Assembly: GCA_943735955.1 (NCBI GenBank) | Contig: OX030955.1 | Span: forward strand, 13,419,383-13,483,382 | Source of the DNA: Piscicola geometra | Taxonomy: Eukaryota > Annelida > Clitellata > Hirudinida > Piscicolidae | Direction of reading: 5' to 3' | DNA: 64,000 nt | Part shown: positions 1 through 64,000 of the stretch, in pieces | How positions within the stretch are numbered: the first letter of the stretch is position 1 | How the letters are laid out: the number at the start of each line of letters is the position of its first letter | Made by a program: the position numbers and the translations under genes | Notes under the pieces: model-generated | Databases searched by the model: none | Told to the model about the DNA's origin: nothing | Seen by the model: the letters and a program-made list of their open reading frames with translations, nothing else

Positions 1-76
1 GACAACAGAATCAACAAGTGTGCCAACTGCTGTATCGACAACAGTGCCGACTACTGTATCAATGATGACAACAGAA
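1..76 (+). repeat. Representative unit, built from two related 24-bp blocks plus an 18-bp block
   Basis: Within the 66-bp unit, offsets 11-34 and 35-58 are diverged copies of one 24-bp block. In frame +2 they encode STSVPTAV and STTVPTTV, sharing S-T-x-V-P-T-x-V. The remaining 18 bp (offset 59 to offset 10 of the next unit) encodes SMMTTE, which begins like the octets (TCA Ser) and keeps the Thr-Thr pair. The natural reading is that an older 24-bp minisatellite was fixed as a compound of 24+24+18 bp, and this compound was then amplified. The 24-bp duplication at 48.8 kb shows the octet can still act as an exchange unit. Confidence 0.85.
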
Positions 77-3000
77 TCAACAAGTGTCCCAACTGCTGTA
101 TCGACAACAGTGCCGACTACTGTATCAATGATGACAACAGAATCAACAAGTGTCCCAACTGCTGTATCGACAACAGTGCCGACTACTGTATCAATGATGT
201 CAACAGAATCAACAAGTGTGCCAACTGCTGTATCGACAACAGTGCCGACTACTGTATCAATGATGACAACAGAATCAACAAGTGTGCCAACTGCTGTATC
301 GACAACAGTGCCGACTACTGTATCAATGATGACAACAGAATCAACAAGTGTGCCAACTGCTGTATCGACAACAGTGCCGACTACCTTATCAATGATGACA
401 ACAGAATCAACAAGTGTGCCAACTGCTGTATCGACAACAGTGCCGACTACTGTATCAATGATGACAACAGAATCAACAAGTGTCCCAACTGCTGTATCGA
501 CAACAGTGCCGACTACTGTATCAATGATGACAACAGAATCAACAAGTGTGCCAACTGCTGTATCGACAACAGTGCCGACTACTGTATCAATGATGACAAC
601 AGAATCAACAAGTGTGCCAACTGCTGTATCGACAACAGTGCCGACTACTGTATCAATGATGACAACAGAATCAACAAGTGTGCCAACTGCTGTATCGACA
701 ACAGTTCCGACTACTGTATCAATGATGACAACAGAATCAACAAGTGTGCCAACTGCTGTATCGACAACAGTGCCGACTACTGTATCAATGATGACAACAG
801 AATCAACAAGTGTGCCAACTGCTGTATCGACAACAGTGCCGACTACTGTATTAATGATGACAACAGAATCAACAAGTGTGCCAACTGCTGTATCGACAAC
901 AGTGCCGACTACCTTATCAATGATGACAACAGAATCAACAAGTGTGCCAACTGCTGTATCGACAACAGTGCCGACTACTGTATCAATGATGACAACAGAA
1001 TCAACAAGTGTCCCAACTGCTGTATCGACAACAGTGCCGACTTCTGTATCAATGATGACAACAGAATCAACAAGTGTACCAACTGCTGTATCGACAACAG
1101 TGCCGACTATTGTATCAATGATGACAACAGAATCAACAAGTGTGCCAACTGCTGTATCGACAACAGCGCCGACTACTGTATCAATGATGACAACAGAATC
1201 AACAAGTGTGCCAACTGCTGTATCGACAACAGCGCCGACTACTGTATCAATGATGACAACAGAATCAACAAGTGTGCCAACTGCTGTATCGACAACAGTG
1301 CCGACTACTGTATCAATGATGACAACAGAATCAACAAGTGTGCCAACTGCTGTATCGACAACAGTGCCGACTATTGTATCAATGATGACAACAGAATCAA
1401 CAAGTGTGCCAACTGCTGTATCGACAAAAGTGCCGACTACTGTATCAATGATGACAACAGAATCAACAAGTGTGCCAACTGCTGTATCGACAACAGTGCC
1501 GACTACTGTATCAATGATGACAACAGAATCAACAAGTGTGCCAACTGCTGTATCGACAACAGCGCCGACTACTGTATCAATGATGACAACAGAATCAACA
1601 AAGGTGCCAACTGCTGTATCGACAACAGTGCCGACTACTGTATCAATGATGACAACAGAATCAACAAGTGTGCCAACTGCTGTATCGACAACAGTGCCGA
1701 CTACTGTATCAATGATGACAACAGAATCAACAAGTGTCCCAACTGCTGTATCGACAACAGTGCCGACTACCTTATCAATGATGACAACAGAATCAACAAG
1801 TGTGCCAACTGCTGTATCGACAACAGTGCCGACTACTGTATCAATGATGACAACAGAATCAACAAGTGTCCCAACTGCTGTATCGACAACAGTGCCGACT
1901 ACTGTATCAATGATGACAACAGAATCAACAAGTGTGCCAACTGCTGTATCGACAACAGTGCCGACTACTGTATCAATGATGACAACAGAATCAACAAGTG
2001 TGCCAACTGCTGTATCGACAACAGTGCCGACTACTGTATCAATGATGACAACAAAATCAACAAGTGTGCCAACTGCTGTATCGACAACAGTGCCGACTAC
2101 TGTATCAATGATGACAACAGAATCAACAAGTGTGCCAACTGCTGTATCGAAAACAACGCCGACTACTGTATCAATGATGACAACAGAATCAACAAAGGTG
2201 CCAACTGCTGTATCGACAACAGTGCCGACTACTGTATCAATGATGACAACAGAATCAACAAGTGTGCCAACTGCTGTATCGACAACAGTGCCGACTACTG
2301 TATCAATGATGACAACAGAATCAACAAGTGTCCCAACTGCTGTATCGACAACAGTGCCGACTACTGCATCAATGATGACAACAGAATCAACAAGTGTGCC
2401 AACTGCTGTATCGACAACAGTGCCGACTACTGTATCAATGATGTCAATAGAATCAACAAGTGTGCTAACTGCTGTATCGACAACAGTGCCGACTACTGTA
2501 TCAATGATGACAACAGAATCAACAAGTGTGCCAACTGCTGTATCGACAACAGTGCCGACTACTGTATCAATGATGACAACAGAATCAACAAGTGTGCCAA
2601 CTGCTGTATCGACAACAGTGCCGACTACTGTATCAATGATGACAACAGAATCAACAAGTGTGCCAACTGCTGTATCGACAACAGTGCCGACTACTGTATC
2701 AATGATGACAACAGAATCAACAAGTGTGCCAACTGCTGTATCGACAACAGTGCCGACTACTGTATCAATGATGACAACAGAATCAACAAGTGTGCCAACT
2801 GCTGTATCGACAACAGTGCCGACTACTGTATCAATGATGACAACAGAATCAACAAGTGTGCCAACTGCTGTATCGACAACAGTGCCGACTACTGTATCAA
2901 TGATGACAACAGAATCAACAAGTGTGCCAACTGCTGTATCGACAACAGCGCCGACTACTGTTTCAATGATGACAACAGAATCAACAAGTGTGCCAACTGC

Positions 3001-6000
3001 TGTATCGACAACAGCGCCGACTACTGTATCAATGATGACAACAGAATCAACAAGTGTGCCAACTGCTGTATCGACAACAGTGCCGACTACTGTATCAATG
3101 ATGACAACAGAATCAACAAGTGTGCCAACTGCTGTATCGACAACAGTGCCGACTATTGTATCAATGATGACAACAGAATCAACAAGTGTGCCAACTGCTG
3201 TATCGACAACAGTGCCGACTACTGTATCAATGATGACAACAGAATCAACAAGTGTGCCAACTGCTGTATCGACAACAGTGCCGACTACTGTGTCAATGAT
3301 GACAACAGAATCAACAAGTGTGCCAACTGCTGTATCGACAACAGCGCCGACTACTGTATCAATGATGACAACAGAATCAACAAAGGTGCCAACTGCTGTA
3401 TCGACAACAGTGCCGACTACTGTATCAATGATGACAACAGAATCAACAAGTGTGCCAACTGCTGTATCGACAACAGTGCCGACTACTGTATCAATGATGA
3501 CAACAGAATCAACAAGTGTCCCAACTGCTGTATCGACAACAGTGCCGACTACTGTATCAATGATGACAACAGAATCAACAAGTGTGCCAACTGCTGTATC
3601 GACAACAGTGCCGACTACTGTATCAATGATGTCAACAGAATCAACAAGTGTGCCAACTGCTGTATCGACAACAGTGCCGACTACTGTATCAATGATGACA
3701 ACAGAATCAACAAGTGTGCCAACTGCTGTATCGACAACAGTGCCGACTACTGTATCAATGATGACAACAGAATCAACAAGTGTGCCAACTGCTGTATCGA
3801 CAACAGTGCCGACTACTGTATCAATGATGACAACAGAATCAACAAGTGTGCCAACTGCTGTATCGACAACAGTGCCGACTACTGTATCAATGATGACAAC
3901 AGAATCAACAAGTGTGCCAACTGCTGTATCGACAACAGCGCCGACTACTGTATCAATGATGACAACAGAATCAACAAAGGTGCCAACTGCTGTATCGACA
4001 ACAGTGCCGACTACTGTATCAATGATGACAACAGAATCAACAAGTGTGCCAACTGCTGTATCGACAACAGTGCCGACTACTGTATCAATGATGACAACAG
4101 AATCAACAAGTGTGCCAACTGCTGTATCGACAACAGTGCCGACTACTGTATCAATGATGACAACAGAATCAACAAGTGTGCCAACTGCTGTATCGACAAC
4201 AGTGCCGACTACTGTATCAATGATGACAACAGAATCAACAAGTGTGCCAACTGCTGTATCGACAACAGTGCCGACTACTGTATCAATGATGACAACAGAA
4301 TCAACAAGTGTGCCAACTGCTGTATCGACAACAGTGCCGACTACTGTATCAATGATGACAACAGAATCAACAAGTGTGCCAACTGCTGTATCGACAACAG
4401 TGCCGACTATTGTATCAATGATGACAACAGAATCAACAAGTGTGCCAACTGCTGTATCGACAACAGTGCCGACTACTGTATCAATGATGACAACAGAATC
4501 AACAAGTGTGCCAACTGCTGTATCGACAACAGTGCCGACTACTGTATCAATGATGACAACAGAATCAACAAGTGTGCCAACTGCTGTATCGACAACAGTG
4601 CCGACTACTGTATCAATGATGACAACAGAATCAACAAGTGTGCCAACTGCTGTATCGACAACAGCGCCGACTACTGTATCAATGATGACAACAGAATCAA
4701 CAAGTGTGCCAACTGCTGTATCGACAACAGCGCCGACTACTGTATCAATGATGACAACAGAATCAACAAGTGTGCCAACTGCTGTATCGACAACAGTGCC
4801 GTCTACTGTATCAATGATGACAACAGAATCAACAAGTGTGCCAACTGCTGTATCGACAACAGTGCCGACTATTGTATCAATGATGACAACAGAATCAACA
4901 AGTGTGCCAACTGCTGTATCGACAACAGTGCCGACTACTGTATCAATGATGACAACAGAATCAACAAGTGTGCCAACTGCTGTATCGACAACAGTGCCGA
5001 CTACTGTATCAATGATGACAACAGAATCAACAAGTGTGCCAACTGCTGTATCGACAACAGCACCGACTACTGTATCAATGATGACAACAGAATCAACAAG
5101 TGTGCCAACTGCTGTATCGACAACAGTGCCGACTACTGTATCAATGATGACAACAGAATCAACAAGTGTCCCAACTGCTGTATCGACAACAGTGCCGACT
5201 ACTGTATCAATGATGACAACAGAATCAACAAGTGTGCCAACTGCTGTATCGACAACAGTGCCGACTACTGTATCAATGATGTCAACAGAATCAACAAGTG
5301 TGCCAACTGCTGTATCGACAACAGTGCCGACTACTGTATCAATGATGACAACAGAATCAACAAGTGTGCCAACTGCTGTATCGACAACAGTGCCGACTAC
5401 TGTATCAATGATGACAACAGAATCAACAAGTGTGCCAACTGCTGTATCGACAACAGTGCCGACTACTGTATTAATGATGACAACAGAATCAACAAGTGTG
5501 CCAACTGCTGTATCGACAACAGTGCCGACTACTGTATCAATGATGACAACAGAATCAACAAGTGTGCCAACTGCTGTATCGACAACAGTGCCGACTACTG
5601 TATCAATGATGACAACAGAATCAACAAGTGTGCCAACTGCTGTATCGACAACAGTGCCGACTACTGTATCAATGATGACAACAGAATCAACAAGTGTGCC
5701 AACTGCTGTATCGACAACAGTGCCGACTACTGTATCAATGATGACAACAGAATCAACAAGTGTGCCAACTGCTGTATCGACAACAGTGCCGACTACTGTA
5801 TCAATGATGACAACAGAATCAACAAGTGTGCCAACTGCTGTATCGACAACAGTGCCGACTACTGTATCAATGATGACAACAGAATCAACAAGTGTGCCAA
5901 CTGCTGTATCGACAACAGCGCCGACTACTGTATCAATGATGACAACAGAATCAACAAGTGTGCCAACTGCTGTATCGACAACAGCGCCGACTACTGTATC

Positions 6001-9000
6001 AATGATGACAACAGAATCAACAAGTGTGCCAACTGCTGTATCGACAACAGTGCCGACTACTGTATCAATGATGACAACAGAATCAACAAGTGTGCCAACT
6101 GCTGTATCGACAACAGTGCCGACTATTGTATCAATGATGACAACAGAATCAACAAGTGTGCCAACTGCTGTATCGACAACAGTGCCGACTACTGTATCAA
6201 TGATGACAACAGAATCAACAAGTGTGCCAACTGCTGTATCGACAACAGTGCCGACTACTGTATCAATGATGACAACAAAATCAACAAGTGTGCCAACTGC
6301 TGTATCGACAACAGCGCCGACTACTGTATCAATGATGACAACAGAATCAACAAAGGTGCCAACTGCTGTATCGACAACAGTGCCGACTACTGTATCAATG
6401 ATGACAACAGAATCAACAAGTGTGCCAACTGCTGTATCGACAACAGTGCCGACTACTGTATCAATGATGACAACAGAATCAACAAGTGTGCCAACTGCTG
6501 TATCGACAACAGCGCCGACTACTGTATCAATGATGACAACAGAATCAACAAGTGTGCCAACTGCTGTATCGACAACAGTGCCGACTACTGTATCAATGAT
6601 GACAACAGAATCAACAAGTGTGCCAACTGCTGTATCGACAACAGTGCCGACTACTGTATTAATGATGACAACAGAATCAACAAGTGTGCCAACTGCTGTA
6701 TCGACAACAGTGCCGACTACTGTATCAATGATGACAACAGAATCAACAAGTGTGCCAACTGCTGTATCGACAACAGTGCCGACTACTGTATCAATGATGA
6801 CAACAGAATCAACAAGTGTGCCAACTGCTGTATCGACAACAGTGCCGACTACTGTATCAATGATGACAACAGAATCAACAAGTGTGCCAACTGCTGTATC
6901 GACAACAGTGCCGACTACTGTATCAATGATGACAACAGAATCAACAAGTGTGCCAACTGCTGTATCGACAACAGTGCCGACTACTGTATCAATGATGACA
7001 ACAGAATCAACAAGTGTGCCAACTGCTGTATCGACAACAGCGCCGACTACTGTATCAATGATGACAACAGAATCAACAAGTGTGCCAACTGCTGTATCGA
7101 CAACAGCGCCGACTACTGTATCAATGATGACAACAGAATCAACAAGTGTGCCAACTGCTGTATCGACAACAGTGCCGACTACTGTATCAATGATGACAAC
7201 AGAATCAACAAGTGTGCCAACTGCTGTATCGACAACAGTGCCGACTATTGTATCAATGATGACAACAGAATCAACAAGTGTGCCAACTGCTGTATCGACA
7301 ACAGTGCCGACTACTGTATCAATGATGACAACAGAATCAACAAGTGTGCCAACTGCTGTATCGACAACAGTGCCGACTACTGTATCAATGATGACAACAA
7401 AATCAACAAGTGTGCCAACTGCTGTATCGACAACAGCGCCGACTACTGTATCAATGATGACAACAGAATCAACAAAGGTGCCAACTGCTGTATCGACAAC
7501 AGTGCCGACTACTGTATCAATGATGACAACAGACTCAACAAGTGTGCCAACTGCTGTATCGACAACAGTGCCGACTACTGTATCAATGATGACAACAGAA
7601 TCAACAAGTGTGCCAACTGCTGTATCGACAACAGCGCCGACTACTGTATCAATGATGACAACAGAATCAACAAGTGTGCCAACTGCTGTATCGACAACAG
7701 CGCCGACTACTGTATCAATGATGACAACAGAATCAACAAGTGTGCCAACTGCTGTATCGACAACAGTGCCGACTATTGTATCAATGATGACAACAGAATC
7801 AACAAGTGTGCCAACTGCTGTATCGACAACAGTGCCGACTATTGTATCAATGATGACAACAGAATCAACAAGTGTGCCAACTGCTGTATCGACAACAGTG
7901 CCGACTACTGTATCAATGATGACAACAGAATCAACAAGTGTGCCAACTGCTGTATCGACAACAGTGCCGACTACTGTATCAATGATGACAACAGAATCAA
8001 CAAGTGTGCCAACTGCTGTATCGACAACAGCGCCGACTACTGTATCAATGATGACAACAGAATCAACAAAGGTGCCAACTGCTGTATCGACAACAGTGCC
8101 GACTACTGTATCAATGATGACAACAGAATCAACAAGTGTGCCAACTGCTGTATCGACAACAGTGCCGACTACTGTATCAATGATGACAACAGAATCAACA
8201 AGTGTCCCAACTGCTGTATCGACAACAGTGCCGACTACTGTATCAATGATGACAACAGAATCAACAAGTGTGCCAACTGCTGTATCGACAACAGTGCCGA
8301 CTACTGTATCAATGATGACAACAGAATCAACAAGTGTGCCAACTGCTGTATCGACAACAGCGCCGACTACTGTATCAATGATGACAACAGAATCAACAAG
8401 TGTGCCAACTGCTGTATCGACAACAGTGCCGACTACTGTATTAATGATGACAACAGAATCAACAAGTGTGCCAACTGCTGTATCGACAACAGTGCCGACT
8501 ACCTTATCAATGATGACAACAGAATTAACAAGTGTGCCAACTGCTGTATCGACAACAGTGCCGACTACTGTATCAATGATGACAACAGAATCAACAAGTG
8601 TCCCAACTGCTGTATCGACAACAGTGCCGACTACTGTATCAATGATGACAACAGAATCAACAAGTGTGCCAACTGCTGTATCGACAACAGTGCCGACTAT
8701 TGTATCAATGATGACAACAGAATCAACAAGTGTGCCAACTGCTGTATCGACAACAGTGCCGACTACTGTATCAATGATGACAACAGAATCAACAAGTGTG
8801 CCAACTGCTGTATCGACAACAGTGCCGACTACTGTATCAATGATGACAACAGAATCAACAAGTGTCCCAACTGCTGTATCGACAACAGTGCCGACTACTG
8901 TATCAATGATGACAACAGAATCAACAAGTGTGCCAACTGCTGTATCGACAACAGTGCCGACTATTGTATCAATGATGACAACAGAATCAACAAGTGTGCC

Positions 9001-12000
9001 AACTGCTGTATCGACAACAGTGCCGACTACTGTATCAATGATGACAACAGAATCAACAAGTGTGCCAACTGCTGTATCGACAACAGTGCCGACTACTGTA
9101 TCAATGATGACAACAGAATCAACAAGTGTGCCAACTGCTGTATCGACAACAGTGCCGACTACTGTATCAATGATGACAACAGAATCAACAAGTGTGCCAA
9201 CTGCTGTATCAACAACAGTGCCGACTACTGTATCAATGATGACAACAGAATCAACAAGTGTGCCAACTGCTGTATCGACAACAGCGCCGACTACTGTATC
9301 AATGATGACAACAGAATCAACAAAGGTGCCAACTGCTGTATCGACAACAGTGCCGACTACTGTATCAATGATGACAACAGAATCAACAAGTGTGCCAACT
9401 GCTGTATCGACAACAGTGCCGACTACTGTATCAATGATGACAACAGAATCAACAAGTGTGCCAACTGCTGTATCGACAACAGTGCCGACTACTGTATCAA
9501 TGATGACAACAGAATCAACAAGTGTGCCAACTGCTGTATCGACAACAGTGCCGACTACTGTATCAATGATGTCAACAGATTCAACAAGTGTGCCAACTGC
9601 TGTATCGACAACAGTGCCGACTACTGTATCAATGATGACAACAGAATCAACAAGTGTGCCAACTGCTGTATCGACAACAGTGCCGACTACTGTATCAATG
9701 ATGACAACAGAATCAATAAGTGTGCCAACTGCTGTATCGACAACAGTGCCGACTACTGTATCAATGATGACAACAGAATCAACAAGTGTGCCAACTGCTG
9801 TATCGACAACAGTGCCGACTACTGTATCAATGATGACAACAGAATCAACAAGTGTGCCTACTGCTGTATCGACAACAGTGCCGACTATTGTATCAATGAT
9901 GACAACAGAATCAACAAGTGTGCCAACTGCTGTATCGACAACAGTGCCGACTACTGTATCAATGATGACAACAGAATCAACAAGTGTGCCAACTGCTGTA
10001 TCGACAACAGTGCCGACTACTGTATCAATAATGACAACAGAATCAACAAGTGTGCCAACTGCTGTATCGACAACAGTGCCGACTACTGTATCAATGATGA
10101 CAACAGAATCAACAAGTGTGCCAACTGCTGTATCGACAACAGTGCCGACTACTGTATCAATGATGACAACAGAATCAACAAGTGTGCCAACTGCTGTATC
10201 GACAACAGCGCCGACTACTGTATCAATGATGACAACAGAATCAACAAAGGTGCCAACTGCTGTATCGACAACAGTGCCGACTACTGTATCAATGATGACA
10301 ACAGAATCAACAAGTGTGCCAACTGCTGTATCGACAACAGTGCCGACTACTGTATCAATGATGACAACAGAATCAACAAGTGTCCCAACTGCTGTATCGA
10401 CAACAGTGCCGACTACTGTATCAATGATGACAACAGAATCAACAAGTGTGCCAACTGCTGTATCGACAACAGTGCCGACTACTGTATCAATGATGTCAAC
10501 AGAATCAACAAGTGTGCCAACTGCTGTATCAACAACAGTGCCGACTACTGTATCAATGATGACAACAGAATCAACAAGTGTGCCAACTGCTGTATCGACA
10601 ACAGTGCCGACTACTGTATCAATGATGACAACAGAATCAACAAGTTTGCCAACTGCTGTATCGACAACAGTGCCGACTACTGTATCAATGATGACAACAG
10701 AATCAACAAGTGTGCCAACTGCTATATCGACAACAGTGCCGACTACTATATCAATGATGACAACAGAATCAACAAGTGTGCCAACTGCTGTATCGACAAC
10801 AGTGCCGACTACTGTATCAATGATGACAACAGAATCAACAAGTGTGCCAACTGCTGTATCGACAACAGTGCCGACTACTGTATCAATGATGACAACAGAA
10901 TCAACAAGTGTGCCAACTGCTGTATCGACAACAGTGCCGACTATTGTATCAATGATGACAACAGAATCAACAAGTGTGCCAACTGCTGTATCGACAACAG
11001 TGCCGACTACTGTATCAATGATGACAACAGAATCAACAAGTGTGCCAACTGCTGTATCGACAACAGTGCCGACTACTGTATCAATGATGACAACAGAATC
11101 AACAAGTGTGCCAACTGCTGTATCGACAACAGCGCCGACTACTGTATCAATGATGACAACAGAATCAACAAAGGTGCCAACTGCTGTATCGACAACAGTG
11201 CCGACTACTGTATCAATGATGACAACAGAATCAACAAGTGTGCCAACTGCTGTATCGACAACAGTGCCGACTACTGTATCAATGATGACAACAGAATCAA
11301 CAAGTGTCCCAACTGCTGTATCGACAACAGTGCCGACTACTGTATCAATGATGACAACAGAATCAACAAGTGTGCCAACTGCTGTATCGACAACAGTGCC
11401 GACTACTGTATCAATGATGACAAAAGAATCAACAAGTGTGCCAACTGCTGTATCGACAACAGCGCCGACTACTGTATCAATGATGACAACAGAATCAACA
11501 AAGGTGCCAACTGCTGTATCGACAACAGTGCCGACTACTGTATCAATGATGACAACAGAATCAACAAGTGTGCCAACTGCTGTATCGACAACAGTGCCGA
11601 CTACTGTATCAATGATGACAACAGAATCAACAAGTGTCCCAACTGCTGTATCGACAACAGTGCCGACTACTGTATCAATGATGACAACAGAATCAACAAG
11701 TGTGCCAACTGCTGTATCGACAACAGTGCCGACTACTGTATCAATGATGTCAACAGAATCAACAAGTGTGCCAACTGCTGTATCGACAACAGTGCCGACT
11801 ACTGTATCAATGATGACAACAGAATCAACAAGTGTGCCAACTGCTGTATCGACAACAGTGCCGACTACTGTATCAATGATGACAACAGAATCAACAAGTG
11901 TGCCAACTGCTGTATCGACAACAGTGCCGACTACTGTATTAATGATGACAACAGAATCAACAAGTGTGCCAACTGCTGTATCGACAACAGTGCCGACTAC

Positions 12001-15000
12001 CTTATCAATGATGACAACAGAATCAACAAGTGTGCCAACTGCTGTATCGACAACAGTGCCGACTACTGTATCAATGATGACAACAGAATCAACAAGTGTC
12101 CCAACTGCTGTATCGACAACAGTGCCGACTATTGTATCAATGATGACAACAGAATCAACAAGTGTGCCAACTGCTCTATCGACAACAGTGCCGACTATTG
12201 TATCAATGATGACAACAGAATCAACAAGTGTGCCAACTGCTGTATCGACAACAGTGCCGACTACTGTATCAATGATGACAACAGAATCAACAAGTGTGCC
12301 AACTGCTGTATCGACAACAGTGCCGACTACTGTATCAATGATGACAACAGAATCAACAAGTGTGCCAACTGCTGTATCGACAACAGTGCCGACTACTGTA
12401 TCAATGATGACAACAGAATTAACAAGTGTTCCAACTGCTGTATCGACAACAGTGCCGACTACTGTATCAATGATGACAACAGAATCAACAAGTGTGCCAA
12501 CTGCTGTATCGACAACAGTGCCGACTACTGTATCAATGATGACAACAGAATCAACAAGTGTGCCAACTGCTGTATCGACAACAGTGCCGACTACTGTATC
12601 AATGATGACAACAGAATCAACAAGTGTGCCAACTGCTGTATCGACAACAGTGCCGACTACTGTATCAATGATGACAACAGAATCAACAAGTGTGCCAACT
12701 GCTGTATCGACAACAGTGCCGACTACTGTATTAATGATGACAACAGAATCAACAAGTGTGCCAACTGCTGTATCGACAACAGTGCCGACTACCTTATCAA
12801 TGATGACAACAGAATCAACAAGTGTGCCAACTGCTGTATCGACAACAGTGCCGACTACTGTATCAATGATGACAACAGAATCAACAAGTGTCCCAACTGC
12901 TGTATCGACAACAGTGCCGACTACTGTATCAATGATGACAACAGAATCAACAAGTGTTCCAACTGCTGTATCGACAACAGTGCTGACTATTGTATCAATG
13001 ATGACAACAGAATCAACAAGTGTGCCAACTGCTGTATCGACAACAGTGCCGACTACTGTATCAATGATGACAACAGAATCAACAAGTGTGCCAACTGCTG
13101 TATCGACAACAGTGCCGACTACTGTATCAATGATGACAACAGAATCAACAAGTGTGCCAACTGCTGTATCGACAACAGTGCCGACTACTGTATCAATGAT
13201 GACAACAGAATCAACAAGTGTGCCAACTGCTGTATCAACAACAGTGCCGACTACTGTATCAATGATGACAACAGAATCAACAAGTGTGCCAACTGCTGTA
13301 TCGACAACAGCGCCGACTACTGTATCAATGATGACAACAGAATCAACAAAGGTGCCAACTGCTGTATCGACAACAGTGCCGACTACTGTATCAATGATGA
13401 CAACAGAATCAACAAGTGTGCCAACTGCTGTATCGACAACAGTGCCGACTACTGTATCAATGATGACAACAGAATCAACAAGTGTGCCAACTGCTGTATC
13501 GACAACAGTGCCGACTACTGTATCAATGATGACAACAGAATCAACAAGTGTGCCAACTGCTGTATCGACAACAGTGCCGACTACTGTATCAATGATGTCA
13601 ACAGATTCAACAAGTGTGCCAACTGCTGTATCGACAACAGTGCCGACTACTGTATCAATGATGACAACAGAATCAACAAGTGTGCCAACTGCTGTATCGA
13701 CAACAGTGCCGACTACTGTATCAATGATGACAACAGAATCAACAAGTGTGCCAACTGCTGTATCGACAACAGTGCCGACTACTGTATCAATGATGACAAC
13801 AGAATCAACAAGTGTGCCAACTGCTGTATCAACAACAGTGCCGACTACTGTATCAATGATGACAACAGAATCAACAAGTGTGCCAACTGCTGTATCGACA
13901 ACAGCGCCGACTACTGTATCAATGATGACAACAGAATCAACAAAGGTGCCAACTGCTGTATCGACAACAGTGCCGACTACTGTATCAATGATGACAACAG
14001 AATCAACAAGTGTGCCAACTGCTGTATCGACAACAGTGCCGACTACTGTATCAATGATGACAACAGAATCAACAAGTGTGCCAACTGCTGTATCGACAAC
14101 AGTGCCGACTACTGTATCAATGATGACAACAGAATCAACAAGTGTGCCAACTGCTGTATCGACAACAGTGCCGACTACTGTATCAATGATGTCAACAGAT
14201 TCAACAAGTGTGCCAACTGCTGTATCGACAACAGTGCCGACTACTGTATCAATGATGACAACAGAATCAACAAGTGTGCCAACTGCTGTATCGACAACAG
14301 TGCCGACTACTGTATCAATGATGACAACAGAATCAACAAGTGTGCCAACTGCTGTATCGACAACAGTGCCGACTACTGTATCAATGATGACAACAGAATC
14401 AACAAGTGTGCCAACTGCTGTATCGACAACAGTGCCGACTACTGTATCAATGATGACAACAGAATCAACAAGTGTGCCTACTGCTGTATCGACAACAGTG
14501 CCGACTATTGTATCAATGATGACAACAGAATCAACAAGTGTGCCAACTGCTGTATCGACAACAGTGCCGACTACTGTATCAATGATGACAACAGAATCAA
14601 CAAGTGTGCCAACTGCTGTATCGACAACAGTGCCGACTACTGTATCAATAATGACAACAGAATCAACAAGTGTGCCAACTGCTGTATCGACAACAGTGCC
14701 GACTACTGTATCAATGATGACAACAGAATCAACAAGTGTGCCAACTGCTGTATCGACAACAGTGCCGACTACTGTATCAATGATGACAACAGAATCAACA
14801 AGTGTGCCAACTGCTGTATCGACAACAGCGCCGACTACTGTATCAATGATGACAACAGAATCAACAAAGGTGCCAACTGCTGTATCGACAACAGTGCCGA
14901 CTACTGTATCAATGATGACAACAGAATCAACAAGTGTCCCAACTGCTGTATCGACAACAGTGCCGACTACTGTATCAATGATGACAACAGAATCAACAAG

Positions 15001-18000
15001 TGTCCCAACTGCTGTATCGACAACAGTGCCGACTACTGTATCAATGATGACAACAGAATCAACAAGTGTGCCAACTGCTGTATCGACAACAGTGCCGACT
15101 ACTGTATCAATGATGTCAACAGAATCAACAAGTGTGCCAACTGCTGTATCAACAACAGTGCCGACTACTGTATCAATGATGACAACAGAATCAACAAGTG
15201 TGCCAACTGCTGTATCGACAACAGTGCCGACTACTGTATCAATGATGACAACAGAATCAACAAGTTTGCCAACTGCTGTATCGACAACAGTGCCGACTAC
15301 TGTATCAATGATGACAACAGAATCAACAAGTGTGCCAACTGCTGTATCGACAACAGTGCCGACTACTGTATCAATGATGACAACAGAATCAACAAGTGTG
15401 CCAATTGCTGTATCGACAACAGCGCCGACTACTGTATCAATGATGACAACAGAATCAACAAGTGTGCCAACTGCTGTATCGACAACAGCGCCGACTACTG
15501 TATCAATGATGACAACAGAATCAACAAGTGTGCCAACTGCTGTATCGACAACAGTGCCGACTATTGTATCAATGATGACAACAGAATCAACAAGTGTGCC
15601 AACTGCTGTATCGACAACAGTGCCGACTACTGTATCAATGATGACAACAGAATCAACAAGTGTGCCAACTGCTGTATCGACAACAGTGCCGACTACTGTA
15701 TCAATAATGACAACAGAATCAACAAGTGTGCCAACTGCTGTATCGACAACAGTGCCGACTACTGTATCAATGAAGACAACAGAATCAACAAGTGTGCCAA
15801 CTGCTGTATCGACAACAGTGCCGACTACTGTATCAATGATGACAACAGAATCAACAAGTGTGCCAACTGCTGTATCGACAACAGCGCCGACTACTGTATC
15901 AATGATGACAACAGAATCAACAAAGGTGCCAACTGCTGTATCGACAACAGTGCCGACTACTGTATCAATGATGACAACAGAATCAACAAGTGTCCCAACT
16001 GCTGTATCGACAACAGTGCCGACTACTGTATCAATGATGACAACAGAATCAACAAGTGTCCCAACTGCTGTATCGACAACAATGCCGACTACTGTATCAA
16101 TGATGACAACAGAATCAACAAGTGTGCCAACTGCTGTATCGACAACAGTGCCGACTACTGTATCAATGATGTCAACAGAATCAACAAGTGTGCCAACTGC
16201 TGTATCAACAACAGTGCCGACTACTGTATCAATGATGACAACAGAATCAACAAGTGTGCCAACTGCTGTATCGACAACAGTGCCGACTACTGTATCAATG
16301 ATGACAACAGAATCAACAAGTTTGCCAACTGCTGTATCGACAACAGTGCCGACTACTGTATCAATGATGACAACAGAATCAAAAAGTGTGCCAACTGCTG
16401 TATCGACAACAGTGCCGACTACTGTATCAATGATGACAACAGAATCAACAAGTGTGCCAATTGCTGTATCGACAACAGCGCCGACTACTGTATCAATGAT
16501 GACAACAGAATCAACAAGTGTGCCAACTGCTGTATCGACAACAGCGCCGACTACTGTATCAATGATGACAACAGAATCAACAAGTGTGCCAACTGCTGTA
16601 TCGACAACAGTGCCGACTATTGTATCAATGATGACAACAGAATCAACAAGTGTGCCAACTGCTGTATCGACAACAGTGCCGACTACTGTATCAATGATGA
16701 CAACAGAATCAACAAGTGTGCCAACTGCTGTATCGACAACAGTGCCGACTACTGTATCAATGATGACAACAGAATCAACAAGTGTGCCAACTGCTGTATC
16801 GACAACAGTGCCGACTACTGTATCAATGATGACAACAGAATCAACAAGTGTGCCAACTGCTGTATCGACAACAGTGCCGACTACTGTATCAATGATGACA
16901 ACAGAATCAACAAGTGTGCCAACTGCTGTATCGACAACAGCGCCGACTACTGTATCAATGATGACAACAGAATCAACAAGTGTGCCAACTGCTGTATCGA
17001 CAACAGTCCCGACTACTGTATCAATGATGACAACAGAATCAACAAGTGTGCCAACTGCTGTATCGACAACAGCGCCGACTACTGTATCAATGATGACAAC
17101 AGAATCAACAAAGGTGCCAACTGCTGTATCGACAACAGTGCCGACTACTGTATCAATGATGACAACAGAATCAACAAGTGTGCCAACTGCTGTATCGACA
17201 ACAGTGCCGACTACTGTATCAATGATGACAACAGAATCAACAAGTGTCCCAACTGCTGTATCGACAACAGTGCCGACTACTGTATCAATGATGACAACAG
17301 AATCAACAAGTGTGCCAACTGCTGTATCGACAACAGTGCCGACTACTGTATCAATGATGTCAACAGAATCAACAAGTGTGCCAACTGCTGTATCGACAAC
17401 AGTGCCGACTACTGTATCAATGATGACAACAGAATCAACAAGTGTGCCAACTGCTGTATCGACAACAGTGCCGACTACTGTATCAATGATGACAACAGAA
17501 TCAACAAGTGTGCCAACTGCTGTATCGACAACAGTGCCGACTACTGTATCAATGATGACAACAGAATCAACAAGTGTGCCAACTGCTGTATCGACAACAG
17601 TGCCGACTACTGTATCAATGATGACAACAGAATCAACAAGTGTGCCAACTGCTGTATCGACAACAGCGCCGACTACTGTATCAATGATGACAACAGAATC
17701 AACAAGTGTGCCAACTGCTGTATCGACAACAGCGCCGACTACTGTATCAATGATGACAACAGAATCAACAAGTGTGCCAACTGCTGTATCGACAACAGTG
17801 CCGACTATTGTATCAATGATGACAACAGAATCAACAAGTGTGCCAACTGTTGTATCGACAACAGTGCCGACTACTGTATCAATGATGACAACAGAATCAA
17901 CAAGTGTGCCAACTGCTGTATCGACAACAGTGCCGACTACTGTATCAATGATGACAACAGAATCAACAAGTGTGCCAACTGCTGTATCGACAACAGTGCC

Positions 18001-21000
18001 GACTACTGTATCAATGATGACAACAGAATCAACAAGTGTGCCAACTGCTGTATCGACAACAGTGCCGACTACTGTATCAATGATGACAACAGAATCAACA
18101 AGTGTGCCAACTGCTGTATCGACAACAGCGCCGACTACTGTATCAATGATGACAACAGAATCAACAAGTGTGCCAACTGCTGTATCGACAACAGTGCCGA
18201 CTACTGTATCAATGATGACAACAGAATCAACAAGTGTGCCAACTGCTGTATCGACAACAGTGCCGACTACTGTATCAATGATGACAACAGAATCAACAAG
18301 TGTGCCAACTGCTGTATCGACAACAGCGCCGACTACTGTATCAATGATGACAACAGAATCAACAAGTGTGCCAACTGCTGTATCGACAACAGCGCCGACT
18401 ACTGTATCAATGATGACAACAGAATCAACAAGTGTGCCAACTGCTGTATCGACAACAGTGCCGACTATTGTATCAATGATGACAACAGAATCAACAAGTG
18501 TGCTAACTGCTGTATCGACAACAGTGCCGACTACTGTATCAATGATGACAATAGAATCAACAAGTGTGCCAACTGCTGTATCGACAACAGTGCCGACTAC
18601 TGTATCAATGATGACAACAGAATCAACAAGTGTGCCAACTGCTGTATCGACAACAGTGCCGACTACTGTATCAATGATGACAACAGAATCAACAAGTGTG
18701 CCAACTGCTGTATCGACAACAGTGCCGACTACTGTATCAATGATGACAACAGAATCAACAAGTGTGCCAACTGCTGTATCGACAACAGCGCCGACTACTG
18801 TATCAATGATGACAACAGAATCAACAAAGGTGCCAACTGCTGTATCGACAACAGTGCCGACTACTGTATCAATGATGACAACAGAATCAACAAGTGTGCC
18901 AACTGCTGTATCGACAACAGTGCCGACTACTGTATCAATGATGACAACAGAATCAACAAGTGTGCCAACTGCTGTATCGACAACAGCGCCGACTACTGTA
19001 TCAATGATGACAACAGAATCAACAAGTGTGCCAACTGCTGTTTCGACAACAGTGCCGACTACTGTATCAATGATGACAACAGAATCAACAAGTGTGCCAA
19101 CTGCTGTATCGACAACAGTGCCGACTATTGTATCAATGATGACAACAGAATCAACAAGTGTGCCAACTGCTGTATCGACAACAGTGCCGACTACTGTATC
19201 AATGATGACAACAGAATCAACAAGTGTGCCAACTGCTGTATCGACAACAGCGCCGACTACTGTATCAATGATGACAACAGAATCAACAAGTGTGCCAACT
19301 GCTGTATCGACAACAGCGCCGACTACTGTATCAATGATGACAACAGAATCAACAAGTGTGCCAACTGCTGTATCGACAACAGTGCCGACTATTGTATCAA
19401 TGATGACAACAGAATCAACAAGTGTGCCAACTGCTGTATCGACAACAGTGCCGACTACTGTATCAATGATGACAACAGTATCAACAAGTGTGCCAACTGC
19501 TGTATCGACAACAGTGCCGACTACTGTATCAATGATGACAACAGAATCAACAAGTGTGCCAACTGCTGTATCGACAACAGTGCCGACTACTGTATCAATG
19601 ATGACAACAGAATCAACAAGTGTGCCAACTGCTGTATCGACAACAGTGCCGACTACTGTATCAATGATGACAACAGAATCAACAAGTGTGCCAACTGCTG
19701 TATCGACAACAGTGCCGACTACTGTATCAATGATGACAACAGAATCAACAAGTGTGCCAACTGCTGTATCGACAACAGTGCCGACTACCTTATCAATGAT
19801 GACAACAGAATCAACAAGTGTGCCAACTGCTGTAACGACAACAGTGCCGACTACTGTATCAATGAGGACAACAGAATCAACAAGTGTGCCAACTGCTGTA
19901 TCGACAACAGTGCCGACTACTGTATCAATGATGACAACAGAATCAACAAGTGTGCCAACTGCTGTATCGACAACACTGCCGGCTACTGTATCAATGATGA
20001 CAACAGAATCAACAAGTGTCCCAACTGCTGTATCGACAACAGTGCCGACTACTGTATCAATGATGACAACAGAATCAACAAGTGTGCCAACTGCTGTATC
20101 GACAACAGTGCTGACTACTGTATCAATGATGTCAACAGAATCAACAAGTGTGCCAACTGCTGTATCGACAACAGTGCCGACTACTGTATCAATGATGACA
20201 ACAGAATCAACAAGTGTCCCAACTGCTGTATCGACAACAGTGCCGACTACTGTATCAATGATGACAACAGAATCAACAAGTGTGCCAACTGCTGTATCGA
20301 CAACAGTGCCGACTACTGTATCAATGATGACAACAGAATCAACAAGTGTGCCAACTGCTGTATCGACAACAGTGCCGACTACTGTATCAATGATGACAAC
20401 AGAATCAACAAGTGTCCCAACTGCTGTATCGACAACAGTGCCGACTACTGTATCAATGATGACAACAGAATCAACAAGTGTGCCAACTGCTGTATCGACA
20501 ACAGTGCCGACTACTGTATCAATGATGTCAACAGAATCAACAAGTGTGCCAACTGCTGTATCGACAACAGTGCCGACTACTGTATCAATGATGACAACAG
20601 AATCAACAAGTGTGCCAACTGCTGTATCGACAACAGTGCCGACTACTGTATCAATGATGACAACAGAATCAACAAGTGTGCCAACTGCTGTATCGACAAC
20701 AGTGCCGACTACTGTATCAATGATGACAACAGAATCAACAAGTGTGCCAACTGCTGTATCGACAACAGTGCCGACTACTGTATCAATGATGTCAAAAGAA
20801 TCAACAAGTGTGCCAACTGCTGTATCGACAACAGTGCCGACTACTGTATCAATGATGACAACAGAATCAACAAGTGTGCCAACTGCTGTATCGACAACAG
20901 CGCCGACTACTGTATCAATGATGACAACAGAATCAACAAGTGTGCCAACTGCTGTTTCGACAACAGTGCCGACTACTGTATCAATGATGACAACAGAATC

Positions 21001-24000
21001 AACAAGTGTGCCAACTGCTGTATCGACAACAGTGCCGACTATTGTATCAATGATGACAACAGAATCAACAAGTGTGCCAACTGCTGTATCGACAACAGTG
21101 CCGACTACTGTATCAATGATGACAACAGAATCAACAAGTGTGCCAACTGCTGTATCGACAACAGCGCCGACTACTGTATCAATGATGACAACAGAATCAA
21201 CAAGTGTGCCAACTGCTGTATCGACAACAGCGCCGACTACTGTATCAATGATGACAACAGAATCAACAAGTGTGCCAACTGCTGTATCGACAACAGTGCC
21301 GACTATTGTATCAATGATGACAACAGAATCAACAAGTGTGCCAACTGCTGTATCGACAACAGTGCCGACTACTGTATCAATGATGACAACAGTATCAACA
21401 AGTGTGCCAACTGCTGTATCGACAACAGTGCCGACTACTGTATCAATGATGACAACAGAATCAACAAGTGTGCCAACTGCTGTATCGACAACAGTGCCGA
21501 CTACTGTATCAATGATGACAACAGAATCAACAAGTGTGCCAACTGCTGTATCGACAACAGTGCCGACTACTGTATCAATGATGACAACAGAATCAACAAG
21601 TGTGCCAACTGCTGTATCGACAACAGTGCCGACTACTGTATCAATGATGACAACAGAATCAACAAGTGTGCCAACTGCTGTATCGACAACAGTGCCGACT
21701 ACCTTATCAATGATGACAACAGAATCAACAAGTGTGCCAACTGCTGTAACGACAACAGTGCCGACTACTGTATCAATGAGGACAACAGAATCAACAAGTG
21801 TGCCAACTGCTGTATCGACAACAGTGCCGACTACTGTATCAATGATGACAACAGAATCAACAAGTGTGCCAACTGCTGTATCGACAACACTGCCGGCTAC
21901 TGTATCAATGATGACAACAGAATCAACAAGTGTCCCAACTGCTGTATCGACAACAGTGCCGACTACTGTATCAATGATGACAACAGAATCAACAAGTGTG
22001 CCAACTGCTGTATCGACAACAGTGCTGACTACTGTATCAATGATGTCAACAGAATCAACAAGTGTGCCAACTGCTGTATCGACAACAGTGCCGACTACTG
22101 TATCAATGATGACAACAGAATCAACAAGTGTCCCAACTGCTGTATCGACAACAGTGCCGACTACTGTATCAATGATGACAACAGAATCAACAAGTGTGCC
22201 AACTGCTGTATCGACAACAGTGCCGACTACTGTATCAATGATGACAACAGAATCAACAAGTGTGCCAACTGCTGTATCGACAACAGTGCCGACTACTGTA
22301 TCAATGATGACAACAGAATCAACAAGTGTCCCAACTGCTGTATCGACAACAGTGCCGACTACTGTATCAATGATGACAACAGAATCAACAAGTGTGCCAA
22401 CTGCTGTATCGACAACAGTGCCGACTACTGTATCAATGATGTCAACAGAATCAACAAGTGTGCCAACTGCTGTATCGACAACAGTGCCGACTACTGTATC
22501 AATGATGACAACAGAATCAACAAGTGTGCCAACTGCTGTATCGACAACAGTGCCGACTACTGTATCAATGATGACAACAGAATCAACAAGTGTGCCAACT
22601 GCTGTATCGACAACAGTGCCGACTACTGTATCAATGATGACAACAGAATCAACAAGTGTGCCAACTGCTGTATCGACAACAGTGCCGACTACTGTATCAA
22701 TGATGTCAAAAGAATCAACAAGTGTGCCAACTGCTGTATCGACAACAGTGCCGACTACTGTATCAATGATGACAACAGAATCAACAAGTGTGCCAACTGC
22801 TGTATCGACAACAGTGCCGACTACTGTATCAATGATGTCAACAGAATCAACAAGTGTGCCAACTGCTGTATCGACAACAGTGCCGACTACTGTATCAATG
22901 ATGACAACAGAATCAACAAGTGTGCCAACTGCTGTATCGACAACAGTGCCGACTACTGTATCAATGATGACAACAGAATCAACAAGTGTGCCAACTGCTG
23001 TATCGACAACAGTGCCGACTACTGTATCAATGATGACAACAGAATCAACAAGTGTGCCAACTGCTGTATCGACAACAGTGCCGACTACTGTATCAATGAT
23101 GTCAACAGAATCAACAAGTGTGCCAACTGCTGTATCGACAACAGTGCCGACTACTGTATCAATGATGACAACAGAATCAACAAGTGTGCCAACTGCTGTA
23201 TCGACAACAGTGCCGACTACTGTATTAATGATGACAACAGAATCAACAAGTGTGCCAACTGCTGTATCGACAACAGTGCCGACTACTGTATCAATGATGA
23301 CAACAGAATCAACAAGTGTGCCAACTGCTGTATCGACAACAGTGCCGACTACTGTATCAATGATGACAACAGAATCAACATGTGTGCCAACTGCTGTATC
23401 GACAACAGTGCCGACTACTGTATCAATGATGACAACAGAATCAACAAGTGTGCCAACTGCTGTATCGACAACAGTGCCGACTACTGTATTAATGATGACA
23501 ACAGAATCAACAAGTGTGCCAACTGCTGTATCGACAACAGTGCCGACTACCTTATCAATGATGACAACAGAATCAACAAGTGTGCCAACAGCTGTATCGA
23601 CAACAGTGCCGTCTACTGTATCAATGATGACAACAGAATCAACAAGTGTCCCAACTGCTGTATCGACAACAGTGCCGACTACTGTATCAATGATGACAAC
23701 AGAATTAACAAGTGTGCCAACTGCTGTATCGACAACAGTGCCGACTACTGTATCAATGATGTCAACAGAATCAACAAGTGTGCCAACTGCTGTATCGACA
23801 ACAGTGCCGACTACTGTATCAATGATGACAACAGAATCAACAAGTGTGCCAACTGCTGTATCGACAACAGTGCCGACTACTGTATCAAAGATGACAACAG
23901 AATCAACAAGTTTGCCAACTGCTGTATCGACAAAAGTGCCGACTACTGTATTAATGATGACAACAGAATCAACAAGTGTGCCAACTGCTGTATCGACAAC

Positions 24001-27000
24001 AGTGCCGACTACCTTATCAATGATGACAACAGAATCAACAAGTGTGCCAACTGCTGTAACGACAACAGTGCCGACTAATGTATCAATGATGACAACAGAA
24101 TCAACAAGTGTGCCAACTGCTGTATCGACAACAGTGCCGACTACTGTATCAATGATGTCAACAGAATCAACAAGTGTGCCAACTGCTGTATCGACAACAG
24201 TGCCGACTACTGTATCAATGATGACAACAGAATCAACAAGTGTGCCAACTGCTGTATCGACAACAGTGCGGACTACTGTATCAATGATGACAACAGAATC
24301 AACAAGTGTGCCAACTGCTGTATCGACAACAGTGCCGACTACTGTATCAATGATGACAACAGAATCAACAAGTGTGCCAACTGCTGTATCGACAACAGTG
24401 CCGACTACTGTATCAATGATGTCAACAGAATCAACAAGTGTGCCAACTGCTGTATCGACAACAGTGCCGACTACTGTATCAATGATGTCAACAGAATCAA
24501 CAAGTGTGCCAACTGCTGTATCGACAACAGTGCCGACTACTGTATCAATGATGACAACAAAATCAACAAGTGTGCCAACTGCTGTATCGACAACAGTGCC
24601 GACTACTGTATCAATGATGACAACAGAATCAACAAGTGTGCCAACTGCTGTATCGACAAAAGTGCCGACTACTGTATTAATGATGACAACAGAATCAACA
24701 AGTGTGCCAACTGCTGTATCGACAACAGTGCCGACTACCTTATCAATGATGACAACAGAATCAACAAGTGTGCCAACTGCTGTAACGACAACAGTGCCGA
24801 CTATTGTATCAATGAGGACAACAGAATCAACAAGTGTGCCAACTGCTGTATCGACAACAGTGCCGACTACTGTATCAATGATGACAACAGAATCAACAAG
24901 TGTCCCAACTGCTGTATCGACAACAGTGCCGACTACTGTATCAATGATGACAACAGAATCAACAAGTGTGCCAACTGCTGTATCGACAACAGTGCCGACT
25001 ACTGTATCAATGATGTCAACAGAATCAACAAGTGTGCCAACTGCTGTATCGACAACAGTGCCGACTACTGTATCAATGATGACAACAGAATCAACAAGTG
25101 TGCCAACTGCTGTATCGACAAAAGTGCCGACTACTGTATTAATGATGACAACAGAATCAACAAGTGTGCCAACTGCTGTATCGACAACAGTGCCGACTAC
25201 CTTATCAATGATGACAACAGAATCAACAAGTGTGCCAACTGCTGTAACGACAACAGTGCCGACTATTGTATCAATGAGGACAACAGAATCAACAAGTGTG
25301 CCAACTGCTGTATCGACAACAGTGCCGACTACTGTATCAATGATGACAACAGAATCAACAAGTGTGCCAACTGCTTTATCGACAACACTGCCGGCTACTG
25401 TATCAATGATGACAACAGAATCAACAAGTGTGCCAACTGCTGTATCGACAACAGTGCCGACTACTGTATCAATGATGACAACAGAATCAACAAGTGTCCC
25501 AACTGCTTTATCGACAACAGTGCCGACTACTGTATCAATGATGACAACAGAATCAACAAGTGTGCCAACTGCTGTATCGACAACAGTGCCGACTACTGTA
25601 TTAATGATGACAACAGAATCAACAAGTGTGCCAACTGCTGTATCGACAACAGTGCCGACTACCTTATCAATGATGACAACAGAATCAACAAGTGTGCCAA
25701 CTGCTGTATCGACAACAGTGCCGACTACTGTATCAATGATGACAACAGAATCAACAAGTGTGCCAACTGCTGTATCGACAACAGTGCCGACTACTGTATT
25801 AATGATGACAACAGTATCAACAAGTGTGCCAACTGCTGTATCGACAACAGTGCCGACTACCTTATCAATGATGACAACAGATTCAACAAGTGTGCCAACT
25901 GCTGTATCGACAACAGTGCCGACTACTGTATCAATGATGTCAACAGAATCAACAAGTGTGCCAACTGCTGTATCGACAACAGTGCCGACTACTGTATCAA
26001 TGATGACAACAGAATCAACAAGTGTGCCAACTGCTGTATCGACAACAGTGCGGACTACTGTATCAATGATGACAACAGAATCAACAAGTGTGCCAACTGC
26101 TGTATCGACAACAGTGCCGACTACTGTATCAATGATGACAACAGAATCAACAAGTGTGCCAACTGCTGTATCGACAACAGTGCCGACTACTGTATCAATG
26201 ATGTCAACAGAATCAACAAGTGTGCCAACTGCTGTATCGACAACAGTGCCGACTACTGTATCAATGATGTCAACAGAATCAACAAGTGTGCCAACTGCTG
26301 TATCGACAACAGTGCCGACTACTGTATCAATGATGACAACAAAATCAACAAGTGTGCCAACTGCTGTATCGACAACAGTGCCGACTACCTTATCAATGAT
26401 GACAACAGAATCAACAAGTGTGCCAACTGCTGTAACGACAACAGTGCCGACTAATGTATCAATGATGACAACAGAATCAACAAGTGTGCCAACTGCTGTA
26501 TCGACAACAGTGCCGACTACTGTATCAATGATGTCAACAGAATCAACAAGTGTGCCAACTGCTGTATCGACAACAGTGCCGACTACTGTATCAATGATGA
26601 CAACAGAATCAACAAGTGTGCCAACTGCTGTATCGACAACAGTGCGGACTACTGTATCAATGATGACAACAGAATCAACAAGTGTGCCAACTGCTGTATC
26701 GACAACAGTGCCGACTACTGTATCAATGATGACAACAGAATCAACAAGTGTGCCAACTGCTGTATCGACAACAGTGCCGACTACTGTATCAATGATGTCA
26801 ACAGAATCAACAAGTGTGCCAACTGCTGTATCGACAACAGTGCCGACTACTGTATCAATGATGTCAACAGAATCAACAAGTGTGCCAACTGCTGTATCGA
26901 CAACAGTGCCGACTACTGTATCAATGATGACAACAAAATCAACAAGTGTGCCAACTGCTGTATCGACAACAGTGCCGACTACTGTATCAATGATGACAAC

Positions 27001-30000
27001 AGAATCAACAAGTGTGCCAACTGCTGTATCGACAAAAGTGCCGACTACTGTATTAATGATGACAACAGAATCAACAAGTGTGCCAACTGCTGTATCGACA
27101 ACAGTGCCGACTACCTTATCAATGATGACAACAGAATCAACAAGTGTGCCAACTGCTGTAACGACAACAGTGCCGACTATTGTATCAATGAGGACAACAG
27201 AATCAACAAGTGTGCCAACTGCTGTATCGACAACAGTGCCGACTACTGTATCAATGATGACAACAGAATCAACAAGTGTCCCAACTGCTGTATCGACAAC
27301 AGTGCCGACTACTGTATCAATGATGACAACAGAATCAACAAGTGTGCCAACTGCTGTATCGACAACAGTGCCGACTACTGTATCAATGATGTCAACAGAA
27401 TCAACAAGTGTGCCAACTGCTGTATCGACAACAGTGCCGACTACTGTATCAATGATGACAACAGAATCAACAAGTGTGCCAACTGCTGTATCGACAAAAG
27501 TGCCGACTACTGTATTAATGATGACAACAGAATCAACAAGTGTGCCAACTGCTGTATCGACAACAGTGCCGACTACCTTATCAATGATGACAACAGAATC
27601 AACAAGTGTGCCAACTGCTGTAACGACAACAGTGCCGACTATTGTATCAATGAGGACAACAGAATCAACAAGTGTGCCAACTGCTGTATCGACAACAGTG
27701 CCGACTACTGTATCAATGATGACAACAGAATCAACAAGTGTGCCAACTGCTTTATCGACAACACTGCCGGCTACTGTATCAATGATGACAACAGAATCAA
27801 CAAGTGTGCCAACTGCTGTATCGACAACAGTGCCGACTACTGTATCAATGATGACAACAGAATCAACAAGTGTCCCAACTGCTTTATCGACAACAGTGCC
27901 GACTACTGTATCAATGATGACAACAGAATCAACAAGTGTGCCAACTGCTGTATCGACAACAGTGCCGACTACTGTATTAATGATGACAACAGAATCAACA
28001 AGTGTGCCAACTGCTGTATCGACAACAGTGCCGACTACCTTATCAATGATGACAACAGAATCAACAAGTGTGCCAACTGCTGTATCGACAACAGTGCCGA
28101 CTACTGTATCAATGATGACAACAGAATCAACAAGTGTGCCAACTGCTGTATCGACAACAGTGCCGACTACTGTATTAATGATGACAACAGTATCAACAAG
28201 TGTGCCAACTGCTGTATCGACAACAGTGCCGACTACCTTATCAATGATGACAACAGATTCAACAAGTGTGCCAACTGCTGTATCGACAACAGTGCCGACT
28301 ACTGTATCAATGATGTCAACAGAATCAACAAGTGTGCCAACTGCTGTATCGACAACAGTGCCGACTACTGTATCAATGATGACAACAGAATCAACAAGTG
28401 TGCCAACTGCTGTATCGACAACAGTGCGGACTACTGTATCAATGATGACAACAGAATCAACAAGTGTGCCAACTGCTGTATCGACAACAGTGCCGACTAC
28501 TGTATCAATGATGACAACAGAATCAACAAGTGTGCCAACTGCTGTATCGACAACAGTGCCGACTACTGTATCAATGATGTCAACAGAATCAACAAGTGTG
28601 CCAACTGCTGTATCGACAACAGTGCCGACTACTGTATCAATGATGTCAACAGAATCAACAAGTGTGCCAACTGCTGTATCGACAACAGTGCCGACTACTG
28701 TATCAATGATGACAACAAAATCAACAAGTGTGCCAACTGCTGTATCGACAACAGTGCCGACTACTGTATCAATGATGACAACAGAATCAACAAGTGTGCC
28801 AACTGCTGTATCGACAAAAGTGCCGACTACTGTATTAATGATGACAACAGAATCAACAAGTGTGCCAACTGCTGTATCGACAACAGTGCCGACTACCTTA
28901 TCAATGATGACAACAGAATCAACAAGTGTGCCAACTGCTGTAACGACAACAGTGCCGACTATTGTATCAATGAGGACAACAGAATCAACAAGTGTGCCAA
29001 CTGCTGTATCGACAACAGTGCCGACTACTGTATCAATGATGACAACAGAATCAACAAGTGTCCCAACTGCTGTATCGACAACAGTGCCGACTACTGTATC
29101 AATGATGACAACAGAATCAACAAGTGTGCCAACTGCTGTATCGACAACAGTGCCGACTACTGTATCAATGATGTCAACAGAATCAACAAGTGTGCCAACT
29201 GCTGTATCGACAACAGTGCCGACTACTGTATCAATGATGACAACAGAATCAACAAGTGTGCCAACTGCTGTATCGACAACAGTGCCGACTACTGTATCAA
29301 TGATGACAACAGAATCAACAAGTGTGCCAACTGCTGTATCGACAACAGTGCCGACTATTGTATCAATGATGACAACAGAATCAACAAGTGTGCCAACTGC
29401 TGTATCGACAAAAGTGCCGACTACTGTATCAATGATGACAACAGAATCAACAAGTGTGCCAACTGCTGTATCGACAACAGTGCCGACTACTGTATCAATG
29501 ATGACAACAGAATCAACAAGTGTGCCAACTGCTGTATCGACAACAGTGCCGACTACCTTATCAATGATGACAACAGAATCAACAAGTCTGCCAACTGCTG
29601 TAACGACAACAGTGCCGACTATTGTATCAATGAGGACAACAGAATCAACAAGTGTGCCAACTGCTGTATCGACAACAGTGCCGACTACTGTATCAATGAT
29701 GACAACAGAATCAACAAGTGTGCCAACTGCTTTATCGACAACACTGCCGGCTACTGTATCAATGATGACAACAGAATCAACAAGTGTGCCAACTGCTGTA
29801 TCGACAACAGTGCCGACTACTGTATCAATGATGACAACAGAATCAACAAGTGTCCCAACTGCTTTATCGACAACAGTGCCGACTACTGTATCAATGATGA
29901 CAACAGAATCAACAAGTGTGCCAACTGCTGTATCGACAACAGTGCCGACTACTGTATTAATGATGACAACAGAATCAACAAGTGTGCCAACTGCTGTATC

Positions 30001-33000
30001 GACAACAGTGCCGACTACCTTATCAATGATGACAACAGAATCAACAAGTGTGCCAACTGCTGTATCGACAACAGTGCCGACTACTGTATCAATGATGACA
30101 ACAGAATCAACAAGTGTGCCAACTGCTGTATCGACAACAGTGCCGACTACTGTATTAATGATGACAACAGTATCAACAAGTGTGCCAACTGCTGTATCGA
30201 CAACAGTGCCGACTACCTTATCAAGGATGACAACAGATTCAACAAGTGTGCCAACTGCTGTATCGACAACAGTGCCGACAACTGTATCAATGATGACAAC
30301 AGAATCAACAAGTGTGCCAACTGCTGTATCGACAACAGTGCCGACTACTGTATCAATGATGACAACAGAATCAACAAGTGTGCCAACTGCTGTATCGACA
30401 ACAGTGCCGACTACTGTATCAATGAAGACAACAGAATCAACAAGTGTGCCAACTGCTGTATCGACAACAGTGCCGACTACTGTATCAATGATGACAACAG
30501 AATCAACAAGTGTGCCAACTGCTGAATCGACAACAGTGCCGACTACTGTATCAATGATGACAACAGAATCAACAAGTGTGTCAACTGCTGTATCGACAAC
30601 AGTGCCGACTACTGTATCAATGATGACAACAGAATCAACAAGTGTGCCAACTGTTGTATCGACAACAGTGCCGACTACTGTATCAATGATGACAACAGAA
30701 TCAACAAGTGTGCCAACTGCTGTATCGACAACAGTGCCGACTACTGTATCAATGATGACAACAGAATCAACAAGTGTGCCAACTGCTGTATCGACAACAG
30801 TGCCGACTACTGTATCAATGATGACAACAGAATCAACAAGTGTGCCAACTGTTGTATCGACAACAGTGCCGACTACTGTATCAATGATGACAACAGAATC
30901 AACAAGTGTGCCAACTGCTGTATCGACAACAGTGCCGACTACTGTATCAATGAGGACAACAGAATCAACAAGTGTGCCAACTGCTGTATCGACAACAGTG
31001 CCGACTACTGTATTAATGATGACAACAGAATCAACAAGTGTGCCAACTGCTGTATCGACAACAGTGCCGACTACTGTATTAATGATGACAACAGAATCAA
31101 CAAGTGTGCCAACTGCTGTATCGACAACAGTGCCGACTACTGTATCAATGATGACAACAGAATCAACAAGTGTGCCAACTGCTGTATCGACAACAGTGCC
31201 GACTACTGTATCAATGATGACAACAGAATCAACAAGTGTGCCAACTGCTGTATCGACAACAGTGCCGACAACTGTATTAATGATGACAACAGAATCAACA
31301 AGTGTGCCAACTGCTGTATCGACAACAGTGCCGACTACCTTATCAATGATGACAACAGATTCAACAAGTGTGCTAACTGCTGTATCGACAACAGTGCCGA
31401 CTACTGTATCAATGATGACAACAGAATCAACAAGTGTGCCAACTGCTGTATCGACAACAGTGCCGACTACTGTATCAATGATGACAACAGAATCAACAAG
31501 TGTGCCAACTGCTGTATCGACAACAGTGCCGACTACTGTATCAATGATGACAACAGAATCAACAAGTGTGCCAACTGCTGTATCGACAACAGTGCCGACT
31601 ACTGTATCAATGATGACAACAGAATCAACAAGTGTGCCAACTGCTGTATCGACAACAGTGCCGACTACTGTATCAATGATGACAACAGAATCAACAAGTG
31701 TGCCAACTGCTGTATCGACAACAGTGCCGACTACTGTATCAATGATGACAACAGAATCAACAAGTGTGCCAACTGCTGTATCGACAACAGTGCCGACTAC
31801 TGTATCAATGATGACAACAGAATCAAAAAGTGTGCCAACTGCTGTATCGACAACAGTGCCGACTACTGTATCAATGATGACAACAGAATCAACAAGTGTG
31901 CCAACTGCTGTATCGACAACAGTTCCGACTACTGTATCAATGATGACAACAGAATCAACAAGTGTGCCAACTGCTGTATCGACAAAAGTGCCGACTACTG
32001 TGTTAATGATGACAACAGAATCAACAAGTGTGCCAACTGCTGTATCGACAACAGTGCCGACTACCTTATCAATGATGACAACAGATTCAACAAGTGTGCC
32101 AACTGCTGTATCGACAACAGTGCCGACTACTGTATCAATGATGACAACAGAATCAACAAGTGTGCCAACTGCTGTATCGACAACAGTGCCGACTACTGTA
32201 TCAATGATGACAACAGAATCAACAAGTGTGCCAACTGCTGTATCGACAACAGTGCCGACTACTTTATCAATGATGACAACAGAATCAACAAGTGTGCCAA
32301 CTGTTGTATCGACAACAGTGCCGACTACTGTATCAATGATGACAACAGAATCAACAAGTGTGCCAACTGCTGTATCGACAACAGTGCCGACTACTGTATC
32401 AATGATGACAACAGAATCAACAAGTGTGCCAACTGCTGTATCGACAACAGTGCCGACTACTGTATCAATGATGACAACAGAATCAAAAAGTGTGCCAACT
32501 GCTGTATCGACAACAGTGCCGACTACTGTATCAATGATGACAACAGAATCAACAAGTGTGCCAACTGCTGTATCGACAACAGTGCCGACTACTGTATCAA
32601 TGATGACAACAGAATCAACAAGTGTGCCAACTGCTGTATCGACAACAGTGCCGACTACTGTATCAATGATGACAACAGAATCAACAAGTGTGCCAACTGC
32701 TGTATCGACAACAGTGCCGACTACCTTATCAATGATGACAACAGATTCAACAAGTGTGCCAACTGCTGTATCGACAACAGTGCCGACTACTGTATCAATG
32801 ATGACAACAAAATCAACAAGTGTGCCAACTGCTGTATCGACAACAGTGCCGACTACTGTATCAATGATGACAACAGAATCAACAAGTGTGCCAACTGCTG
32901 TATCGACAACAGTGCCGACTACTGTATCAATGATGACAACAGAATCAACAAGTGTGCCAACTGCTGTATCGACAACAGTGCCGACTACTGTATCAATGAT

Positions 33001-36000
33001 GACAACAGAATCAACAAGTGTGCCAACTGCTGTATCGACAACAGTGCCGACTACTGTATCAATGATGACAACAGAATCAACAAGTGTGCCAACTGCTGTA
33101 TCGACAACAGTGCCGACTACTGTATCAATGATGACAACAGAATCAACAAGTGTGCCAACTGCTGTATCGACAACAGTGCCGACTACTGTATCAATGATGA
33201 CAACAGAATCAACAAGTGTGCCAACTGCTGTATCGACAACAGTGCCGACTACTGTATCAATGATGACAACAGAATCAAAAAGTGTGCCAACTGCTGTATC
33301 GACAACAGTGCCGACTACTGTATCAATGATGACAACAGAATCAACAAGTGTGCCAACTGCTGTATCGACAACAGTTCCGACTACTGTATCAATGATGACA
33401 ACAGAATCAACAAGTGTGCCAACTGCTGTATCGACAAAAGTGCCGACTACTGTGTTAATGATGACAACAGAATCAACAAGTGTGCCAACTGCTGTATCGA
33501 CAACAGTGCCGACTACCTTATCAATGATGACAACAGATTCAACAAGTGTGCCAACTGCTGTATCGACAACAGTGCCGACTACTGTATCAATGATGACAAC
33601 AGAATCAACAAGTGTGCCAACTGCTGTATCGACAACAGTGCCGACTACTGTATCAATGATGACAACAGAATCAACAAGTGTGCCAACTGCTGTATCGACA
33701 ACAGTGCCGACTACTTTATCAATGATGACAACAGAATCAACAAGTGTGCCAACTGTTGTATCGACAACAGTGCCGACTACTGTATCAATGATGACAACAG
33801 AATCAACAAGTGTGCCAACTGCTGTATCGACAACAGTGCCGACTACTGTATCAATGATGACAACAGAATCAACAAGTGTGCCAACTGCTGTATCGACAAC
33901 AGTGCCGACTACTGTATCAATGATGACAACAGAATCAAAAAGTGTGCCAACTGCTGTATCGACAACAGTGCCGACTACTGTATCAATGATGACAACAGAA
34001 TCAACAAGTGTGCCAACTGCTGTATCGACAACAGTGCCGACTACTGTATCAATGATGACAACAGAATCAACAAGTGTGCCAACTGCTGTATCGACAACAG
34101 TGCCGACTACTGTATCAATGATGACAACAGAATCAACAAGTGTGCCAACTGCTGTATCGACAACAGTGCCGACTACCTTATCAATGATGACAACAGATTC
34201 AACAAGTGTGCCAACTGCTGTATCGACAACAGTGCCGACTACTGTATCAATGATGACAACAAAATCAACAAGTGTGCCAACTGCTGTATCGACAACAGTG
34301 CCGACTACTGTATCAATGATGACAACAGAATCAACAAGTGTGCCAACTGCTGTATCGACAACAGTGCCGACTACTGTATCAATGATGACAACAGAATCAA
34401 CAAGTGTGCCAACTGCTGTATCGACAACAGTGCCGACTACTGTATCAATGATGACAACAGAATCAACAAGTGTGCCAACTGCTGTATCGACAACAGTGCC
34501 GACTACTGTATCAATGATGACAACAGAATCAACAAGTGTGCCAACTGCTGTATCGACAACAGTGCCGACTACTGTATCAATGATGACAACAGAATCAACA
34601 AGTGTGCCAACTGCTGTATCGACAACAGTGCCGACTACTGTATCAATGATGACAACAGAATCAAAAAGTGTGCCAACTGCTGTATCGACAACAGTGCCGA
34701 CTACTGTATCAATGATGACAACAGAATCAACAAGTGTGCCAACTGCTGTATCGACAACAGTTCCGACTACTGTATCAATGATGACAACAGAATCAACAAG
34801 TGTGCCAACTGCTGTATCGACAAAAGTGCCGACTACTGTATCAATGATGACAACAGAATCAACAAGTGTGTTAACTGCTGTATCGACAACAGTGCCGACT
34901 ACTGTATTAATGATGACAACAGAATCAACAAGTGTGCCAACTGCTGTATCGACAACATTGCCGACTACTGTATCAATGATGACAACAGAATCAACAAGTG
35001 TCCCAACTGCTTTATCGACAACAGTGCCGACTACTGTATCAATGATGACAACAGAATCAACAAGTGTGCCAACTGCTGTATCGACAACAGTGCCGACTAC
35101 TGTATTAATGATGACAACAGAATCAACAAGTGTGCCAACTGCTGTATTGACAACAGTTCCGACTACTGTATCAATGATGACAACAGAATCAACAAGTGTG
35201 CCAACTGCTGTATCGACAAAAGTGCCGACTACTGTATCAATGATGACAACAGAATCAACAAGTGTGCCAACTGCTGTATCGACAACAGTGCCGACTACTG
35301 TATCAATGATGACAACAGAATCAACAAGTGTGCCAACTGCTGTATCGACAACAGTGCCGACTACTGTATCAATGATGACAACAGAATCAACAAGTGTGCC
35401 AACTGCTGTATCGACAACAGTGCCGACTACTGTATCAATGATGACAACAGAATCAACAAGTGTGCCAACTGCTGTATCGACAACAGTGCCGACTACTGTA
35501 TCAATGATGACAACAGAATCAACAAGTGTGCCAACTGCTGTATCGACAACAGTGCCGACTACTGTATCAATGATGACAACAGAATCAACAAGTGTGCCAA
35601 CTGCTGTATCGACAACAGTGCCGACTACTGTATCAATGATGACAACAGAATCAACAAGTGTGCCAACTGCTGTATCGACAACAGTGCCGACTACTGTATC
35701 AATGATGACAACAGAATCAACAAGTGTGCCAACTGCTGTATCGACAACAGTGCCGACTACTGTATCAATGATGACAACAGAATCAACAAGTGTGCCAACT
35801 GCTGTATCGACAACAGTGCCGACTACTGTATCAATGATGACAACAGAATCAACAAGTGTGCCAACTGCTGTATCGACAACAGTGCCGACTACTGTATCAA
35901 TGATGACAACAGAATCAACAAGTGTGCCAACTTCTGTATCGACAACAGTGCCGACTACTGTATCAATGATGACAACAGAATCAAAAAGTGTGCCAACTGC

Positions 36001-39000
36001 TGTATCGACAACAGTGCCGACTACTGTATCAATGATGACAACAGAATCAACAAGTGTGCCAACTGCTGTAACGACAACAGTGCCGACTACTGTATCAATG
36101 ATGACAACAAAATCAACAAGTGTGCCAACTGCTGTATCGACAACAGTGCCGACTACTGTATCAATGATGACAACAGAATCAACAAGTGTGCCAACTGCTG
36201 TATCGACAACAGTGCCGACAACTGTATCAATGATGACAACAGAATCAACAAGTGTGCCAACTGCTGTATCGACAACAGTTCCGACTACTGTATCAATGAT
36301 GACAACAGAATCAACAAGTGTGCCAACTGCTGTATCGACAAAAGTGCCGACTACTGTATCAATGATGACAACAGAATCAACAAGTGTGTTAACTGCTGTA
36401 TCGACAACAGTGCCGACTACTGTATTAATGATGACAACAGAATCAACAAGTGTGCCAACTGCTGTATCGACAACAGTGCCGACTACTGTATCAATGATGA
36501 CAACAGAATCAACAAGTGTCCCAACTGCTTTATCGACAACAGTGCCGACTACTGTATCAATGATGACAACAGAATCAACAAGTGTGCCAACTGCTGTATC
36601 GACAACAGTGCCGACTACTGTATTAATGATGACAACAGAATCAACAAGTGTGCCAACTGCTGTATCGACAACAGTGCCGACTACCTTATCAATGATGACA
36701 ACAGAATCAACAAGTGTGCCAACTGCTGTATCGACAACAGTGCCGACTACTGTATCAATGATGACAACAGAATCAACAAGTGTGCCAACTGCTGTATCGA
36801 CAACAGTGCCGACTACTGTATTAATGATGACAACAGAATCAACAAGTGTGCCTACTGCTGTATCGACAACAGTGCCGACTACCTTATCAATGATGACAAC
36901 AGATTCAACAAGTGTGCCAACTGCTGTATCGACAACAGTGCCGACTACTGTATCAATGATGACAACAGAATCAACAAGTGTGCCAACTGCTGTATCGACA
37001 ACAGTGCCGACTACTGTATCAATGATGACAACAGAATCAACAAGTGTGCCAACTGCTGTATTGACAACAGTGCCGACTACTGTTTTAATGATGACAACAG
37101 AATCAACAAGTGTGCCAACTGCTGTATCGACAACAGTTCCGACTACTGTATCAATGATGACAACAGAATCAACAAGTGTGCCAACTGCTGTATCGACAAA
37201 AGTGCCGACTACTGTATCAATGATGACAACAGAATCAACAAGTGTGCCAACTGCTGTATCGACAACAGTGCCGACTACTGTATCAATGATGACAACAGAA
37301 TCAACAAGTGTGCCAACTGCTGTATCGACAACAGTGCCGACTACTGTATCAATGATGACAACAGAATCAACAAGTGTGCCAACTGCTGTATCGACAACAG
37401 TGCCGACTACTGTATCAATGATGACAACAGAATCAACAAGTGTGCCAACTGCTGTATCGACAACAGTGCCGACTACTGTATCAATGATGACAACAGAATC
37501 AACAAGTGTGCCAACTGCTGTATCGACAACAGTGCCGACTACTGTATCAATGATGACAACAGAATCAACAAGTGTGCCAACTGCTGTATCGACAACAGTG
37601 CCGACTACTGTATCAATGATGACAACAGAATCAACAAGTGTGCCAACTGCTGTATCGACAACAGTGCCGACTACTGTATCAATGATGACAACAGAATCAA
37701 CAAGTGTGCCAACTGCTGTATCGACAACAGTGCCGACTACTGTATCAATGATGACAACAGAATCAACAAGTGTGCCAACTGCTGTATCGACAACAGTGCC
37801 GACTACTGTATCAATGATGACAACAGAATCAACAAGTGTGCCAACTGCTGTATCGACAACAGTGCCGACTACTGTATCAATGATGACAACAGAATCAACA
37901 AGTGTGCCAACTTCTGTATCGACAACAGTGCCGACTACTGTATCAATGATGACAACAGAATCAAAAAGTGTGCCAACTGCTGTATCGACAACAGTGCCGA
38001 CTACTGTATCAATGATGACAACAAAATCAACAAGTGTGCCAACTGCTGTATCGACAACAGTGCCGACTACTGTATCAATGATGACAACAGAATCAACAAG
38101 TGTGCCAACTGCTGTATCGACAACAGTGCCGACAACTGTATCAATGATGACAACAGAATCAACAAGTGTGCCAACTGCTGTATCGACAACAGTTCCGACT
38201 ACTGTATCAATGATGACAACAGAATCAACAAGTGTGCCAACTGCTGTATCGACAAAAGTGCCGACTACTGTATCAATGATGACAACAGAATCAACAAGTG
38301 TGTTAACTGCTGTATCGACAACAGTGCCGACTACTGTATTAATGATGACAACAGAATCAACAAGTGTGCCAACTGCTGTATCGACAACAGTGCCGACTAC
38401 TGTATCAATGATGACAACAGAATCAACAAGTGTCCCAACTGCTTTATCGACAACAGTGCCGACTACTGTATCAATGATGACAACAGAATCAACAAGTGTG
38501 CCAACTGCTGTATCGACAACAGTGCCGACTACTGTATTAATGATGACAACAGAATCAACAAGTGTGCCAACTGCTGTATCGACAACAGTGCCGACTACCT
38601 TATCAATGATGACAACAGAATCAACAAGTGTGCCAACTGCTGTATCGACAACAGTGCCGACTACTGTATCAATGATGACAACAGAATCAACAACTGTGCC
38701 AACTGCTGTATCGACAACAGTGCCGACTACTGTATTAATGATGACAACAGAATCAACAAGTGTGCCTACTGCTGTATCGACAACAGTGCCGACTACCTTA
38801 TCAATGATGACAACAGAATCAACAAGTGTCCCAACTGCTGTATCGACAACAGTGCCGACTACTGTATCAATGATGACAACAGAATCAACAAGTGTGCCAA
38901 CTGCTGTATCGACAACAGTGCCGACTACTGTATCAATGAAGACAACAGAATCAACAAGTGTGCCAACTGCTGTATCGACAACAGTGCCGACTACTGTATC

Positions 39001-42000
39001 AATGATGACAACAGAATCAACAAGTGTGCCAACTGCTGTATCGACAACAGTGCCGACTACTGTATCAATGATGACAACAGAATCAACAAGTGTCCCAACT
39101 GCTGTATCGACAACAGTGCCGACTACTGTATCAATGATGACAACAGAATCAACAAGTGTGCCAACTGCTGTATCGACAACAGTGCCGACTACTGTATCAA
39201 TGAAGACAACAGAATCAACAAGTGTGCCAACTGCTGTATCGACAACAGTGCCGACTACTGTATCAATGATGACAACAGAATCAACAAGTGTGCCAACTGC
39301 TGAATCGACAACAGTGCCGACTACTGTATCAATGATGACAACAGAATCAACAAGTGTGCCAACTGCTGTATCGACAACAGTGCCGACTACTGTATCAATG
39401 ATGACAACAGAATCAACAAGTGTGCCAACTGCTGTATCGACAACAGTGCCGACTACTGTATCAATGATGACAACAGAATCAACAAGTGTGCCAACTGCTG
39501 TATCGACAACAGTGCCGACTACTGTATCAATGATGACAACAGAATCAACAAGTGTGCCAACTGCTGTATCGACAACAGTGCCGACTACTGTATCAATGAT
39601 GACAACAGAATCAACAAGTGTGCCAACTGCTGTATCGACAACAGTGCCGACTACTGTATCAATGATGACAACCGAATCAACAAGTGTGCCAACTGCTGTA
39701 TCGACAACAGTGCCGACTACTGTATCAATGATGACAACAGAATCAACAAGTGTGCCAACTTCTGTATCGACAACAGTGCCGACTACTGTATCAATGATGA
39801 CAACAGAATCAAAAAGTGTGCCAACTGCTGTATCGACAACAGTGCCGACTACTGTATCAATGATGACAACAGAATCAACAAGTGTGCCAACTGCTGTAAC
39901 GACAACAGTGCCGAATACTGTATCAATGATGACAACAAAATCAACAAGTGTGCCAACTGCTGTATCGACAACAGTGCCGACTACTGTATCAATGATGACA
40001 ACAGAATCAACAAGTGTGCCAACTGCTGTATCGACAACAGTGCCGACAACTGTATCAATGATGACAACAGAATCAACAAGTGTGCCAACTGCTGTATCGA
40101 CAACAGTTCCGACTACTGTATCAATGATGACAACAGAATCAACAAGTGTGCCAACTGCTGTATCGACAAAAGTGCCGACTACTGTATCAATGATGACAAC
40201 AGAATCAACAAGTGTGTTAACTGCTGTATCGACAACAGTGCCGACTACTGTATTAATGATGACAACAGAATTAACAAGTGTGCCAACTGCTGTATCGACA
40301 ACAGTGCCGACTACTGTATCAATGATGACAACAGAATCAACAAGTGTCCCAACTGCTTCATCGACAACAGTGCCGACTACTGTATCAATGATGACAACAG
40401 AATCAACAAGTGTGCCAACTGCTGTATCGACAACAGTGCCGACTACTGTATTAATGATGACAACAGAATCAACAAGTGTGCCAACTGCTGTATCGACAAC
40501 AGTGCCGACTACCTTATCAATGATGACAACAGAATCAACAAGTGTGCCAACTGCTGTATCGACAACAGTGCCGACTACTGTATCAATGATGACAACAGAA
40601 GCAACAAGTGTGCCAACTGCTGTATCGACAACAGTGCCGACTACTGTATTAATGATGACAACAGAATCAACAAGTGTGCCTACTGCTGTATCGACAACAG
40701 TGCCGACTACCTTATCAATGATGACAACAGATTCAACAAGTGTGCCAACTGCTGTATCGACAACAGTGCCGACTACTGTATCAATGATGACAACAGAATC
40801 AACAAGTGTGCCAACTGCTGTATCGACAACAGTGCCGACTACTGTATCAATGATGACAACAGAATCAACAAGTGTCCCAACTGCTGTATCGACAACAGTG
40901 CCGACTACTGTATCAATGATGACAACAGAATCAACAAGTGTGCCAACTGCTGTATCGACAACAGTGCCGACTACTGTATCAATGAAGACAACAGAATCAA
41001 CAAGTGTGCCAACTGCTGTATCGACAACAGTGCCGACTACTGTATCAATGATGACAACAGAATCAACAAGTGTGCCAACTGCTGAATTGACAACAGTGCC
41101 GACTACTGTATCAATGATGACAACAGAATCAACAAGTGTGCCAACTGCTGTATCGACAACAGTGCCGACTACTGTATCAATGATGACAACAGAATCAACA
41201 AGTGTGCCAACTGTTGTATCGACAACAGTGCCGACTACTGTATCAATGATGACAACAGAATCAACAAGTGTGCCAACTGCTGTATCGACAACAGTGCCGA
41301 CTACTGTATCAATGATGACAACAGAATCAACAAGTGTGCCAACTGCTGTATCGACAACAGTGCCGACTACTGTATCAATGATGACAACAGAATCAACAAG
41401 TGTGCCAACTGCTGTATCGACAACAGTGCCGACTACTGTATCAATGATGACAACAGAATCAACAAGTGTGCCAACTGCTGTATCGACAACAGTGCCGACT
41501 ACTGTATCAATGATGACAACAAAATCAACAAGTGTGCCAACTGCTGTATCGACAACAGTGCCGACTACTGTATCAATGATGACAACAGAATCAACAAGTG
41601 TGCCAACTGCTGTATCGACAACAGTGCCGACAACTGTATCAATGATGACAACAGAATCAACAAGTGTGCCAACTGCTGTATCGACAACAGTTCCGACTAC
41701 TGGATCAATGATGACAACAGAATCAACAAGTGTGCCAACTGCTGTATCGACAAAAGTGCCGACTACTGTATCAATGATGACAACAGAATCAACAAGTGTG
41801 TTAACTGCTGTATCGACAACAGTGCCGACTACTGTATTAATGATGACAACAGAATTAACAAGTGTGCCAACTGCTGTATCGACAACAGTGCCGACTACTG
41901 TATCAATGATGACAACAGAATCAACAAGTGTCCCAACTGCTTCATCGACAACAGTGCCGACTACTGTATCAATGATGACAACAGAATCAACAAGTGTGCC

Positions 42001-45000
42001 AACTGCTGTATCGACAACAGTGCCGACTACTGTATTAATGATGACAACAGAATCAACAAGTGTGCCAACTGCTGTATCGACAACAGTGCCGACTACCTTA
42101 TCAATGATGACAACAGAATCAACAAGTGTGCCAACTGCTGTATCGACAACAGTGCCGACTACTGTATCAATGATGACAACAGAATCAACAAGTGTGCCAA
42201 CTGCTGTATCGACAACAGTGCCGACTACTGTATCAATGATGACAACAAAATCAACAAGTGTGCCAACTGCTGTATCGACAACAGTGCCGACTACTGTATC
42301 AATGATGACAACAGAATCAACAAGTGTGCCAACTGCTGTATCGACAACAGTGCCGACAACTGTATCAATGATGACAACAGAATCAACAAGTGTGCCAACT
42401 GCTGTATCGACAACAGTTCCGACTACTGGATCAATGATGACAACAGAATCAACAAGTGTGCCAACTGCTGTATCGACAAAAGTGCCGACTACTGTATCAA
42501 TGATGACAACAGAATCAACAAGTGTGTTAACTGCTGTATCGACAACAGTGCCGACTACTGTATTAATGATGACAACAGAATTAACAAGTGTGCCAACTGC
42601 TGTATCGACAACAGTGCCGACTACTGTATCAATGATGACAACAGAATCAACAAGTGTCCCAACTGCTTCATCGACAACAGTGCCGACTACTGTATCAATG
42701 ATGACAACAGAATCAACAAGTGTGCCAACTGCTGTATCGACAACAGTGCCGACTACTGTATTAATGATGACAACAGAATCAACAAGTGTGCCAACTGCTG
42801 TATCGACAACAGTGCCGACTACCTTATCAATGATGACAACAGAATCAACAAGTGTGCCAACTGCTGTATCGACAACAGTGCCGACTACTGTATCAATGAT
42901 GACAACAGAATCAACAAGTGTGCCAACTGCTGTATCGACAACAGTGCCGACTACTGTATTAATGATGACAACAGAATCAACAAGTGTGCCTACTGCTGTA
43001 TCGACAACAGTGCCGACTACCTTATCAATGATGACAACAGATTCAACAAGTGTGCCAACTGCTGTATCGACAACAGTGCCGACTACTGTATCAATGATGA
43101 CAACAGAATCAACAAGTGTGCCAACTGCTGTATCGACAACAGTGCCGACTACTGTATCAATGATGACAACAGAATCAACAAGTGTCCCAACTGCTGTATC
43201 GACAACAGTGCCGACTACTGTATCAATGATGACAACAGAATCAACAAGTGTGCCAACTGCTGTATCGACAACAGTGCCGACTACTGTATCAATGAAGACA
43301 ACAGAATCAACAAGTGTGCCAACTGCTGTATCGACAACAGTGCCGACTACTGTATCAATGATGACAACAGAATCAACAAGTGTGCCAACTGCTGTATCGA
43401 CAACAGTGCCGACTACTGTATCAATGATGACAACAGAATCAACAAGTGTGCCAACTGCTGTATCGACAACAGTGCCGACTACTGTATCAATGATGACAAC
43501 AAAATCAACAAGTGTGCCAACTGCTGTATCGACAACAGTGCCGACTACTGTATCAATGATGACAACAGAATCAACAAGTGTGCCAACTGCTGTATCGACA
43601 ACAGTGCCGACAACTGTATCAATGATGACAACAGAATCAACAAGTGTGCCAACTGCTGTATCGACAACAGTTCCGACTACTGGATCAATGATGACAACAG
43701 AATCAACAAGTGTGCCAACTGCTGTATCGACAAAAGTGCCGACTACTGTATCAATGATGACAACAGAATCAACAAGTGTGTTAACTGCTGTATCGACAAC
43801 AGTGCCGACTACTGTATTAATGATGACAACAGAATTAACAAGTGTGCCAACTGCTGTATCGACAACAGTGCCGACTACTGTATCAATGATGACAACAGAA
43901 TCAACAAGTGTCCCAACTGCTTCATCGACAACAGTGCCGACTACTGTATCAATGATGACAACAGAATCAACAAGTGTGCCAACTGCTGTATCGACAACAG
44001 TGCCGACTACTGTATTAATGATGACAACAGAATCAACAAGTGTGCCAACTGCTGTATCGACAACAGTGCCGACTACCTTATCAATGATGACAACAGAATC
44101 AACAAGTGTGCCAACTGCTGTATCGACAACAGTGCCGACTACTGTATCAATGATGACAACAGAATCAACAAGTGTCCCAACTGCTTCATCGACAACAGTG
44201 CCGACTACTGTATCAATGATGACAACAGAATCAACAAGTGTGCCAACTGCTGTATCGACAACAGTGCCGACTACTGTATTAATGATGACAACAGAATCAA
44301 CAAGTGTGCCAACTGCTGTATCGACAACAGTGCCGACTACCTTATCAATGATGACAACAGAATCAACAAGTGTGCCAACTGCTGTATCGACAACAGTGCC
44401 GACTACTGTATCAATGATGACAACAGAATCAACAAGTGTGCCAACTGCTGTATCGACAACAGTGCCGACTACTGTATTAATGATGACAACAGAATCAACA
44501 AGTGTGCCTACTGCTGTATCGACAACAGTGCCGACTACCTTATCAATGATGACAACAGATTCAACAAGTGTGCCAACTGCTGTATCGACAACAGTGCCGA
44601 CTACTGTATCAATGATGACAACAGAATCAACAAGTGTGCCAACTGCTGTATTGACAACAGTGCCGACTACTGTATCAATGATGACAACAGAATCAACAAG
44701 TGTCCCAACTGCTGTATCGACAACAGTGCCGACTACTGTATCAATGATGACAACAGAATCAACAAGTGTGCCAACTGCTGTATCGACAACAGTGCCGACT
44801 ACTGTATCAATGAAGACAACAGAATCAACAAGTGTGCCAACTGCTGTATCGACAACAGTGCCGACTACTGTATCAATGATGACAACAGAATCAACAAGTG
44901 TGCCAACTGCTGTATCGACAACAGTGCCGACTACTGTATCAATGATGACAACAGAATCAACAAGTGTGCCAACTGCTGTATCGACAACAGTGCCGACTAC

Positions 45001-48000
45001 TGTATCAATGATGACAACAAAATCAACAAGTGTGCCAACTGCTGTATCGACAACAGTGCCGACTACTGTATCAATGATGACAACAGAATCAACAAGTGTG
45101 CCAACTGCTGTATCGACAACAGTGCCGACAACTGTATCAATGATGACAACAGAATCAACAAGTGTGCCAACTGCTGTATCGACAACAGTTCCGACTACTG
45201 GATCAATGATGACAACAGAATCAACAAGTGTGCCAACTGCTGTATCGACAAAAGTGCCGACTACTGTATCAATGATGACAACAGAATCAACAAGTGTGTT
45301 AACTGCTGTATCGACAACAGTGCCGACTACTGTATTAATGATGACAACAGAATTAACAAGTGTGCCAACTGCTGTATCGACAACAGTGCCGACTACTGTA
45401 TCAATGATGACAACAGAATCAACAAGTGTCCCAACTGCTTCATCGACAACAGTGCCGACTACTGTATCAATGATGACAACAGAATCAACAAGTGTGCCAA
45501 CTGCTGTATCGACAACAGTGCCGACTACTGTATTAATGATGACAACAGAATCAACAAGTGTGCCAACTGCTGTATCGACAACAGTGCCGACTACCTTATC
45601 AATGATGACAACAGAATCAACAAGTGTGCCAACTGCTGTATCGACAACAGTGCCGACTACTGTATCAATGATGACAACAGAATCAACAAGTGTGCCAACT
45701 GCTGTATCGACAACAGTGCCGACTACTGTATTAATGATGACAACAGAATCAACAAGTGTGCCTACTGCTGTATCGACAACAGTGCCGACTACCTTATCAA
45801 TGATGACAACAGATTCAACAAGTGTGCCAACTGCTGTATCGACAACAGTGCCGACTACTGTATCAATGATGACAACAGAATCAACAAGTGTGCCAACTGC
45901 TGTATCGACAACAGTGCCGACTACTGTATCAATGATGACAACAGAATCAACAAGTGTCCCAACTGCTGTATCGACAACAGTGCCGACTACTGTATCAATG
46001 ATGACAACAGAATCAACAAGTGTGCCAACTGCTGTATCGACAACAGTGCCGACTACTGTATCAATGAAGACAACAGAATCAACAAGTGTGCCAACTGCTG
46101 TATCGACAACAGTGCCGACTACTGTATCAATGATGACAACAGAATCAACAAGTGTGCCAACTGCTGAATTGACAACAGTGCCGACTACTGTATCAATGAT
46201 GACAACAGAATCAACAAGTGTGCCAACTGCTGTATCGACAACAGTGCCGACTACTGTATCAATGATGACAACAGAATCAACAAGTGTGCCAACTGTTGTA
46301 TCGACAACAGTGCCGACTACTGTATCAATGATGACAACAGAATCAACAAGTGTGCCAACTGCTGTATCGACAACAGTGCCGACTACTGTATCAATGATGA
46401 CAACAGAATCAACAAGTGTGCCAACTGCTGTATCGACAACAGTGCCGACTACTGTATCAATGAGGACAACAGAATCAACAAGTGTGCCAACTGCTGTATC
46501 GACAACAGTGCCGACTACTGTATCAATGATGACAACAGAATCAACAAGTGTGCCAACTGCTGTATCGACAACAGTGCCGACTACTGTATTAATGATGACA
46601 ACAGAATCAACAAGTGTGCCAACTGCTGTATCGACAACAGTGCCGACTACTGTATTAATTATGACAACAGAATCAACAAGTGTGCCAACTGCTGTATCGA
46701 CAACAGTGCCGACTACTGTATCAATGATGACAACAGAATCAACAAGTGTGCCAACTGCTGTATCGACAACAGTGCCGACTACTGTATCAATGATGACAAC
46801 AGAATCAACAAGTGTGCCAACTGCTGTATCGACAACAGTGCCGACTACTGTATTAATGATGACAACAGAATCAACAAGTGTGCCAACTGCTGTATCGACG
46901 ACAGTGCCGACTACCTTATCAATGATGACAACAGATTCAACAAGTGTGCCAACTGCTGTATCGACAACAGTGCCGACTACTGTATCAATGATGACAACAG
47001 AATCAACAAGTGTGCCAACTGCTGTATCGACAACAGTGCCGACTACTGTATCAATGATGACAACAGAATCAACAAGTGTGCCAACTGCTGTATCGACAAC
47101 AGTGCCGACTACTGTATCAATGATGACAACAGAATCAACAAGTGTGCCAACTGCTGTATCGACAACAGTGCCGACTACTGTATCAATGATGACAACAGAA
47201 TCAACAATTGTGCCAACTGCTGTATCGACAACAGTGCCGACTACTGTATCAATGATGACAACAGAATCAACAAGTGTGCCAACTGCTGTATCGACAACAG
47301 TGCCGACTACTGTATCAATGATGACAACAGAATCAACAAGTGTGCCAACTGCTGTATCGACAACAGTGCCGACTACTGTATCAATGATGACAACAGAATC
47401 AAAAAGTGTGCCAACTGCTGTATCGACAACAGTGCCGACTACTGTATCAATGATGACAACAGAATCAACAAGTGTGCCAACTGCTATATCGACAACAGTT
47501 CCGACTACTGTATCAATGATGACAACAGAATCAACAAGTGTGCCAACTGCTGTATCGACAAAAGTGCCGACTACTGTATCAATGATGACAACAGAATCAA
47601 CAAGTGTGTTAACTGCTGTATCGACAACAGTGCCGACTACTGTATTAATGATGACAACAGAATCAACAAGTGTGCCAACTGCTGTATCGACAACAGTGCC
47701 GACTACTGTATCAATGATGACAACAGAATCAACAAGTGTCCCAACTGCTTTATCGACAACAGTGCCGACTACTGTATCAATGATGACAACAGAATCAACA
47801 AGTGTGCCAACTGCTGTATCGACAACAGTGCCGACTACTGTATTAATGATGACAACAGAATCAACAAGTGTGCCAACTGCTGTATCGACAACAGTGCCGA
47901 CTACCTTATCAATGATGACAACAGAATCAACAAGTGTGCCAACTGCTGTATCGACAACAGTGCCGACTACTGTATCAATGATGACAACAGAATCAACAAG

Positions 48001-51000
48001 TGTGCCAACTGCTGTATCGACAACAGTGCCGACTACTGTATTAATGATGACAACAGAATCAACAAGTGTGCCAACTGCTGTATCGACAACAGTGCCGACT
48101 ACCTTATCAATGATGACAACAGATTCAACAAGTGTGCCAACTGCTGTATTGACAAGAGTGCCGACTACTGTATCAATGATGACAACAGAATCAACAAGTG
48201 TGCCAACTGCTGTATCGACAACAGTGCCGACTACTGTATCAATGATGACAACAGAATCAACAAGTGTGTTAACTGCTGTATCGACAACAGTGCCGACTAC
48301 TGTATTAATGATGACAACAGAATCAACAAGTGTGCCAACTGCTGTATCGACAACAGTGCCGACTACTGTATCAATGATGACAACAGAATCAACAAGTGTC
48401 CCAACTGCTTTATCGACAACAGTGCCGACTACTGTATCAATGATGACAACAGAATCAACAAGTGTGCCAACTGCTGTATCGACAACAGTGCCGACTACTG
48501 TATTAATGATGACAACAGAATCAACAAGTGTGCCAACTGCTGTATCGACAACAGTGCCGACTACCTTATCAATGATGACAACAGAATCAACAAGTGTGCC
48601 AACTGCTGTATCGACAACAGTGCCGACTACTGTATCAATGATGACAACAGAATCAACAAGTGTGCCAACTGCTGTATCGACAACAGTGCCGACTACTGTA
48701 TTAATGATGACAACAGAATCAACAAGTGTGCCAACTGCTGTATCGACAACAGTGCCGACTACCTTATCAATGATGACAACAGATTCAACAAGTGTGCCAA
48801 CTGCTGTATTGACAACAGTGCCGACTGCTGTATTGACAACAGTGCCGACTACTGTATCAATGATGACAACAGAATCAACAAGTGTGCCAACTGCTGTATC
48901 GACAACAGTGCCGACTACTGTATCAATGATGACAACAGAATCAACAAGTGTCCCAACTGCTGTATCGACAACAGTGCCGACTACTGTATCAATGATGACA
49001 ACAGAATCAACAAGTGTGCCAACTGCTGTATCGACAACAGTGCCGACTACTGTATCAATGATGACAACAGAATCAACAAGTGTGCCAACTGCTGTATCGA
49101 CAACAGTGCCGACTACTGTATCAATGATGACAACAGAATCAACAAGTGTGCCAACTGCTGTATCGACAACAGTGCCGACTACTGTATCAATGATGACAAC
49201 AGAATCAACAAGTGTGCCAACTGCTGTATCGACAACAGTGCCGACTACTGTATCAATGATGACAACAGAATCAAGAAGTGTGCCAACTGCTGTATCGACA
49301 ACAGTTCCGACTACTGTATCAATGATGACAACAGAATCAACAAGTGTGCCAACTGCTGTATCGACAAAAGTGCCGACTACTGTATCAATGATGACAACAG
49401 AATCAACAAGTGTGTTAACTGCTGTATCGACAACAGTGCCGACTACTGTATTAATGATGACAACAGAATCAACAAGTGTGCCAACTGCTGTATCGACAAC
49501 AGTGCGGACTACTGTATCAATGATGACAACAGAATCAACAAGTGTCCCAACTGCTTTATCGACAACAGTGCCGACTACTGTATCAATGATGACAACAGAA
49601 TCAACAAGTGTGCCAACTGCTGTATCGACAACAGTGCCGACTACTGTATTAATGATGACAACAGAATCAACAAGTGTGCCAACTGCTGTATCGACAACAG
49701 TGCCGACTACCTTATCAATGATGACAACAGAATCAACAAGTGTGCCAACTGCTGTATCGACAACAGTGCCGACTACTGTATCAATGATGACAACAGAATC
49801 AACAAGTGTGCCAACTGCTGTATCGACAACAGTTCCGACTACTGTATCAATGATGACAACAGAATCAACAAGTGTGCCAACTGCTGTATCGATAAAAGTG
49901 CCGACTACTGTATCAATGATGACAACAGAATCAACAAGTGTGTTAACTGCTGTATCGACAACAGTGCCGACTACTGTATTAATGATGACAACAGAATCAA
50001 CAAGTGTGCCAACTGCTGTATCGACAACAGTGCCGACTACTGTATCAATGATGACAACAGAATCAACAAGTGTGCCAACTGCTGTATCGACAACAGTGCC
50101 GACTACTGTATCAATGATGACAACAGAATCAACAAGTGTGCCAACTGCTGTATCGACAACAGTGCCGACTACTGTATCAATGATGACAACAGAATCAACA
50201 AGTGTGCCAACTGCTGTATCGACAACAGTGCCGACTACTGTATCAATGATGACAACAGAATCAACAAGTGTGCCAACTGCTGTATCGACAACAGTTCCGA
50301 CTACTGTATCAATGATGACAACAGAATCAACAAGTGTGCCAACTGCTGTATCGACAAAAGTGCCGACTACTGTATCAATGATGACAACAGAATCAACAAG
50401 TGTGTTAACTGCTGTATCGACAACAGTGCCGACTACTGTATTAATGATGACAACAGAATCAACAAGTGTGCTAACTGCTGTATCGACAACAGTGCCGACT
50501 ACTGTATCAATGATGACAACAGAATCAACAAGTGTCCCAACTGCTTTATCGACAACAGTGCCGACTACTGTATCAATGATGACAACAGAATCAACAAGTG
50601 TGCCAACTGCTGTATCGACAACAGTGCCGACTACTGTATTAATGATGACAACAGAATCAACAAGTGTGCCAACTGCTGTATCGACAACAGTGCCGACTAC
50701 CTTATCAATGATGACAACAGAATCAACAAGTGTGCCAACTGCTGTATCGACAACAGTGCCGACTACTGTATCAATGATGACAACAGAATCAACAAGTGTG
50801 CCAACTGCTGTATCGACAACAGTTCCGACTACTGTATCAATGATGACAACAGAATCAACAAGTGTGCCAACTGCTGTATCGACAAAAGTGCCGACTACTG
50901 TATCAATGATGACAACAGAATCAACAAGTGTGTTAACTGCTGTATCGACAACAGTGCCGACTACTGTATTAATGATGACAACAGAATCAACAAGTGTGCC

Positions 51001-54000
51001 AACTGCTGTATCGACAACAGTGCCGACTACTGTATCAATGATGACAACAGAATCAACAAGTGTCCCAACTGCTTTATCGACAACAGTGCCGACTACTGTA
51101 TCAATGATGACAACAGAATCAACAAGTGTGCCAACTGCTGTATCGACAACAGTGCCGACTACTGTATTAATGATGACAACAGAATCAACAAGTGTGCCAA
51201 CTGCTGTATCGACAACAGTGCCGACTACCTTATCAATGATGACAACAGAATCAACAAGTGTGCCAACTGCTGTATCGACAACAGTGCCGACTACTGTATC
51301 AATGATGACAACAGAATCAACAAGTGTGCCAACTGCTGTATCGACAACAGTGCCGACAACTGTATTAATGATGACAACAGAATCAACAAGTGTGCCAACT
51401 GCTGTATCGACAACAGTGCCGACTACCTTATCAATGATGACAACAGATTCAACAAGTGTGCCAACTGCTGTATTGACAACAGTGCCGACTACTGTATCAA
51501 TGATGACAACAGAATCAACAAGTGTGCCAACTGCTGTATCGACAACAGTGCCGACTACTGTATCAATGATGACAACAGAATCAACAAGTGTCCCAACTGC
51601 TGTATCGACAACAGTGCCGACTACTGTATCAATGATGACAACAGAATCAACAAGTGTGCCAACTGCTGTATCGACAACAGTGCCGACTACTGTATCAATG
51701 AAGACAACAGAATCAACAAGTGTGCCAACTGCTGTATCGACAACAGTTCCGACTACTGTATCAATGATGACAACAGAATCAACAAGTGTGCCAACTGCTG
51801 TATCGACAAAAGTGCCGACTACTGTATCAATGATGACAACAGAATCAACAAGTGTGTTAACTGCTGTATCGACAACAGTGCCGACTACTGTATTAATGAT
51901 GACAACAGAATCAACAAGTGTGCCAACTGCTGTATCGACAACAGTGCCGACTACTGTATCAATGATGACAACAGAATCAACAAGTGTGCCAACTGCTGTA
52001 TCGACAACAGTGCCGACTACTGTATTAATGATGACAACAGAATCAACAAGTGTGCCAACTGCTGTATCGACAACAGTGCCGACTACCTTATCAATGATGA
52101 CAACAGAATCAACAAGTGTGCCAACTGCTGTATCGACAACAGTACCGACTACTGTATCAATGATGACAACAGAATCAACAAGTGTGCCAACTGCTGTATC
52201 GACAACAGTGCCGACTACTGTATCAATGATGACAACAGAATCAACAAGTGTGCCAACTGTTGTATCGACAACAGTGCCGACTACTGTATTAATGATGACA
52301 ACAGAATCAACAAGTGTGCCAACTGCTGTATCGACAACAGTGCCGACTACCTTATCAATGATGACAACAGATTCAACAAGTGTGCCAACTGCTGTATTGA
52401 CAACAGTGCCGACTACTGTATCAATGATGACAACAGAATCAACAAGTGTGCCAACTGCTGTATCGACAACAGTGCCGACTACTGTATCAATGATGACAAC
52501 AGAATCAACAAGTGTCCCAACTGCTGTATCGACAACAGTGCCGACTACTGTATCAATGATGACAACAGAATCAACAAGTGTTCTAACTGCTGTATCGACA
52601 ACAGTGCCGACAACTGTATCAATGATGACAACAGAATCAACAAGTGTGCCAACTGCTGTATCGACAACAGTTCCGACTACTGTATCAATGATGACAACAG
52701 AATCAACAAGTGTGCCAACTGCTGTATCGACAAAAGTGCCGACTACTGTATCAATGATGACAACAGAATCAACAAGTGTGTTAACTGCTGTATCGACAAC
52801 AGTGCCGACTACTGTATTAATGATGACAACAGAATCAACAAGTGTGCCAACTGCTGTATCGACAACAGTGCCGACTACTGTATCAATGATGACAACAGAA
52901 TCAACAAGTGTCCCAACTGCTTTATCGACAACATTGCCGACTACTGTATCAATGATGACAACAGAATCAACAAGTGTGCCAACTGCTGTATCGACAACAG
53001 TGCCGACTACTGTATTAATGATGACAACAGAATCAACAAGTGTGCCAACTGCTGTATCGACAACAGTGCCGACTACCTTATCAATGATGACAACAGAATC
53101 AACAAGTGTGCCAACTGCTGTATCGACAACAGTGCCGACTACTGTATCAATGATGACAACAGAATCAACAAGTGTGCCAACTGCTGTATCGACAACAGTG
53201 CCGACTACTGTATTAATGATGACAACAGAATCAACAAGTGTGCCAACTGCTGTATCGACAACAGTGCCGACTACCTTATCAATGATGACAACAGATTCAA
53301 CAAGTGTGCCAACTGCTGTATCGACAACAGTGCCGACTACTGTATCAATGATGACAACAGAATCAACAAGTGTGCCAACTGCTGAATCGACAACAGTGTC
53401 GACTACTGTATCAATGATGACAACAGAATCAACAAGTGTGCCAACTGCTGTATCGACAACAGTGCCGACTACTGTATCAATGATGACAACAGAATCAACA
53501 AGTGTGCCAACTGCTGTATCGACAAAAGTGCCGACTACTGTATCAATGATGACAACAGAATCAACAAGTGTGTTAACTGCTGTATCGACAACAGTGCCGA
53601 CTACTGTATTAATGATGACAACAGAATCAACAAGTGTGCCAACTGCTGTATCGACAACAGTGCCGACTACTGTATCAATGATGACAACAGAATCAACAAG
53701 TGTCCCAACTGCTTTATCGACAACAGTGCCGACTACTGTATCAATGATGACAACAGAATCAACAAGTGTGCCAACTGCTGTATCGACAACAGTGCCGACT
53801 ACTGTATTAATGATGACAACAGAATCAACAAGTGTGCCAACTGCTGTATCGACAACAGTGCCGACTACCTTATCAATGATGACAACAGAATCAACAAGTG
53901 TGCCAACTGCTGTATCGACAACAGTGCCGACTACTGTATCAATGATGACAACAGAATCAACAAGTGTGCCAACTGCTGTATCGACAACAGTGCCGACTAC

Positions 54001-57000
54001 CTTATCAATGATGACAACAGAATCAACAAGTGTGCCAACTGCTGTATCGACAACAGTGCCGACTACTGTATCAATGATGACAACAGAATCAACAAGTGTG
54101 CCAACTGCTGTATCGACAACAGTGCCGACTACTGTATCAATGATGACAACAGAATCAACAAGTGTGCCAACTGCTGTATCGACAACAGTGCCGACTACTG
54201 TATCAATGAAGACAACAGAATCAACAAGTGTTCCAACTGCTGTATCGACAACAGTGCCGACTACCTTATCAATGATGACAACAGATTCAACAAGTGTGCC
54301 AACTGCTGTATTGACAACAGTGCCGACTACTGTATCAATGATGACAACAGAATCAACAAGTGTCCCAACTGCTGTATCGACAACAGTGCCGACTACTGTA
54401 TCAATGATGACAACAGAATCAACAAGTGTGCTAACTGCTGTATCGACAACAGTGCCGACAACTGTATCAATGATGACAACAGAATCAACAAGTGTGTCAA
54501 CTGCTGTATCGACAACAGTTCCGACTACTGTATCAATGATGACAACAGAATCAACAAGTGTCCCAACTGCTGTATCGACAACAGTGCCGACTACTGTATC
54601 AATGATGACAACAGAATCAACAAGTGTGCCAACTGCTGTATCGACAACAGTGCCGACTACTGTATCAATGAAGACAACAGAATCAACAAGTGTGCCAACT
54701 GCTGTATCGACAACAGTTCCGACTACTGTATCAATGATGACAACAGAATCAACAAGTGTGCCAACTGCTGTATCGACAACAGTGCCGACTACTGTATCAA
54801 TGATGACAACAGAATCAACAAGTGTGCCAACTGCTGTATCGACAACAGTGCCGACTACTGTATCAATGATGACAACAGAATCAACAAGTGTGCCAACTGC
54901 TGTATCGACAACAGTGCCGACTACTGTATTAATGATGACAACAGAATCAACAAGTGTGCCAACTGCTGTATCGACAACAGTGCCGACTACCTTATCAATG
55001 ATGACAACAGAATCAACAAGTGTGCCAACTGCTGTATCGACAACAGTGCCGACTACTGTATCAATGATGACAACAGAATCAACAAGTGTGCCAACTGCTG
55101 TATCGACAACAGTGCCGACTACTGTATCAATGATGACAACAGAATCAACAAGTGTGCCAACTGTTGTATCGACAACAGTGCCGACTACTGTATTAATGAT
55201 GACAACAGAATCAACAAGTGTGCCAACTGCTGTATCGACAACAGTGCCGACTACCTTATCAATGATGACAACAGATTCAACAAGTGTGCCAACTGCTGTA
55301 TTGACAACAGTGCCGACTACTGTATCAATGATGACAACAGAATCAACAAGTGTGCCAACTGCTGTATCGACAACAGTGCCGACTACTGTATCAATGATGA
55401 CAACAGAATCAACAAGTGTCCCAACTGCTGTATCGACAACAGTGCCGACTACTGTATCAATGATGACAACAGAATCAACAAGTGTGCTAACTGCTGTATC
55501 GACAACAGTGCCGACTACTGTATCAATGATGACAACAGAATCAACAAGTGTCCCAACTGCTGTATCGACAACAGTGCCGACTACTGTATCAATGATGACA
55601 ACAGAATCAACAAGTGTGCTAACTGCTGTATCGACAACAGTGCCGACAACTGTATCAATGATGACAACAGAATCAACAAGTGTGCCAACTGCTGTATCGA
55701 CAACAGTTCCGACTACTGTATCAATGATGACAATAGAATCAACAAGTGTGCCAACTGTTGTATCGACAACAGTGCCGACTACTGTATTAATGATGACAAC
55801 AGAATCAACAAGTGTGCCAACTGCTGTATCGACAACAGTGCCGACTACCTTATCAATGATGACAACAGATTCAACAAGTGTGCCAACTGCTGTATTGACA
55901 ACAGTGCCGACTACTGTATCAATGATGACAACAGAATCAACAAGTGTGCCAACTGCTGTATCGACAACAGTGCCGACTACTGTATCAATGATGACAACAG
56001 AATCAACAAGTGTCCCAACTGCTGTATCGACAACAGTGCCGACTACTGTATCAATGATGACAACAGAATCAACAAGTGTGCTAACTGCTGTATCGACAAC
56101 AGTGCCGACAACTGTATCAATGATGACAACAGAATCAACAAGTGTGCCAACTGCTGTATCGACAACAGTTCCGACTACTGTATCAATGATGACAACAGAA
56201 TCAACAAGTGTGCCAACTGCTGTATCGACAAAAGTGCCGACTACTGTATCAATGATGACAACAGAATCAACAAGTGTGCCAACTGCTGTATCGACAACAG
56301 TGCCGACTACTGTATCAATGATGACAACAGAATCAACAAGTGTGCCAACTGCTGTATCGACAACAGTGCCGACTACTGTATCAATGATGACAACAGAATC
56401 AACAAGTGTGCCAACTGCTGTATCGACAACAGTGCCGACTACTGTATCAATGATGACAACAGAATCAACAAGTGTGCCAACTGCTGTATCGACAACAGTG
56501 CCGACTACTGTATTAATGATGACAACAGAATCAACAAGTGTGCCAACTGCTGTATCGACAACAGTGCCGACTACCTTATCAATGATGACAACAGAATCAA
56601 CAAGTGTGCCAACTGCTGTATCGACAACAGTGCCGACTACTGTATCAATGATGACAACAGAATCAACAAGTGTGCCAACTGCTGTATCGACAACAGTGCC
56701 GACTACTGTATCAATGATGACAACAGAATCAACAAGTGTGCCAACTGTTGTATCGACAACAGTGCCGACTACTGTATTAATGATGACAACAGAATCAACA
56801 AGTGTGCCAACTGCTGTATCGACAACAGTGCCGACTACCTTATCAATGATGACAACAGATTCAACAAGTGTGCCAACTGCTGTATTGACAACAGTGCCGA
56901 CTACTGTATCAATGATGACAACAGAATCAACAAGTGTGCCAACTGCTGTATCGACAACAGTGCCGACTACTGTATCAATGATGACAACAGAATCAACAAG

Positions 57001-60000
57001 TGTCCCAACTGCTGTATCGACAACAGTGCCGACTACTGTATCAATGATGACAACAGAATCAACAAGTGTGCTAACTGCTGTATCGACAACAGTGCCGACT
57101 ACTGTATCAATGATGACAACAGAATCAACAAGTGTCCCAACTGCTGTATCGACAACAGTGCCGACTACTGTATCAATGATGACAACAGAATCAACAAGTG
57201 TGCTAACTGCTGTATCGACAACAGTGCCGACAACTGTATCAATGATGACAACAGAATCAACAAGTGTGCCAACTGCTGTATCGACAACAGTTCCGACTAC
57301 TGTATCAATGATGACAACAGAATCAACAAGTGTGCCAACTTTTGTATCGACAACAGTGCCGACTACTGTATTAATGATGACAACAGAATCAACAAGTGTG
57401 CCAACTGCTGTATCGACAACAGTGCCGACTACCTTATCAATGATGACAACAGATTCAACAAGTGTGCCAACTGCTGTATTGACAACAGTGCCGACTACTG
57501 TATCAATGATGACAACAGAATCAACAAGTGTGCCAACTGCTGTATCGACAACAGTGCCGACTATTGTATCAATGATGACAACAGAATCAACAAGTGTCCC
57601 AACTGCTGTATCGACAACAGTGCCGACTACTGTATCAATGATGACAACAGAATCAACAAGTGTGCCAACTGCTGTATCGACAACAGTTCCGACTACTGTA
57701 TCAATGATGACAACAGAATCAACAAGTGTGCCAACTGCTGTATCGACAAAAGTGCCGACTACTGTATCAATGATGACAACAGAATCAACAAGTGTGTTAA
57801 CTGCTGTATCGACAACAGTGCCGACTACTGTATTAATGATGACAACAGAATCAACAAGTGTGCCAACTGCTGTATCGACAACAGTGCCGACTACTGTATC
57901 AATGATGACAACAGAATCAACAAGTGTCCCAACTGCTTTATCGACAACATTGCCGACTACTGTATCAATGATGACAACAGAATCAACAAGTGTGCCAACT
58001 GCTGTATCGACAACAGTGCCGACTACTGTATTAATGATGACAACAGAATCAACAAGTGTGCCAACTGCTGTATCGACAACAGTGCCGACTACCTTATCAA
58101 TGATGACAACAGAATCAACAAGTGTGCCAACTGCTGTATCGACAACAGTGCCGACTACTGTATCAATGATGACAACAGAATCAACAAGTGTGCCAACTGC
58201 TGTATCGACAACAGTGCCGACTACTGTATTAATGATGACAACAGAATCAACAAGTGTGCCAACTGCTGTATCGACAACAGTGCCGACTACCTTATCAATG
58301 ATGACAACAGATTCAACAAGTGTGCCAACTGCTGTATCGACAACAGTGCCGACTACTGTATCAATGATGACAACAGAATCAACAAGTGTGCCAACTGCTG
58401 AATCGACAACAGTGTCGACTACTGTATCAATGATGACAACAGAATCAACAAGTGTGCCAACTGCTGTATCGACAACAGTGCCGACTACTGTATCAATGAT
58501 GACAACAGAATCAACAAGTGTGCCAACTGTTGTATCGACAACAGTGCCGACTACTGTATCAATGATGACAACAGAATCAACAAGTGTGCCAACTGCTGTA
58601 TCGACAACAGTGCCGACTACTGTATCAATGATGACAACAGAATCAACAAGTGTGCCAACTGCTGTATCGACAACAGTGCCGACTACTGTATCAATGAGGA
58701 CAACAGAATCAACAAGTGTGCCAACTGCTGTATCGACAACAGTGCCGACTACTGTATCAATGATGACAACAGAATCAACAAGTGTGCCAACTGCTGTATC
58801 GACAACAGTGCCGACTACTGTATTAATGATGACAACAGAATCAACAAGTGTGCCAACTGCTGTATCGACAACAGTGCCGACTACTGTATTAATGATGACA
58901 ACAGAATCAACAAGTGTGCCAACTGCTGTATCGACAACAGTGCCGACTACTGTATCAATGCTGACAACAGAATCAACAAGTGTGCCAACTGCTGTATCGA
59001 CAACAGTTCCGACTACTGTATCAATGATGACAACAGAATCAACAAGTGTGCCAACTGCTGTATCGACAAAAGTGCCGACTACTGTATCAATGATGACAAC
59101 AGAATCAACAAGTGTGTTAACTGCTGTATCGACAACAGTGCCGACTACTGTATTAATGATGACAACAGAATCAACAAGTGTGCCAACTGCTGTATCGACA
59201 ACAGTGCCGACTACTGTATCAATGATGACAACAGAATCAACAAGTGTCCCAACTGCTTTATCGACAACATTGCCGACTACTGTATCAATGATGACAACAG
59301 AATCAACAAGTGTGCCAACTGCTGTATCGACAACAGTGCCGACTACTGTATTAATGATGACAACAGAATCAACAAGTGTGCCAACTGCTGTATCGACAAC
59401 AGTGCCGACTACCTTATCAATGATGACAACAGAATCAACAAGTGTGCCAACTGCTGTATCGACAACAGTGCCGACTACTGTATCAATGATGACAACAGAA
59501 TCAACAAGTGTGCCAACTGCTGTATCGACAACAGTGCCGACTACTGTATTAATGATGACAACAGAATCAACAAGTGTGCCAACTGCTGTATCGACAACAG
59601 TGCCGACTACCTTATCAATGATGACAACAGATTCAACAAGTGTGCCAACTGCTGTATCGACAACAGTGCCGACTACTGTATCAATGATGACAACAGAATC
59701 AACAAGTGTGCCAACTGCTGAATCGACAACAGTGTCGACTACTGTATCAATGATGACAACAGAATCAACAAGTGTGCCAACTGCTGTATCGACAACAGTG
59801 CCGACTACTGTATCAATGATGACAACAGAATCAACAAGTGTGCCAACTGTTGTATCGACAACAGTGCCGACTACTGTATCAATGATGACAACAGAATCAA
59901 CAAGTGTGCCAACTGCTGTATCGACAACAGTGCCGACTACTGTATCAATGATGACAACAGAATCAACAAGTGTGCCAACTGCTGTATCGACAACAGTGCC

Positions 60001-63000
60001 GACTACTGTATCAATGAGGACAACAGAATCAACAAGTGTGCCAACTGCTGTATCGACAACAGTGCCGACTACTGTATCAATGATGACAACAGAATCAACA
60101 AGTGTGCCAACTGCTGTATCGACAACAGTGCCGACTACTGTATTAATGATGACAACAGAATCAACAAGTGTGCCAACTGCTGTATCGACAACAGTGCCGA
60201 CTACTGTATTAATGATGACAACAGAATCAACAAGTGTGCCAACTGCTGTATCGACAACAGTGCCGACTACTGTATCAATGCTGACAACAGAATCAACAAG
60301 TGTGCCAACTGCTGTATCGACAACAGTGCCGACTACTGTATCAATGATGACAACAGAATCAACAAGTTTGCCAACTGCTGTATCGACAACAGTGCCGACT
60401 ACTGTATTAATGATGACAACAGAATCAACAAGTGTGCCAACTGCTGTATCGACAACAGTGCCGACTACTGTATCAATGAGGACAACAGAATCAACAAGTG
60501 TGCCAACTGCTGTATCGACAACAGTGCCGACTACTGTATCAATGATGACAACAGAATCAACAAGTGTGCCAACTGCTGTATCGACAACAGTGCCGACTAC
60601 TGTATTAATGATGACAACAGAATCAACAAGTGTGCCAACTGCTGTATCGACAACAGTGCCGACTACTGTATTAATGATGACAACAGAATCAACAAGTGTG
60701 CCAACTGCTGTATCGACAACAGTGCCGACTACTGTATCAATGCTGACAACAGAATCAACAAGTGTGCCAACTGCTGTATCGACAACAGTTCCGACTACTG
60801 TATCAATGATGACAACAGAATCAACAAGTGTGCCAACTGCTGTATCGACAAAAGTGCCGACTACTGTATCAATGATGACAACAGAATCAACAAGTGTGTT
60901 AACTGCTGTATCGACAACAGTGCCGACTACTGTATTAATGATGACAACAGAATCAACAAGTGTGCCAACTGCTGTATCGACAACAGTGCCGACTACTGTA
61001 TCAATGATGACAACAGAATCAACAAGTGTCCCAACTGCTTTATCGACAACATTGCCGACTACTGTATCAATGATGACAACAGAATCAACAAGTGTGCCAA
61101 CTGCTGTATCGACAACAGTGCCGACTACTGTATTAATGATGACAACAGAATCAACAAGTGTGCCAACTGCTGTATCGACAACAGTGCCGACTACCTTATC
61201 AATGATGACAACAGAATCAACAAGTGTGCCAACTGCTGTATCGACAACAGTGCCGACTACTGTATCAATGATGACAACAGAATCAACAAGTGTGCCAACT
61301 GCTGTATCGACAACAGTGCCGACTACTGTATTAATGATGACAACAGAATCAACAAGTGTGCCAACTGCTGTATCGACAACAGTGCCGACTACCTTATCAA
61401 TGATGACAACAGATTCAACAAGTGTGCCAACTGCTGTATCGACAACAGTGCCGACTACTGTATCAATGATGACAACAGAATCAACAAGTGTGCCAACTGC
61501 TGAATCGACAACAGTGTCGACTACTGTATCAATGATGACAACAGAATCAACAAGTGTGCCAACTGCTGTATCGACAACAGTGCCGACTACTGTATCAATG
61601 ATGACAACAGAATCAACAAGTGTGCCAACTGTTGTATCGACAACAGTGCCGACTACTGTATCAATGATGACAACAGAATCAACAAGTGTGCCAACTGCTG
61701 TATCGACAACAGTGCCGACTACTGTATCAATGATGACAACAGAATCAACAAGTGTGCCAACTGCTGTATCGACAACAGTGCCGACTACTGTATCAATGAG
61801 GACAACAGAATCAACAAGTGTGCCAACTGCTGTATCGACAACAGTGCCGACTACTGTATCAATGATGACAACAGAATCAACAAGTGTGCCAACTGCTGTA
61901 TCGACAACAGTGCCGACTACTGTATTAATGATGACAACAGAATCAACAAGTGTGCCAACTGCTGTATCGACAACAGTGCCGACTACTGTATTAATGATGA
62001 CAACAGAATCAACAAGTGTGCCAACTGCTGTATCGACAACAGTGCCGACTACTGTATCAATGCTGACAACAGAATCAACAAGTGTGCCAACTGCTGTATC
62101 GACAACAGTGCCGACTACTGTATCAATGATGACAACAGAATCAACAAGTTTGCCAACTGCTGTATCGACAACAGTGCCGACTACTGTATTAATGATGACA
62201 ACAGAATCAACAAGTGTGCCAACTGCTGTATCGACAACAGTGCCGACTACCTTATCAATGATGACAACAGATTCAACAAGTGTGCCAACTGCTGTATCGA
62301 CAACAGTGCCGACTACTGTATCAATGATGACAACAGAATCAACAAGTGTGCCAACTGATGTATCGACAACAGTGCCGACTACTGTATCAATGATGACAAC
62401 AGAATCAACAAGTGTGCCAACTGCTGTATCGACAACAGTGCCGACTACTGTATCAATGATGACAACAGAATCAACAAGTGTGCCAACTGCTGTATCGACA
62501 ACAGTGCCGACTACTGTATCAATGATGACAACAGAATCAACAAGTGTGCCAACTGCTGTATCGACAACAGTGCCGACTACTGTATCAATGATGACAACAG
62601 AATCAACAAGTGTGCCAACTGCTGTATCGACAACAGTGCCGACTACTGTATCAATGATGACAACAGAATCAACAAGTGTGCCAACTGCTGTATCGACAAC
62701 AGTGCCGACTACTGTATCAATGATGACAACAGAATCAAAAAGTGTGCCAACTGCTGTATCGACAACAGTGCCGACTACTGTATCAATGATGACAACAGAA
62801 TCAACAAGTGTGCCAACTGCTGTAACGACAACAGTGCCGACTACTGTATCAATGATGACAACAAAATCAACAAGTGTGCCAACTGCTGTATCGACAACAG
62901 TGCCGACTACTGTATCAATGATGACAACAGAATCAACAAGTGTGCCAACTGCTGTATCGACAACAGTGCCGACTACTGTATCAATGATGACAACAGAATC

Positions 63001-64000
63001 AACAAGTGTCCCAACTGCTTTATCGACAACAGTGCCGACTACTGTATCAATGATGACAACAGAATCAACAAGTGTGCCAACTGCTGTATCGACAACAGTG
63101 CCGACTACTGTATCAATGATGACAACAGAATCAACAAGTGTGCCAACTGCTGTATCGACAACAGTGCCGACTACTGTATCAATGAGGACAACAGAATCAA
63201 CAAGTGTGCCAACTGCTGTATCGACAACAGTGCCGACTACTGTATCAATGATGACAACAGAATCAACAAGTGTGCCAACTGCTGTATCGACAACAGTGCC
63301 GACTACTGTATTAATGATGACAACAGAATCAACAAGTGTGCCAACTGCTGTATCGACAACAGTGCCGACTACTGTATTAATGATGACAACAGAATCAACA
63401 AGTGTGCCAACTGCTGTATCGACAACAGTGCCGACTACTGTATCAATGCTGACAACAGAATCAACAAGTGTGCCAACTGCTGTATCGACAACAGTGCCGA
63501 CTACTGTATCAATGATGACAACAGAATCAACAAGTTTGCCAACTGCTGTATCGACAACAGTGCCGACTACTGTATTAATGGTGACAACAGAATCAACAAG
63601 TGTGCCAACTGCTGTATCGACAACAGTGCCGACTACCTTATCAATGATGACAACAGATTCAACAAGTGTGCCAACTGCTGTATCGACAACAGTGCCGACT
63701 ACTGTATCAATGATGACAACAGAATCAACAAGTGTGCCAACTGATGTATCGACAACAGTGCCGACTACTGTATCAATGATGACAACAGAATCAACAAGTG
63801 TGCCAACTGCTGTATCGACAACAGTGCCGACTACTGTATCAATGATGACAACAGAATCAACAAGTGTGCCAACTGCTGTATCGACAACAGTGCCGACTAC
63901 TGTATCAATGATGACAACAGAATCAACAAGTGTGCCAACTGCTGTATCGACAACAGTGCCGACTACTGTATCAATGATGACAACAGAATCAACAAGTGTG
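2..64000 (+). CDS. Giant mucin-like Thr/Ser/Pro-rich repeat protein, internal fragment (open at both ends)
   Basis: Frame +2 reads through all 21,333 codons without a stop that I can find, so the gene's true start and end lie outside. Each 22-residue unit is octet STSVPTAV, octet STTVPTTV and hexamer SMMTTE: 12 of 22 residues are Ser/Thr and 14 of 22 are Ser/Thr/Pro, with one Glu, two Met and no Cys, Asn, Gly or aromatic residue in the consensus. That is the signature of PTS domains in mucins and similar O-glycosylated surface proteins; about 11,600 Ser/Thr are visible. Common variants are conservative or composition-preserving (Val GTG to GTC or GTT, Thr ACT to ACA, Thr to Ser, Val to Leu or Ala), with some Lys (Thr, Ser or Glu to Lys). 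The only length change adds 24 bp, one octet. No signal peptide, membrane segment, Cys knot or von Willebrand-type domain is visible; these would have to lie outside. ATG ATG occurs in nearly every unit, so no start can be chosen. Alternatives: yeast-flocculin-like or bacterial adhesin repeat, or a non-coding satellite that is open by chance. The product class is inferred from composition only. Confidence 0.6.
9205..10700. repeat. Segmental duplicate, left copy (paired with 13,825-15,320; offset 4,620 bp = 70 units)
   Basis: A series of uncommon variants recurs exactly 4,620 bp downstream: AAC for GAC at 9211/13831, GGT at 9325/13945, GTC with AGATTC at 9571/14191, GCCTAC near 9859/14479, AATAAT near 10030/14650, GGT at 10249/14869, GTC at 10495/15115, AAC at 10531/15151 and TTT at 10645/15265. 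The left copy then carries two private TGT to TAT changes at 10,732 and 10,747 that the right copy lacks. Edges are approximate because consensus units cannot be placed. Confidence 0.8.
13825..15320. repeat. Segmental duplicate, right copy (paired with 9,205-10,700)
   Basis: This carries the same ordered set of rare variants as 9,205-10,700, 70 units later. Its left end is preceded by a 9-unit (594-bp) partial repeat of the same haplotype: AAC at 13237/13831, GGT at 13351/13945 and GTC-AGATTC at 13597/14191. The left end has therefore been duplicated again locally after the larger event. Confidence 0.75.
14490..16610. repeat. 16-unit (1,056-bp) tandem duplication
   Basis: Variant pairs 1,056 bp apart define two adjacent copies, about 14,490-15,550 and 15,550-16,610: TAT 14506/15562 (and again 16618 at the next boundary), AATAAT 14650/15706, GGT 14869/15925, GTC 15115/16171, AAC 15151/16207, TTT 15265/16321 and AAT for AAC 15403/16459. 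The GCCTAC variant near 14,479 has no partner at 15,535 and the expected AATAAT near 16,762 is absent, which bounds the copies. Confidence 0.85.
18890..22717. repeat. 29-unit (1,914-bp) tandem duplication, two copies
   Basis: Copies lie at about 18,890-20,803 and 20,804-22,717. Matching rare variants 1,914 bp apart: AGCGCC 18985/20899, TTC for ATC 19042/20956, AGT for AGA 19477/21391, TGTAAC about 19,834/21,748, GAG for GAT about 19,864/21,778, ACT...GGC about 19,975-19,981/21,889-21,895, and GTCAAAAGA 20791/22705. Outside these limits the pairing fails (18,877 versus 20,791; 20,899 versus 22,813). I found no difference between copies at the markers checked, so the duplication looks recent. 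Confidence 0.9.
23970..28721. repeat. 36-unit (2,376-bp) tandem duplication with nested 27-unit repeats
   Basis: Copies lie at about 23,970-26,345 and 26,346-28,721. Pairs 2,376 bp apart: CTT 24013/26389, TGTAAC 24058/26434, TAA in frame +1 24076/26452, GCG 24268/26644 and 26050/28426, TTT...GGC about 25,375/27,751 and AAAATC 26341/28717. Nested within are 27-unit (1,782-bp) pairings, such as AAAATC 24559/26341 and 26935/28717 and GCG 24268/26050. The haplotype continues to about 30.3 kb with altered spacing (27,751 to 29,731 is 30 units). Confidence 0.88.
31375..34278. repeat. 22-unit (1,452-bp) tandem duplication
   Basis: Copies lie at about 31,375-32,826 and 32,827-34,278. Pairs 1,452 bp apart: AAAAAG 31825/33277, GTT for ATC 32002/33454, TTT for TGT 32263/33715 and AAAATC 32809/34261. 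A third, partial copy follows with one unit fewer (21 units): AAAAAG 33277/34663 and AGTTCC 33373/34759. Confidence 0.88.
34800..41850. repeat. Array segment with the linked TTCC, AAAAGT, GTT haplotype every 23-29 units
   Basis: Three successive units with AGTTCC, GACAAAAGT and TGTGTTAAC recur as a block. The GTT (CC to TT, Pro to Leu in frame +2) is seen at 34870, 36388, 38302, 40216 and 41800, at intervals of 23, 29, 29 and 24 units. A further block has GTATTAAT, TGTCCC with CTTTATC, then ATT and CTT units. ACTTCTGT variants (Ala to Ser) occur near 35,932, 37,912 and 39,760. These are successive diverging copies of an ancestral block of roughly 1.9 kb. Confidence 0.8.
41500..45600. repeat. 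Four-copy block family marked by TGG
   Basis: The rare T57G change (TGG in frame +1; Val GTA to Gly GGA in frame +2) occurs at 41701, 42427, 43681 and 45199 and nowhere else that I saw. Each is preceded by AAAATC (41521, 42247, 43501 and 45019) and a GACAACTGT unit, and followed by AAAAGT, GTTAAC, GTATTAAT/AGAATTAAC and TGTCCC/CTTCATC units. Spacings are 11, 19 and 23 units. The 11-unit copy is an internally deleted version of the longer block. Confidence 0.85.
48775..48864 (+). repeat. Length-variant unit of 90 bp: one extra octet from a 24-bp tandem duplication
   Basis: This unit has the 24-bp segment at 48,802-48,825 repeated exactly at 48,826-48,849. It is the only length-variant unit I found in the window. 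The duplicated segment starts at TGC TGT ATT GAC and ends at GCC GAC. Both copies carry ATT in place of the usual ATC, so the duplication came after that change, which is common in neighbouring units (for example near 48,150). In frame +2 the unit gains eight residues and reads as three successive octets before the hexamer: STSVPTAV, LTTVPTAV, LTTVPTTV. The reading frame is kept. The middle octet is a hybrid, with the start of octet B and the Thr-Ala-Val end of octet A, as expected from slippage or unequal exchange between the two octets. Confidence 0.95.
48865..57600. repeat. Array segment F1 after the octet insertion: GTTAAC blocks, then GATTC/ATTGAC blocks
   Basis: Phase is shifted by 24 relative to the left part, but frame +2 is unchanged. 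GTTAAC units occur near 49,414, 49,930, 50,404, 50,932, 51,856, 52,780 and 53,572. Between about 52.2 and 57.5 kb a recurring run has AACTGTTGT, ATTAAT, CTTATC with AGATTC, TGTATTGAC, TGTCCC, TGTGCTAAC and GACAACTGT units in that order. Frame +1 has a TGA at 53,383. No length variant is seen. Confidence 0.75.
57600..64000. repeat. Array segment F2: 20-, 27- and 21-unit block copies at the right edge
   Basis: The linked pair TGA (TGT to TGA in frame +1) with AGTGTCGAC occurs at 58399, 59719 and 61501, and once earlier at 53383. AATGCT units (Met ATG to Leu CTG in frame +2) are at 58960, 60280, 60742, 62062 and 63448, and appear only here. AAGTTT is at 60367, 62149 and 63535; TGATGT (Ala to Asp in frame +2) is at 62356 and 63742. 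Spacings of 1,320, 1,782 and 1,386 bp show three overlapping duplication events, the last running up to the window edge. Confidence 0.82.

Follow-up and report, generated by a model that had tools for sequence, protein, structure and literature searches.

Repeat arrays and the open frame

The window analysed here, 64,000 nucleotides of the leech Piscicola geometra at C1:13419383-13483382 (C1 being the contig OX030955.1), is occupied by a 66-bp (22-codon) repeat and is open in frame +2 of the plus strand from position 2 to position 64000. Translation of the whole window gave 0 stops in the 21,333 codons of this frame, in agreement with the earlier note on this DNA, and TRF reported a period of 66 bp with 97% matches and 0% indels. 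The consensus unit, TTESTSVPTAVSTTVPTTVSMM, has Thr, Ser or Pro at 14 of its 22 residues and lacks Cys, and these three amino acids account for 62.4% of frame +2 over the window. Unit parsing found a single unit-length change, an extra in-frame 24-bp (8-codon) piece encoding VPTTVSMM at positions 48842..48865 (event at C1:13468224), which matches a shift of the TRF register near 48818-48833. The earlier note has to be corrected on two points: minus-strand frame 2 is likewise free of stops for 21,333 codons, and frame +1, which had been described as a short decoy, contains 12 stops and a longest open run of 8,025 codons.

When the analysis was widened to 264 kb (the window and 100 kb on each side), the 66-bp array filled the sequence entirely, and the plus frame of the window continued with 0 stops in 87,999 codons. 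Only 6 Cys were present among these 87,999 residues, in keeping with the claim that the unit is 64% Thr/Ser/Pro without Cys, and Ser and Thr together made up 53.5% of the 66-bp zone. The splice-donor motifs GTAAGT and GTGAGT and the polyadenylation motif AATAAA occurred 0 times in the 264 kb, and were equally missing on the opposite strand.

Followed outwards, the frame extends 906 kb in the 5′ direction and 206 kb in the 3′ direction, which supports the earlier reading of the window as the inside of a giant exon or gene whose ends lie outside it. The complete plus-strand frame starts at C1:12513253, ends with a stop at C1:13689486 and comprises 392,011 codons with one assembly gap; cut at the gap, this is by arithmetic 223,710 codons, 200 N and 168,301 codons. 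Since probes of 300 bases only sample the arrays, openness over the whole length was assessed with protein searches that report the surrounding open frame, which returned 223,780 aa with the unique 5′ sequence as query and 173,346 aa with the unique 3′ sequence, both without internal stops and each reaching somewhat beyond the gap because N is read through. All 65 of the 300-base probes within both arrays (30 + 18 + 2 + 15) were open in the expected frame, and a further 10 + 18 + 5 landed outside the arrays, one of the 10 being withheld as N. The earlier note had ranked the visible part among the longest known polypeptide segments, which, with a frame of this extent, understated the case.

The frame is built from two Thr/Ser/Pro-rich arrays in series that share a common phase. 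The first, with an 8-residue unit STTVPTTA encoded by 24 bp, spans ~644 kb at about C1:12514600-13158195, and the second, the 66-bp array with its 22-residue unit, spans ~531 kb at about C1:13158195-13689197. Thr, Ser and Pro together make up 62.5% of one repeat zone and 67.9% of the other, and Cys is nearly absent. The phase of the frame shifts once along the arrays, within the 200-N run at C1:13184383-13184582 inside the 66-bp array; such a run usually marks a scaffold join whose size is unknown. Because C1:13184383 belongs to this run, a real frameshift or an intron at that position was considered and rejected. From the open frame we infer that the whole repeat domain is probably carried by one exon.

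Both units are confined to one orientation. In the genome of 171,024,195 bases on 66 contigs, the exact 66-bp unit has 3,292 forward and 0 reverse copies, and a 38-base sequence from the 24-bp array has 2,858 forward and 0 reverse copies; among the matches listed (the first 100 for each), all were on C1. Mitochondrial COX1, on contig C66 and translated with code 5, places the genome among piscicolid leeches, with 97% identity to Codonobdella sp. followed by 89% and 86% to others of the family.

Unique sequence at the two ends of the frame

Both flanks of the window keep frame +2 until it reaches unique sequence, Lys/Glu-rich at the start and membrane-spanning at the end, which is the continuation that the earlier note had proposed to look for. 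At the 5′ end, the frame opens past a TGA at C1:12513250 and passes through 449 Lys/Glu-rich unique codons (C1:12513253-12514600, plus strand) before the repeats begin near C1:12514600. This stretch contains 0 stops, while the two alternative frames have 40 and 48, and its 449 codons exceed the longest open run of 164 codons obtained in 2,000 Markov simulations. The Lys/Glu piece is found at a single place in the leech's own genome.

An exon scan upstream of this stretch gave a candidate signal-peptide exon, MTLTRGILLLAGLLSLLSA, at C1:12512291-12512348 on the plus strand, with a phase-1 donor at C1:12512349 and a GC content of 53% against 32% and 38% alongside. Two acceptor-like sites are present in C1:12513000-12514640, and the one at C1:12513830 matches the phase of the candidate exon. 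The exon is treated as a prediction only, because the same scan yields 2 signal-peptide-like exons per 42,784 bases of control DNA and because the 192 codons before the proposed acceptor (C1:12513253-12513829) are also open, with 0 stops where the other frames have 10 and 21, for which a plain intron gives no explanation. The Lys/Glu-rich frame offers a possible alternative start at its first ATG, C1:12513265, where no signal peptide is visible. The signal peptide that the earlier note had suggested seeking is thus represented by a candidate with an in-phase acceptor, although scanning control DNA produces such candidates as well.

At the 3′ end, the frame leaves the 66-bp array near C1:13689197 and enters a second unique sequence, beginning GSSTHMMTTAMTFVQSRSTKPVLKDLPTIVSQNVSTTSPKFLPTTESTTVLISEVKLTTPLLLWYVGFVFCLLLLLLLLFITRQYGES, which ends unspliced at the stop codon C1:13689486. 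Translation and hydropathy locate in this unique end, which extends from the end of the array to a donor at C1:13689439, a segment LLLWYVGFVFCLLLLLLLL whose mean hydropathy is 2.9 in a 19-residue window. It follows the array in frame and lies near the C-terminus, so that a transmembrane segment, one of the features that the earlier note had suggested seeking, is present. The donor has the consensus GTGAGT, and a CTCTAG acceptor precedes a candidate tail exon that starts at C1:13689566 on the plus strand. Joining the two is predicted to replace the unspliced stop with a cytoplasmic tail, RQYARETLEAEE. The C-terminal sequence occurs at a single place in the leech's own genome, and no relatives of it were found at an E value of 0.01 among 282 candidates. 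Downstream of the gene, at about C1:13690500-13691100, lies a sequence resembling a remnant of what we take, from its appearance, to be a hAT/ZMYM-type transposase.

Pfam searches at an E value of 0.1 recovered no family in the C-terminus, the predicted N-terminus or the repeat, and the von Willebrand D, SEA and Cys-rich domains that the earlier note had suggested looking for were likewise without a match in the unique ends at this threshold. A homology search with the repeat gave at least 6 weak matches at an E value of 0.001 among 7,991 candidates scored, the best of those listed being 39% identical across 49% of the query; these were judged to reflect composition.

Stop codons are purged from the repeat units

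Whether the open frame is maintained was examined through the substitutions among 4,226 sequenced 66-bp units (279 kb), which represent 431 distinct unit sequences and carry 3,648 substitutions, or 1.3% per site. None of the 6 kinds of substitution that would create a stop in the coding frame was seen, compared to 162 of the 192 other kinds (P = 2.5e-5 with kinds taken as independent, and 5.7e-5 with the comparison restricted to like types of mutation). About 106 stop-creating copies were expected and 0 observed, but since the unit copies are not independent (431 distinct in 4,226), we rely on the kinds and not on the expected copies. In the four other frames with reachable stops (+1, +2, −0 and −1 in this count), stop-creating kinds were seen in 13/16, 8/8, 11/12 and 13/15 cases, 45 of 51 in total.

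These counts bear directly on the possibility that the array is a non-coding satellite, open by chance or derived from a small coding repeat and untranslated. Such a satellite could well be very homogeneous and of megabase size, as the array is, and the 66-bp unit has no known homologue; silent and amino-acid changes are also about equally common in the 66-bp zone, with 19.6 copies per possible amino-acid change and 17.6 per possible silent change. An unselected satellite would leave the frame unconstrained, however, and the frame was found to be constrained, with 0 of 6 stop-creating kinds against 45 of 51 elsewhere. Two different repeats moreover keep one frame over 1.18 Mb, and this frame meets unique sequence at both ends, including a membrane-spanning segment. 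We therefore regard an untranslated satellite as improbable. In a coding array, free amino-acid change in the 66-bp zone is as expected for a mucin domain, in which composition and length outweigh order.

In the 24-bp zone, sampled over 22,563 nt and 893 units, silent changes numbered 33.3 copies per possible change and amino-acid changes 15.1, values that are uncorrected for mutation bias, and the stop test is uninformative there because only one stop kind is possible. The scarcity of small indels had been entertained as proof of coding and was dropped as independent evidence, because two control arrays on the same contig, at C1:13702383-13705382 (period 26, 37 copies) and C1:12347883-12350882 (period 13, 116 copies), also have 0% indels by TRF. 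That non-coding arrays of the same genome are indel-free in this way is a point in favour of a satellite; small indels seem to be rare in tandem arrays of this genome whether or not they code for protein.

The substitution data also clarify the antisense frame, whose repeat reads TLVDSVVIIDTVVGTVVDTAVG and which is stop-free in the window and has only 2 stops in the 264 kb. This openness is automatic and uninformative, because no single substitution of the consensus creates a stop on that strand. Over the 10 kb in which the 66-bp array begins, the antisense frame is interrupted, with longest runs of 1,047, 883 and 759 codons, and no unique sequence was seen to continue it. Antisense coding was rejected on these two grounds, automatic openness and breakage upstream, and we give it next to no credence.

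Array growth and the reliability of the assembled length

Changes in unit length within the 264 kb numbered 30, each a 24-bp change that keeps the frame. Twenty-seven of the 30 fall downstream of the window within C1:13500654-13525338, where the identity at a lag of 66 declines, a segment that we interpret as a local higher-order repeat. Exact repeats of at least 300 bp cover 88% of the 264 kb, the offsets between consecutive exact copies in the same region are all multiples of 3, and the longest exact repeat is ~2.8 kb. This pattern suggests that the array probably grew through local exchanges, each spanning a few kilobases at most.

The same features determine how far the assembled length can be trusted. 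The copy number comes from one assembly, and the gap within it makes the true number uncertain. A real mucin gene could thus encode a much shorter protein, if the assembly inflated the repeats (through haplotype copies or a false join across the gap) or if the array is removed in part by splicing, terminates prematurely or is seldom translated to completion. The position of the 200-N gap inside the array and the 88% coverage by exact repeats are consistent with this. Usual HiFi reads are longer than 2.8 kb, however, so that reads of this length could in principle place the array, and strong splice-donor motifs and AATAAA are absent from the 264 kb. Stops are also purged from units throughout 279 kb, which is what translation of the units would lead one to expect. 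The genome note for this species, on assembly wrPisGeom1.1, gives 76-fold HiFi coverage, assembly with hifiasm and YaHS and a QV of 51.3, which likewise weighs against inflation, and describes annotation as still to come (PMC11134150). On balance, a much shorter protein is a serious contender, though one we would bet against. It overlaps with the explanation we favour, which concerns what the frame encodes and not its exact length.

A candidate giant membrane-anchored mucin

Taken together, these observations suggest that the window is the middle of a 392,011-codon plus-strand frame that likely encodes a membrane-anchored leech mucin, a reading to which we assign a probability of roughly 0.85 from the sequence at hand. 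More tentatively, and at a little under even odds, the entire frame would be translated from one exon of ~1.18 Mb as one polypeptide of ~392,000 residues, with an extrapolated mass of ~38 MDa excluding glycans. Protein and exon would then each be the longest known, and the protein would be a glycoprotein filament anchored in the membrane and, at 0.25 nm per residue, close to 0.1 mm in contour length.

For such a membrane-anchored mucin, the signal-peptide exon at C1:12512291 would be spliced from its donor at C1:12512349 to the in-phase acceptor at C1:12513830, the chain would enter the secretory pathway, and the GTGAGT donor at C1:13689439, joined to the exon at C1:13689566, would supply the predicted cytoplasmic tail. 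Dense O-glycans on ~220,000 Ser/Thr residues (an extrapolated number) may stiffen the chain into a filament, which the C-terminal helix would tether in the cell membrane, and the mucin may form or feed the mucous coat, in skin or glands. Growth of the locus could have proceeded by unequal exchange between the 24- and 66-bp repeats; both lengths are multiples of three, so copy number can shift without breaking the frame. Selection would then purge stops and yet hardly limit amino-acid changes in the 66-bp zone.

The proposed architecture is most similar to that of transmembrane mucins of the vertebrate MUC12, MUC16, MUC4 and MUC1 type, which have a very large Thr/Ser/Pro repeat exon of variable repeat number, a single in-frame membrane-spanning segment and a short tail, the last of these a candidate here. 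A SEA or EGF domain is common, though not universal, in these proteins. The leech frame appears to share the repeat domain and the membrane-spanning segment and differs in having no SEA or EGF domain by Pfam, no sequence similarity that we could find, two unrelated-looking repeats in series and a Lys/Glu-rich N-terminal stretch. Gel-forming (polymeric) mucins also have Thr/Ser/Pro-rich repeats, whereas the leech frame has almost no Cys, no von Willebrand D, Cys-rich or cystine-knot match to Pfam in its unique ends, and a membrane-spanning end. Coding satellites and minisatellites (VNTR exons) resemble the locus in their homogeneous head-to-tail units, in-frame unit-length changes and numerous exact repeats between 0.3 and 2.8 kb long, but the leech arrays reach the megabase scale of non-coding satellites and are nevertheless purged of stops.

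Extreme length is a property that the frame has in common with titin, also of record size, with PKZILLA-1 at ~45,000 aa and with Omnitrophota proteins of up to ~85,000 aa. Those proteins are multi-domain, whereas the leech frame is nearly all low-complexity repeat and, by these sizes, 4 to 9 times longer. Omnitrophota are described as having some of the largest proteins ever reported (PMC11573180). For human MUC12, the longest haplotype is reported to encode 23,080 aa and to contain the largest human exon (PMC13345508); the leech frame is ~17 times longer than that protein. If made in full, the product would be several times longer than any known protein, judged from the sizes of PKZILLA-1 and the Omnitrophota proteins and from the MUC12 value (PMC13345508). 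Among the matches listed from the open-licence literature, none described a larger protein and none named this gene.

If the frame is translated, the upper limit of polypeptide length would move several-fold. At usual elongation rates, a ribosome would need the better part of a day to translate it once and transcription would last several hours, and a message of more than a megabase would have to be exported, so that the locus would test the processivity of ribosomes, mRNA quality control and secretion. The locus may also serve as a natural test of how a coding satellite, purged of stops though not of amino-acid changes, grows to megabase size with its frame kept. Domain libraries miss the locus, as the lack of a Pfam match indicates, and an annotation pipeline that masks repeats is expected to hide it.

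Two other loci on the contig were noted. The next gene upstream, at C1:12496153-12500628, has minus-strand open frames resembling what we presume from the translation to be an amine-type G-protein-coupled receptor. Further upstream, a 300-base probe at C1:11899383-11899682 covers the end of what is presumably a histone H2B, running straight into the end of a presumed H2A in one frame, perhaps a recombinant histone pseudogene.
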